A DNA stretch of 64,000 nucleotides from Rhabditophanes sp. KR3021 (Eukaryota > Nematoda > Chromadorea > Rhabditida > Alloionematidae), in assembly GCA_963281155.1 (NCBI GenBank), contig CAUJLY010000003.1, forward strand, positions 4,154,001 to 4,218,000. Direction: 5' to 3'. This document shows positions 1-64,000 of this stretch, in pieces. The notes below the pieces were generated by a model that saw nothing but the letters and a program-made list of their open reading frames with translations, made no database searches and was not told the origin of the DNA. The translations under genes and the position numbers were made by a program. Every line of letters starts with the position of its first letter. Position 1 is the stretch's first letter.

Positions 1-15
1 ATTTTTAAAAACCTA

Positions 16-2402
16 TTAAGTTATCAAACTATTTAAATATTGCAAAGCTCCCTTCGGTTCATCCTTGTACATTAATAAATAGCCTTGAATTTGGGCAGGT
101 GAAACATTGTTTTTGAATTTCATAACTATTTCAACAAAAGCACTAGTATCTTCTGGCGTAGCTAATTCTCCATAAAATCTTTCGAACAATGTTTTGACCA
201 TCAAAGGTGTGCAATAACCAAGATATTCTTTGCAATCAACGCGTCCTGGTCTAATTAAAGCTGGGTCAAGTCTGTCCAAATGATTTGTTGTCATAAATAG
301 TATTCTTTCCTCAGCACAAGCAACTCCGTCAATGGCATTTAATAAACCGGAAAATGTGACTCTGAAACATGAAATATTACACTAAAAACGTAATTGGTAG
401 TCTACCTTGTCATTCCATCATAAGCTCTGTGATTATTCATTGGATCATCCCTAGTTTGAAAAGCAGCATCGACATCTTCCAACAAAATGATACTATTTGG
501 AGGAGGTGTGTTTAATAAATGATTTAATCTGTCATCGTCCAAGGTTCTTTCACTTAATGATAGCATGCATATACTATATCCAAAATGGCCTGCTAATGCA
601 CTGATAAAACTACTTTTGCCTGTTCCGGGGAGATTAATAATTAATTAATGTTATGAATATAATGCATGTTGTGTTTTAAAGAGATATTGGAAAGTGTTTT
701 TAGAGCAAATTGCTTCTTCATTTTAAATTATCTCAACTCAATTTTATCGTTATGGACAAACACAAATTAGAGAAAGCGACAGTTCAGGAATACCAAGGAA
801 AAGGGTGTTCCAAACACGAATGATTCAAGCAAGAGTTTGCCTCTGAAAGGATGTCATGCAATTGAGCCAGAAGTAGATGCAGAAGGTAAGTATCAACTGT
901 CAATCATAATCAATCAATTTAGCAGGTGCCGAACAGCTCAGCCAATCTTTTGCAAAGGTATCCACGAATTAACTTGGAAGGGAAAAAGACGAGGTACAAC
1001 TAGATTTGGTAATTGACGATTTTAAAGCTTAAAGAAAGCTGCATCTAGGAAAACATGCACAGAAAAGCAGTCGTTCTATGTCTTGCTAGACCTTCCAAAA
1101 GGGATTGACGTTAAATTGTTAACTGTCGAACAACTTGTGGAAGCCATCTTCTATTGCGGTGTCTCCAATGTTTTGAAAACGAGATTTAATAAGCACATAG
1201 CAGCAACTCAACGCTTTTCTCAAGATTCATCCCTTTGAATGCAAAAGAGACCAAGATTATGAATATTTTACATGGTAAAAGACAATTGGCGGCTATGTAT
1301 CTTGACAACTTATCTAGCAACGAAGCATTCGCCTATGAATATGCTGTAATTCTCGGTCTACAAGATACTATTACAAACATCGATGCCTCTGGACAAACCA
1401 ATCAGGTGATGTATAAGAAACATCCCACTACCATCGAGAGAATCTCTCACATTGTTTTCGAAAAATTGACTTATCTCAAAAACACATCATCTAAACAATG
1501 TTCGACCTAATTTTATCCTTTTTTAACAAATTTTTGATTGCTTTTTGATTGAATACCTGACCCAGGAGGTCCATGCAGGAGATATCCTCTGCGATATGGG
1601 ACACCTCTATCGGAATACCATTTAGCTGATTTGATGAACTCTTCGCAGTCATTATGAATTTTCTGGGATAACCCATTTTCAAGAACAACCGATTCCAATA
1701 ATCTCTTTCTCCTGGCTGGCCCAAACTTTCTCCAATCTGGTCCAACGGCATTATAAACAACAAGTCCTGTTTCTCTCTTTGACAGAGCATCTTTAGTAGC
1801 GGATGCTAGAAAATCTTTCCAAAAAGTAACATTTCCTCCGAATGTGGTTAGCGTTACTGTTTCCAAGGCTGTTCTTCGGTTATTTGATTGAGAAATAACT
1901 TGATCCTGCCTTTGACGGTCAACTTGAATCCAACGATACTTATGCGTAAAATAATGTATCCCGTGTCCAGGCAAAAAATAAAAGTCTGTAGAAGTCCTTC
2001 CACTTTCGCCTTGGCTGACAATACTATTCACGCTAACGTTTCGAGTTTTACTGGAGCTTTGCTTATTAATATAGTCCAATACCCACGAATAAGCTCTAAA
2101 ATAAAGTCATTCACTAGGAAAGGATAATTAACATACGGATCTTCATTATTTAACTGCAGAGATGTCATAAAACGTCTTCTAAATAGAGCATTTCCTATTA
2201 TCATGAATCTTCGTCCTAAGGTAGCCGCAAATCCAAGACCTGCTAACCCTGCTCCGGCAGAAAAGAACTGATTGGATGTTAAAGATGAGATAGTTTCAGA
2301 TATAAAACCTTTATCATTCTGAACTAGTTCTTTAGATATATCGACCAACTCAGGACTTTTGTCTGCAGACGGTTTAGACATAGCTTTAGTTAGAAAATCC
2401 AT
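16..2402 (-). CDS. BCS1L: Mitochondrial AAA chaperone BCS1
   Basis: Inner-membrane AAA ATPase that inserts the Rieske Fe-S protein into respiratory complex III. Exons (on the minus strand): 2402-2137, 2095-1557, 619-406, 361-16; they sum to 454 codons plus stop, close to the family length. The N-terminus has the hydrophobic segment of the family, then the BCS1_N region ([27 protein letters not shown]), Walker A GPPGSGKSSF split across the exon 2/3 junction, Walker [11 protein letters not shown], and the second region of homology [14 protein letters not shown]. Two introns are 41-44 nt, but the one splitting Walker A (620-1556) is 937 nt and carries a plus-strand element (copy A). Splicing CAG|GTATTC to AACAG|GC restores the P-loop in frame, so the gene looks intact. 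Certain by family resemblance; expression not testable here. Confidence 0.95.
620..1556 (+). mobile_element. Antisense intronic element copy A (GIY-YIG type) in BCS1 intron
   Basis: Gene-like degenerate sequence on the plus strand, opposite to BCS1. It begins near an ATG at 752 ([18 protein letters not shown]), has an apparent own intron GTAAG...TTTAG (about 882-924), then [48 protein letters not shown] and a basic tail ending at a stop at 1507-1509. Frame breaks and stops occur at about 831, 970 and 1030, so it is not intact. The last part is closely similar to copy C inside VPS51 and to copies B and D. The strand pattern (FYV...IFYCGVS...R...E...TN..G) fits a LEM-3/ANKLE1-like GIY-YIG nuclease. 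Its 3' end abuts an AG|GT junction 50 nt inside the host 5' splice site. Confidence 0.75.
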
Positions 2403-2649
2403 CTCTCAGCATAAATTGTACATTTAAAATATTAAACTTTATAAGAGGAAATTATGCTCCAATTCATTCGTTGTAAGGTTACAATTTGAAAGTCAAACAA
2501 TGAAAATAATTAAACTTGACAAAGTATTAAGAACAAATTGGACAATTTTGAAAATTGCAAGTTTAAGGAGAAAATTACTTTATTTATTTAATTATGTATA
2601 CTAATTTGTTGTAAATTTTTTTCAGTTATCATTATTTATACTACTTAGT

Positions 2650-3565
2650 TGGTTGAATTAATTTCAAACAGCTGTGGCTTCATTGTAATTGTGTACAAAT
2701 TGGTTGAAAGCTTTCTAAGATGAGTCACCATAGGTTTTATAGTTCCTCGAACAATGCTCAAAACATCAAATACGTAGTCTGAAGCTGGGACTCCACGATC
2801 TGGCCAATCAACCCTAGAATATGTTTCATTAGGAATTATATTGAGTATAGAAATATATTAACTGATTTAATTGCACCCAAACTCTAATCATTCGGTTTAA
2901 AATAATTAGGAACGTAAATACAATGACATCGTACTTACCAATGAATATGGTTGATTACTCTATCATTCCTTAACCCATTTACCATCCATGTGACATGTAA
3001 AACCTTTTTGAACAGATATTCCAATAACATATGATGAATCAGTTAAAGTAACTTTCACCTCATCGAATTTAACAGTTTTCCTACATTTTCAGAAAAATAT
3101 TTAAAGCTTTTTGCTTGACCTTTTTGGATAAATCCACAAAGTTGGAATATTTTCATTAAACCTTTAAATTAGTTAACAATATTTTACCCACCATCATGAT
3201 AACTTCTGTCTTTCCGCAATACACATACGCCAAAAGAAAGCACAACTAATTTCGGTTGCTGCTTATGCACAGATAAATTGTTTGGGAGTATTAAGAATGC
3301 CACCAACAACATAATTAGCATCATAATATACTGATTTTTTAGTTAATGAAGAACTCGCAAGCAATATTGCCTTTCTCACATCTTTGTATCTAGTCATTCC
3401 AATAATAGTATTAGCTTCGGTAAAAGCACTGTACAAAATCGAAGAGGCAAAAACGTTTTCAAACCATTAAATTCTTTCATTGTTAGAGTTCTAGTGATCC
3501 ATTTTATGATAATACTTTCTTCCTCACAATGTTTGGCTGTTTTTTTCATTTCAATGGTGTTGATT
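2650..3565 (-). pseudogene. Decayed protein tyrosine phosphatase domain
   Basis: Broken reading frames on the minus strand give, in order, KHCEEESIIIKWITRTLTM, TRYKDVRKAILLAS, YYDANYVVGGILNTPKQFIC, ISCAFFWRM, VKVTLTDSSYVIG, RVINHIHW and VDWPDRGVPASDYVFDVLSI. These match the order of classical PTP motifs (NRYKDV, YINASYVDG, FIxAQ, FWRM, WPDHGVP). The last junction uses a plausible intron (donor near 2942, acceptor CTAG near 2812). Several stops and frameshifts interrupt it, and the catalytic HCSxxxxxR signature is absent where it should follow WPDRGVP (KPMVTHLRK is read instead). It is a dead relic of a PTP gene, a family expanded in nematodes. It sits between BCS1 and ABCB7 and is the only recognisable relic outside an intron. 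Confidence 0.75.
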
Positions 3566-4062
3566 CGATAAGGTAGCTAGCAAACTAGTCCTATTTTATT
3601 CACACATATTGTTTTTTATTGTCACAAAATTACAACCCAATCTTTGCTAAAAATTTGAAAGTTATTAAAGTTTGAAGAAGATTACACAACTGCTTATCAT
3701 TTATATTCTTGATTAAAATATGGCGATGTAAACAATACAACAATTTTGTAGACATTGCATTTATCACATGTCATAGTATAACAGCATACATATAAGTACA
3801 GTGAGTATAATAAGTATGTGTGTAACATTTAAAAAAGGATATTTGATGGGAAAGGTGATTGTAACCTGTTATGGGAATATTAATTTATTGATTATGCTGC
3901 ATTATCTTAAATCAACCTTCAATTAATCAGTAAAGTTAAAAGTCTCATACAACTTTTCAAGTAAAAGAGACAACAGTTGATAACTATTAGACAGCTGACG
4001 ACACTTCTCCAAAGTTGTGGAGTATTAAATAGCTTCTTATTACATTTTATTACCAACTTTAG
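3566..4062. other. AT-rich upstream region of ABCB7
   Basis: About 500 nt without a supported gene. The last bases before the ABCB7 ATG are AACTTTAG, so the start codon may lie directly behind a splice acceptor (5' UTR intron or spliced-leader site). No promoter element is recognised with confidence. Confidence 0.5.
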
Positions 4063-6531
4063 ATGTCACAAATATTCCGTGGTTCAGTTTGTTTTAAACA
4101 GTTTCTGTCAAAAAACCAGTCTTCTATAATCAAGGTTAGACACTCTTATTATTGATTTAATTGTCTTTTTTGTTGTTTTTAATTTTAGGCAAGGAATTTT
4201 TCACATTCGATCAAAACATCTCCTTTAATCAGGAATGTCGCCAATTTGTTGGTCAAAAATGTTCGTTTTATTACCCTATCAATGTAATATTGTATAATTT
4301 AGAAAAATGCACTTAGTCAAATACCGAAAGTGGCTCTCCATCCAGGAGCTAGTAATTTAGCGCCACTTGGGGTAAGTTATTAACAGGATTTACATCTTTA
4401 TTAATAAACACCTTTTAGATAGTCAAAGGAGGAAAGCCACTTACGAATTGGGAAGTTATATCTCAATTATTACGCTATGTTTGGCCTAAAGGAAATTGGT
4501 CAATTAAGAGAAGGGTAGTGTTGGCGATGACATTGTTAGTCAGTGCTAAATTGATAAATATCTATGTCCCCTTCATATTAAGAGACATTATCAATTTCTA
4601 CAATCAAAAAGCTTCCAAAGACTTTCAATTAAAGTTAGATGGTTCAGCGGCTGAAACTATTTTTACCACTGGTGTCTGTTTAATTATTGCCTGTAAGTTA
4701 ATTAATTAGTCAATTGGAAGCATCAACAAGATTGATAATTATTTTAGATGGATGCGCGAGAGCTGGAGTCTCATTGTTTAATGAATTAAGAAACGCCGTT
4801 TTTGCCCGAGTTGCTCAATCATCAGTCAGACAAATTGCATGCAAAATCTTTCTGCACCTCCATAATTTGGATCTTTCATTCCATTTGAACAGACAAACTG
4901 GTGGTCTTTCAAAAGCCATTGATCGTGGAACCAGGGGAATGTCATATGTGTTGTCCGCACTTATTTTTAACGTCTTCCCAACAATTATTGAAGTGTCACT
5001 TGTCTCAGGAATCTTTTACGCCAAGTGTGGTGCCGAATTTTCGCAAGCTACGCTAGCATGTCTCGGAACATATGCAATTTCGACGCTAGCTATCACCAGA
5101 TGGAGAACACAATTCAGACATCAAATGAATCAGGCCGACAATGATGCTGGAAACAAAGCAGTTGACTCCTTGATCAACTATGAAACAGTCAAATACTTTA
5201 ATAATGAACAATTTGAAGCCAAACGTTACGATCATTATCTGAAGAAATATCAAAATGCTTCGCTTAAGACATCAGAGTCACTAGCTTTTCTTAACTTTAC
5301 CCAAAATGCTATATTTTCAACTGGTTTAATTGGAGTCATGTGCTTAGCCGCCAATCAAATAACTCAAGGAACCATGAACGTCGCTGATTTAATCTTAGTC
5401 AACACACTTTTATTCCAAATGAGCGTTCCATTGAACTTTTTAGGAAGTGTATATAGAGAAATTAGTAAGTTGAACAGAATTAAAAGAAGGGGAATAATTA
5501 AAGCTTGTTGTTGCAATACTACAAAAAATTAAGATACAATTAATTTTGGTCTAAATCATCATTTATTTATGTTTTTATAATAATTGTGGTGCTTTTTAGG
5601 ACAAGGACTTGTTGATATGACAACTATGTTCTCACTAATGTCAATTGATCCTAAAGTTAAAGACGGCCCGAATGCAGTTCCTTTAATGATCACTGATGGA
5701 ACTTCAACTATCAAAATTAGTAATGTCAAGTTTGGGTATATTCCTGGCCAGCCAATTTTAAATGGATTAGACTTAGAAATACCTAGTGGCAAGAAGGTGG
5801 CAATTGTTGGTGGTAGTGGCTGTGGCAAATCAACAATCGTGAGACTCTTGTACAGACTTTATGATGCTGACTCAGGTCAAATTACTATTAACGGGCAAAA
5901 AAGTACAGATGTGACGTTGAGAAGTTTACGTGAAAGCATTTCAGTAGTTCCACAAGATTGTGTTCTTTTCCATGATACCATTTTCTATAATTTACAATAC
6001 GGAAATCCGAATGCTACTACTGAAGAAGTATACGAAGCTGCAAGAATCGCAGATCTTCACGAAGCTATCTTACGCATGCCAAATGGATACGATACGATGG
6101 TTGGTGAACGCGGATTAAAATTAAGTGGTGGGGAAAAACAAAGATTAGCATTGGGTCGTTCTATTCTCAAGGGATCACAAATCTTCGTTTTTGATGAAGC
6201 TACCAGTAGTTTGGATGCAAAGACAGAAGAAAATATCATGAGAAGTATGAAGTCTGCCTTCAAGAATAAGACTAGTTTGTATATTACCCACAGATTGAAG
6301 ACTTCCGTTGACGCTGACATAATTTATGTACTTGAAAACGGACGTGTTATCGAAAAAGGAGATCATGCAACTTTATTAAAGGATCAAAATTCAAGATATG
6401 CCGAATTATGGAATTTCCAGCATCAAGATCCAAGCATCTTATTACCCAAAGTTAAGAAACCTTTATCAGATGACTTATTACTCGAATTAGATGAAAACAA
6501 ATGCTGTGGTAACAATAGTTGTAACAAATAG
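4063..6531 (+). CDS. ABCB7: Mitochondrial ABC half-transporter ABCB7/Atm1
   Basis: Exports glutathione-linked sulphur/Fe-S precursors from the mitochondrial matrix for cytosolic iron-sulphur assembly and haem homeostasis. Exons: 4063-4134, 4189-4260, 4303-4371, 4419-4692, 4748-5464, 5600-6531; total 711 codons plus stop (human protein about 750). The first three exons give a basic, Ser/Asn-rich mitochondrial presequence. The transmembrane domain contains [18 protein letters not shown] and [12 protein letters not shown]. The nucleotide-binding domain has Walker [10 protein letters not shown], signature LSGGEKQR, Walker B IFVFDEAT and an ITHRL switch. The C-terminus [11 protein letters not shown] resembles the Cys-rich tail of ABCB7. 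The donor after exon 2 is GTTCGT, a variant seen again in VPS51 and the DEG/ENaC gene. Confidence 0.96.
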
Positions 6532-6704
6532 AACATGCCTTCATAAATATCATAGTTGCCTTAAACCATTATTAAGTTTTAAGAAGTTTATTACTACAAT
6601 CCTTATCTAATTAGTCTGTCTGATACTTGGTTAAAACCATGATTATACTTCTATTATTTGTTAATTATACTTGAATTAATGTGTAAAATATTTAGCTACT
6701 TAAT

Positions 6705-7793
6705 ATGGCTGGTTGCTTAGATAGTGTAAACATAAATTTGGACTTAGATCTTGGAGAAAAAAGAAATACTATTGCCAGCATTACAAGTGGAATATTTTTT
6801 ACTGTGGGCTGGTGGATTTACATAGATGCCGCATTAGTATATTCTAAAGATGGGCAATGGAGTAATTCTTACATTATAGTTTCCATTTTCGCGACTATTG
6901 CGATGTTTATGTAAGTAAAAATAGAGTATGATACAATTAAATCATGCTTATAGGGTAAACGCTGTTTCAAATAGCCAAGAAGCAATGGAGGAAGGAATAC
7001 TCGGAACCAAAGGTTCTCGCTTCTGGCTTTTGATTGCCTTCATTTTGTCTTTTGCATCAATTATTGCATCTGTATGGATCATGTTTGCTGATTATGTCCT
7101 TGTTGGGGGCCAGCATCCAGTTTACCCAGGTGCTTATATCCCTTTAATGACCTTATCTAATGTTATTTTAATTTTAGGTAATAATCTAAAACAATCAAGA
7201 GCAATCAAATTAAAACGTTTATTAAAAATGGGGAAGATATTAAAAGCTGACAGCATATTATTCAGTACTAGTCTTTAACTTTTCATACATGTTACTGAAA
7301 AGAATATTTTCAATTTTCTTTACAACTGCAAGGTGTTTCTTGTACATGACACTATTGGATTGACCAGAGGAGTCAGTATTTGTCAAGACTTTGTGACGAC
7401 CCATAATAACTGAGTATTCCAGAGCAAGTGCTTCGATTGAAGGTAGACCACCAATATGAACACCATTTTCTTACTCTCATACTGTAAACTCTTTATGATT
7501 AATGACTACTTGGCATTCAAAGGAATGAATCGAGAATAGTGACGTCTAGCATTCCTTATATGAGCATCGAATCTCTTCTCGACATTTGCAGAAACACCAC
7601 AGTAGAAAATTAGTTTTATAAATTGGTCAAAGGTTAAAGTTTAGCATCCATATAAATAAATATATTTAAAATCAAAAACAACCACATTTAATCTTTATTA
7701 TCTCTAGGCGTTGCTCTTTTTCTCAATGTTTTTCTGATTTTTCTCGGATCGTTTGTCTACAAATTTGGAAGAGCCGAAGAATACTGGGGTTAA
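6705..7793 (+). CDS. TMEM50: TMEM50-family small membrane protein
   Basis: Four-helix membrane protein related to TMEM50A/B, endomembrane proteins of poorly defined role. Exons: 6705-6910, 6954-7129, 7708-7793; 155 codons plus stop, almost the human length. Diagnostic stretches are GEKRNTIASITSG, GWWIYIDAALVY, INAVSN-like VNAVSNSQ, and the last exon FLGSVYKFGRAEE-like end (VYKFGRAEEYWG). The short exon upstream reads on past 7129 into an open stretch ending at 7278, but human alignment and phase place the donor after VYPG (CCAG|GTGCTT). The last intron (7130-7707) contains antisense element copy B and an AG|GT junction at 7177/7178. ATTTAG 12 nt before the ATG could be a trans-splice acceptor. 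Confidence 0.92.
7178..7707 (-). mobile_element. Antisense intronic element copy B (GIY-YIG type) in TMEM50 intron
   Basis: On the minus strand, reading from about 7625 to 7270, two frames give [26 protein letters not shown], then EALALEYSVIMGRHKVLT, TNTDSSGQSNSVMYKKH. They line up with copy A ([39 protein letters not shown]). At least one stop and one frameshift separate them. A minus-strand AATAAA lies about 40 nt before the end, which is GT on the host strand directly after TTTTAG (7172-7177). Only the nuclease-like C-terminal part is present, so the copy is 5'-truncated. The remaining 80 nt up to the host acceptor are AT-rich. Confidence 0.7.
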
Positions 7794-8104
7794 GGATCCA
7801 CACAATAGCGAATAACATTATAATATCGTTTTGATAACTGAAAATATTAAATGTTTGCATAATTCTTTGTAATTACTCTACCGCCACGATTCGACTTTTG
7901 ATAATGATTTTTGTAAAATAAACTTTGCATATAAAGAATATATTAGTCATTGTAGCGCTAATCATAACTTGCCTCTGCGTCTAAGAGTTGAGACGACACG
8001 ATGCTTATAATTTGAATATAAGTTACATGGCACGTCATTAGCTACCAATTCTGTACATTTGTCATTATTGCATTCGGTAGGGAATATTTTCAGTCGCTGA
8101 AATT

Positions 8105-10908
8105 ATGGAAGATAACACTGTAGCTAGAAAGGTAACATTTTATGAGTTAACGTAATTTGTTAGCATGTTTTTTAGGAGATTATAAAGGCTATATTGGATC
8201 AAGTAACAAAGAGATACACCAACTCCTCTGTCTATACTCCAGGCAAAGTTGTAGCTTCAAAGCCTTCACGTATGTGCGAGCCACATGTTGACAAGTCATG
8301 GATCCGCAATGATGAAATGAACGACATTGGTCCGTTGGATGATCCCGAATTGGTATTCAGGAAAACAATCTCTAGTTCCGGGCAAGTAAGTGCCACAAAC
8401 GTGGAAAGAGAATTTGATTGCGTCATGGATCGTGCCAATTCCCCAACAAGAAGACCTCTAGTTTCTAAATACACTATGCCAAGGAAGGATATTACAACTG
8501 ATGGGTTCTATGCTGACGTGTTAAATGTATTGTCGCCTTCTTTTATTTATGTTCGTGAAAAACATCATTGTTCCGAAATGTATAATTTGAAAAAAGAATG
8601 TACTCTGTATCCCCTACTTGAAGGAGCCTCAACTTCAGGCAAACTTGGAGTGCATGACTACGAATTACCGGAAGTTGATGATCGAGTACTGTGGAGATAT
8701 TGCTATGCTCCTCTAGATGAGGATACCTTGGCAAGAGTAAGGATTATTGGAAGACAAAAAGATGGCAAAGCAGTAGATGAAAACGATGCGAATCAAATGT
8801 TGCTAGTCTTCTACATTGATTATGGTGTTAGTGCCTGGGTCTTGCAAAACGTCTGCTTTGAATTTAAAGATGACGAAATATTTACTTATCCTCCACAATC
8901 TATTGCTGTATCGCTAGTTGGGTTGAAACCAAAAGCAAAGACTACCGCTGAAACAGAAAATGATTTGGAAAGAAAATGGTCCAATGGTGTGTGTGCTGAA
9001 TTAAGGAACCTCCTGAAACAATATCCGTACTATGAAATAGTACTTGAAACCCGTCTAGCCGTTAAAAAAACAAAACTTCAAACTTATGCCGTGCAAATTT
9101 ACGGTCTTGATTCACTTCCAGAAAACAATAATAACAATGTAGTTACAAAGTCATGTGACTATGAAAGACACAATATCAATCAAATGCTTTCTTGGAGATG
9201 TTTTGATGAGATTGAAGCTTTCGACGATCCTATTATGTTCCAAAGAGCTACAAAGTATGATCTTGTGTGGTGTGACCGTTTTCAAATTAATACCCCCGTC
9301 ATACCTGAATACCTAAAAGAAAGACCTCATTGGATCAAAGTTAAGCAGATTACTCCAATTGTTCGAACTTCAACGGAAGTGGAGAACAATAGGAAACAAA
9401 ATGCAAGAATTCCACCGTTAGCTGTTCCTTTGGATATATGGCCAAGAGGGAGTTTTCCCTGGGATTATGAATCACTCGTGGTTAGTTTACTACCCAAAAT
9501 CTACACATTCTTAGGTATCACTCATTCATCGATGGGTCTATTGTATCTTTTATTCTTAGCAAAGGAGTTCGATGTGTTTTGAACTCTATGAACATGCATT
9601 TAGTTTATATCACAAGTCAGGCTTAAACATTTACAATGCTACTATTTTTCAAATACATATTACTTTATTAGAATTAAGTTAATTAGAAGAATAAATTAAA
9701 AAGAGAATTTAGGTAGTTAATAATAAAGGAATTGTCTTTTTGATAATATCAGAGAAATTCTCAAATCGTTATGTTTTATTTTTATTTAAAATATTCATAG
9801 ATGAATACATCACATAACAACTAACATTCATTCAATTGATGTATATGAACGTGAAATATCATTAAAATTAATTGATTTTTAGAGTATATTGCTAATCTAT
9901 TTTTTATAGGCAACTGAATTTATAAAATTCAACATTATTGGGTTTGTAACTAACAATGAGAATGCTGCCACCGATTGTATTGGTTTCTCGGCTATTCCAA
10001 TTTTGTATTTTCAATTAGCGAAGGCATTGAATGGAGAAAAGAGTGTTTCTAAGCAAATAAAGAAAATCTTTGAAGCAAGAAGTACTGTCCAAAGTTCATT
10101 AAATGAGTTTTATCGTATTAGAAATAATCGAAGAAGTTTCAACTGGGATTACGTTTATACCAAGTTGGAATCGTATGAACCCGTTAATTGTATTGTTGGA
10201 GTTACCGACAAACAAGACCCTTTTAATTTTATTTGCAAGAGAGCAAGAATTCATTACTTAATCGAAAACCTCCTTGATGAGTTTGAATCCTTGGCAACTG
10301 GAGTCATTAATACGTCTAGAAAGAAGCACATCAGATTTGCTATTGTTGAGTTGTATGATTATGCAGATGTTGTCATTGTTCCAGCCGATACAATTTGCCA
10401 AATCCATCCAATGCACGATAGTGTCAATCCATTTTCAATCCGTCTTGGACTTGATTATGACATTGGATTCAGCAAAAGAACAACTTTTTCCAGTCTTGTC
10501 AAACCAAACAAACCCGAAATCTCGGGCTTGAGAGAAAGATTAACTAGAGCAGTATGTACTCCAACTCCAAAAAGAGCCATTATTCAAGATGGTCCTCGCA
10601 GTAATATGAAACTAAGATACAAGTTTGAGTATTTTATTCATCCTTGGGAAGATCCTTTCGTATTTAGAATCAAGTTTGTTGAAGACATTTGGAACCCTGA
10701 TCCTGTTTTCATGGATCAAGAAATACTCGTAAATGATGATCACTTCCATAGGTATTGTATAGCTAATCGTGTTGACATGCTGTCGGTTTGGGATAGATTT
10801 ACCTACATGAATATTTCTTGTACGAAGCAAGAATTTGAAGATGAACTTAAAAGAAAGAAATTGGAAGTAAAGACAGATTTCGGCTTATTAGAACGTTTGT
10901 CATCATAA
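8105..10908 (+). CDS. Tudor-domain protein
   Basis: Exons: 8105-8131 (MEDNTVARK), 8176-9480, 9910-10908; all junctions are phase 0 and the total is 776 codons plus stop. Residues about 110-235 look like an extended Tudor domain: FYADVLNVLSPSFIYVRE, VLWRYCYAPLDEDTLARVRI, LLVFYIDYGVSAWV. Tudor domains bind methyl-arginine or methyl-lysine, often in germline RNP and piRNA pathways; that role is an inference here. The C-terminal 330 residues are globular but not recognised, with no zinc finger or membrane segment. I chose the donor GTG|GTTAGT at 9481; reading through instead gives a hydrophobic tail ending at 9582. The 429-nt second intron contains an AG|GT at 9514/9515. Confidence 0.8.
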
Positions 10909-11780
10909 GTATTTATTTTTTTGAAAACTATCACTGTTAAGTTATTATTTGTTGTCTTTATATATCTAGTACTTTTAATAAATTGCAAAAATTGAATTTT
11001 AAATACATATTTATATTGCGAAATATTTATTATAGCTGCTATTTTTTGCATAATTTCAATTTACTGATAACAATATTATCACTCATTATTAAAGTGTATG
11101 TGATTTGCACATTTTTATAAGTCTCTTTTAAATCCCAGACGTTTTCATATTTCCAATGAAACCCAAAAGTTTGTTCCTAATCGTGAGATTATTAAAATAA
11201 ATATTATTATTAAAAAAGACTCATATTGTGTAAAATACAATCAAACATAAATATTTGTCTTTTCTACTCATTTAAATTATCCTTAGATGATTGAACATGT
11301 TTAAATATAAAGTATTCAATCATTAATGGTAAATTTTTACTATATCACTCAATAATTGCTTAATTTCCATATGCCATTCATCTATGTATAATATTTATTA
11401 CCCAACATGTAGTGGTAATAACAATACATACAAACAGAGTTAAAAATATTTACACCGACTAGTGACATTGGATAGATCACATTTTAATTGTGTATGTTGG
11501 ACCATACATTAATTAGCGATGATTAAAATTAGCAAATATTATAATTGACAATCATTGTACCCCAAAATCAATGAATACTTAATTTACCGCAAAAAACGTA
11601 TTACTGTCGAACAGAAAGAGCCCATTCATTATCACTCATTTGCATATTTCTTCTCAATTTATCTTAAAAAAAGTTTAGGATATAAATTTATTATAAAAAG
11701 TGATACAACCCAAATGATAAATTATATAGCGGCAAATATAAATCCCTAATAACTGTTGAAGGTTTATCACATATCCCTTT
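10909..11780. other. AT-rich intergenic region, convergent 3' ends
   Basis: About 870 nt between the stop codons of the Tudor gene (+) and the LIM-homeobox gene (-). Only short chance reading frames (for example 11555-11749) are present, with no similarity or codon structure. Poly(A)-signal-like AATAAA occurs near 10978. Confidence 0.6.
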
Positions 11781-14553
11781 TTACCATCCACCATTTCCTT
11801 TTAATTCAGAGCCATGTGATAAATGTGGCAATACATTAAACAAGTTGTTGGGATGTTTAAAAGATGAAGAATACTGGTTGGCTTCTTCCATAAAAAGAGC
11901 CGAATTAAGAGGATCGAAGGATGAAGTCATATTCATTGCCATTCTATCTGGTAAACTATATGACGACGAGTATGTTTGTTGTGGCGCCATTCCTTGTAAA
12001 GATATGCCGTTTGGCAACATAAGATGATGTCCGACAACAGATTCCAGATTTGAATTTCCAATTGTCTCATTGTTCGAAGGATGAAAGTCACCAAAAAATG
12101 GAGGTGTCGATGTAGCATATAACATGGAACTGGCAATGTCTTGATTTGTTACGGTTGGATCTAAAAAGATTAATTAATAATGGTTTATAAATATTTAAGA
12201 GGTATTTAAGAATATTCAAGAGTTTGTTTATGTAATTAAGTGATGCTAATCCTTTAAACAACCCCACGCAATTATACCATACTGCCCATTTGATTTAACT
12301 GACAGGTGGATATAAAGGAGCTTATCCATTAAATATAAACTCCCAAACTCAGTTTGAACTTTGTTGAATGGTTGCGCAAGTTTTAATTATTTAGTACATA
12401 TTAGTACCGTCCTTACCAGCAGAAATGAATTCAGGTGGAATGATTGAGGTGTTTTCCAACCCCCTATTTCTTCTTCCTCCTCGTCCTCCATTGTGTCTTG
12501 AGTGTTTAAGACGTCGTTCTTTACTTCTTCTGTTTTGGTACCAGACCTAAAATGATCCGTTTTTAGCATTTAAATAAGTTTAATTTCCGATTCTTGAAAT
12601 GGATGCTCAAAATATTTTCAATCTTAAACATATAGTCAAGTTAAAAAAAGGTTCCTCTCATGTTTCCGTTTAATTTCCTATTACCGTATTTAGTTATTTG
12701 GGGTGTATTTGGGGTGTATTTGGTGTGTTCGAATGACAAGTGTTGAAAAGAGATAAAGAAGAGGCCAGCAAATGACAGATAATGAGATTGGCATGCTCAA
12801 GGGTCCCTGGAGAAGGCAGGTGAAGAAGGGAGAAGCTAATACACAATCTAATCATCGGTTTAAATGGTTTGCCTCATACCATTCACTTAAACAACTCTTT
12901 TGGGTGCCGCTAATATCATTATGCCATACGACGATTATATGAAAGATGCCTAAGAACTAGTATACGGCGAGTTAAACACTGCACAAACGGAATACTCAGT
13001 CGGTTAAAGGATACTCAGTCAGTTAAAGAAATACTTGGTTAGTTGTTGACAGTCGGTACTTCAGAATACTCTTTTAACTTAACTACCTAAGAACTATGTT
13101 CCTCCCTATGTTTACGCTTTCACGACTATCTATAGATGTCTATGCAATTTAGGGAATTATGCCAAACTGTCCTTTTAAAGCAATGTACTGTATTAGTAAG
13201 TATTAGTATGTATTAATGATAGTGCATGGGATTTTACCTGGATTACTCTCATGTTGAGACCTGTTTCTTGAGCCAGTTGTTCCCGAATATGGCGGGTTGG
13301 TTTGGGAGTTACGGAAAAAGCTTGTTTTAGGATGTCCAGTTGTTTGGCTTTGATGGTCGTTCTAGGGCCTCGTCTTTTTGTTAAACTATCGCTATCGTAT
13401 TTGAGATCAGATTCTCCATTTGAGCTTATTTGATCATTCATATTCATGTCTTCCTCGCCAATGTTACTCTCTTCCTCCTCTTCCCTTTCTTGTTGAGTAT
13501 ATTGTTGTTGAGTGTTAGATTTTGGTGCTAAAAATAAATGAATAAACACATGTTTCAAAGAGATAAAAAAAGTTTATGAATTGGTTCGTTGTCAATTGGT
13601 GTATGCATTATCAAAAAGAAGTCAATCTCAGATTGACGGACAATTGACGTTCTATAAAACCAAAAAAAGATGGCACGCAAAAGGGACTTCATGTCAATTG
13701 GACCGTCTAGTAAAAAGATGGATTATAAAATTTAGGAGATGAAAAGAACTGTTCTCAAAAAATGCTCGCAAATCAACTCAAAAACATGTATAATATAAGA
13801 TGAATGAAGATGTCAGTTCGTTAAGTAACTAATAGTTTACAATAAATTGCGATAAGATATGCAGTAGTTAAGGCATGAAAGTGTCATCAAATAATAGTTG
13901 AGTCAAAATGTTGTTGGACTTAGTTTCCAATTAAATAATGTTAAGTAATGCAGATTAAATGGAAGTAAGTACAATATTTATGGAACATTTTGTAACATTT
14001 TAGTACTTTTTGCGCCCAACAAAATATATTATCCAATATATTATCTAATAATTACCTGATATATTGGAAGCAATGAGGTCCGTTTGGCAAATAAACTGAT
14101 TTCCTTCTAATATATAAAGCTAGAAATAAGTTATGTTTATATTAATTAAAAATGGCAATTTGTACCTTTTCCCCTGTTTCGAGCACTTTGTCACATAAAG
14201 AGCACTTTAAACACGAGTTGTGGAAATGTTTGTCTTTGACGGTTCTAACCTTATCCTCCTTTAGTATCGCTTCCTTGCAATATTCACAACGTCTACCAAA
14301 TTTTCTAAAAAATATTGGCAAAAATTAACTTTGTTCATTACCTGAAGAAATCTTTTTTGCAAAGCAGCTGTCCTTCACGAGTATAACACCTTTCACTCAG
14401 ATGAATCTTACAATCAAAACATTTTAAACATTCATCATGCCAATATTTGTCAGAAACGGAGTAAAAATATCGTTCCATTATAGGATTTTGACAGCAAACA
14501 CATGTAAAATTATTAGTAACATCAGAGGTCACCGTCGTTTGATTCAGCATCAT
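11781..14553 (-). CDS. lin-11: LIM-homeodomain transcription factor, Lhx1/5 (LIN-11) type
   Basis: Exons (minus): 14553-14342, 14304-14166, 14119-14056, 13527-13238, 12546-12417, 12160-11781; total 404 codons plus stop with all phases matching. Two LIM domains: [16 protein letters not shown]...[11 protein letters not shown] and [12 protein letters not shown]...[11 protein letters not shown]...FICQTD. An acidic linker follows, then a homeodomain beginning [14 protein letters not shown] with [20 protein letters not shown], the Lhx1/5 class signature. The recognition helix reads [10 protein letters not shown], where Phe is usual before Gln, a conservative Phe-to-Tyr change. The C-terminal tail is Ser/Asn/Met-rich and unconserved. 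It probably specifies neuron identity, as Lhx1/5 and LIN-11 do. The 691-nt and 528-nt introns carry no coding-like sequence and could hold enhancers. Confidence 0.93.
12547..13237. repeat. Intron with short direct repeats
   Basis: Intron 4 of the LIM-homeobox gene. It contains short tandem units GGGGTGTATTT repeated near 12698-12728 and a pair of ATACTCAGTCNGTTAAAG units near 12990-13027. No coding sequence or antisense element is recognisable in it. Confidence 0.55.
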
Positions 14554-14993
14554 TAGGAATGTGTTTAAAGACTTTTGTTAATTAATATAAGTTATTTTTG
14601 TTACAAATCTAAGGAGATCTTCCCTTTTATTAATTATAATTAGTATGAACTTGAATTGAGGAACTAAGACTCGTAATCATCTAAACTAGCAAGGATATAA
14701 AATGAAGAAGGTTTGCGATGAATTCAAAGATACGCCCATTTTTACAGGGATTGGTTAAGGGTATCAGCTTGTATATTTCGAGAAGAACATTCTATATATA
14801 GCCATACTAGATGCCTAATGTAGACAAGGAAAGTGGGCCTAAATAGACCTATACATTCAACAGATATTTCAAAAGCATCACATTCTAGGATTAATAAGGG
14901 ATTCTTGATATTTATTAGACAATAAATCACTATTATATACAATCCAAGATAATTAGAAATTAAGCTACATCAAACTAAATCAAATTCGCACAA
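14554..14993. other. Spacer between LIM-homeobox and DEG/ENaC genes
   Basis: About 440 nt, AT-rich. It should hold the promoter of the minus-strand LIM-homeobox gene and the 3' end of the minus-strand channel gene. No supported feature is visible. Confidence 0.5.
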
Positions 14994-17900
14994 TTATTGA
15001 TATTTGAAATGGTTGTAGCCATTTCCATTTACAACTGAAATTGGTCCATTTTCAAGTCCGATTTCATTCAATACAGCCGTGTAGATTTCTTTTTTATCTT
15101 CCTTTGTTGCATTTGTTTTTTTGACTTTTAAGCATGGACAACACCACGAAAGAATAGAGATGCACATTTCAAATATTAAAATACAAAGTTCCATTACACT
15201 AATTATTGAGCCACCAAGTAGTAGACCAAGAGCACCACCATATTCACTCAAAAGATTTGATAACTAAAAAATATAATATTAGATATTATCAATTTGGAAA
15301 TACCAAATGCAGGCGTAAATGTAGTTAATTAATGGCAAGCCATGATAGCTCAGTTGGGAGAGCGTTAGACTGAAGATCTAAATGTCGCTGGTTCGATCCC
15401 TGCTCGTGGCATAATTTTTTACGATTTTATAAATGTATATTTGTAACATTTTAATATATTATAAACGTACACCAAAAGCTTCACTTTCTTCTAGTGCTTC
15501 ATAGTTCAACTGCTCAAAAAAGACTTCTATCATAACACCTTGTTCTCTGTAAAAGTTTAGGCATTCTAATGGTGTTAATCCTGAGTCGCAAGCTGGCTTT
15601 GAGTTTACTCCAGCCGGCCACCTTGCTGATGAATAGGTCATTCCGTAGACGAGTGATGTACATGGTTGTTTGCAGTGACAGTTGTCTTCCATTATAGCTT
15701 TTATCATTTCTCTTTTTAAGCAATCTCCTAAAAGATACGTTTATTTGCTTGTATTGTTTATTTTAAACGAACTTGCAACAGGATTATCAACGTGACAAGA
15801 TTTGCTGTTTTTGTATGGTGGGAATCGAGGATCAGAACAACCACAACCCTTAGAAAATTTCCTTTGATAACAACTGCGGACACATCCTTCCGTCGAGTAT
15901 TCTTTATCTCGATAAATAAAATCATCTCCTTTTTTACCATCATAGCAGTCACCATAAGGCGCAGGAAGCCGAGAGACGCGTTTCTAAAAAGAAAATAAGT
16001 TTTATTTGTATAATCAAATATTAAGCGCTTGTATAAATAAAACTTGCCAGTCTGATACCAAACGAAGAAATAAATCCGGTCGGTGCATTATATCCCTGTG
16101 TATCAGCAAACGGCTGAGTTTCAGGACTATGAACAACAAGTCTAACGCCAGATGCCTCGGTCGTAGGCATATAATCGCTGATGTTAACAAACAGTTCCAT
16201 TCTTAGACCGTATGTATTTCCTGCTTTGTCTATTATTAATTTTTCGTTTTTGTTGGCTACGCTGAATGTAAAACAATTACCATATGTGGCATCAATGTAC
16301 TCTTTGAAGTCCCTTAAAGATTCAGTCTTAAGTAATTGGCAGTATAAAGTATATTTTATTAAAAGAAAGCGTACACTTTATTGCAATAATAAAGTATATC
16401 TTTTTCAGTAAGAGTACTGTTTCGCGAGTAACTTAAATGGCAAAATGAAAATATATTATTAATAATACCACAAATAACCCATTAGTATGTTATAATTTGT
16501 TATTGTCATTTGGAAATTAGATTAAACTTATTTTTAGAGTAACTACAAGTTTAAATTAGAGATAATTATAAAAGTATTTATATGTATTAGGACAAAATAA
16601 CTTACGTCTCTACTGCACACTGTCTTCCGTTAAACGAACATTTTTTTACAAATTCGTGTTTAGAATACGATAAACTACGCTTGTCGGAATCATTTAAACC
16701 GTTGACCGCAAACAACATATTTTCAACTGATTTGGCACGAATGGCAATTGGATCTGTAACGTCTTTAAGCCCAAACGCTCTTTCTTTTTCTATTTCTTTC
16801 TGAACTGTTTCAGGAGCAATAGTAGTGCGCGATATTTCCCAAAATCTGGGAATAGGATCAAATTGACCGATTAATTTGTTTAAAATGTCATCAACAACTT
16901 CCCCTGATGTTCCATTTTCGTGAATTGATCGGATCACCTCAGTGATATTTGATGAAATTATTTTTGGTGTTGATTTTTGTTGTTCATTTGTTTCAACACA
17001 TAATCGAATGACATCAGTACAATAACATGCTTTTTTTCCTAATTTAGTTGTGGAGTTTGAGTAAGAACAAGCTCCTGTTCCATTGCAACGGAAACATTTT
17101 CTTTCAATCCAAGTTTCAGGGGTGTAGCATGGCCAAACTATCCCATTTTTCTGATTAAATACGCAAAGGCAAAGTTGATCAAATTCGGAATCTTCTGCTT
17201 CCATGTTGCCTACACACGATACATCATTTCCACATTTGCATTTTGCGTAAATAAGCATGGAGTCTTTTCCGGGAGATATATCATTTGACTTTTTAGAGCC
17301 ACCTCTAATTCTTCTTTTATTCCTAATGGGAATTTGTTTTTGAAGATTGACAATGTTTTTTGATTTTTCATCATTGTAATTGGCTTCTTCGGCAGAAAAA
17401 CATTTTTTGTCTGTACACAAGCAAGTGTCCAAAGCATCAATGGAAAAACTTTTTCGGCATTCACCAATCCAACTACAGTCTCGACATTTGTGAACAACAA
17501 ATGATTGCCTTGGACGACAATAAAATTGAGTACTTTCTGTTGGAGCAAAACAAATACAATCTGATAACCCCTTGTCATTCAAATAGCATGGTTCTTCATC
17601 TGTGCAGCTACATTTTCCTTGCTTTGTAATCAATGGCCAGCGAGGAATAAAGGAGTTAAAATCTATTAAGTGGCAATATTCATTATCAGTACTTAAATTA
17701 TTACACATGCATGGAATAGTGGAATTAGTCTGTACTTTTGCTTGGTCATAATCTGTGTTGCCTGAAAGAATGTCTTTTATTTGACAGATACTAGAGTCTA
17801 GTGTGCAAGTTTGACATGTCGAAAATGACCACTCCGCCAACAAACTACAACTCCATGGAAAACCAAATTTGTCAGAAACGAGACAATAACAGTCTGCTGA

Positions 17901-18511
17901 TCCATCACTGGCAGCTTCATAAATTCCACCCGCATGTAAACGGCATTTACTTTGAATCAAACTACGGTTTTTATCAACCTCTCTTTTCTTTCTTGAAATA
18001 TGACCCTCCTTAAGACTACTTTTAATAGCCGTATCAAATGCGTTTAACTAAAAATAGAAAGAACGTTATTAGCAGGACAATTATTTATTTTTTACTTAAT
18101 AGTATATTTTGACGTTAAACTAAGGCTCGACCTCATTTTTTAATCATCATCTTTCTTACCGTATCTTTTAATGAGCCCATTTTCCTGGCCAGTGAATTCT
18201 TATAAGGATTTAAATTGCAAACAGTGATTTCAGGAAATTCAACATTCTCAAACTTTAATTCAACATTAACGATTTTATGATTAGCCATGAATCTTTGCAT
18301 AATATAATGTGCTTGAAAACAAAAAGCAATCAAACATATTGAACAAACCGTCAACCATAACAACCGCTTCTTGCCGTTCGAACTTACAGCCTTAGGAATG
18401 CCGTGAGCGCTGTCAAAAATGATTGATTCTAACAAAAAATAATAAAAGTTACCTCGTATGCGCAGCAAAATCAGTTAAGTTGGCTTTTAATCTGCTTCGG
18501 ATATCAGACAT
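14994..18511 (-). CDS. DEG/ENaC sodium channel subunit with large Cys-rich extracellular insert
   Basis: Exons (minus): 18511-18453, 18409-18160, 18047-16606, 16312-16048, 15983-15773, 15727-15471, 15263-14994; total 917 codons plus stop. The gate motif SAHGIPK is followed by TM1 (LLWLTVCSICLIAFCFQAHY). An extracellular loop has about 400 residues of Cys-pair repeats (CLCTDKKC, CMCNNLS, CICFAPT) not typical of every family member. The conserved finger/palm segments are YGNCFTFSV, GNTYGLRMEL and RLPAPYGDCYDG, followed by CGCSDPRFP. TM2 is SEYGGALGLLLGGSIISVMELC, with the GxS-type filter. Intron 4 starts with GC (CTG|GCAAGT) and intron 5 with GTTCGT. It is probably a degenerin/ASIC-like cation channel at the plasma membrane; the exact nematode subfamily is unresolved. 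A tRNA gene sits in the last intron. Confidence 0.93.
15339..15411 (+). tRNA. tRNA-Phe (anticodon GAA)
   Basis: A 73-nt cloverleaf. The acceptor stem GCCATGA pairs with TCGTGGC (one G-T wobble), followed by discriminator A. The anticodon stem is TTAGA/TCTAA with loop CTGAAGA, so the anticodon is GAA for phenylalanine. The A box TAGCTCAGTTGG and B box GGTTCGATCCC are intact; no intron; CCA not encoded. It lies in the last intron of the DEG/ENaC gene on the opposite strand, so it is a nested Pol III gene. A T-run (ATAATTTTTT) follows at once as a terminator. Confidence 0.97.
15414..15420 (+). terminator. Pol III T-run after tRNA-Phe
   Basis: Run of T residues directly after the tRNA 3' end, the standard RNA polymerase III termination signal. 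Confidence 0.7.
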
Positions 18512-19305
18512 TGTTTGCTAAAATATATTCCACGAACCACGTAAACAAAAGCTAAAAAATAAAATAATTTAGTCCCAAAACTTCTCCAGACACACAAAGG
18601 AACATTAAAATATCATAATCCTAAAATTAATGTTTACAGCCATCACTGGTCTCGCGTGCTATTTAATAAATGGATATGGGAAAATTTTGTCCCAAATGAA
18701 ATGTTATCGTGGCCTAAAGAGACTAAAAATAAATCGAACAAATCAAATAGAATCTTAATGAATAAATTTAGAGGTATCTTGTCAAAAACGTATCCAAACA
18801 TTCAAATGAATTTTTAATAATATTCTAATAATACTTACTCCAGCTATTGTACTTTCTGCCATTATTTTTCCATTTCCGTAAAACCAAATAATTATAAGGT
18901 TTTGAGGGTAGCAAAGTCAGTGGCACCAAGTAATTGCCCAGTAAAGTTTAAACATACTTTAAACCCATTACTTATATGTTTCCATTTTTTATATCATTTT
19001 TTAATCTTTGTAATGATGAAAACAAAATATTTGATGTTAGAACCATATAGTACAATAAAGTCCCTAGACATTCATCAATTCGGCTGATAAAGATATGATG
19101 TCGAAATTGGATACAAGCATGTAGTTGTTAAAATATTTTATTTGATTGACGACAAGAATAAGTCTCGTTTGATTTACCAATCATTTTACATATTTAATTA
19201 AACTCACAAACTCAATTATAAGTTTGAATGCGTAGTGATTTTATTTATTTTATTATAACAACAAGTTCATATAATTAATTATCATTTCGCATATTGAAAT
19301 ATAAT
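18512..19305. other. Intergenic region upstream of the DEG/ENaC gene
   Basis: About 790 nt between the ATG of the channel gene and the stop codon of CDKAL1, both on the minus strand. The only open frame (18902-19087, +) has no similarity and low-complexity codon use. It presumably contains the channel promoter. Confidence 0.5.
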
Positions 19306-21168
19306 TCACATGTTTAACGAAGCATAATAAAAACGGTATATAAAAATAGCCAAGGCAGCAACAATCATGAACATCAAATTAAGATTTTTGTCTCCCTTTT
19401 CACCAACAACAATGTTTTCACTAACTTTTGGCTTATTAATTCGAACACTTTTCATACCGAATTTTGAAACCTCCGTAATTTTAACATCAACCCATTTTCC
19501 TGCAATATTATCTTCATTGGCAACCAGGATATGTTCATAATTCTTGTTGTGGCCAACTAAGTTAATCCCATCTGCAGCTTGTTCGCATACCAAGATTCTG
19601 TGTGTTTCACCAATTCTGGCTTCATTGTACCTAGAATATGAGTGGAACAAATCAGTCATAGCCGAGGTTCTTCTTCTTGCTTCCTTAGTGTCAATCTTTT
19701 TAAGTTTTGCGGCCGGTGTATTCGGTCTCGGATAAAATTGGTTGATAAAAAGGGATGGGAATTTGTATTTTGCAACAAGATCCATAGATTCTAAGAAATC
19801 TTCATTTGTTTCTGTTGGAAATGCACAAATGAAGTCAGTGGCTAGGTAAATTCCGGGAACACTGAAAGGGAGTAAAAAACTAAGTAAAATCAACTTACTT
19901 TTCGATCAAGTAATCAACGAGTTCCATGAATTGAGATATTGTGTATTCTCTCTTCATGTCAGCTAAGACAGCGTCACTGGCGGCTTGAACTGGAAGATGG
20001 ATAAAAGTATAGACTCTTGGGTGATTCAAAATTTGAGCAATTTCCTCAATATGGTCGAGCAAATAAGGTGGATTGGTCATTCCTAAACAATAATAAAATA
20101 TATTGGTATGAAATGGGTAATGGGTTTGAATGATCAGTAAATATGGATATCTATCCAAACCACTTTTAAAAATATCTATATACCCATACCCAACAAATAT
20201 TTGGACGTAGGTATATAGGTTTAAGTCATACCTAATCTCATCATGCAATCTTCAGGAATGATTTTGACTATCTCATTCAACAATTCAGGTAAACATGTGC
20301 CGATATCTCTGCCGTATGCACCCAAATCTTCACTCGTTAACCACAATTCCTTGCAGCCATCGACTTCAAAGGCATTTTTAGCAGTTTTGACTAAATCTTC
20401 AATTTTAAAACTAGACAATTTGCCTCTTGCTAAAAGGAAAATTAGTAAGAAATACTTGGTTAAACTGTACCTTGTACTGTCTTGCAATAAGTACAGGAAT
20501 TCAAGCAGCCACTGTTAATAGCAAGAATTTCGATCAATTCATTTTTCCGTACTTTTGGAGCCGATAATCCATTCTCACTTCTTTTGTGGGAAAGAACACG
20601 GACACAGTTTCCCTTGATAGTTTCCTCCACAACTTTGACTACTTCCGTTATTTGTTTTACTCCAATGATTGATATACCTTTTAAATAAGGTTCGTTAGGA
20701 GCAGCCTGCAAAAGACGTGTTGATACGTAACTAAATATGCGCTAATTTACCTGACTAACACAGCCAGCAACAACGACAAATTTTCCTTTCTTTTTGCCTT
20801 GTTCGATGTCGTTCTTAAAGGTTGTTTCCGAAGGAGTCTTAACAGTACAACTATTTAGAATCCAAACATCAGCGATTTCCTTATCCTTGACCAATGGATA
20901 TCCAGCTTCAGCCAATAGACCACACATGTACTCGCTGTCGCTAAAATAATATTTTAATATTAGTTCCGTACTTTTATCCAAACAACCTTGAATTATGTGA
21001 ACAACCCCAACTTTTGACGTAGACAGCTTTGGTCCAAGGCATAACACTATCATTTTGCCCACAATCGTCCTTGGCTTTGGCGTGTTTCACCCTTGTTTTG
21101 ACAATACAGACATTATCTTCAGGGGGTGGGCCAACATTTAAAGTATCAATGCAATCTTCAATATCCAT
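19306..21168 (-). CDS. CDKAL1: tRNA (ms2t6A37) methylthiotransferase CDKAL1
   Basis: Radical-SAM enzyme that converts t6A37 of tRNA-Lys(UUU) to ms2t6A, anchored to the ER. Exons (minus): 21168-20987, 20940-20751, 20705-20471, 20429-20232, 20082-19899, 19861-19306; total 514 codons plus stop. The N-terminal MTTase domain has SWGCSHN...SDSEYMCG and LNSCTVK. The radical-SAM cluster motif CLNSCTYCK (CxxxCxxC) follows, then [57 protein letters not shown] and a TRAM-like region. The C-terminal helix [19 protein letters not shown] is the expected tail anchor. The first donor is unusual (AAG|GTTGTT), chosen because it alone keeps the phase and yields HNSSDSEYM. Confidence 0.96.
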
Positions 21169-22901
21169 CGCTTTAGGGAATAAAAGTTAACTTTTTAAAA
21201 AGTTTTCAAACAAAATTGCATTGGTATAGGATTCATCAAACTTTCGTTCTGAGACGGTGACTCACATATCACTAGCAAGCGAGTGGTCAAATGGCCTGAT
21301 TTAACAATTGAAACACAAAAACCACTATTAATGTAGAAATGGTTTCATTTTGAGCAACATAATAATGGCCTCATATCTCAAATGCTGTGAGAAAAATTGA
21401 TAATTGAATGTATGAATTGTAATCATTTTTATCACAACCAATTGTATAAAATTACAAGAATTCTACATTACAACACAAGCCAACGTATGTCGGTATCTTG
21501 GGGTGTTGATGTGGCGACTACAATGTTCAATTAAGACACCAATTTAATACCATTACATCTATTTTTCAGCATCTTCTTTTTAAGATATCAAAGAATGTTA
21601 TATAAGAACATTACGAATGTTGCCTAGGTTTGTTTACTAAGTAAGAATGGTGCATTTGTGTATTTTCATTTTTTTAAATCACCAAATGTGTGTGATGTAT
21701 TTTAAATTAAATCAATTTAATGAAATAAGTGGTGTTTTTTGTTTAAGGAAGACAGACTTTCTGATGTCATGGGATTTATATTGGCTAACAGATTATTAAT
21801 TGTTTTGTAGATACTCTACTTAATAACTAATTTTTATATTTATCCACATGTCATACTATTTAGAGAGAACCTGATGTAAAGCAATGATATGTCATATAAT
21901 TTGTACAATTATCATCCAATTTATCTAACTTCATTTCTATTTATTACTTTATTATCGCATAACTTTTCATCATTTTAATAAGGTTATAAAAATATGTTTG
22001 TGTTTCTTCTTGATGACCTTTGGCTGATTAGAGTTATTAACAACATTGATTATTTTAAAAAGTTAATTCATTGCTTCTCAGCTTCTCGTTTAAAGTGTAG
22101 GACAAAATGATAAGCGTCAATAAGATTGACTATGTTCGTCATGCTCGATGTACATATGCTAAGTGATAAAATATATTTCAGTTTAGCAAACGTGCCATTT
22201 TCAAATATTTTTATTCTAACCACAAACAAGCAAACTTTTGAAGTAATTTTTTATATAAACTAAAATGCGAGTAAAGTGTGGTCTCTATTTTTGGTACGGC
22301 ATAATATTGATGTATTTGTTTTATGAGGAAATCTTTCTCCATCAAATTCTTATAAACATTTCTGCAAGTTCTTTACATTTTTTTAATAGTGCTTTAGTTA
22401 ATTTCATCCGTGATAGAGTTAGCGTAACTTAGTATGTGATTTTAATTTATTAGGATCGTAATTGATCGTCTGTCCCTTTGAGCAGGTGCATTATTATTGT
22501 TTGAGTATTTCTTAGTTTATGTTTGTTTTTTAATGAAACCTACCCACTCTTAGTCCCACATTAATACTATTACTAATATTTGTTGTTATTAGTTGTAATG
22601 AGCAATCATATTATGGAATATTTTGAAAAATACAATAGTAATTCCGAATTATTTTTTGAATATTATTTGACTATCATATTCTAATATTTAAAATCGATTT
22701 TCAGATTATATCTTGCCTCAATACTAACATCAAAACTTAAAGGAAATAACATATTTAGTGATCGAGACGTCATCAAAGGCAAATTGCAAGACGTGCTAAG
22801 AAACAAATTAGAATATAGAAAGACTATATTCGTCAAATTTATACATACTATCGAAACAACAACTCAAAAACATCTATCTACCGTAAAATCAGAAAAATAA
22901 A
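21169..22901. other. Divergent intergenic region CDKAL1 / hexokinase
   Basis: About 1.7 kb between two divergent start codons (CDKAL1 minus, hexokinase plus). Strongly AT-rich, with no supported open frame and no relic recognised. It must contain both promoters and possibly an untranslated hexokinase exon: a TTTTCAG acceptor occurs near 22698-22704. Confidence 0.5.
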
Positions 22902-25900
22902 ATGCTGAGATCATCGTCAACTAAAAGCAATCACAGCACTGGTTCGGGAAATGCACATATTCACAAAACAGGCGAGGAAATGAAGAAAGGAGCTGAGAAA
23001 CTACGTAGACTCGCATCCCGAAACTCCATTGACTTTTCAAATCACGATAATGTAAGTTAGCCCCTGCAAAATATTATCTTTTGGATTATTTTTTTCTATT
23101 GTAACGGTATCTGTTTCTTTACTTTCCTAATTAAGATCATATGCTTATTCTATATTTATTCTAATTATAATTTATTAGTTTACTGTTTGTTAAGATGACA
23201 GAAATGATTCATCAAAACTACCTACTCATGAAGTCTAAAAATACAAAAAGTATATTTCTTAACAAGTTGCAAAATATTTTTTAGTACTTTTATATTTTTA
23301 ACACAACTTTTGCATAAACAGCACATTTGATTAAATATTTTTTGATGAAAAGTTTATAGTTCGCAAGTCAAAAGATTGTTTACAATGTTGCCAAAAAGAC
23401 TGTCTTTAGGAAATATGATCTTTTAAAAAATTTAAAATAAATCAAGTGCAAAGAAGTTTCTACGCCCTTGTATTCGGGGTATAAAGGCGTGTATTAGGGA
23501 CTGCTTAACTCATTTTCGAATCAAAATATTTTTGACTGTTTCATCTATACTTAAGAAGTCCATATTAACTTTTTAAAAAGTGCTAGTATATAACATAATT
23601 GGTACTATTTTTAGCAAAACACTAATTTTGTAGATTAATTTAGCGGAAGTAAATTAATATGGTTTTTTTCGTTGATCAAAAAGTATTGCCTACGTTAGGC
23701 TATAAAATTAGGTCTAAGAAAAGTGGTAAATTACAAAAGAAAGAAGTTGATTCTAAGGTTATTGAAATAATCATTAAATTCTAACTATTGCTTACTACAT
23801 TATTTTAGATTCGCGATATTTGCCAAAAATTAATCTTATCAGACAGTGATTGCCGTGAGTTGATGAAACGAATGAATGATTGCTTCGACAAGGGACTGCA
23901 TCCAGATACAGGTAGCTTTGAAACGTTCTAGATGTTTCCACGATTGGCATTGATATCTTTGTATAAACAAACAATTTTCAAATAGTCTGTTTAAGCACAA
24001 AATGATACCAACTGTCACCAAAATGTTTCAACCAAGATCTAATTACATCTTTTAAATTGTTCTTTTCCAGCCAAAAATGCAGCCGTCAAAATGTTACCAT
24101 CATATGTGAGAGCCGTCTCTAATGGAACCGAGCGTGGTGATTTTCTGGCACTTGACTTAGGCGGTACAAATTTTAGAGTATTACTCATTACACTCGATGG
24201 AAAAGAAAACCCGATGCATTCTAAAATTTTCAGAGTGCCTGACTCACTTATGAAGGTAATATCACCTTCTTGATCTTAATTAACTTTCTTTTTATTTTAG
24301 GGTAAGCATAAAACACAAGAAAAGAGACTTTATTGATTAAAAATAGAAGAGGGATTAATGATTTAAAACATATTCAATGGGTGTGCATACAGAAAAGTCT
24401 TTTAGAATCAATTTGGCGACCTGACTATTCTTGTACCATGATAATTTTCATCTTTAAAAAAATGTTCAATTAGCCATTTAAGTTGCATGTGACTTGGTCT
24501 ACATCCAGAATTCCCGTTAAATCCATCAATTCAAGGCCAGAAGGGATGCTCAGAATTTCATTGACCATTTTGATAAGATCAATCTTAGCTTGAGTGATGG
24601 ATGTTCTATCTTAAGCTGGGCTTGAATAGGAAAAACAAAACATCTCATTGATTTCAATAGGGCAAAGAAAGAATCTTTAAATTCTGGGACAATCAAATTA
24701 TTCAACCGTATTGTAATTTGATTCTCGATAATTAGGCATTACCTTCTGGACCCGAACACATAATAACCTAGGTCAATGGAGCTCAGATAACCTGTTAATT
24801 TAACTGACTTATCAGTTTTTGTTTGAGGAGATTGCTAAGTGCTTGGTAAAGTTGTTTTAATAGAAAATAATGCATTTTTTCATACAACATTGTTAACGAA
24901 TCATTGAATTGAAAAGGCCGTTCCTTCTTTAATCTTGGTGTGTTGCGAGAAACTTTCTTTTTTAAACTTGTTAGTATCATCGGAATTCATCCTAAGATAG
25001 ACTGGAGCCCTGCTAGAAGCATTGTTTTTTTCAGAGACTTTGGCGAAGATTGAGAAAACCTTTTTGGGTACTTGAGCAACTGCATCGCCTAAAATAAGTA
25101 CGATACAATATTAAGGACTGAAACTAACCAGAATGTACTCTTTACTAATTCTACTAGACTATCTACATCTCCTTTAGAAATAGTTGGCACCTTTCTTTTC
25201 TTGTCTCTTCTTTTCATCTTTCTACTGTCTTCCATCCTTAGAATAATAAGCACCTATTTGAGGCGATCTTGAAGCACTAAAATGCAAAAAACATATATTA
25301 TTAACCTAAATACCAAATAATTTATACTATGTCTATTGTTCCAGGGACCGGTGAAGCCTTGTTTGACCATATTGCTCAATGTCTAGCCAGTTTTATGGAA
25401 AAACACCATTTAAAAGATAGAGAAAAGTTGCCTTTAGGATTTACATTTTCTTTTCCATGCACACAAGAAGGATTGACTTGTGCAAGACTAGTCAATTGGA
25501 CAAAGGGATTCAGGGCAAGCGGAGTCGAAGGAAAAGATGTAGTTTCTTTGCTGAGAGAAGCTTGTCAAAGGCGCGGAGATATTGACATTGACGTTGTTGC
25601 TGTTCTCAACGATACAACTGGTACAATGATGGCTTGTGCTTTCCAAGAAAATACTTGTAATATCGGAGTAATTGTTGGGACTGGGTCAAATGCTTGTTAC
25701 ATGGAGAAAATTAGCAAAATTTATAAAATTGATGGGGAAATTGACCCAGCTTCCGATGGACAGCCTGATGAAATGTGTGTAAACACTGAATGGGGTGGTT
25801 TTGGAGACGACGGTTCGATGGATTTTATACGCACCGTGTTTGATGAAACCGTTGATAAAGGAAGTATTAACCAAGGAAAGCAATTGTTTGAAAAAATGAT

Positions 25901-27356
25901 CTCAGGGTAAGCTAATAGTTAATAGGGATATTGTATTTCATGGTTTATTCTTAGAATGTATATGGGAGAAGTTGTACGAGTTGTTTTAGAACATTTGGCA
26001 AGAGAAGGAATTTTATTCGGAGGTGATTACGAGGGAATCTCGCAGCCAGGATGCTTCCCCACCAAATATGTATCTGAAATTGAAGCTGACATTGCCAATG
26101 AACAGGAAAGTACCTTCCAAAGAACTCAAATTATTCTCGAAGATATCGGAGTTGACTGTCCAACGGCAGCTGATTGTTCAAATGTAGCATATGTTTGCCA
26201 AGTTGTTTCAACTAGGGCGGCGTATTTGTCTGCCATCGGCATTGCTACTCTAATTAACAGAATAAACAAACCAATTATCACAGTTGGAGTTGATGGTTCT
26301 GTGTATAGGTTTCACCCAACGTTTCCAAATTTGCTCGGTAAATTGATACGACTGAAAAATAAAAATATCCACGAAAAGTTAGAGAAACTATTATTAGGGG
26401 AACATTTAAAATTATAAACATTTGCAAAAAGCATAGACTTCGAAGATTGGTGCAATTTTTCAAGACCAAGTTTGGCGAGTTTAATGATGATAGGTGGATG
26501 ATTACATTCGATTGTCATGAAGCATCATAGGTAGTGATTTCCGGTAGATCAGTAATCAATGTGACGCATGATAGAGTTTTGTACCTCGCAGATTTGTTTA
26601 TATAATCTTCGGATTCTTCCACTGACGGCCTAGCATGTACTTTCCTTATCAACATGAACAAACCAAGTCACTCAATTAATTTTTGGTTCACATCTTATGT
26701 GGACGTTTCATCTTTAATTGAGCCTAAAATAATTTCCATATGATGACGAGCAGTAGCTGCACAACAACTACGATACATGTAATTGTTTCTATCTTTACGG
26801 AACATTAACCTAGAGTGATCTGACATAAGAACTCCTAACTTTTGAATACTCTAACAAAATAGTTCTGCAGATGAACTGCCTCTTGATTGCAATATCATAC
26901 TTTTTGATCTATCACCAAAGTGTCCAAGAAATGTTGAAATTCTTGAACTAAAAGATTATACTTTGAAACAGCTGTAATTGTCGTTGTTTCGTCAACTGTT
27001 GATAATTGTGACTTAAAATGCCATTAAACATTTAAAAGTGACTCACTTTTTAAATGCTTCTTAAGTAGTTGAGGCAAATTTAAAAAATGGTTAATTTAAA
27101 AGTAAATTAAATCCTAGGTATAATTATTACTCGCTGACTTATTTTAAGCAAATGTACATCTATATTTGTAAATTCATTAAATGTCAAAAATGGAGTTAAT
27201 CATTAATTTCCTTTATTTATAGATCAAAAAGTCGCAGAGCTTATTAATCCAGGTCTTGATTTCCAATTAATGTTATCGGAAGATGGATCTGGAAGAGGAG
27301 CTGCTTTAGTTGCTGCAGTTGCTACAAGAATTACAAAAGAAAGCTTAGGACAATAA
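22902..27356 (+). CDS. HK: Hexokinase
   Basis: ATP-dependent phosphorylation of glucose and other hexoses, first step of glycolysis. Exons: 22902-23051, 23809-23911, 24071-24255, a single base 24301, 25345-25906, 25955-26337, 27223-27356; total 505 codons plus stop. Landmarks: [16 protein letters not shown] (phosphate 1), GFTFSFPC (sugar site), [25 protein letters not shown] (catalytic Asp), [36 protein letters not shown] and [17 protein letters not shown]. The one-base exon is needed: joining 24255 directly to 25345 shifts frame and stops within about 15 codons, whereas adding G gives [11 protein letters not shown], the family sequence. Two introns (24302-25344 and 26338-27222) contain antisense elements. 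It is a single-domain, 50-kDa type hexokinase. Confidence 0.95.
24302..25344 (-). mobile_element. Antisense intronic element copy I in hexokinase
   Basis: Minus-strand gene-like sequence. Start near 25235 ([19 protein letters not shown]), own intron GTTAG...TTTTAG (about 25130-25088), then [20 protein letters not shown]. After stops and frameshifts comes a C-terminal segment [19 protein letters not shown] and a stop. That segment matches the end of copy H (VAELVLKDFNICEPLEYVL). A minus-strand AATAAA lies 27 nt from the end. The end is GTAAGC on the host strand, one base after the AG of a complete 45-nt intron. The opposite end supplies CCAG, the acceptor of the next hexokinase exon. The central region is too decayed to show a zinc finger. 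Confidence 0.72.
26338..27222 (-). mobile_element. Probable antisense intronic element copy J in hexokinase
   Basis: An 885-nt intron where other hexokinase introns are about 45-160 nt, apart from those with insertions and the first. The minus strand shows scattered coding-like stretches ([68 protein letters not shown]) interrupted by stops. The first and last resemble a FLYWCH-like zinc-finger arrangement, but weakly. No AATAAA near the host donor and no AG|GT junction. It may be a different or older element than the other copies. Confidence 0.45.
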
Positions 27357-27928
27357 TTATTAATCTTAATTTTACAAAATTCAAAACTAACCATAACTTT
27401 CTATAATCATAACTATAATTTTGAATTTTCTTTGCGTATTTTTTGCCTTAGTTTAGAAAATACATAAATAAATATATGATCTAATGCCATTTTTTAAACT
27501 CCCATTCTTAAATTAATTTTAGTTATCTTTATACAATTGACTTTCACCACAATTTCGTTATGAATAATTTAAAGCATTTGTAAGTGTAAAGGGTTCTGCT
27601 AAAATATACATTTTATTATATGCATATTACTGTTACACATCATTCTATATATACTAATAATATGCTCATAATAAACTGATTGAATATTATCTATGATGAT
27701 ATTTATTGTGCTATTGAACCCTACGTCGTGGTTCCTCTTGGGGGTTTTTTATGGACCACTGAACAGTAAGTAAATTAAAGATAGTATTTTTGTATTCAGC
27801 AATCTGATTAAAATTTGTAAAAATGAATATTATTTATATGTTACTTAGTTATTCTGTAAAAATAGTGCATATATTAATAGAATACTGCCTTTTATTCAAA
27901 TATGTTTGGTCATATATATCGATATTAG
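27357..27928. other. Convergent 3' region hexokinase / K2P channel
   Basis: About 570 nt between two facing stop codons. Contains AATAAATA near 27467 (hexokinase poly(A) signal candidate) and otherwise AT-rich sequence without features. Confidence 0.5.
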
Positions 27929-29214
27929 TTATATTTTGAAACTTTGGCTGCTTTTCTTTGAACCATTTTCATTAGTGCCCTTGCCATAACTTAAACTACT
28001 CAATTTTCTAATCTCATCTATCCACGGCATATACTCTTCCGGGCAGTAGGCATCCCAAGTTTGATTCGGCCCTGGTTTTTGATTTCTAAGAGCAGATTTT
28101 AAAAAGCCTAGTGCATCAAATCCACGCCCAAACCCATGCATATTTTGAATACACGAAGAACCAACTAGATCAACTGTCAATGTTGTCAAAATTAAACCAA
28201 CAAAAATGAAAGTTATCCAACCATAGTAATTGCCGTCTTCAACATTGCAAACAACGTCTCCAAAACCAACTGTTAAAAGAGTGATAACACTAAAGTACAA
28301 ACTATCTAGAAAATTCCAATCTTGGATAGTTGTAAACACAAATGCTGAAAGTGTTATATATGTTAACAACAATAAAACAACGAAGATTTGAGCAGAACCA
28401 CTGGCTTCCATAGTTACAGCCAAATCATCAATATCGTCATGACTTCCTGAGCCATTGTCCCCTTCATTTGTCTTTGAAGTCATTTTCTTATAGTTTTTCC
28501 AGTAAAAGTGATTGACGAGATCACTTAAAAACTTAGCAACGTCAGCAATTGTGATTAAAGTCAATGGAATTCCTAAAACTGCGTAACCCATGCAAAAAAA
28601 TCTTCCGAAATTAGAAATTGGTATTAAATTTCCATACCTAAAAGATAGATTATTTAATAGGATTCAATACTTGCCCAATACTGGTAAGAACAGTGACAGT
28701 GAAAAAACAAGCTGAGTGAAAAGTCCATTTTTGAGTTGTATTTTGTGATGTGTCAAAATCATCTAACGTTATACCATCTGAGAAAGCTTCCATACTTATA
28801 TAAATTAATTGGTCAATTATTGCGTTGGCCGAATCATTTCCATTTTGGTGTATGTCGAATTGAATTAATTGCTTCTGTAAAGCAAACAAGTCATAAATAT
28901 CTTTAGTGGGGCAATAAAATTAATTGGACAAATAAAAATAAATATAGTGGTGGATAAATAGTAAATATATTTAAACTAACTTGCAATGATCGTATATTGT
29001 CAACATGAAATTTCCGATGCTCGATTTCATAGGGAGCTTCGATGAGGACAAATAATTTGGCACCAACACACAGGTAAATGACGGTTCCAGTGCATAAAAG
29101 GACATGAGGTAAAATGAGTCTTACTTTCTGAGTAAATTCCGAAGAAGACATTTGAGGAGGTTGAAAAGCGGCTAGTAAAGATTTTTGCCATTTTGAATGC
29201 CTGCCACTTAACAT
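27929..29214 (-). CDS. Two-pore-domain (K2P/TWK) potassium channel
   Basis: Leak potassium channel subunit. Exons (minus): 29214-28981, 28874-28675, 28637-27929; total 380 codons plus stop. Topology: TM1 (VLLCTGTVIYLCVGAKLFVL), long P1 loop with the filter TSIGYGN, TM2 (MGYAVLGIPLTLITIADVAKF), TM3 (AQIFVVLLLLTYITLSAFVF), P2 with TVGFGD, TM4 (WITFIFVGLILTTLTVDLV). The exon 2/3 junction falls inside the first selectivity filter and uses a GC donor (ATTGG|GCAAGT); GG+G then gives IGYGN. This is the second GCAAGT donor in the window, the other being in the DEG/ENaC gene. It belongs to the large nematode TWK family; the subtype is not assigned. Confidence 0.94.
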
Positions 29215-29904
29215 TATATATATCTGTATAAGGTTATTAAAAATATGTCAATTAAAATTGCATGAATGTCAAAGGTGCCAATTATGGGACAAAAAGATTT
29301 GTAGCAATTGAAAAATAAAATAAAGCAAAGAAAAGAAAAAGGATATAACAATTTTTGCCCCTTTGAACGAGACAGGTAACTATAATAATAATATAATATG
29401 TATGTTACTTAAAAGCATGCCTTCAATTGTCCGTATCGAGATTGACTTTATGCATACTTTATATTCACTAAACAAAAATGATAATTGATACGCAATGGAG
29501 CGTACACATATTGCCATTTTATCAACAAATCTGACTTTAACAACCCTTTGCGGCAATCTTTTCTCTGTTTTTCAATTTAACTTGACAATACCAAAGACCC
29601 GCTGCTCTTACCAGGGTTTCTATTTTTTATGATGAAAGATACAGATTGAGTAGGCTCCCTGAAGACAATTTTATTTATTTATACTTTACACACATGAATA
29701 AATGAAAGCGTGATGAGTCAAATGCAATTAAATACCCTTATGTTAAAATGCAACTACGATTTATAATTAAGATTTATGCTTATAAAAATGATCAAAATGA
29801 GAAATACATTAATTCCATAATGGTTAAAAAATGTTTAAAGTTTAGTACAGTCAAGAATATTCATTTAATCAAGAATATTCAGTTAATCAAGGATATTCAA
29901 TTAA
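29215..29904. other. Upstream region of K2P gene and 3' flank of ORC5
   Basis: About 690 nt of AT-rich sequence between two minus-strand genes; contains the K2P promoter by position. No other feature except the short tandem repeat at 29850-29914. Confidence 0.5.
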
Positions 29905-29914
29905 TCAAGAATTG
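29850..29914. repeat. 18-bp tandem repeat overlapping the ORC5 stop codon
   Basis: About three and a half copies of a unit like TCAAGAATATTCATTTAA. The array begins in the 3' flank and runs into the last codons of ORC5 (stop at 29905-29907), so it contributes to the terminal residues. Confidence 0.7.
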
Positions 29915-31235
29915 TAGGCGTACATACACTGTTTTAAATCCAAATCAACACTTTCAGCTAGTTTAGAAGTAAATTCAAAAGACGTGACCGAACGATACTT
30001 GGGGCTTTTAAAATTAGTTTGTTTAGCTGAACGGGCAAGCAAAGCAACATTACATAAAGTTTCCAAAGTTTGCTGACTCCCTATTTGACTGGCGTCAATT
30101 GACTCATCTCTAGATATTAAATTGTAAAATATCATACGAAAACGATCCTCTGTAAATAGTTTTGGTCCTTGCTCTTGTAACTTTAGGTCTATCTCCTTTT
30201 TGATTGTCAAATTGGTCTTTTTTTGCTTGTGGTTTTCACAAGAAAAGAATTGTTTGTCTGAGGTTGGAGGATTAAAGGAGGCACAATAAGCAGCGATGAT
30301 GCAATATTTGGCAATTGTTGGCAATTCAATTTTATCGTCATTCAAGCCAGAATTAGGTGTCTATTAATTATTATTCATACTATTTTTAATAATTCAATTT
30401 ACCTTGTAAGTATTATTAATAACATCTTTGACAATATTACAAACTTCGCGTGAATTTTTTGTCTTGGAACAATTAAAAAGCTCGTAACTTTTATGGCATA
30501 ATAAACGAAGTTGGTCGTCATTATTAACAATTAGCCATGCCGTTTCAATAAATCCATTTAAAAACATTTCTCTTCTCCTAGGTGACTCTTTCTCTAAAAT
30601 AGTTTCACTGAGATGATCTCTGATTTTTGCTGAAAAATAAATACTTTATTGGTATTATTAGAAATATGGCTTACTTTTTTCAGCTCGAAATAGATCAACA
30701 TTTTGAGGCATAGTTCCCAAGTGTTTAAATTCAGATAGGATGCAAGTCCATTTACGTGAAGAGAGTGTCACAAATAGAACAATCTTGTCGCCCAAGTAAT
30801 CGTTGATTGCGAATAAGGAAGTTACAAAGTCAATTTTAAAATCAGTAATAGCTTCTGCATTACGAAGAATAAATATGACTCTATCCACTGGCTTCTTAAA
30901 AATACTAGTTTCCAAGAACTTTGCAAATTCCTTTACTGATTTAATTTTCTCCATCTTTTTAAAATGCTCACAAAACAATTCCGTATAAAAGGCCTTTGGA
31001 TTGCCATCAACATCCATCAAATTGAGGTCTTGCACAACATATTTGTTCTCGTCTTCCTTAAGCGATAATTATGATAATTTATTTTAAAACATACATCATT
31101 TTCAAAATAGTCATTTAACTCATCGGTTAAATTAATTTGATTTTCTAATGATCCCGAATAGCAATGCATGTGCACATCTCCTTTGGATTTAATGGATGTT
31201 AGGAATCGAATAATTTTGTCTCTCTGTTCAGACAT
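29905..31235 (-). CDS. ORC5: Origin recognition complex subunit 5
   Basis: Subunit of the replication-origin-binding ORC. Exons (minus): 31235-31095, 31056-30675, 30629-30403, 30360-29905; total 401 codons plus stop. The C-terminal half matches ORC5 closely in order: ELPTIAKYCIIAAYCASFNPP, TSDKQFF, KKTNLTIKK, GPKLFTEDRFRMIFYNL, then SPKYRSVTSFEFTSKLAESV (winged-helix end). The N-terminal AAA region is short and the P-loop position reads HCYSGSLENQINLTD rather than GxxxxGKT; the Walker B position reads VIFILRNAEAI. So nucleotide binding seems lost, although human ORC5 has a Walker A. Start is 196 nt from the start of LTN1 on the other strand. Confidence 0.9.
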
Positions 31236-31430
31236 TTAAAAGATTACAGAATATATATTAAAAGAGATCTATTTGGATTGGGAACAACTAATGCTGCAAT
31301 GTAGCTTCCCACCTAGTGGAACGATCTTCCAATATGGAGTCTTAGCTAGAATCTGTATGGTTTGTTGAGTAGACAGTGATATCCACACAGTCATATTATT
31401 TCGCAATTGGAGCAAAAAGCAACTTTTACT
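31236..31430. promoter_or_regulatory. Bidirectional promoter ORC5 / LTN1
   Basis: Only 195 nt separate the ORC5 start codon (minus) from the LTN1 start codon (plus), so both promoters and 5' UTRs must share this stretch. No TATA box or other site is identified with confidence. Confidence 0.6.
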
Positions 31431-34400
31431 ATGAATAAAAGCCATATTCCCACCAAGCTTAAGGTATGTATTGTGTGGAAAATGGGATAATAGTGTTATT
31501 TTAGACTTCCTCGAGTGCTCGCGCTGCTGCCAGTCTTCAATCAAGAGGATTTACGACAAAAACATTCGTTGGGTTCAATAATGTTGTCGACCCCACATTG
31601 TATGATGAAAGTGATTTCATTATCGAGTCTCTGGATGAAAGTTTTTCCCATGAATTGAAAGTAATTTTAAAGAAGATTGAGAAGAAAGACACTGCCACCA
31701 AGGAAAAAGGCTTGAAGGAATTAGAAGAAGTGGTAATGGATTCTACAGAAGATGGCATCAAGAAGATATTTGGGGTGTATGTTTTGATGTTTCCAAAACT
31801 TGTCGTTCATTCAAGCCCCATCATTCGATCCGCGTGTATTTCAATTGCCACAACATTTATCGCCATTATGCAAAAAGATGCTGGTAAGTATCTCAAAATT
31901 ATTGTCCCATACGTTATTTTTGCATGCAGCGATGGCTCAGGCCAAGTGACAAGAGCTGGTAGGTATTTGATTTGTAAGTGCTTTCCTGACAAAAAGGAAC
32001 AACTGTACGTCAAATTCAAGAGTGACATCGATGATCTTTGTTTGTCAATGATTACAAAAAGTCATAAGCTGATTGCGCCTCAAAAATTTACAGAAGAAGA
32101 AACCAACAAACAGAGAGAAGATCGTCTTACTGCGCAGTCTTTGGCTACCCTCGCCGAATCATTGCCGTTCTTTAAAGACGAAGCTTATAACCTGATGTTG
32201 GTTCAAAAGTTTGCCGACGTGACGATTATCAATCACATGAATGGCCTTCCTAATAATGTTAAGGCTCCTTACCTGCATTTGATTGGGAAATTGTGTGATA
32301 GTGATGTTGAAGCATTCATCCCTACCAAATTAGCCTCAATTGTTCTGTCAAACTTGGATAATGAAGATTTGGCCGTGTCCAAGACTGGAATGGAATGTTT
32401 CTTGAAGATGGCTCAAAAAGACTCTTATTTTGAAAAGATTGACATTGAAAAGGCAATCGTACCAAAAATTGTGAGGATTCTAAGAACATGTGTCACTAAT
32501 TGGAGAAATTTTTCTTCTAATTTGTTGCCTTTGTTTGATATGATTTACAAGAGGTTATCGGACAAGAAGTTTTACTTTCTATCAACAATTCTTGACTCTT
32601 TGTTAGAAAGAGAATTGGCAAAAGTAACCAGTGATCATTTTATGGACTCTATTGCTGAAATATTCAAGTATTCCCTCATCCACAACCAAGGAAACGGGGA
32701 GACATTAAGTTACCTAATTGAGTATTTGGTTAAAATTGTCAATTATTCCTTCACATCAGACAATGGGAAAATTATCAAAACCATTACAGATTTATGCGTC
32801 TGGGTTGAGAAAAAGAACTTTCTGCAAGAAAGTGATCACGATGGCCTTATGGTCCAATTAGTGGACATTATTGTAAACAACATTGATCATACTAAAAAGT
32901 TTGCTATGGAAATTTACAACGTCACACAAAATGAACAATTCAAAACACTACTGTGCTCATCAAAGAAACTCCCCACTGATTTTTATCTTCTTTTGACTGA
33001 GAATAGTAAGGAATGCTCATTGGAAGCTCATGGTATTTCTTTGACTGAAAGCTTTTCCAACACAAATGATCCGACGACACGCGTTATGATCTTCCAAAAA
33101 TTACTCAAATCACTGCACGATATGACAATGGAGGAAAGAATTAAAACTGTCAAGGATTTTGGAATAGATCAAACACTGACAGCCCTGGCTTTCCTCCAAA
33201 GTATAGATTCAACAAATGTCTCTCTCTTTAATCCAGAATTTTACAATGAGTGCTTTGTCAAAGTTGTAGATCAAATTAAAAACAAGAGTGTCAATGTTTT
33301 ATCTCTGGAATCTATTACTTTTATCTACAAGTATGCCGAGCCAACTAATATTGAAAAGCTGATTAACGTTTTGAAAGATATGCCGAATGAACAAGCGTTG
33401 GCTGTAATGTTGGATGTTCTAACGGAAGTTAATCACTTTAATGACGATCAGGACACCTTATCTGAAATGCTGTTTAAATCATTTTTGAATGTGAAAAAGA
33501 CTTTGTCAAGTGAAACCGTCATCAAATTTGTTCACTTTATGAAACCACTATCTAAGAATGATAAGCAATTGAGTCAGGTGTACAATACTTTCCTCCAAAA
33601 CAAAAAAATCGCACGTATTGACGAGATAGCTGAAAATGTTAAACAAATTCATGAATTAACCGATCTGCCTTTCTTATTCAATCAACATGAGTTTGAGAGT
33701 ATTTGTGAACGACTAAACAAAACTTTCTTTTCAACTTTGATTTATGCTAGTAAAAGAGGTAAACAAAATTACAAATTCTCAGCAGATTCTGCTATACTTG
33801 ATTTAATTGAGTTTAAAAACGAACACAAAAGAGTAGTCCTAATGGAAGCTATGCTAGTTAACGCTAACGATGATGAAAGAATTGTTCGCTCATTTGCTTA
33901 CGTTGCTGCATTCAAAAAGTTGCTTTCAGTTCTTGATAGTTTATCTCTGATGAAAGACGAAATGTATAGTGATAATGAAATAATTGAACAATGGAGAGAT
34001 AATGAAGTGAAGGTTTCCGAATTTATCTCAGCTAACTATTCAACAAATGCATTTTTAGATGCTATTACATTGAATGAAGATGACAAAGATTATTTGAATA
34101 GTGGTAACGTGAAGGAATTGTTTACGTTTGATGAAGAATTAGAAGATGGGTTGGCTGTGGAAGACTGGCAATCTTGGATATTTCTGGGTAATCGTAAAAT
34201 GGTTCAGATCAAGTCCCTTATCTACATCTTTAAAATATTCCTCAAAGATGCTCATGAGTTTGGCAATGTCAAGCAGAATGACGAAGATGATTTCCGAGTA
34301 TGCGGATTAATTTCCTTTTTTTCTGAAAGCTGTGCTCTGTTCAAGGAAATGTTACAGGACGAGGATGATGAATATTTCCAGTATTACCGTGTTGCTTTCG

Positions 34401-35830
34401 CCCTGGCTTGTGATATTATTAGTATTAGACAAAGGGCAGCCTTGCAATACATCAAAGTAACTGAAAAATGTATTGAAGTTGAAGAATGGGATTTCATTTC
34501 GAAAACTGTGTTTAATCCAATTTTCGAATGTTTTGGCAAAATAAGTCGAAAAGACTATTACTTTTATCAGAGATATATGTATTTGACTAAGAGTGTTTGT
34601 TACGGCTTAATGGAGACTTTATCATGTGTAAATGTGGACGAGATATTGCAAGTTGATAAGGAACAAGAGTTTGAAGCTGTCAAAGATCACACACTTGTAT
34701 TTGCAGCTAATATCCAAAACAAAGTTTCCCCTCACATTCAAATTGCAGCCTCTCATCTCTTGCATACAGTTTTGCCTCTTTACTTTAGTTATGAAAACAA
34801 AAGTGTAATTGCAAGATTCAATGAAGAAGAGAAATTGGATCTTGATGGACCTATTGACGAAAATATGGCTACTGCTGTTTTGCCACCAATAATATTAGCT
34901 ATGATTAGAATGATTGATCTCGATGACCTCAAGAAGGAACACTCCCAAGATTTAGATTCCTTCAAGTACATTCCATTGCCTTTGATTTTGTGGAATTGTC
35001 TTATCTATTTCTTCCGTATCTTGGACTCAACTGAAAGATCCTTTTATTTGGAAGCTCTTGACAATGAGATTGTAACGGTAGGACTTGCTGCTACTTTGAA
35101 TTATCTGCCTGAAGTTCCTTATAACAAAGATAACCTAAACACATGCAAGTTTAGACAACCTCCGATTATGCGAATTAAGGATACTGATGATTACATATCT
35201 GCTTCAAATTATGCCTGTTATGTCTTCTACCAAACGCTTCAAACAATTCCCGTCAGCGTTCGTCATTGGTTTAGCTTATTACCTAATGCGAGTAGAAAAC
35301 CATTAGATGAACTAGTTGAAAAGTATTTTTCACCGATCATCATTCAGGAAGAGCTCAAAAATTCACTTGGTTATGTTGATGAAGATAGCCGCAAAATGGT
35401 AATCAAGGTTTATCCCACAATCAAAACTATTGAAGCTACGTATGAGGTTGAGTATGGATCATCTATGGTGATTTCTATTGTTTTTCCAAGGGATTATCCT
35501 CTTTCTATTCCATCTATCAATACTGAAAAAACAATCGCAACTAAGCAAGTGACCAAAAAGTGGTTAATGCACATTACGACATACTTATCAAATCAAAATG
35601 GTCTGACAATTTCCGGTTTATGTGAGTGGAAAAAGAATATTGAAAAGCATCTGGAGGGAGTTGACGAGTGTTCAATTTGTATGATGACTGTTAATTCAGT
35701 TAATCACAGGCTTCCGAGAGTTGTTTGCAAGCAATGTAAACATAAATTCCATTCTCAATGCCTTTACAAATGGTTTAGCACCTCCAGTAATTCGACTTGT
35801 CCCTTATGTCGAGCTGACTACCTAAACTAA
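31431..35830 (+). CDS. LTN1: E3 ubiquitin ligase listerin (ribosome quality control)
   Basis: Ubiquitinates nascent chains stalled on 60S subunits. Exons: 31431-31463 (MNKSHIPTKLK) and 31505-35830; 1452 codons plus stop. The first exon was found because exon 2 is open without an ATG up to its acceptor (TTTTAG at 31504) and reads SSSARAAASLQSRGF...FVGFNN, matching the conserved N-terminus of listerin (GRAAELL...GFIGF). A long alpha-helical HEAT-like region follows, then an RWD-like segment near the end (YEVEYGSSMVISIVFP) and a RING of C4HC3 type: CSIC, CKQCKHKFHSQC, CPLC. The 4.3-kb uninterrupted exon is exceptional beside its intron-rich neighbours. Confidence 0.95.
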
Positions 35831-36130
35831 ACAGCGTCAATTATGGTATCAAATTTGGTGATAAAGTTATTCTTTGACAATTCATTGCATATCATTTTTA
35901 GTTGTCCCTTCATACAATAAATAAATTTAATAACGATATCAATTTTCTTTAACAGGCTACCACTATTCCAACAAACAGTCACACAAAACACTTAACTGCT
36001 CGTGTAGCTTTCTTTGGCTACCAAATATGGCATTAAATTCCATTAAGCAACATAAAATATTACTAAATAACCTCATTTGACCTTGTCTTTTATTTATTTG
36101 TTTTCTAGGCGCCATACAATATTCACCAAT
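35831..36130. other. LTN1 3' flank and PTS upstream region
   Basis: 300 nt. AATAAATAAATT near 35917 is the likely LTN1 poly(A) signal. TTTTCTAG at 36102-36109 lies 21 nt before the PTS ATG and could be a trans-splice or 5' UTR acceptor. Confidence 0.5.
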
Positions 36131-36562
36131 ATGTCTACTAAATTGCCAACTGTTTATTTAAAAAGAGTGGAAACATTTTCAGCGTGCCATCGCCTCCACT
36201 CTGTCCACCTTACAATCGATGAAAACAAACAAATATTTTCAAAGTGCAATAATCCTAATGGTCATGGTCATAACTACGAAGTGACAGCGACATTGAAAGG
36301 GCCAGTGGATCAAAAAACGGGAATGGTTTACAATTTGAGTGATTTAAAGAAAGAGATGGGGGAGGTTGTTGATTTGTTAGATCATAAAAACATCGACAAA
36401 GATGTAGCTTATTTTGTAGACAATCAAATTGTATCAACTACCGAAAACGTTACTATTTTTATTTATAACGAATTAAAAGCTCGCCTGATTAAGCCCCAAT
36501 TGTTGTATGAAGTTGAGGTAAAAGAAACCAACAAAAATGTATTCGTGTATAGAGGAGAATGA
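36131..36562 (+). CDS. PTS: 6-pyruvoyl-tetrahydropterin synthase
   Basis: Second enzyme of tetrahydrobiopterin synthesis: converts 7,8-dihydroneopterin triphosphate to 6-pyruvoyl-tetrahydropterin. Single exon of 143 codons, normal length. Zinc-binding His residues in SACHRLHS and NGHGHNYEV, catalytic Cys in KCNNPNGHGHNY and the Asp-His pair in VDLLDHKNID are all present. I start at MSTKLP, not at the upstream in-frame ATG (36077), because family proteins begin here and an intron-like acceptor (TTTTCTAG) lies just upstream. Confidence 0.96.
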   Translation: MSTKLPTVYLKRVETFSACHRLHSVHLTIDENKQIFSKCNNPNGHGHNYEVTATLKGPVDQKTGMVYNLSDLKKEMGEVVDLLDHKNIDKDVAYFVDNQIVSTTENVTIFIYNELKARLIKPQLLYEVEVKETNKNVFVYRGE

Positions 36563-36831
36563 GTGTGCACAACTTTTATCAAATACAAATATATTGAAAC
36601 AATAATATATCGAAACAAATTGTGTTAATGTGAAATTATTTTATTCAAAACAGTAATCCGCAGTGTTAAGAAAAATGTTAATCAGAATGTTAATCAGAAT
36701 GATTTAATAAGAATATTTGGCGACAAACAATTAAGCAAAAACATTTCGTGTAATATTATCAGATTATTTCGGCCTTTAATTCCATTTTACATAAGTTTTT
36801 GTTCATATTGTTATAAAATTGTCACACCTTT
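36563..36831. other. Convergent 3' region PTS / PHAF1
   Basis: Short AT-rich spacer between facing stop codons. Contains a 14-bp direct repeat (AATGTTAATCAG twice) near 36676-36700. No gene. Confidence 0.5.
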
Positions 36832-39800
36832 TCACTCTTTGAATAATACGACTGATCCAATGTAGGAATTTTCCATAACTTCGACAATCATTTGTGTGAC
36901 GCCATAGCAAAATGTTGGGCTAAAGGGATTTTCTCCATCAGGACCCCCTCTTGTTAACACTACAGGATCCGTTTTTTGACTTCCATCCTCATTTAAAAAG
37001 AGGGGATTGAATTGTTCGAACTGAAATGACATATATAATTTATTTCCTTCAATTAATTTTATTTAAAAGTATCTACTCAATTAAAGTATATATTTGATTA
37101 TATTTTAATATTCAAATTTAAAATAATACTGGATGTTTTCATTGTTAACAAAGGCCAGCTGAAATACCACTAAGGTTTATTGCAATTTATTGTATTTCTT
37201 TGTTCTATTCAATCACTAAGGTAATTATTTATTCTATTTAAATTGTAATGCTCCACTCAAATTAGGAAGATTTATACAGACACTTTTTGTATGCATAGAT
37301 TGTTTTATATAAATACAATTGCTTTTTGGTCAGATAGATAAATAAATATGTTATTTTATTGTTCAATTATAGGTAAAGCACATTTTATTGTGAGCAATTT
37401 AATTGAGTGGCTATATCAGATCACAAAAGTCATTCATCAATGTACTTAATACGCATCATTTTACCATACTGGCAATAACACAATAAAAAGTGCCATTGAC
37501 TACATATGGGCGCGACATCTGTTTTTGGATGCAAAACAAGAGATTTTGTTCCTACTTAACTTCACTCAACACCATCCATATCATCAAAAAAGACTGATGA
37601 ATGGCAAGTTTAGTTAATTTGATTAGCCAAATGTCATTAATATATGTACACTATAGATAAATAAAAGACACATATGTGTATCTAATATTTTTTACAAAAC
37701 ACACTTACAATACTTACCTTAGAGAAGGAGTTGAGGACGAAATTGCGTCTTTTGAGAGAAAAGGGACATCTTGAATAACTGAAAAATAAAAAAGGATTAA
37801 ATTAGGCAAATTAGATTAAAATAAAATTAGGGTGGCAATAAATTTTATATTTGCTAATTAAAACTTTCTTTCCGAAATCATAGTGCCCTGGCATATTCGT
37901 ATGAAAAACAAATTTAATGACTCTCCTTGTTGTACAGTCAAATAATATGTCCTGAAACAAATTTAAAATTAAAATGGTTTTTGTTAATTCATTTTACGTT
38001 ATAAATATTTATGCGCTAATAAACTGTCAGTAATTTTTAAGCTGGAGAAATGCTAAATAAGCTTAAAATAATTTATTTTTATATTCACTTTTAACTTTTC
38101 CGATATCAATTTAAAAATAATTTACATACATAGTAAATCTAAGTTATACCAATTTTGTAGTTATTTTATGAGACCTTGCAACAAGACGCGATGCCAGTGG
38201 GGGCCTTTGTACCGGTAATCTATCAAATCTCATGGTTAAAATTACATGGAAATGTCATTTTGAGTTTAGTTGATATTATTGAGAGACACTAGTACTATTG
38301 TGCAAATACAAAGAACTATTCGAATTAAAAGTTGATTCTTTTAACTAACAAATACTTTCAAGGATCAACTAAATTGTCGGTGTCCTTTGTTTAATATGTG
38401 ATAGTGTGTGAAAACCTAATTAGGCCTTATTTGGCAAAACACTTCCAACAAAGAGCTCGATTAAATTTGATTGACTGTAGTTATAAGATTATTTGCCCTC
38501 TACAAGTTTATTTCGGTTTGTATGCGTTTGTATTGTCTTTTGTCTTATCGTTTCATAATCGGACATCATTATAAGCCATGTCCCATATTCATTAGCAAGT
38601 TATCTTTATTGCTCAAAGGGGATCCGCCAATTTAGTTATGCTGAAATGATCATCATCGCACAATGAACTAACTGTAAAACATAGTTTCCCATTATTTAAC
38701 ATCCACTTATTATGATAACTTTATAACATCTCCTATTGTGAATACAATTAAAGAAGATTAATTTCCCTACACATCCTTGCATTACTTCTGATATCTTTAT
38801 GGGTGTTTTATCTAATGTTCAGATTTCAGTAAAGCCATTATTTCAAATGGCCGTTCCTTGATTAGGTTTGTTGATGTAATAGGCCATAAAAAAGACCCTT
38901 TCAAATGGCCCAAGAGTGCTATTTTGCGCAATCCCAAATTATACCCCACACCCCATTTACTAATAAAAAGTGGACGCAGGTGTAGATTAAGCTCACTTTT
39001 ACAGTTCAAAGTAACAATCAAAAACAACAACATATTAGTTGTGGGGATTATGAGATTAACTTTTGGACAAGCTGTCTACATATGTACTAATATATTAATA
39101 TCTACTAATATGTTTTAATATGTTATATTCGTTGTATGTCTTACGCATAATTAGTCCAAATTAATAAAGTTTTGCAATACGATAAAGATGGACAGGATAT
39201 AAGCAGGTGTGTTAGTGATTTCATGTGTTTACACGAAATAAAATAACTTTCATTTGATATTACCGCGCTCAATCATTTCAAATGATTGCGCATATCGTTC
39301 AAGTTTTTATAATTGTGTACTTTCTGAAGTGAAGGATCATTGTATGCTTAATTTTCCCCTCTTATTCGTCAGAATCTATTTTAACTAAATATTAAATGCC
39401 GACTCATCAAATACTGCAAAAAACGGAACTTTTTATGGTACATTTATTAGAGATAGTTTGCCCTTCGAAAATGTAACACCTATCACATAAGATTAGATTT
39501 ACAATATTTTACGCAAAAAAGGATTGTTTGCATGTGTCATATTTGATGTAATATCAAAAGAAAATGATCTTTAAAATGTTTTGCCACTTTTACAACCTGA
39601 CAGCCTACAATTAATGCCAAACCTTCAAGGTGAACTTATATGTCCCTTTTTTATTGCCACACCACAATAGACCATATCATCTCTAAGAATAGATACTAAA
39701 AAGGAATTGACCATTTATCTTTTTTGAGGAGGTGAGTGATCTGTATGCTAATCGTGGAGAATTTATTGCTAATGAGGAGTCTCATTCCAATAAATTATAT

Positions 39801-42800
39801 CTCAATATATTCATCTATTGTATTTGAATGGATCTGTCATGATCATCATTCAACCATTTGCATTTATTATACAATTCTTGTACATTTATTTTTGATATTT
39901 AATTTATATCCCGAAAAGTCTAGCTCTTATTGTGTATCAATTAGGCAAATGTCTAATTTTGGAGGCATACACAAAAGTCTAAGTGTAGTGTGTATAGTTT
40001 ATATTCATTCGAATGTATCCAAATTTGGATGGTTCATTATAGGCGCCACAAAATGAAATACACATGTTCTAATATTTCCCATTATTTTGCATATTTATAT
40101 TTTGAAAATAGAGGAAACCTTATCTGACTATTTGGTGGTATTTGATGGTAAACAGTTATTAGTACTAGTATAAAAGTAATTTACAAACTTTAGAGATCCT
40201 AAGTTTTGTCCACTAATTATTTTCACAAAAGCTTATTTATTTTTCCCACCAAACTTGGATTACGGTTTATGTATAATTAACTATGATAAAGCAATACACA
40301 CTAACATACGCTAAAATGGACTAAAATAATAGAAAGGATTTTTTGACAACACATTAATAGTTATCAACACTGTTGTGATATACATATCAATTCCTTTTGT
40401 CAAATAGATTGTGGCATGTTGTAAAGTGAATATTATTTCATATTGCTGGATACATTTTATATGGTGTATGTAACTTTATTTAACCTCATGCTTTATTATT
40501 ATTGAAACATAAGCAGTGGATGATTGATGATGAAAATTAGAGTTGTCCAAGTTGTCATAAATATTACTACATATTACTAAACCCACTAAATATTACTTTG
40601 AGTGAGCATTTAGGGTGAGTAAAATAAAAATATTAAACTATGAATAGTGAAATGACATTTTTAGGCACGCTAAATGAATGAAGGTTTCAAGAGGTTCCTA
40701 AAAAAGGAAAATAATTACATGGCTTTGTCATAACCACTTGCAAGTACTGCGATTAGAGCACTTCAAAAATATGGCATACTAGCCAAATAATCCGATTCTA
40801 AATCTATTGTTTTCTATTGTTTTACATATCTTTGTTAGGCAATTGATGATTGAGGATAAATGTTAGCTCAAATATATTAAGTATATTCATGCTTTACTAC
40901 TTGCATGCGCGTGTCTTTTGACTTATCTTATTATCAAAGTTTTGTTTATTCATAATTGTTTAACACACATAAAAAGAGCACCATTTTTATTGTTGTCATA
41001 ACAGACTCACCAAATTAATATGATAACAAAACACGCTGAACCTTTCAATACAAAAAGATTAAACTTTTTATTGAGACACTCCCATTGCGCGAAGCTAGAA
41101 GTTACTTAGACCCGCCTTTTGGTATCAATCAAACCAACAATTTTATATCTCCTATTTTATATATCTAAGTATTATTTTGTCATTTCCTTATATTTTTAGT
41201 TATGATGCAAGTACAGCTGTTTATTTTATTAGTATTAGCTAATTTATGTATTTTAATTAATGGTATTCCTCCTATAATCGGACCCTCAAGTCATAAATTT
41301 GACAACGACTGTCCATTAGAATGTGAGTGTGAAAAAAGAATCAGTACTAATAAGGAAGAACATATTTCTGTATTTTGCTTGAATGGAAATTTAAGTAACA
41401 CAGATTTCTATTCAATTCTGAAAACAATACCAATATCAGTTACGTCATTAGAAATCGAGGCTCCCCTTGATAAGTCAAACTATTTTCAATGGTCGGATAA
41501 CCTCAATCGTTTCCGTTATCTGAAAAAATTATCTTTGATAAATTGTCAAATACCAGCCATTTCGCAATCTGTTCAATTATCAAAATTGGAACATTTGTCG
41601 CTGAAGGGAAATGCAATTAAACACCTTTCCGTACACTCGTTTTCAGGAATGCGCAATTTACGACATTTAGATCTTAGTTTTAATCAGATCGGAAATTTAC
41701 CTACGGGAGCTTTTAACTTTTTGCGCCAACTAAATGGATTATCGTTAGCTCATAATCAAATTAAAGACTTAGCAACAAATTTACTAAAAGGACCGTATTC
41801 GTTAAAAAGTCTGCAACTAGACGGAAATTCAATCAAACTAGATGACCTGAATCGGTTATTAGTGGATGTTCCCGACTTGGAAAGATTAGAACTTAATTAT
41901 TGCCTTCTAGATGATAACTCGGTGTCCAAGATTAAAGTCAAACAAATCAACAAACTATTGCGACTTGGTATTGCTGGCAACAATTTAACACATGTCCCCT
42001 CTACAATGTTTTGGAAACAATTACCCCGATTGTTAGAAGTAGATTTAAGTTACAATGAAATCGAAACTATAGAACCATGTGCTTTTTGTGGAGCAAACAT
42101 CAGCCGTATTTTCCTGGGTGCGAACTTACTAGGTGCCAAAAGAGATACGTTACATCCGGAAGCTTTCGCAGACACACAATTGACTGAATTGGACTTATCT
42201 GACAACTTGATGACTAAATTCAACTCAAATTCATTAGGATATGCGCAACACTCGCTAAAAACATTGCATTTGTCTGATAATGATCTCACAAATATGTTAC
42301 CACAACTTATTCATACTCTTCCCCGACTAACTCATCTACATCTGGCAGACAACGGAATTAGGCAAATTCCAGAAACATTATCTAATGAATACAGCCAATT
42401 GACGTTCTTAAATTTGTCAGGAAATTGGTTAGCTCAATTACCAGATAACGTACACAATTTACTCCCGTCAATGAATAGTATAGACATATCAAGGAACAGA
42501 TTCACCAAAATATCAACATCTGTTCTTTCCAACTTCCTTAATGACATGAATCAGGTAAGCATTTAAAGTGTCGATTGTAAAAATCAACCATGGGAGTAGA
42601 TTTAATCACGAAATTAATAAAATGCATACTATTAATCATTTTACAACATATGGTAGTACCTCTCCCTACTAACAACAATACAATGATTAATTGGACGGTT
42701 TGAAAGATTAATATGTTTGCTTGGTTTTTTAGGTGTATTTGTACGACAACCCATGGGATTGTAGATGCGCAATTTCAAATATTCAACAGTTTATGCTTCA

Positions 42801-45800
42801 AAGGCAATCATACCGCATTCAATTAAGATACAGTCAAACGCAATGCCAACAACCTGAAATCGTTAAAGGGTTGCCGGTTCATACAGCAATTCACATTAAC
42901 GATTGCGGCATCTTCCTTGGCGCCAAGTATGGTTTTAACGAAATGAATGAAATCGGACTACTGTTTTTTGTTATACTCATTTTCACTTGCTTCCTATCTC
43001 TAATTATTTTAGTTTGCTATTATAACAGAGATGCGCGCCACAAAGGAACCTATCTAACAAAAGAAGGAACTCATTCTATTTTAAGTAGGTCTGTAAATTC
43101 TACAATTATGACCAGAACTCCTACACCCGAAAAAGGAAGTTACAAAGGATTTGAGAATATGCTGATTCCGCCGCCACCACCACCTCCCGGAAGTATTTAT
43201 ATGCAAGGATATTAATGTATCTATATTAAAAAACGCCAAATGTAAAAATAGAGTTAGCTTTGTTGAAAGCTATTATAATAAACTAATCCGTTGAATTTCG
43301 TTTAGCTTTCCCGTTCTCATTTTTTGTAAATATGCCACCATTTAAAAAGATAAATAAATTATTTTAAAAAAGCCTTGATTGATATGTATCTATTTCATTA
43401 TAAAAGTCATTGATGCAAGCTGTTGTATTTGCATAGAATATTATGGTGTTGTACTTTGGATATAAATCTAAGATGAGTTTATCTTGCTCAAACAAAAGAT
43501 GTAATCGTAACCCAGCTACAATGCCCTTGAGACAATCTAACGATTCATACACCATTACACCATTTTTGACAAAATATTTTGAGCCATAACCGAATTAAAT
43601 TTTCAAAGTTGACAAAGCCATATAAAATTGAGCTTTCTTTGAACGTTTCTTTTTAATCATTTAAGAACATATTTAAAGGAAAGCTTAGAAATTTGAACCC
43701 CGTGGATAAAAATAAATATCAAGTTCTCAAATTATGCAAACTAAACTCATTGAAGTTCAATATAATGTATACTAAACTGATTATTGTATCAAATCATATA
43801 AATTTAACTCATTATCGTATAACATCACACAAAATGAACTCATTATCGTATAATATCATACAAATAACCCATTATTGCATAATATCCTACTCATCATTTT
43901 ATCACAAAATTGGTATTACTAGATATTTTAAAATTATCATATTTTAATTTAACTTACGAGTCCCATAGAAAAGTAATTAAAGAAATAATCTGACTGATGT
44001 TCTTCAGCATTCAATACTTCTTTGTATGCGGTGCCTCTCTGAATCAACATCTTATCTTCTGATTTGTGGTATATTTTAGCAGGTGATCCCAAGGCGGCAG
44101 TAACATCGTTTTCAGAATCTCCGAACCTAATTTCAACATGATAAGTTTTGGTGCTTAATTCGTTAGATCTGGATTCGGAAGTATCATCCACATTTTCACA
44201 TGTGTAAATGACTTTTATTCCAGCCACAGCTTCATCCTCCATAATTCCTTCAATTAAGCTAGCTTGCAAAGTTCCACATAAGATGTAAGATGGAGCAACA
44301 GGAATTTGAGCTTCTTCCAAACTTTTTCCCGCAAATATGGATACATTTTCGAGGCGAGGATTTTCTTCGGCCGAAATGTTTAAAGATCCTAACCCGTTTT
44401 GATAGGAGTTATGGGAAGGAGCAGAATTTTTGCTATAAAATAAAGCTGAAATGCCTAACCAATCTAGTCTGAAAGTCTTGGCAAATTCATCATACTGGAA
44501 AAAGGTTGGTTAAATAATGTATTAAATTTTTGAAAAACGTTATAACAAAGATTTCTTTTTAAAAGAACATTTTTTAATTATGAACATAGTATTAATTATG
44601 TTTAAATTTGTCTGTGTTTTCAATGTATTTATGTTGTTATTTAATTTGCAACGTTTACTAATTTATTGTTTCTTTATTTTAGTTGAACACTCACCCAAAC
44701 TGGGAGTTAAGCTATGAAGGAAAATAAGGACAAGGAATGTCTAAGAAAAAAGAATGGGTCAATATTTGAGAGGTATTATCAATGCTTAGGAAGTTGATAA
44801 TTGGATGACAAGATCCACTATTTCTGCATTTTATAAACCTAAGTTCAGTTGCTAGAAGTGCCATTTGAAATTTAGCACTGAATTGCCATTCGAATCTCAT
44901 TTTGATGCAAAGAAATGCCCCGAAGAAATCCATTGCACACATTGCAAGTTGGTATTGGGTAATGATGGTCATTTAGCTCAGCACTTTCAATTACGTGTTT
45001 GTGAAGAAATATGCATTGCACAAACAAAGTATGATGAAAATTTCAATGCTCAAGATTGTTTGGACAGAATTTGGCCAGACTGGAGAACCTCATCAAATCA
45101 AAACAAAGCCTATCTTCGCTTTCTACTTGATCCAAGAAAGGGTGATAATGTTATCATCATCGAAGAAGCCTCTGAAAAAAATGTACTTCATGACGGTGAG
45201 CCTAAAAGAGATGATAGAATCAGCCATCACTTCAGCAACTTCAATCTTACTCTAAAGAATGGTGATTTGTTTAACAAAAAGGAATCTAGAATGTATCAGA
45301 TCAAAAACCATCCGACGGACACTCTCCACCTCAAGTTTCCAGTTCCCACCAAAGGATTGGCTGAAAATTTAGAACTTATCTTCGTGGAAAGATTCAAGAG
45401 ACAGAGCATCAATTGCGATGATGGGAAATGGAGTTTGCCTGAAGTTTATCTCCTGAACCATGTAAATGCATGTGCTGCTGCTGACATCTTAAGCAAAATG
45501 ATGTTCGAGCTTAAAATTATTTGTGATGATTAGTTTTAATATTTGTTCCCTTTTTTAATTTTAATAAATTCTTGATTTGGCTTACTTTGGCAGGATGTGT
45601 TGGGCCGAGTCTCTTTTGCAACTCATCAATTGTAGCAGTCTCATTTGGCTGACTGACGACTGATCCTTTATATAGAAGTGTGACCTTTGAAGGTGCGTAA
45701 ATTTCGATCAACTTTAAAACTTGGCTTTTACTATCGAAAATCAATTTGATTCCATCATCTTTAAGAATAATGTTGAAATCAGTTGAAAGAGGATCTTTAG

Positions 45801-45945
45801 ATTGGTAGTTAAACTGAACATTATTTATATATTTCGTCACATTCTGTAATGCTTTAATGACTTGATTAATTGGAGTACCGAGATTAATTTCAATGTGCTC
45901 ATTTTTTAATGCCAATGTTGGAATAATTTCAAATTCAAGTACCAT
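36832..45945 (-). CDS. PHAF1: PHAF1 / C16orf70-like (UPF0183) protein
   Basis: Relative of human PHAF1, linked to phagophore and Golgi trafficking. Exons (minus): 45945-45586, 44494-43958, 37951-37865, 37778-37718, 37020-36832. Matches: MVLEFEIIPTLALKNEHIE, DGIKLIFDSKSQVLKLIEI, SYILCGTLQASLIEG, FGDSENDVTAALGSP, YKSEDKML, DYFFNYFSMGL, DILFDCTTRRVIKFVFHTN, YSRCPF and NPFSPTFCYGVTQMIVEVM, in the family order. The intron 43957-37952 is 6 kb and contains the LRR gene on the opposite strand. Intron 1 carries antisense element E. The junction between exons 3 and 4 is out of phase by one base with canonical sites, so that part of the model is uncertain (indel, microexon or decay). Confidence 0.85.
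37952..41201. other. Intronic stretch of PHAF1 upstream of the nested LRR gene
   Basis: About 3.2 kb, AT-rich. Open frames here (38812-39118 on both strands, 39736-40056 +) show no family resemblance and biased low-complexity composition. It should hold the promoter of the nested LRR gene. TATATTTTTAG at 41190-41200, just before its ATG, looks like a splice or trans-splice acceptor. Confidence 0.5.
41202..43215 (+). CDS. Leucine-rich-repeat single-pass membrane protein
   Basis: Exons: 41202-42554 and 42733-43215; 611 codons plus stop. Signal peptide (FILLVLANLCILINGIPP), Cys cap CPLECECEKR, about a dozen LRRs (for example LKKLSLINCQIPAIS, LRHLDLSFNQIGNLPTGAF, LNGLSLAHNQIKDL, LTHLHLADNGIRQIP, LTFLNLSGNWLAQLP), an LRR C-terminal cap NPWDCRC...C...C, one transmembrane helix (IGLLFFVILIFTCFLSLIIL) and a short cytoplasmic tail with a run of seven prolines. 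No TIR, Ig or kinase domain. It is probably a cell-surface adhesion or receptor protein (eLRR-only class). Entirely nested in a PHAF1 intron, opposite strand. Confidence 0.92.
43806..43895. repeat. About 30-bp tandem repeat
   Basis: Three imperfect copies of AACTCATTATCGTATAA followed by CATCACACAAAATG or variants, in the PHAF1 intron just downstream of the nested LRR gene. Confidence 0.65.
44495..45585 (+). mobile_element. Antisense intronic element copy E (zinc-finger type) in PHAF1
   Basis: The best-preserved copy: an open frame of 222 codons at 44865-45533 on the plus strand, opposite to PHAF1. It has a C-x2-C-x12-H-x5-C finger (44934-45002, HCTHC...QHFQLRVC), then a helix ending CLDRIWPDW. 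A conserved block follows: GEPKRDDR, GDLFNKKESRMYQI, LKFPVPTKGLAENLELIF, VERFKRQ. The C-terminal motif is DDGKWSLPEVYLLNHVNACA. It stops at 45531-45533 and has AATAAA at 45563-45568, 18 nt before the host 5' splice site. Upstream (44714 onwards) the frame is broken by stops. The function of the protein is unknown. Blocks recur in copies F, G, H and K. Confidence 0.78.
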
Positions 45946-46736
45946 TACTAAGATTCTATAAAAAAATATTATCTTATCTTTAAAGTTTCCGAATCGCAGA
46001 TAAATATGTATATAGCGTGATGGTCGGTTATTCATTATATTCGGATTTCTTACGAATAATACGTAAGTATAATGATGCAACAAGAAAGTAAGCATGACAC
46101 TAATTATGACTGAATAAATTATGAACTAAATAAAACAACTACGTACATAAATATGTTTGTGAAAAGTAAACAAGTATATAATTGAATGCATCGGTAAAAA
46201 AATCCTTGTGATCATAGGAATCATATGCTTAAAAGAACAACTACATACAAAAAATGTATTAAAATTGTCTTAAAGTGTGTTATTATATAAATAATTGTAA
46301 GGAGTGCGACTTTATATAGATATGTAAACACACAAAACAACCTATCTGTCTAACTACAAGAACTAGCAACACCTATTCATTTAAATGATCATCACATGGG
46401 TGTGTGTCCCGCGTCTCTTTAAAAGAATTGCAGATAAACATCAAGTTGGAAATTCGTTTCTTGTTTACATTAAGTATCTTCACGTCATCGCTTGCTAAGT
46501 TGCGTCGAACGCACACTATCGTTTTGCGTTACTTATATAAAAGCGAGTGTTTATTACGGAGTTTTTAATTTAACTACTAATCAGTAACCATTATTTAGCC
46601 TGTGCATTTTTGGTAATTAAAAAATATCAAAAAGGCCTTATTTACTACCTGTAACCATTGAGTATTACCTGCCACCACCATTGAGTACCAAGCTTCTATA
46701 GACCCGTCTGAAGAGTTCAGCGGTGTTGGAGATGAA

Positions 46737-49629
46737 ATGGAATGTCAAGATGTAAAACCTAACATTCATGTTAGCAATGCGTCTAATATTGAAGATCGTC
46801 TCAGTGAAAGATCCTCTTCTTGTAAGAACTAACTCTAAATTAACTCTAACTAATTTTTTTTTATTTTAGGTAAGTACTGGAGACAATTGTTTTGGGTCAA
46901 ACATTAAAAAGTTTATTACAACAAAAATAAACATCAAAAATGAAAGAGATAACAACTATAATAGTCAAAAAAATTGTTTACCAATTTATCTTAAATTAAC
47001 ACGATTATTAGCATTCAAAAAGTCTTGAAAGATTAGCTCAGCAACCTCGTCGTTTCTTTCAGGGAACATCTGGTAAACAATTTCAAGATAAGCATTGCCA
47101 GAGTCACCGTTGGTATTCTCATCTCTGAAGTAGTCGGTCGAGATCGCTTCAACATTGTCAGCAAGTTCTAAGGTGCATATGACTTATACAGGACAATCAT
47201 TTCTTGATTTGAATCAAATACTTTTTCCATGGCTTCTTCCTTGTCAGTAAGCACTTTATCCAATTCAACTGACTTGTTGTAGCCAAACATGTAATCGACC
47301 ATCATCGCAGTAATAGGTTTGTAGTCTTGCCTACATATAGTGCATGTTTCTTTGCATCTCAGCAGATAGAAGTTCAGATTGAGTAATGTCTGGATTGATC
47401 ATGATGTAAACGCCACATTCTCTTTTACCCACATTCAAGACATCCAGTTCATTCTTAAGGACTCAGCATCTCTATTAACGTTGAATATCTTTGCTGCCGA
47501 AAGAAGGCCTGCGCAATTTCTATATCTTAAGTGAATATTGAGTTTACCTTCAGACGAAAGATATACTTTACAACAATGACATTGATAGTCCGTTTCTTCA
47601 GTACAATAGTCACCATAATAATCAACGGAAGTAGGAATTGCAATTTCTTCTTTGCCATCTCTATCAATAATAAGCTGCATAAAGTACTTGCCCGATTCCT
47701 TAATAGCTTGAATGGGAACAAATTAAGAACGTCGCCAGAGACTGTTCCTACAGACAAATTGGTTGCATGCTTTGTGCCAGCAATTAGACAACGCTCCATA
47801 ATAAAGGCCATTCTCTGAGACACTCCATCCAAATAGAAACAGTCACAACTCCCTTCTTGCTGTTCCAGTCCCTCCACATTCTTGCGATTTTTTGGATTGC
47901 TTGAAGTTTCTAGTTTTGGCATTGGAAGCTTGATCTTTGTGCAGAAGAAATCTGACATCCTTGTCATTGGCCATTCTATAATTTTGTACAACAAAATCTT
48001 CATCAAAAAATATTGAGAGGAGATCAGATAATTGGCGATCATGACTGTTTAGTTGTTTCATGAAATCTGCCTCATAGCTTTTCATTTCTTCTTTTGAGTC
48101 TAATGAAGTAACTTCGATCATTTTCAGAACACAGTTTTGTTTGGTAGCGTCCTTGATATCTCCAACAATAATAGTAGATAATTTCGGCCAGTTAATGGTA
48201 GAATTATGGATCTAATCAAACACTTATTAAAAAATATAAAAGTGGTAACCCCAAACAAACAAATTATTTTAATACCAACCCTGATAACAATCCCCTTCCA
48301 GGTACGGCAATAACTGACGAAGTTAGGTTTAGTATTATTGAGGCTATTCAGTGCAGACCATCCATTTGGGATTCTTCTAGCAAAGAAGCCCGAAGTCACC
48401 TAACCAGAAAGGACAATTTCATAGAAGTAGCAGCACATTTGAGTAATCTTGGCCACCATTTGACGACAGTGGATGTAGAAAAGCAGTGGAAAAATTTAAA
48501 GGTAAGTTACAGCAATCAGCTTATTATAAATTTGGGATCAGGAACATGTTTTCATATTTTGCAACTTTTACATTCTTTTTGATGGTCAAAATGTGATAAA
48601 GTTCTTTTCCATAGCATTTGTGTGGCTATTTAATGCATATAAGTAATTAGAAAATCACTAACGGATAACTATGTGCCAAGAGTAAAAGTTTATTTCTTCG
48701 TTTAAATATTTTTTGTGATTTAAGCTTTATGAAATTAGTCGCATCCTGTAGACCTAGAGAATAGCTACAATTCAGGCTAATAAACTTAAACAATTGTCAT
48801 TTAGATTTTTTGACTTTAAACATGAAAATACATAACTTCAGTTTCGCAATTTAATTAGTGCGGAGTTAATTAGTGCGGAGTTAATTTGTTTATGCCCTAC
48901 TTATTGTATTCTAATTTCAACCAATTTTAGGACACATATTCGAAAGTAAAAAAGAAAATTCAATCAGATCAGCATGGTATCATGATTCCTCCAAAGTGGA
49001 GGTTTTTCAATGCAATGCTGTTCCTAGACACTGCAGATAGTTATCAAAGTCAACAACAACAAATGAATACAATTATCATGAATACAACAGATTCGAGGAA
49101 ACGCCGTCATACGATGGGCAGTCCGCATGTTCTTAAAATCAAAAATGAAACTGGAATATCAAAGGAAATGTTCAATCCTATAAATTGTTCTGATATGGAT
49201 CTTCAATCACTTTCACACGATGATCCAAACGTTGCATCTAGCTCATCGCCCCAATCATTACGCTGTCAAATGCCAATTTCTGCAACTATATACAAAACAC
49301 ATAATGACAATTCTCATCAAAGCCAACAAAACTCTTCAAATCAGTCAGGTGTACATCAACAAATGTATTATCATAACATAGCCGTAGTGGATGATGAATA
49401 TACGGCATTTTGCAAAAGTCTAATCTTTTCATTGCGTGAAATTGGATCTACTAATCGACTCCAATTTTTGAAATTACAGAAGTCAATTGTAAGTTGTGGT
49501 TGTGTCTATTTAAATTATATTTATCTTTTCTAGCGACTTCTTTTTCTAATATTACTCATTTGCTTTTAGAGAGACTCAATTTACGAGGCGCAGCTCAATA
49601 CAATATTTCAATCAAATAAACACGAATGA
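46737..49629 (+). CDS. MADF-BESS domain DNA-binding regulator
   Basis: Exons: 46737-46821, 48302-48501, 48931-49488, 49570-49629; 300 codons plus stop. MADF domain (Myb/SANT-like in Adf-1): RFSIIEAIQCRPSIWDSS, NFIEVAAHL, VEKQWKNLKDTYSKVKKK, PKWRFFNAMLFL. The C-terminus has a BESS motif for protein contacts: EYTAFCKSLIFSLREIG, RLQFLKLQKSIRDSIYEAQ. The middle is Ser/Gln/Asn-rich with a basic patch SRKRRH (possible nuclear localisation). ATG 46737 is the first in frame after an upstream stop at 46659. The first intron (46822-48301) is 1.48 kb and holds antisense element F, with an AG|GTAAGT ratchet site at 46869/46870. Confidence 0.9.
46870..48301 (-). mobile_element. Antisense intronic element copy F (zinc-finger type) in the MADF gene
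   Basis: Minus-strand gene-like sequence. Start MIEVTSLDSKEEMKSYEADF at 48121, RQLSDLLSIFFDEDFVVQN, LEQQEGSCDCFYLDGV, SQRMAFIMERCLIAG, RDGKEEIAIPTSVDYYGDYC, then a finger with exactly the spacing C-x2-C-x12-H-x5-C (47581-47513, CHCCKVYL...NIHLRYRNC). Downstream come RECGVYIMINPD and the terminal SGNAYLEIVYQMFPERNDEV and AELIFQDF. At least two frameshifts and several stops. AATAAA on the minus strand about 45 nt before the end at the AG|GTAAGT junction. Confidence 0.75.
48840..48895. repeat. Short direct repeat GTGCGGAGTTAATT
   Basis: The unit TTAGTGCGGAGTTAATT occurs twice in tandem near 48855-48890, inside the second MADF intron. No further structure seen. Confidence 0.5.
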
Positions 49630-49941
49630 TATTTAAATTGACTTCCACTAATGATACTAATTTGAAATTTTTCATTTACAAATGTCTTTTAGATAATCAT
49701 GTAGAACATTTTTTATACTATCAAAATAAAGTTTAATTTAATTTTAATAAAATCATAAATACTAAATAAACTAACTTCCTTTAATTTATGGAAACATATT
49801 TCTCTATAATTACTATTCGCTTTATCAAATGTTTGATATTTAATATTTGGTATGTCAAATTTGCTTTACATAAATAAAACATTTGGCTTAATAAAATGAA
49901 AGCATTTATTTAAATATAATGGAAAATAAGTACAAAAAGGA

Positions 49942-50338
49942 TTATTTAGTCCAGGAAACCTTTGGAATATCATTGAATTCAGTCAAATTTTCAAGCTTTT
50001 CATTCAACTTGTTGATTTTATCTTTGTAAGTTACTTTTGTTTCTTCTAACATCCGTTTTTCCTATAAATAATAACATAAGTAAAGTGAATAATGAGGTAT
50101 ATCTTAGCAATAAATGATGGGTTTATAAACTTACAGCTGTTTCCTTCATCTTTTTATCAAAAGCCAATTGTGTAGGAGTTTTGGTTGATTTTTTGTCTTC
50201 TTTCTTTGTGATTGTGATATCTACTTTCTTGATATCAACCTTTTTAGTCGCTTTTTTCTTGTCTCCCAATTTCTTACTTAAGCTAGTGCCTCCTTTTAGC
50301 TTTAATTTGCCACCAATGACAACAGTTTCGGGATCCAT
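49942..50338 (-). CDS. FAM32A: FAM32A homologue
   Basis: Small basic nuclear protein; the human homologue is a spliceosome step-II (C-star complex) factor helping 3' splice-site docking. Exons (minus): 50338-50135 and 50061-49942; 107 codons plus stop (human 112). Matches: GGKLKLKGGTSL at the start, a Lys-rich middle, TPTQLAFDKKMKETA, then KRMLEETKVTYKDKINKLNE and the invariant end FNDIPKVSWTK. ATTTTAG lies 2 nt before the ATG, so the message is probably trans-spliced or has a 5' UTR intron. It shares a 140-nt upstream region with VPS51. The ATG 10 or so codons upstream in frame is not used by the family. Confidence 0.93.
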
Positions 50339-50478
50339 ACTAAAATGATAGTTTAAGATAAATTGATGAAACAAAAGCTATGTTGTTGACTTGTTCTCTA
50401 AAAGATGTTGGAATGGTGCACCTTCACAACACACGTAGCCATTTAATTTATTCAAAATTTGTTGTCTTAATATAAACA
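50339..50478. promoter_or_regulatory. Bidirectional promoter FAM32A / VPS51
   Basis: 140 nt between two divergent start codons. By position it must contain both promoters; no specific box is recognised. Confidence 0.6.
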
Positions 50479-53400
50479 ATGACTGACAAGAATCCATTAA
50501 GTCTAGGATCTTCTAACTTCGATGTCGACGCTTACATGTCCGAGTTGTTGAAACGAAAAGGCCTGGATGAATTGATTGCTCTAGATGAACAAATGATTTT
50601 TTCAGTAAGTCTATTTTTGCATATTTAGTTTGATGTGAGTAATTTTAGGTAAGGAAACTGGACTGTGAGATGCAACAGTTGGTGTATGAAAATTACAACA
50701 AGTTTTTGACTGCTGTTGGAACAGTAAAGCTGATGAAAAAGGAGTTTTCATCAATAGATGAGCAAATGGCTTCTTTGTCAAGTTCAATTTCAAATATCTC
50801 AAAAAGTACTAAACACTTGTGTAATGTATTTGGGAGTCATCGTGAATCTGTTCGACAATTGACAGAACAAAATAAAACAGTTAAGTCGCTGCAATGTATT
50901 TTCACACTACCAAATATGCTGCAGAAGTTAATTGATGCAAAAGAATACACGGAGGTTCGTTCCATTTATCTAAAGAAAACTTATCAAAAGTAGCATTTAT
51001 TAGCAAAATAGAGAGATGTCAGATAAACTTGGGCAAAAAATATGATTAAAAACTAGTAGTAATAACATCCTTGAGTACAAACACTGTTCAATCAAAAGTT
51101 GACCAATCAATTTAGCATTATCAGGAGAGAGCATGTAGACTTCCTCGGTTGTGCATTTGCCATTGTCGGCGTTCTTAACTTACTTGCCAAAGTACTCCGT
51201 TAGAATGTACTCAATAGCATAAGAAATTAATCTTGATATACAAAGCACGGTCACTCCATATTTCGAATACAATTTTTTCACGCAGGTTGCGACTACTTTG
51301 AGGTTAGTAAATCTTTTGCTAAAGTCATGTTCAATATCCCAATATTAGCACTTAATACATTTGCGATGGTGTTTACTTTGAATAATTCGTTGCATTTGGT
51401 AAGGCTTTGAAAAGATATGGTAGTTCTGGAAGTTCCTCCTTGTCATTAATAACTTTTCTGAGACATAAATTACTGCAATTTGTTTGTCTTCATCAAAATT
51501 ATCCGGAATTTCAAAGTAATCGACGAGTCTCCTAATTTTGTTTGACTCTTTCTTAAATTTTGCTTGAGCAACCCAATTTAACCATACGCTTTGGATGGTA
51601 GCTTTAACAATATTCAAATGAAAACCTAGGTAAAACTTTATCATGTTTTAATCTATTCCCAATCTACAAGTAACGTAATAACTGTGCATTATTTCAGGCA
51701 GTGAATAAGTACTTGTCGGTTAAAGAAAAACTAGAAAATTTCAAAGAACATAAAAGCATAATCAAGATATTTGATGAGACGAATGGATGTGTTCACGAAC
51801 TAGAAGAACTGCTGAAAGCAAAGTTAATGAGTAGAGTGATTAGTGAAGAAGAGTTTGTAGAAGTTGCCAAATTGCTTGAAAAACTAGGGGTTAATACACT
51901 ATTGTTTAGCAATGACATCTTCAAAGTTTACAAGGAAAGACTATTAAGTGAGTTGGGAAATCTCGAAGCTCAAGTAAACTCAAACACAGTCTACTTTGAT
52001 GTCCTTGAATTCGTGGATGAAAATGGAGTTTGCTCAATTTTAAATTCTCTATCAACAATGAAAACGTTATTCTCACAATTATTCAGAAATAACGAAGGCC
52101 ACGTCATTGAATTTGCAGATGAGGTTATGAATCGTTTAATGGAAACAGTGCTTCAAAAATTTTTACTAGAAAAAGAAACAAATGACTCAGTAATATTGGT
52201 ACGAGCTCTTGATCGAGTTTATAGGTATATTTATTTAACATAATTTAACTTAATTTGATTTAATTTGATTTTAGGTGTGTTTAAAGAACAGTCAAAAAAT
52301 AACAGTTCATGAATATTAAAAGCGTTTATTAAAAGAGACAAAAATATTAAATGAGGCAGAATATTATTTAGAAGTATTCTTTAAAGAAGAATATATCCTG
52401 TCTAGAGCGATCTCTGAGATTCTTTTTATAGTTTCTGGATGTTTCTTAAACATGCCATCATTTGATTGACGGATGCGTAGATGTTGCTTAAAACAGCTTG
52501 AGGGTCCATTGTGGTAACATACTCAAAAGCGAGTGCTTCATTTCCAGTCAAATCATCAGATTAGAAAGACACAAGTTGTCTCTCATTTTTCAAAATATCC
52601 ATAATTCTTGCTTCTTTGTCATTTAAGGAGATGAATCTTTTAAGGTTTGGCTTCTAAAATATGGTTACGAAGTCTAATTTCTATCATGTCTGAGACACCA
52701 CCATAGAAAATGCTATTTTTTAGAGTAGAGCAATAAATACCATGGTCTTTTAAAAATAATTAGAAGAAATTTATATTAAATATGATTTGGTAACATTAAT
52801 CAACAATTATAGGAGATTGTTGCAACTATCCTCTCCACCAGTATCATTGTCATATACTCCTTTGATAAATTCGGTAATTGAGCAAGTTGCAATAAACCAA
52901 ATTGAAATTAATCGCACTTATTTGTGTGAATCCTTTGATAAAAGTCTTCTCGAAATGCGCAATGACTTGACTTACCTTTCAAACGTGTCTGATTATCCCA
53001 ACATTTTGAATCACTGGGAATCCAATTTTTTAATGACCGTCAAAAATATCCTAGCCAATTTATCTTTATTCGTGTCGTCGGATATAACATTTATCTCAGC
53101 TAGAGAAAATAATCCCACCAATAATCGTCTGTTATCAAATTTCGGTAGTCAAGTTAAGGACAAAGTGCTGATAATGTATATCGATGAATTGTGCGCATTA
53201 GTGAACAATTACTTGTGTGGGAAAGACGAAAAAGTGTCAAATGTGTCACCAGTTTTTTATATTCTATTTGCAAAGTTTCTATTGAATTTGAAGGAGAAAC
53301 ATTTGGATTACTTATTAGACATTTGTTACGACTTGTTTAGATTTGAAGACAAAGATAAATGTACGATGATTGAAAGAAAGCGAATTGAGATTTTAATTCA

Positions 53401-54010
53401 AAGTAAATGTGAGCTAATCTTGCAAAAATTTGTGTCTATTCACGGATCAGTTATGTCATCTCTGATTGTGAATAGTATCGAGTCGAAGGATTGGTTGAAC
53501 TGCCCTGAATCACGTGGAGAATCTAGGAGTGTTGTTAAGCGATTGATCGAACAATTTTTGGAATTAAATGAACAGATTAAATCATTTGTTGTTGTGAATG
53601 ATAAGACAGACCATTCGAATGATTCATACAGAAGTTCAAGGAAACATTTGGATTCCAAATTTGATGGTTTGTCACGAACTAGTGCTCTGGATAAATTATT
53701 TGCGGAAAAAGTTGACCTGTTTGCAGCGGTTGAATTCAAAAAGAACTCAATTTTGACAGCAGTCATTAATATCTTTATGAAATCGATCATGGAGGTTGTC
53801 AGATTGAAACATTTTTCTAAAAATGGTTACAATCAAATGCAAGTAGATTGTATTTCATTGAAAAACTTCTTTTTAAAGTTTGTTGTTCACCCAGAACAGT
53901 TAGATTGCTACATTGATGAAATACTAAATACTGTTAGATCACGTTCAAATATTCCAGCAGCAACTGCAACGCCATCAAATCCTTTCACTTCAACCAATCC
54001 TTTTGAATAG
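50479..54010 (+). CDS. VPS51: GARP/EARP tethering subunit VPS51
   Basis: Subunit of the GARP and EARP complexes, which tether endosome-derived vesicles at the trans-Golgi or recycling endosomes. Exons: 50479-50604, 50649-50954, 51698-52224, 52813-54010; 718 codons plus stop (human 782). Landmarks in family order: VDAYMSELLKRKGLDELI, EMQQLVYENYNKFLTAV, KLMKKEFSSIDEQMASL, AVNKYLSVKEKLENF, SVILVRALDRVYRRLL, SKDWLNCPESRGESRSVVKR, LDKLFAEKVDLFAAVEF and QVDCISLKNFFLKFVV. The donor of intron 2 is GTTCGT. Introns 2 and 3 (743 and 588 nt) contain antisense elements K and C; intron 1 is 44 nt. The C-terminus ends NPFTSTNPFE. Confidence 0.95.
50955..51697 (-). mobile_element. Antisense intronic element copy K in VPS51
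   Basis: Minus-strand frame 51644-51345 (IQSVWLNWVAQAKFKKESN, RRLVDYFEIPDNFDEDKQ), then after breaks ADNGKCTTEEVYMLSPDNAK. The last segment aligns with DDGKWSLPEVYLLNHVNACA of copy E. Minus-strand AATAAA 41 nt from the host 5' splice site. The finger-bearing half is missing. It is a truncated, decayed relative of the zinc-finger type. Confidence 0.6.
52225..52812 (-). mobile_element. Antisense intronic element copy C (GIY-YIG type) in VPS51
   Basis: Minus-strand reading, with two or three frame breaks: IFYGGVSDMIEIRLRNHI, RFISLNDKEARIMDILKNE, DDLTGNEALAFEYVTTM, MFKKHPETIKRISEIALDRI, SSLKNTSK and stop. It is the closest relative of copy A (IFYCGVS..., [53 protein letters not shown]). Minus-strand AATAAA about 50 nt from the end, which is GTGTGT on the host strand exactly after the AG at 52274 that closes a 50-nt intron. 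Zero-length exon, so direct splicing also preserves frame. Confidence 0.75.
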
Positions 54011-54366
54011 TTATAAACGCATATGTATACAAATATTTATTAAATTATATTTATTCAAACACTAACAATCTGGAAATTGAGAAATAAATACTTTTAAAAT
54101 GATTTTTTATATTGTAAAGAAATTTAACTAGTGCAGGTTGTAAGCGTAAATCACCTTTTTCCGTTTTTCCTGGTCTCGTAGCCAACTTTTAAAACTCTAA
54201 TAATACTGGTAAGAGACTTATTTAATTATTACGGAGTTTAGAAATTAAATATTTAAGAAAGAATGAATCTAATAATTTATTATTATAGTTAGAAAATACA
54301 ATAAATTAAGTTGCTTATTATTATTAAAAAATATTAAATCACAGCGTATCAATGATGCTAGTGTTA
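54011..54366. other. Convergent 3' region VPS51 / carboxypeptidase
   Basis: About 355 nt between facing stop codons. AATAAATA near 54082 is a likely VPS51 poly(A) signal. No gene. Confidence 0.5.
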
Positions 54367-57300
54367 TTATTGGCATTCGGGTAAACAAGAAGAAGCGCAG
54401 AGCTGTCTGACTTTTGGACGAGTTTCGCAGAGCCCGTGAATTTGATAAAACAAGCAGTAGCTAGTGTAGTCTTTGCAGTGGCTAGGACGGATCTTGTGAA
54501 TATATTTTGATGGAACAGTGACTGGAGGAAGGACTGTTACTTTGTGAAAACGTGTTTGCCGGGTTCTTGGAGCTCTTGTACGTTGAGTGGTAGTTGGGGT
54601 TGTAGCAACTTCGGTCGTGATAGCCTCAGTTGTAGCTTCAGTTATAGTGGGTTCAGTTATTTTTTGTGTCACTAATTCTGCCGTTGATTCAACAATTTTT
54701 GGAGCTTCGGTTTGTGATGAAACTTTTTCTTTATTTTCGATTAAAATAATGTTCTCAACAATTTCCTTATCTGTGACTGGAGCACTGGTAACTTTTTCGG
54801 ATGTTGTTTCTCCAGTTGTCGTTTCTTCAACATTTGTTGTCGTCTTGTCAATTTTGGTTGTCACTTCATCTATTTTTGTTGTAACTTCTTCAACTTTTGT
54901 TGTCGTTTCTTCAATTTTTTTAGTTGAAGTAATCTCAGGGGTGGTCGATTTAACTTCATCGGTTGTTGAAAATACAGGGGTTGTCGTTTTAATTTCCTCA
55001 GTTGTGGCAATTTCAGGGTTAGTCGATTTAACTTTCTCGGTCGTTGAAATTTCAGGAGTAGTTACTTTAACTTCTTCGGTCGTTGAAATTTCAGGAGTAG
55101 TTACTTTAACTTCTTCGGTTGTTGAAATTTCAGGAGTAGTTACTTTAACTTCCTTGGTCGTTGAAATTTCAGGAGTAGTTAGCCTAACTTCGCTGGTTGC
55201 TGAAACTTCTGATGATTTAACTCCTACAGTTGTGGTGGTTTCTTCGATAGTTGTTTTTGGTTCCTCGGTAATAATTTCAACCTGGCTGGTCGTAGTTGTG
55301 ATTTTTTCACCAGTCGTAACAGATTTTTCAGTAGTAGGTTCAACATTCTTTTCAGTAATCGTAGTTTCAACAATCTGTTCAGTAGTTGTTATTTCAACTT
55401 CTTTTTCAGTGGTTGGTGGCTCAGTGATAGTTTTTGTCATCTTCTTAACTTCCTCAGTTGTGCTTGGAGCAATTGTTGTAGTTGTCTTTCTTACTTTTGA
55501 TTTTCCGTTAATCTTCTCAAATTTAGGGATGATATTCTTTTCTCTTGGTCTTACAACAATAGTTGGCTCTGTCTTGCTTTCAATTTTTGTGATAGCCTCA
55601 GATGTCGTTTCAATTTTAACTTCGTCAGTTGGTGCAGTACTTGTTTCGGCTTCCTTAACGGTTGTCTTGATATCCTCTATGGTTGTTGCTTCAATTAAAT
55701 TTTCAGTTGTAGTGTCAACGAAGTTGGTCGTTTTAACATCTTCAACTTCAGATACTGATTTAGTAGCAATAATTTCTTCGGTTACCGGTTCAGTAGTAAT
55801 AATGTCAGTTGTAGAGATAATTTCTTCTGTTGTAAGTGGTTTTTCGGTTGTCGTCCGTTTCTTAGTGGGTTTGACAATACATTTAGTGTCCTTTGGAGTT
55901 CCAAATTGGCCAATTAATTCGTCTGTAATGACTTTCATTGCTTCGAAAGTTTCTTCGCCTGTTTCGACGATTTCCGTTTCGGGCAACAAGAATCCATTAC
56001 CCATCATTGAGTTTTTCGGTCTTAATTCAATCAGGAATGAATAAGGGATCTTCAAGACACCTTTAGCATAATCAACAGAACTTCCACTTGCTTCGTACAA
56101 TAGATCGGCTATAATTTAACATAAAATTCACTAATTTATTCATTTCAACTTACCTCCTGTTCCTACAGCATATTTGGTGCCATGCAGATTATAAATAGCC
56201 TTTGTGGCTTTCATTGCAAGAGGTCTGAGATTGGTGGCATAATCTTGTGGATAAGAACGTCTTCTATGAGAATATGGAATAAGCCATAGTTGAGAGTATG
56301 AGTGAAGTGAAACAAATGCTTTCATTGGGGTTTTCTCTAAAAATTCCTTAACACTGCGTGTTTCAGGTTCGGAGAATGCGGATGAACCATGGTACGTTTC
56401 ATGGCAAAGATCAGAAGAAGATCCTGAAATATAAAAATTAGCTTCGATGATACATTAAACTAATGTTTTAGTATATTTTAGAATTAACGGTATATCAGTT
56501 TCATCTTTTCGGAAGCATAACATTAAAATTTACATCCTTTATTAGCCACGTTTTTGCTTTTTGTCATCATTTACAAATAATCACGTAATTAGTCTCATAT
56601 ATCTTAGTGCTTAATTTTTTACTAATTATCTCTTTGTTTAAATTGCTCATTCTGGGTCTGCCTAAACTAAATGAAAAATTTGAAGAACGAAAACAAGATC
56701 AGTTTGGTTGAATTGTCATACAAAGCTGTTGGTGCGGAGTCTGTTATTGAGGAATCACTTTCTGTTGGAAAAAAGACGTGCCCATAGAGGCAGATAAAGG
56801 TAAGCATTCTTATTTTATAAATGATGTAATAATTTGAACTTAGGAAATCTTTTTGAAGAGTGTCACTGATTTCTTCAAACCAGTAGAGAAAGTTGGTATA
56901 GTACAGTTATCTGATGAACAAAAAGCTAATTTGAGACGTTCTCAAGTAAAGCCATTCTTGGATGAAATAGAAGGAGGGTTTGTACAAAGTTTGATGAAGA
57001 AGTCTTCAAAAAGAAGTTCGTTAACGTTGATTGGGCAAGGGGAAAAGAGGCATCTTTTGCTGGAATTTATCTACTCTGACTTATGAACTGACTCTTCCTA
57101 GGATAAAGCAACATCTAAAAGGTACTATCAAGCTTTTATCGGAGTGTTGGAAGTATCGGATTTGATAGTCCTGAGTTTACTCCTTTGTTCTTTGGGTATT
57201 CCAGCGACAGTATCCTTAGCAATTACAAGAGGGAATATAAAATAATTGTTACTAATCCATTCTCTAAATTCATATTTCATCTATCTTCTTTGCCCACCAA

Positions 57301-60300
57301 CCCGCAATTCGAAAGAGAGTTTATCGAAAAGTTGGATGACAGGGAATTGTACATCCCGCTGAAACAACGTTAAGTCTGGAAAGAATCATCCTAGCTGCTT
57401 TTCCAAGTTCATTGAATCTACTAACTAAACCTGAAATATTGGTGAGTGCGCTGACGTTGGAGATTATGAAAACAGTCAGTCGGATAGTGATGATGAGGAA
57501 AGTGACTCCCAATTGCAAAAAGCCGCTTACTAGATATTCTTTGTCATCCCACATTCAATTCCGTTCATACTAACAGCCACGTGACGCCCAACACAAATCC
57601 AACACCGATCTTGATGCTGAGGTCGTCATATCTGCAATTTGGCTTGGTTGGAGGAATGCAGTACTCGATAATGCCCTCTACGTTCTTTGCGACTCAAGTA
57701 ATGAAAATAGAATTATGCATAACTTCGAAGCCCCCTTAAGAAGGTTATTCTACATCGGCGAGTCAAAAAGAGATAATGATCACATCAAGAGGTTTGGTAG
57801 GAAGATACTAAAAGAACAACTTTTTGATCGCAAGGAACTAAGAATGAGTCAAGTTGATGCCAACAATATTATGACGTACAAGCTCCTAGTACCATCAAAG
57901 GAAGTCGCTAAGAATCTGGAGTACATCTTTTCTCACAAGTTTAAGCGACAGTACACAATTATGATCACGGGAATTATACATTCCATGAAATTGATCTACT
58001 CAACTCTGTGAACGTGTGTAAAATAGTTGACATCTTGGCTAAAATTCTCTTTGACCCCAAACTTATTATATAATTATCTTAAATTATCTTGTCTAATAAA
58101 AATGTTTACCAGTGCTTGCCCAAAACCAATCGAAATTGCGGTTAAGATCCACTCCAGCACAACAAATAGTATGGAAATAATTCTTTTTGCAAATTGCAGG
58201 TGATCTGTTTCTACGCCAAAGACGGTTCTAAAAAATAACTATATATTACATCGATTTACGTTAAAACTTACTGAGGTGTGGGAAAAAGCATAACCATCCT
58301 AAAATAATAAAAAGTAAATGAATAAAAATAATCAAGTATTTCACTTACTGGATTCATAACTGGCAAAATGTAGAAATCAACATTATCTAAATAGTTCTGA
58401 ATAACTGCATCAGACTTGTATCCTTTGACAAGTTTGTCAATCATGATAAGCGCTGAAATGTACCGATTAAAATAGCTTTTTGTGGGTGAATTTAAAATTT
58501 ATTTAATTTAACTCGAAGCAAGTAATTTGATATACCTATTTATGTTGTGAATACATATTGTGGCTTGAATATAAGGCTTATTACATTTCAATTAACCCTC
58601 TTTTGAAACTATTTAAGAAGTTCCAAAATGTTTATTTGATTATTTGATGCTTTGAAATTGAATCGAACCAACGTATGGACTTAGATACCTCATTTGTATC
58701 TTTATTATTAGATGTGTAATCTGTATCTTTTGTGAATTGCTTTTTTATTTTGTCAAGAAGTATTTTATGCATAATTTACATATTAGAGTCATATATAGAA
58801 ACAGGTTTCCGAAAATCGAGTCTTCTATGGCTGTCTAATGGCATTAGATATTTTTTAATTCACAATAGTAAATGCAAGATAAGAAAAAAAGGCAATATCA
58901 TTATGAAGAAAATCCACAGAAAACGCTAACTCAGATGTAACCCCAAGCCTAATACATACTATCAACAACCGTTTGTCAAGATGATACAACCGAGGGTAAG
59001 TATTATCAAACGATCAAGCCAACCAATCAAATTTTAGATGATGCCAATGTTTTAAGCCAGCAATTGTCTAGCGTCTCGACAGAAGAATTTAAAGTGCTCT
59101 AAGTGATGAGATACGAAATTTTGCTGAAATATTAGCAAATTATTATAATTTGTTCGAAGTTATCACTGATGCCAACATTCCATTGCTAATTTATCAAGAA
59201 TACTTTTTGGCAAAGAACATGAACTTAAGGAGTTTAATGGAAATACCCATGGTAAAATCACCTATAACACAAGAAGGTTAATTACAAGACTGTTGAACAT
59301 ACTTTTCTCGCAGTCAAGTTTGTGTGAAATGGTTATTACTATTCTTGAACAATTAAATGCTAACTTGCTAAAGTTGATTACATCGAACATAGCCGCTTTT
59401 GTGGTCAAGGCCTGTTTCTAAGGATAACGGGCTTCATAAAGTTTTTAATACGATGAGAGATGGCATATGTTAATTCACCACAAGAAGGTGTTCAACTTCA
59501 AAAGCAGTGTAAAAAGAGATATCAAAAACTCACTGATGACGAATTATGGAAGCATCTGGTGAAGAAACTAAAGAAAGCAGTTGATTGCAAATTATTCAAG
59601 GAAAAGCACTAAACCTGCGTCTAATTGGATGTTCCTGCTGGTATTGAATAAACAATATCTCATTAAATTAAAGAACAAATTTTTTATGTAGGAGTGTCCG
59701 ATGTGATGAAATTAGGATAACGGGAACATGCATGTTTCATTCCGTTAGACTCAAAGGAAAAAGATATAGAGCTATTGGATTAGAGTATACTATAATGCCT
59801 GAAATATGATATGTGCTAATTAATGTAACCGATTCAGGACAATCAAATTACGTATTTGAGACATCCTGACACTTTCAAAAGAATCAGTGAGTTTGCTCGT
59901 AAACGAATTTTCCACAACATTTTTTCTAATGTAATATATTTAGGATATTGTATTTAAATTTACCTGTTGCTGGGGATATCCACTCCCTGGCATGTATGGA
60001 TCCATCTATCCTAAAATTCAAGAGTTAAGATCATAAGTTAGAAAAGTTACCAAAATCCAATTTTTTTGCATCCGTATGGCTTCCTGGCACCAATTTTCAC
60101 AACAGTTAAACTTCTGTTTTCGTGAGTTTTGCCGATATCAATTAAAGTGATTAGTGAAGGATTTTCCATTTCGAGTTTTTGAAGATAATTTTCAATTCGT
60201 TCAATGGTATTATATTTATCGAATCTAAAGGCACTACTATCTCTCATCACACCACTTTCATTGGTGATATTTGAATTCCGTTCTCCTAAAATAGATTGTT

Positions 60301-61608
60301 GGAGATCGTCAATGGCAACCGTGTAATCTAATTGTTTTGAATCCATGTCTCTGGCAAATATTTTGGCGTCTTCGGGATTCACAGTAACATCGACAAGCCC
60401 TGCAATATCATTTACAAATAAGGATAAATTAAAAGTTTTAAACAGACTGCATACTAACAGTCGTTTTAAGTTTCAATTAGTTGATGTTTGGGAGAAGTGT
60501 ATGGTTGATTATCACAAACGATCAAATGTGTATAATTAATGATCCTGCTATGTGTCTGTTTGACAAAGATTCCATTCTAATTCTGGGTGAATACATGTCA
60601 AGAGAATTGAAGAGAAGGGTAAACTTGGTCGATTTGAAGAAACAGATACCTCGACTATTTATGACAACAATAACGTATCTGGAGAATTTCAATGTACACT
60701 ATGTAAATCTCGTTTTACGCTGGTTAGAAATTTCAACCGTCACTTAAAAGAAAGGAGATGCCTTGAATTAGTAAACAAAGGCATTGGATTCAACACAGAC
60801 ATCACTCCTGCTGCTATTAAGAAAGATTTAGATGAAATGAAAGCTGTAAAGATGATAAAGAATATTGGGTATACTTATCCTTTAATCCTACAATGCTTGG
60901 GTCAAAATAGAATTTCCCAGAAGCATTGGGAGCTCTTTTTGTATTGGTGAAACCTTCTATATAGAAGTAATTATAAATTCAATCGTGAATGGAGCTACAC
61001 ATTCACTGATAAGGAAAAGTCTTCCATAAGATTGTTGAAGCTGGCAGGAAATTAACCATTATTAAGAAACTCTGCCCTTCAAAAACATTGCCGAGAACGT
61101 TGAATGCATTCTCACTGATCATCTTGGACGTTAACTCACAAACACGGATTCTAGCAAGTATTCACTTCCTTGCACAATTCACATGTATCTAGAGCCTAAT
61201 AGCGCTGTCGCAGAGTTAGTTTTAAAAGATTTTAATATTTGTGAACCTTTAGAGTATGTTTTAAAGCGTTAAACCATTTTTGTTGTTGTTAATAAATTAA
61301 TTATCTTTTACTTACCCCCAATATGTGTTGGTGCTTGCCAAAAATCGAGTTCGTAAGGGGAATCATGGGCGAATAAATCTTTTAAATATTCTAAATTTTC
61401 TTGGTTACGAGGATTTATGCGGTACAATTTATAGCTAAAAATAATATAGAACATTTATGGGTGAGATATTCCTTTTTACTCACTCTTTGTAGTCTTTAGG
61501 TGCAGTATCGTCTTGGAAACGTCTATTCAAACGAGGTTTAAGAGCATGGGCTTGGAAGAGTAAAAAATAAATTGATAAAAATGCTAAGGCAATGTTTGAA
61601 CAAACCAT
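54367..61608 (-). CDS. Secreted M14A metallocarboxypeptidase with mucin-like linker and ShKT domain
   Basis: Exons (minus): 61608-61484, 61434-61316, 60399-60051, 60010-59964, 58452-58349, 58298-58272, 58227-58110, 56423-56154, 56108-54367; total 966 codons plus stop. Signal peptide MVCSNIALAFLSIYFLLFQA, M14 propeptide (YKLYRINPRNQENLEYL...DFWQAP), then the catalytic domain: zinc ligands in SIHAREW and LHSYSQL, substrate Arg in DLNRNFDWFW, SETYHG-like DLCHETYHG and catalytic Glu in FLIELRP. After that about 400 residues of Thr/Glu/Val mucin-like sequence and a six-Cys ShKT domain (HCKDYTSYC...CLPEC). Similar to nematode cuticle carboxypeptidases with ShKT. Three introns (1686, 1511 and 916 nt) hold antisense elements G, D and H; the others are 40-50 nt. 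Confidence 0.93.
54930..55200 (-). repeat. 39-bp tandem repeat coding a 13-residue mucin-like unit
   Basis: In the last carboxypeptidase exon, about seven units of STTEEVKVTTPEI follow each other, three of them nearly identical at DNA level. The flanks are looser TTxE repeats. Such Thr-rich arrays are typical of O-glycosylated linkers. The opposite strand is open by chance for 485 codons. Confidence 0.9.
56424..58109 (+). mobile_element. Antisense intronic element copy G (zinc-finger type) in carboxypeptidase
   Basis: Plus strand, opposite to the host. Start near 56671 (MKNLKNENKISLVELSYKA), own intron GTAAGC...CTTAG (about 56799-56843), then FLKSVTDFFKPVEKVGIVQL, VKPFLDEIEGGFVQSLMKK. Decayed middle, then ENRIMHNFEAPLRRLFYI, GESKRDNDHIKRFGRK, LFDRKELRMSQVDANN, VAKNLEYIFSHKFKRQ, and LLNSVNVCKIVDILAKILF after a frameshift. 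The second half aligns block by block with copy E. AATAAA at 58095-58100, directly before the host donor (GTAAAC read on the minus strand at 58109). No intact finger found in the decayed middle. Confidence 0.75.
58453..59963 (+). mobile_element. Antisense intronic element copy D (GIY-YIG type) in carboxypeptidase
   Basis: Plus strand, opposite to the host. An own intron (GTAAGTATT...TTTTAG, about 58995-59036) precedes ANVLSQQLSSVSTEEF, as the intron of copy A precedes [13 protein letters not shown]. Then EIRNFAEILANYYNLFEVI, NILFSQSSLCEMVITILEQL, KCKKRYQKLTDDELWKHLVK-like text (MAYVNSPQEGVQLQKQCKKR at 59460), IFYVGVSDVMK, REHACFIPLDSKEKDIELL, LEYTIM and VTDSGQSN near 59680-59880. Many stops. 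It shows that the GIY-YIG type once encoded a much longer protein than copies A-C suggest. Confidence 0.65.
60400..61315 (+). mobile_element. Antisense intronic element copy H (zinc-finger type) in carboxypeptidase
   Basis: Plus strand, opposite to the host. Contains the third finger with identical spacing C-x2-C-x12-H-x5-C (60693-60761: CTLCKSRF...NRHLKERRC) followed by LELVNKGIGFNTDITPAA. It lines up with copy F (STYYDNNN/SVDYYGDY before the finger, FNTD/FNVNRD after it). Ends with VAELVLKDFNICEPLEYVL and stop, as copy I does, then AATAAA at 61291-61296, 19 nt before the host donor. Broken by stops in between. Confidence 0.72.
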
Positions 61609-62772
61609 AGCACAAAACGTCTGATTGCTACCTTTGACTGGTGGTACCTTTTATAAGGGAACGTTTACACCAGACCGAGATTTGAAAAAGAAGAACGTCC
61701 TCCTTGGGCTCCCAAACTCTCAATCCGATTCGCACCCTCTTCACACACACATAAACCTTTGGTCAAAAGGTTACACGTTGTTGTATTATATTATATTATG
61801 TTGGACACGTCTGTGTTGAGATTTGTGTTGTAGGTACATAGAAAGCAGTTATAAGTCCAAACTACCCAACCCCTTTATCACTCTCTTTATCATTCTCTTA
61901 ATCATTCTATCTGCCCAGTGTCTTACACCTAAGAATCGTGTCGGAGCTTTTTTCGGTTTTAAACTGGTTTCCAGGTCGGTAATCTTCCAAATTGTATTAA
62001 CCCCAGTACAAGAATATAACAGAATGTACAAACCATAAAAGAAAGTTCAGAATTTACATCAATTTGCAAAAGTTGCATAAACTCGAATGTACAGAAATTA
62101 TTTCTAAATACAATGCCCGTTCCATTTTTTTAACATTCCGATGAATGTCTCATTATCGACATTAACAGCCTCAATCAAACATCACTTTCATTATATTAGT
62201 TGATTATATAAGAAATAATCTGTCAAGTTCAATTAAAGTCTTTTGTCGAGTGCAATTGTAATATTGTGGTCAATTATCAAAGAAGATCTGTCGCTAAACA
62301 ATATTATATTAAAGATAACGACAAGGTTGAATATGAAAAGAACTTATGTGATGAAATAGTACCAATTTATTCATATGGGAATCAAATATTAAGTTGATGA
62401 GAAAAAGCGTGCCTTTTACAAGTGTACGTACAAATTTTGTCTTTATGGTACCAACAAATTTTGATATTGTAAGTAAATTTATTGTCGGTACCAATTTTGT
62501 TTTTATTGTCCAAACAACAAAATTGTTTTTATCAAAGTGTCAACAATGAATATTTTGACGTTAAATATGTATATCTATAATAATCTCTTTATATCCATAG
62601 TAATCTCCTTTTTGGAGGGAGCAAAAAATATTCAAAAACCACCTAGTTTAAACGAAGTACCTTTATGTAAAGAGTATTACATCGCAAATACTTATGTGTA
62701 GTTAAGCAAATTAAACGCATTTTCAAAGTTAAACATAAGTATATTTGATCAAAAATTTAATTAAAAAATGTG
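61609..62772. other. Intergenic region upstream of carboxypeptidase
   Basis: About 1.16 kb between two minus-strand genes; contains the carboxypeptidase promoter by position (a CCTTTTATAAGGGAAC stretch at 61648-61663 includes a TATA-like TTATAA, unproven). Open frames here (61625-62038 +, 61849-62494 -) look like chance. Confidence 0.5.
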
Positions 62773-63708
62773 TCACTCAATGTTCACTTGAACTGAATAT
62801 ATTTTTCCGTCATCTAGAACTCCAAGTTTACGCGAAATGCTGTCATATGTCAGTGAGGTAATATTTCCATAAGACGTCCAATGATTTCCTCCTCTAAGTA
62901 AGAAGTTTTCCTTTTTCATGACATATTTGTTTCTTATCAAGTCAAATATTGGCAAAACACGACATTTATATCCCTCACAATCTATCGCATAAAGTATCCC
63001 ACACGTAATGAAAGTGTTTCTAATAGGCCTATCAAATTTGTTTAATCGGATTGTTTTGATTTCTTTTAACGTTTTTGGTTCCAAACGACTAACAGTCAAG
63101 TGATTATGTTCATCTCTATTGTAAATAAGCCAAAGGTGATTTTCTGAGTAATGCAGGGCTGAAGAGCCCTCGATCTGGTAGTAGATGTTTCGATTGATAA
63201 GACTGTTGATTTTCCTATGACCCATACCTTTTTGAGTCTTGGTATTATATGAAGAAATAAAAGATCCATCTTCAGAAATATAATAAATTGTATTGTTTGC
63301 GTGGGAGTAAGCGTGATTATACCCCGTAAAGGGGAAGGAAAGAGTATGAATTGTTTGAGGGTCTGAAAAATCTATTTTCCCGGGGTTGTCGAGAATTTCA
63401 AAAATTGCATATCCTCTGTCGTATTCGGTGATAAACCACGAATTGCCGCTTTTGATGATGCCACCTTGCTTCATCCTTCTTTCGTCATGCAGAACTTTCT
63501 GACCTAATCCGATTACCCTGTTGCATTTTCGTTTCTTTTTTGAAATAACTTGCTGCTGGTCACTTTCTTTTTTGATACTTTCTTTTTTCGTATTTTCTTC
63601 TCTTCTGTATTCCGGTCCTTGTTTGCCTTGGTTCAGCGTCATCACGACTACATCTTGGGAACTAATTTGGTTTCTTTTGTTAGCACACATGGCCTTCATC
63701 ATATCATC
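62773..63708 (-). CDS. Olfactomedin-domain protein (5' end not resolved)
   Basis: The 3' exon, 309 codons from the first Met to the stop. A basic Lys/Arg-rich stalk (KKRKCNRVIGLGQK) is followed by an olfactomedin beta-propeller: SWFITEYDRGYAIFEILDN, PFTGYNHAYSHANNTIYYIS, NLWLIYN-like HLWLIYNRDEHNHLTV, RNTFITCGILYAIDCEGY and ITSLTYDSISRKLGVLDDG. This resembles extracellular OLF proteins (gliomedin, nematode UNC-122). TTTTAG directly precedes 63708, so this is an internal or last exon. The secretion or transmembrane signal and any collagen repeats would lie further right, beyond the window or in an unrecognised exon. Cys residues at the stalk and in CGILYAIDCEGYKC could form the family disulphide. 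Confidence 0.82.
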   Translation of the reverse strand, partial: DDMMKAMCANKRNQISSQDVVVMTLNQGKQGPEYRREENTKKESIKKESDQQQVISKKKRKCNRVIGLGQKVLHDERRMKQGGIIKSGNSWFITEYDRGYAIFEILDNPGKIDFSDPQTIHTLSFPFTGYNHAYSHANNTIYYISEDGSFISSYNTKTQKGMGHRKINSLINRNIYYQIEGSSALHYSENHLWLIYNRDEHNHLTVSRLEPKTLKEIKTIRLNKFDRPIRNTFITCGILYAIDCEGYKCRVLPIFDLIRNKYVMKKENFLLRGGNHWTSYGNITSLTYDSISRKLGVLDDGKIYSVQVNIE

Positions 63709-64000
63709 CTAAAACATTTTGGAGTTACTTAGCTGGGAGCAATTTGATGTTGAGATTAAATGAATTCAACTGAGGTTATACAAGGATAAATTGAAGTGCT
63801 AATTCCTCTTAAATACTAGTTTAAGCCAGCTAAGTAATAGATTTCTCACAAGTATATTCTAACATCCAAAACTTTATCTTCACTAAAACGGTGAAAATTG
63901 GTGATGACAAAAAACAGTCATATAACAAGTGTTCTTTTGAAGAACATTATCAATCTCACACATCTACACTTCCTTACATTTGTAAGAAGTCTTTGCACTC
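63709..64000. other. Right edge: intron or upstream of olfactomedin gene
   Basis: About 290 nt with no open frame of note. Because the preceding exon starts at an acceptor, this is probably intron or 5' UTR. Confidence 0.4.

Follow-up and report, generated by a model that had tools for sequence, protein, structure and literature searches.

A set of related introns in the nematode Rhabditophanes sp. KR3021 probably consists of spliceosomal introns that spread as units, each carrying splice sites on one strand and a gene for a zinc-finger and GIY-YIG protein on the opposite strand. The set was followed from a 64-kb window, which is the whole stretch of DNA analysed here, to the 44.8-Mb genome. 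At the sequence level, the data establish many related copies, continuous host frames, splice signals in the element ends, nuclease domains and antisense orientation; mobility and expression of the elements we infer.

Element-bearing introns in the window

The first-pass annotation had placed eleven element-like sequences in introns of seven unrelated genes, and the eleven intervals, A–K, indeed lie in seven different hosts, which encode BCS1, a TMEM50/UPF0220 protein, hexokinase (I and J), PHAF1, a MADF protein, a Sec5/Vps51-like protein (K and C) and an M14 carboxypeptidase (G, D and H). All eleven intervals have GT-AG ends. The intron starts of B, F and I were moved 45-48 nt upstream (to 7130, 46822 and 24256, respectively), because a short leader is part of each intron. 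The intervals are as follows (element strand; slashes mark junctions):

A, 620..1556, + strand: BCS1 intron (host -) with an antisense LEM-3-like GIY-YIG pseudogene; located at the Walker A of BCS1, GPPGSG/KSS, without a leader mini-intron
B, 7130..7707, - strand: TMEM50/UPF0220 intron (host +) with an antisense A-type GIY-YIG remnant; leader 7130-7177, then AG/GTAA
I, 24256..25344, - strand: hexokinase intron (host +) with weak antisense similarity to the H type; leader 24256-24300, single G at 24301 as a one-nucleotide exon (frame evidence), GTAAG at 24302
J, 26338..27222, - strand as in the first-pass annotation: hexokinase intron (host +) without detected similarity to other copies
E, 44495..45585, + strand: PHAF1 intron (host -), E-type; antisense open frame at 44856-45530 (225 aa)
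F, 46822..48301, - strand: MADF gene intron (host +) with a leader, 46822-46869, and with antisense fragments to which the 509-aa frame of locus L081 is related
K, 50955..51697, - strand: Sec5/Vps51-like gene intron (host +) in which a short antisense patch (51033-51179) resembles four other loci
C, 52225..52812, - strand: intron of the same host as K, with an antisense A-type remnant and a leader at 52225-52274
G, 56424..58109, + strand: M14 carboxypeptidase intron (host -); antisense frame at 57574-58008 containing an LFYIGES block
D, 58453..59963, + strand: M14 carboxypeptidase intron (host -) with a weak antisense A-type remnant
H, 60400..61315, + strand: M14 carboxypeptidase intron (host -) with antisense zinc-finger-like and F/H-type blocks

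When the host peptides are joined across the introns, Pfam domains span the junction in nine cases (A, B, J, E, K, H, D, G and I), and at C and F the host frame stays open across the junction, with no domain detected over it. Translated similarity links ten of the intervals to further genomic copies; D is linked through two patches, each to a single locus, and also to A and C. The same search found nothing for J, so that the earlier statement that ten sequences are tied together and J more weakly stands for the ten, with J left without any similarity. Likewise, the claim that all eleven run antisense to their hosts holds for ten, J having a putative strand from the original assignment. A recount confirmed the reported poly(A) signals: 8 of 11 intervals have an element-strand AATAAA no more than 50 nt from their donor end.

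Copies across the genome and their orientation

The intron-borne family of related sequences proposed from the window was borne out genome-wide. The E protein has at least 155 genome matches (535 first-look candidates, the best 150 scored) and the A piece at least 150 (424 candidates, the best 150 scored), and most copies contain stops or frameshifts. Orientation was evaluated at 73 best-match loci, which are not a random draw from the genome, by scoring an antisense-host against a sense-host gene model, with margins in nats. When the match core alone was masked, leftover element exons mimicked a sense host; masking repeats shared between loci cured most of this. At a strict margin of >20 nats, 47 of the 73 loci have an antisense host and none a sense host, compared with 2.6 and 0.2, respectively, in a resampled-flank control. 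The 5-nat margin (65 antisense, 2 sense) is loose when taken alone, because the control there already reaches 25.4 and 16.4. The control itself tilts antisense. Another state scores best at four loci, namely, sense at L048, L071 and L073, and intergenic, by 1.5 nats, at L049. The score of intron versus intergenic placement is weak, with 63% of random window places favouring 'intron' by >10 nats.

Up to 100 nt from the donor side, AATAAA occurs on the element strand at 49 of 73 loci and on the host strand at 7 of 73. Furthermore, 23 of 30 joined host peptides match a protein family, and in 13 of the 30 a Pfam domain extends at least five residues into both sides of the junction.

Element ends and splice sites

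The conserved element ends include donor, branch-like and acceptor sequences, which lie on the strand opposite the element gene. Splice sites beyond the window are predictions of a rough home-made gene finder with a lower-order model, and the reach of similarity is the best value over many copy pairs. Of 76 introns measured in this way, 33 have similarity between copies in different genes up to 10 nt or less from the predicted donor, and 43 lack similarity this close to it; in 2 introns similarity overruns the donor by >10 nt. On the acceptor side, the corresponding values are 23 of 76 within 10 nt and 8 of 76 overrunning by >10 nt. Since similarity tends to stop at splice sites and the ends hold the donor and acceptor, the element appears to be the intron itself; insertion into unrelated older introns is disfavoured by the same tendency. 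The antisense bias would then follow from the design of the element, because only antisense insertion offers splice sites to the host transcript. Purifying selection against sense poly(A) signals, suggested earlier as the cause of the bias, may contribute but is incomplete, splice-site design being the simpler structural reason.

Most A-type copies begin with a mini-intron of ~45 nt, directly followed by GTAAG. The arrangement of leader, TTTTAG and donor is found in 24 of 29 A-type, none of 30 E-type and 1 of 14 H-type loci, and the leader measures 40-48 nt in 17 of 24. In 4 of 22 leader-bearing copies the sequence reads TTTTAG/G/GTAA. The host frames at I, L042 and L044 are open only if the single G is retained, and in the G-retained host peptides Pfam Hexokinase_1 crosses I and Sugar_tr crosses L042. 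That the frame is restored in three copies only with the G kept argues for two-step splicing, and the sequences support the view that the host removes a leader copy in two parts, the ~45-nt mini-intron and the rest, which flank an exon of zero or one nucleotide. L055 is compatible with either exon length.

Predicted antisense nuclease genes

Nuclease-like genes occur repeatedly in different subfamilies. The 509-aa frame of L081, open from stop to stop, passes the Pfam GIY-YIG cut-off (25.4 vs 22.6 bits), and the 232-aa frame of L040 passes that of LEM-3_GIY-YIG (28.2 vs 27 bits). The E-type is assigned to GIY-YIG by motif and sub-threshold Pfam hits only (L010, 19.6 vs 27), and the matches of the window copies to nuclease domains are all below cut-off. 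The placement of L081 in a host is weak (5.4 nats). A protein search with L081 gave no match at E 0.01, that with L040 returned three Rhabditophanes proteins only, and searches of PDB sequences yielded nothing below E 0.1. The predicted structures are of low confidence (pLDDT 37 for E and 52 for L081), with no usable match in a fold search. One scan of viral contigs revealed no relatives of L081, and a Pfam scan of eight frames no reverse transcriptase domain. We read the antisense gene as encoding zinc-finger/GIY-YIG proteins, predicted to be nucleases.

Insertion sites

Three closely related copies, A, L040 and L043 (similarity pairs 1, 3 and 4 of 231), occupy the Walker A site of different genes. 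Over 22 leader-bearing and window copies, the relation between similarity and target is a weak trend (Mantel rho 0.105, p 0.08). Targeted insertion, raised in the first-pass annotation as another explanation of the bias, thus gains some support from the shared Walker A site and little over the 22 copies. Among 70 junction pairs, target-site duplications show no excess at score 7 (14 vs 14.0 expected); at score 10, two were observed vs 0.4 expected. L052 and L040 are good single cases. Target-site duplication is therefore unsupported as a general signature. At the G and D sites, paralogous carboxypeptidase genes run on without an interruption (four with open frames at G, two at D).

Proposed mechanism and alternatives

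In the proposed mechanism, one strand of the element would provide, at its ends, the donor and the branch/acceptor region, and the opposite strand would carry the gene for a zinc-finger plus GIY-YIG protein with its own poly(A) signal. The nuclease would be produced from the antisense strand and cut element-free sites, repair would copy the element in (homing), and the element could also move into coding motifs that resemble its target, for example Walker A. We are inclined to favour the fuller picture of an animal genome filled by autonomous 'antisense homing introns' with a tandem GIY-YIG zinc-finger nuclease, a two-step leader and Walker A re-targeting.

The strong poly(A) asymmetry and the many decayed copies would also be expected of ordinary GIY-YIG transposons that landed in pre-existing introns and whose sense copies, breaking the host message by poly(A) or splice sites, were purged by selection. 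However, similarity tends to run out at splice sites and not within unrelated intron sequence, the leader and acceptor ends are conserved, and the G and D sites are uninterrupted in paralogues; we consider this explanation unlikely. Slightly less probable still is spread through RNA, in which the host-strand intron, once excised, would be reverse-spliced and reverse-transcribed, with the antisense nuclease as passenger or helper. Such a route would account for ends that match splice sites and for the lack of a general target-site duplication, and by reasoning element-strand introns would persist in host-strand RNA, but the eight scanned frames lack a reverse transcriptase domain and nuclease-like genes recur in the subfamilies. 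Finally, the match of the A-type domain to LEM-3_GIY-YIG might point to nested host genes, a domesticated LEM-3/ANKLE1-like family lying in introns by chance; this is very improbable, given very numerous copies, many with stops, that occur several to a host gene and in unrelated genes.

Relation to known systems

Introner elements are many similar introns in unrelated genes whose ends are splice sites. The nematode elements resemble them in both respects, element ends coinciding with intron ends across many unrelated genes and the remainder falling short of the predicted sites, and differ in their antisense nuclease gene and the lack of a general target-site duplication. Penelope-like elements likewise place a GIY-YIG nuclease on animal mobile DNA, but the eight scanned nematode frames have no reverse transcriptase domain. 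The A-type domain of L040 passes the cut-off for LEM-3/ANKLE1-type nucleases (Pfam PF22945); unlike these, the elements are multi-copy, intron-borne and often decayed, with extra zinc-finger-like and GIY-YIG-like blocks.

The closest likeness is to the mirusvirus shintrons described in 2025, spliceosomal introns that encode endonucleases, including GIY-YIG, lack a group I/II signature and prefer particular target genes, according to the passages compared (PMC12768974). The nematode introns resemble them in these respects. L081 and L040 are predicted from their Pfam matches to encode a homing-type endonuclease within the intron, and the junctions and host read-through indicate GT-AG spliceosomal introns without a group I/II signature. 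At the gathering cut-off, Rfam matched only tRNA in the window and no group I/II self-splicing core, and a group I/II origin was rejected. In those passages shintrons are viral and concentrated in virion genes, whereas the elements here occupy many housekeeping genes of a nematode nuclear genome and are antisense-coding, shintron gene orientation not being stated there (PMC12768974). The earlier view that no described family has this combination must therefore be qualified by a near relative in print, as far as those passages describe it (PMC12768974). From sequence, we interpret the nematode elements as a cellular, antisense-coding, introner-like version of shintrons. In fungal stwintrons, as the passages compared describe them, a long intron has a shorter one at its donor, and similar copies propagate (PMC12403724); the nematode leader elements resemble these in the short intron at the donor, and differ in having AG/GTAAG or AG/G/GTAAG on nuclease-coding elements in an animal.

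Implications for intron gain

How new spliceosomal introns originate is a long-standing question, and one nematode appears to carry a large set of introns of common origin. Because at least one of them has an uninterrupted 509-aa nuclease frame, nuclease-driven intron gain becomes directly testable. The shintron idea, known from viruses, would extend to an animal nuclear genome, and the antisense bias could be explained by the structure of the element. Such an element could reside in functional genes, from whose transcripts it would be spliced; if the reading is true, the leader, in some copies with a one-nucleotide exon, would make insertion into exons harmless, and antisense homing introns would be an active source of new introns.

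Orientation and genomic copies of the element family

The analysis confirmed a genuine family that is intronic and antisense to its hosts, as the first-pass annotation had claimed. Searches of the genome (44.8 Mb, six contigs; the window is G000:C3:4154001-4218000) yielded at least 155 matches to the frame of element E and at least 150 to a piece of element A; both totals are lower bounds because only 150 of 535 and 150 of 424 candidates, respectively, were scored, and one element can yield several match rows. The H query gave 16 matches, and the sole match of the K query was K itself. Loci of ~3.3 kb were taken for 85 matches, and 73 of them, which are the best matches and not a random sample, were scored after removal of duplicates and window copies. 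With sequence repeated between loci masked, a home-made gene finder trained on the window and the fetched loci was forced into three states, namely, intron of an antisense host, intron of a sense host, or intergenic. By a margin of >20 nats, antisense was preferred over sense in 47 of the 73 loci and sense over antisense in none, compared with means of 2.6 and 0.2 over five rounds with resampled flanks. At 5 nats, 65 loci were antisense, 2 sense and 6 undecided, against control figures of 25.4 antisense and 16.4 sense, indicating that the control leans somewhat antisense, perhaps owing to splice signals left at the mask edge; the orientation argument rests on the strict margin.

Independent support comes from 30 host peptides joined on the antisense strand (10 chosen as recognisable plus the first 20 remaining of sufficient length). 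Pfam families were matched by 23, and in 13 a domain extended at least 5 residues either side of the junction (8/10 in the recognisable set, 3/10 and 2/10 in the other batches). Hosts include aconitase, eIF1A, a dynein motor gene, two kinases, an ERAP1-like protein, UNC-93, a Rel-domain protein and inositol polyphosphate kinase.

In several host genes, two or three elements sit at separate positions (loci L050/L079, L025/L066 and L002/L010; window elements I/J, K/C and G/D/H). These hosts include UDP-glucose dehydrogenase and window genes; others are presumably glycine dehydrogenase and a helicase. Elements appear depleted on contig C6 (11.2 Mb), with 6 of ~300 E and A rows listed versus 17/122 RRM domain matches (Fisher p 4.6e-6 among the E and A matches listed, total taken as 305); C6 may, at a guess, be the X chromosome. 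Two opposite-strand pairs of near-equal A-piece matches, C2:2225037-2225327 with C2:2257357-2257647 and C2:4846713-4846934 with C2:4826228-4826449, are perhaps inverted segmental duplications.

Element boundaries and host junctions

All eleven window intervals (A–K) have GT and AG at their ends and are introns. The limits proposed earlier needed correction for B, F and I, which begin 45–48 nt earlier because a short leader ending TTTTAG is part of the intron; without the leader, the B host protein reads VYPG/VALFLNVF (slash, junction). Pfam domains span the junction of the joined host peptides in nine of the eleven (A, B, J, E, K, H, D, G and I). Ten of the intervals, D weakly, display translated similarity to other genomic copies; J displays none. 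Elsewhere in the window, repeats were limited to three host-gene stretches with one matching locus each. Further long introns at 12547-13237 and 48502-48930 have no detectable element, so not every long intron is of this kind. The carboxypeptidase gene model enters a long threonine-rich repetitive tail at 54412-56108.

Introns, each with 200 nt of exon per side, were compared by blastn, taking the furthest reach over many pairs. Relative to predicted splice sites, which can be wrong, inter-copy similarity reached to within 10 nt of the donor in 33/76 introns and ran >10 nt past it in 2/76, the corresponding acceptor values being 23/76 and 8/76. In our reading, some of the overruns fall where a second element or a host paralogue is close by. 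Among domain-checked hosts, both ends lie within ~20 nt in L004, L034, L040, L054, L055, L075, A and E. Judged from sequence, the element appears to be the intron itself.

Leader and putative single-nucleotide exon

The A-type leader (~45 nt) resembles a complete tiny intron directly followed by GTAAG or similar. This arrangement is found in 24/29 A-type, 0/30 E-type and 1/14 H-type loci, these types being subfamilies of the elements. At positions -35 to -15, leader likeness between copies is 0.58, versus 0.45 among 139 ordinary small introns. Between the leader AG and the next donor, 18 of 22 leader-bearing copies have zero bases and 4 a single G. The single G decides the host reading frame in I, L042 and L044, which stays open with the G kept and breaks with it dropped. 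At the sequence level, this supports the view that the leader and the body would be taken out as two introns. In L055, the frame is open with or without G, depending on the donor chosen.

Host junctions with the single G kept
I, hexokinase: 16-residue junction peptide; Pfam covers junction
L042, sugar transporter: LGAGGP/AWFLTSEL; Pfam covers junction
L044: NGPTT/GYCSSSEDE

Target sites

The pairs L040-L043, L040-A and L043-A rank 1, 3 and 4 in similarity among 231 pairs (22 copies), and all three elements occupy the identical codon of a Walker A loop.

Junctions of the A, L040 and L043 set
A, BCS1: GPPGSG/KSS
Set member, dynein motor gene: GPSGSG/KSLL
Set member, gene that we take to be G-alpha: LLLLGAGES(G)/

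Pfam gave no match on a 44-aa piece of the putative G-alpha host. Over the 22 copies, similarity and target are weakly linked (rho 0.105, p 0.08). In-register repeats occur at L040 and L052, and no general target-site duplication was found among the junctions tested.

Antisense gene and nature of the family

Locus L081 contains a 509-aa stop-free frame (L081:625-2151, no start codon required) in which a GIY-YIG domain exceeds the Pfam cut-off and zinc-finger-like blocks also occur; we read a further block as GIY-YIG-like. A protein search with this frame gave no match. L081, matched by E, F and H pieces, is a candidate active copy. L040 exceeds the Pfam cut-off for LEM-3_GIY-YIG, and 98% of its open frame aligns at 100% with a UniRef protein from Rhabditophanes sp. 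KR3021, an Alloionematidae nematode. G matches E, and K matches four further loci; A and E pieces from the window fell under Pfam cut-offs or had no match. On the element strand, 49/73 loci have a poly(A) signal no more than 100 nt from the donor side, versus 7/73 on the other strand. Short GT-AG stretches suggest, in our reading, that some element frames have introns of their own.

A mirusvirus paper (PMC12768974) names shintrons and describes endonucleases with spliceosomal introns as not seen earlier. Literature searches, which covered few subscription papers or preprints, gave no animal case recognisable from titles and abstract openings among the papers listed. The family is best read as an introner-like, nuclease-coding spliceosomal intron that would, in leader-bearing copies, be excised in two steps, whose elements are probably mobile and whose antisense gene is probably expressed.
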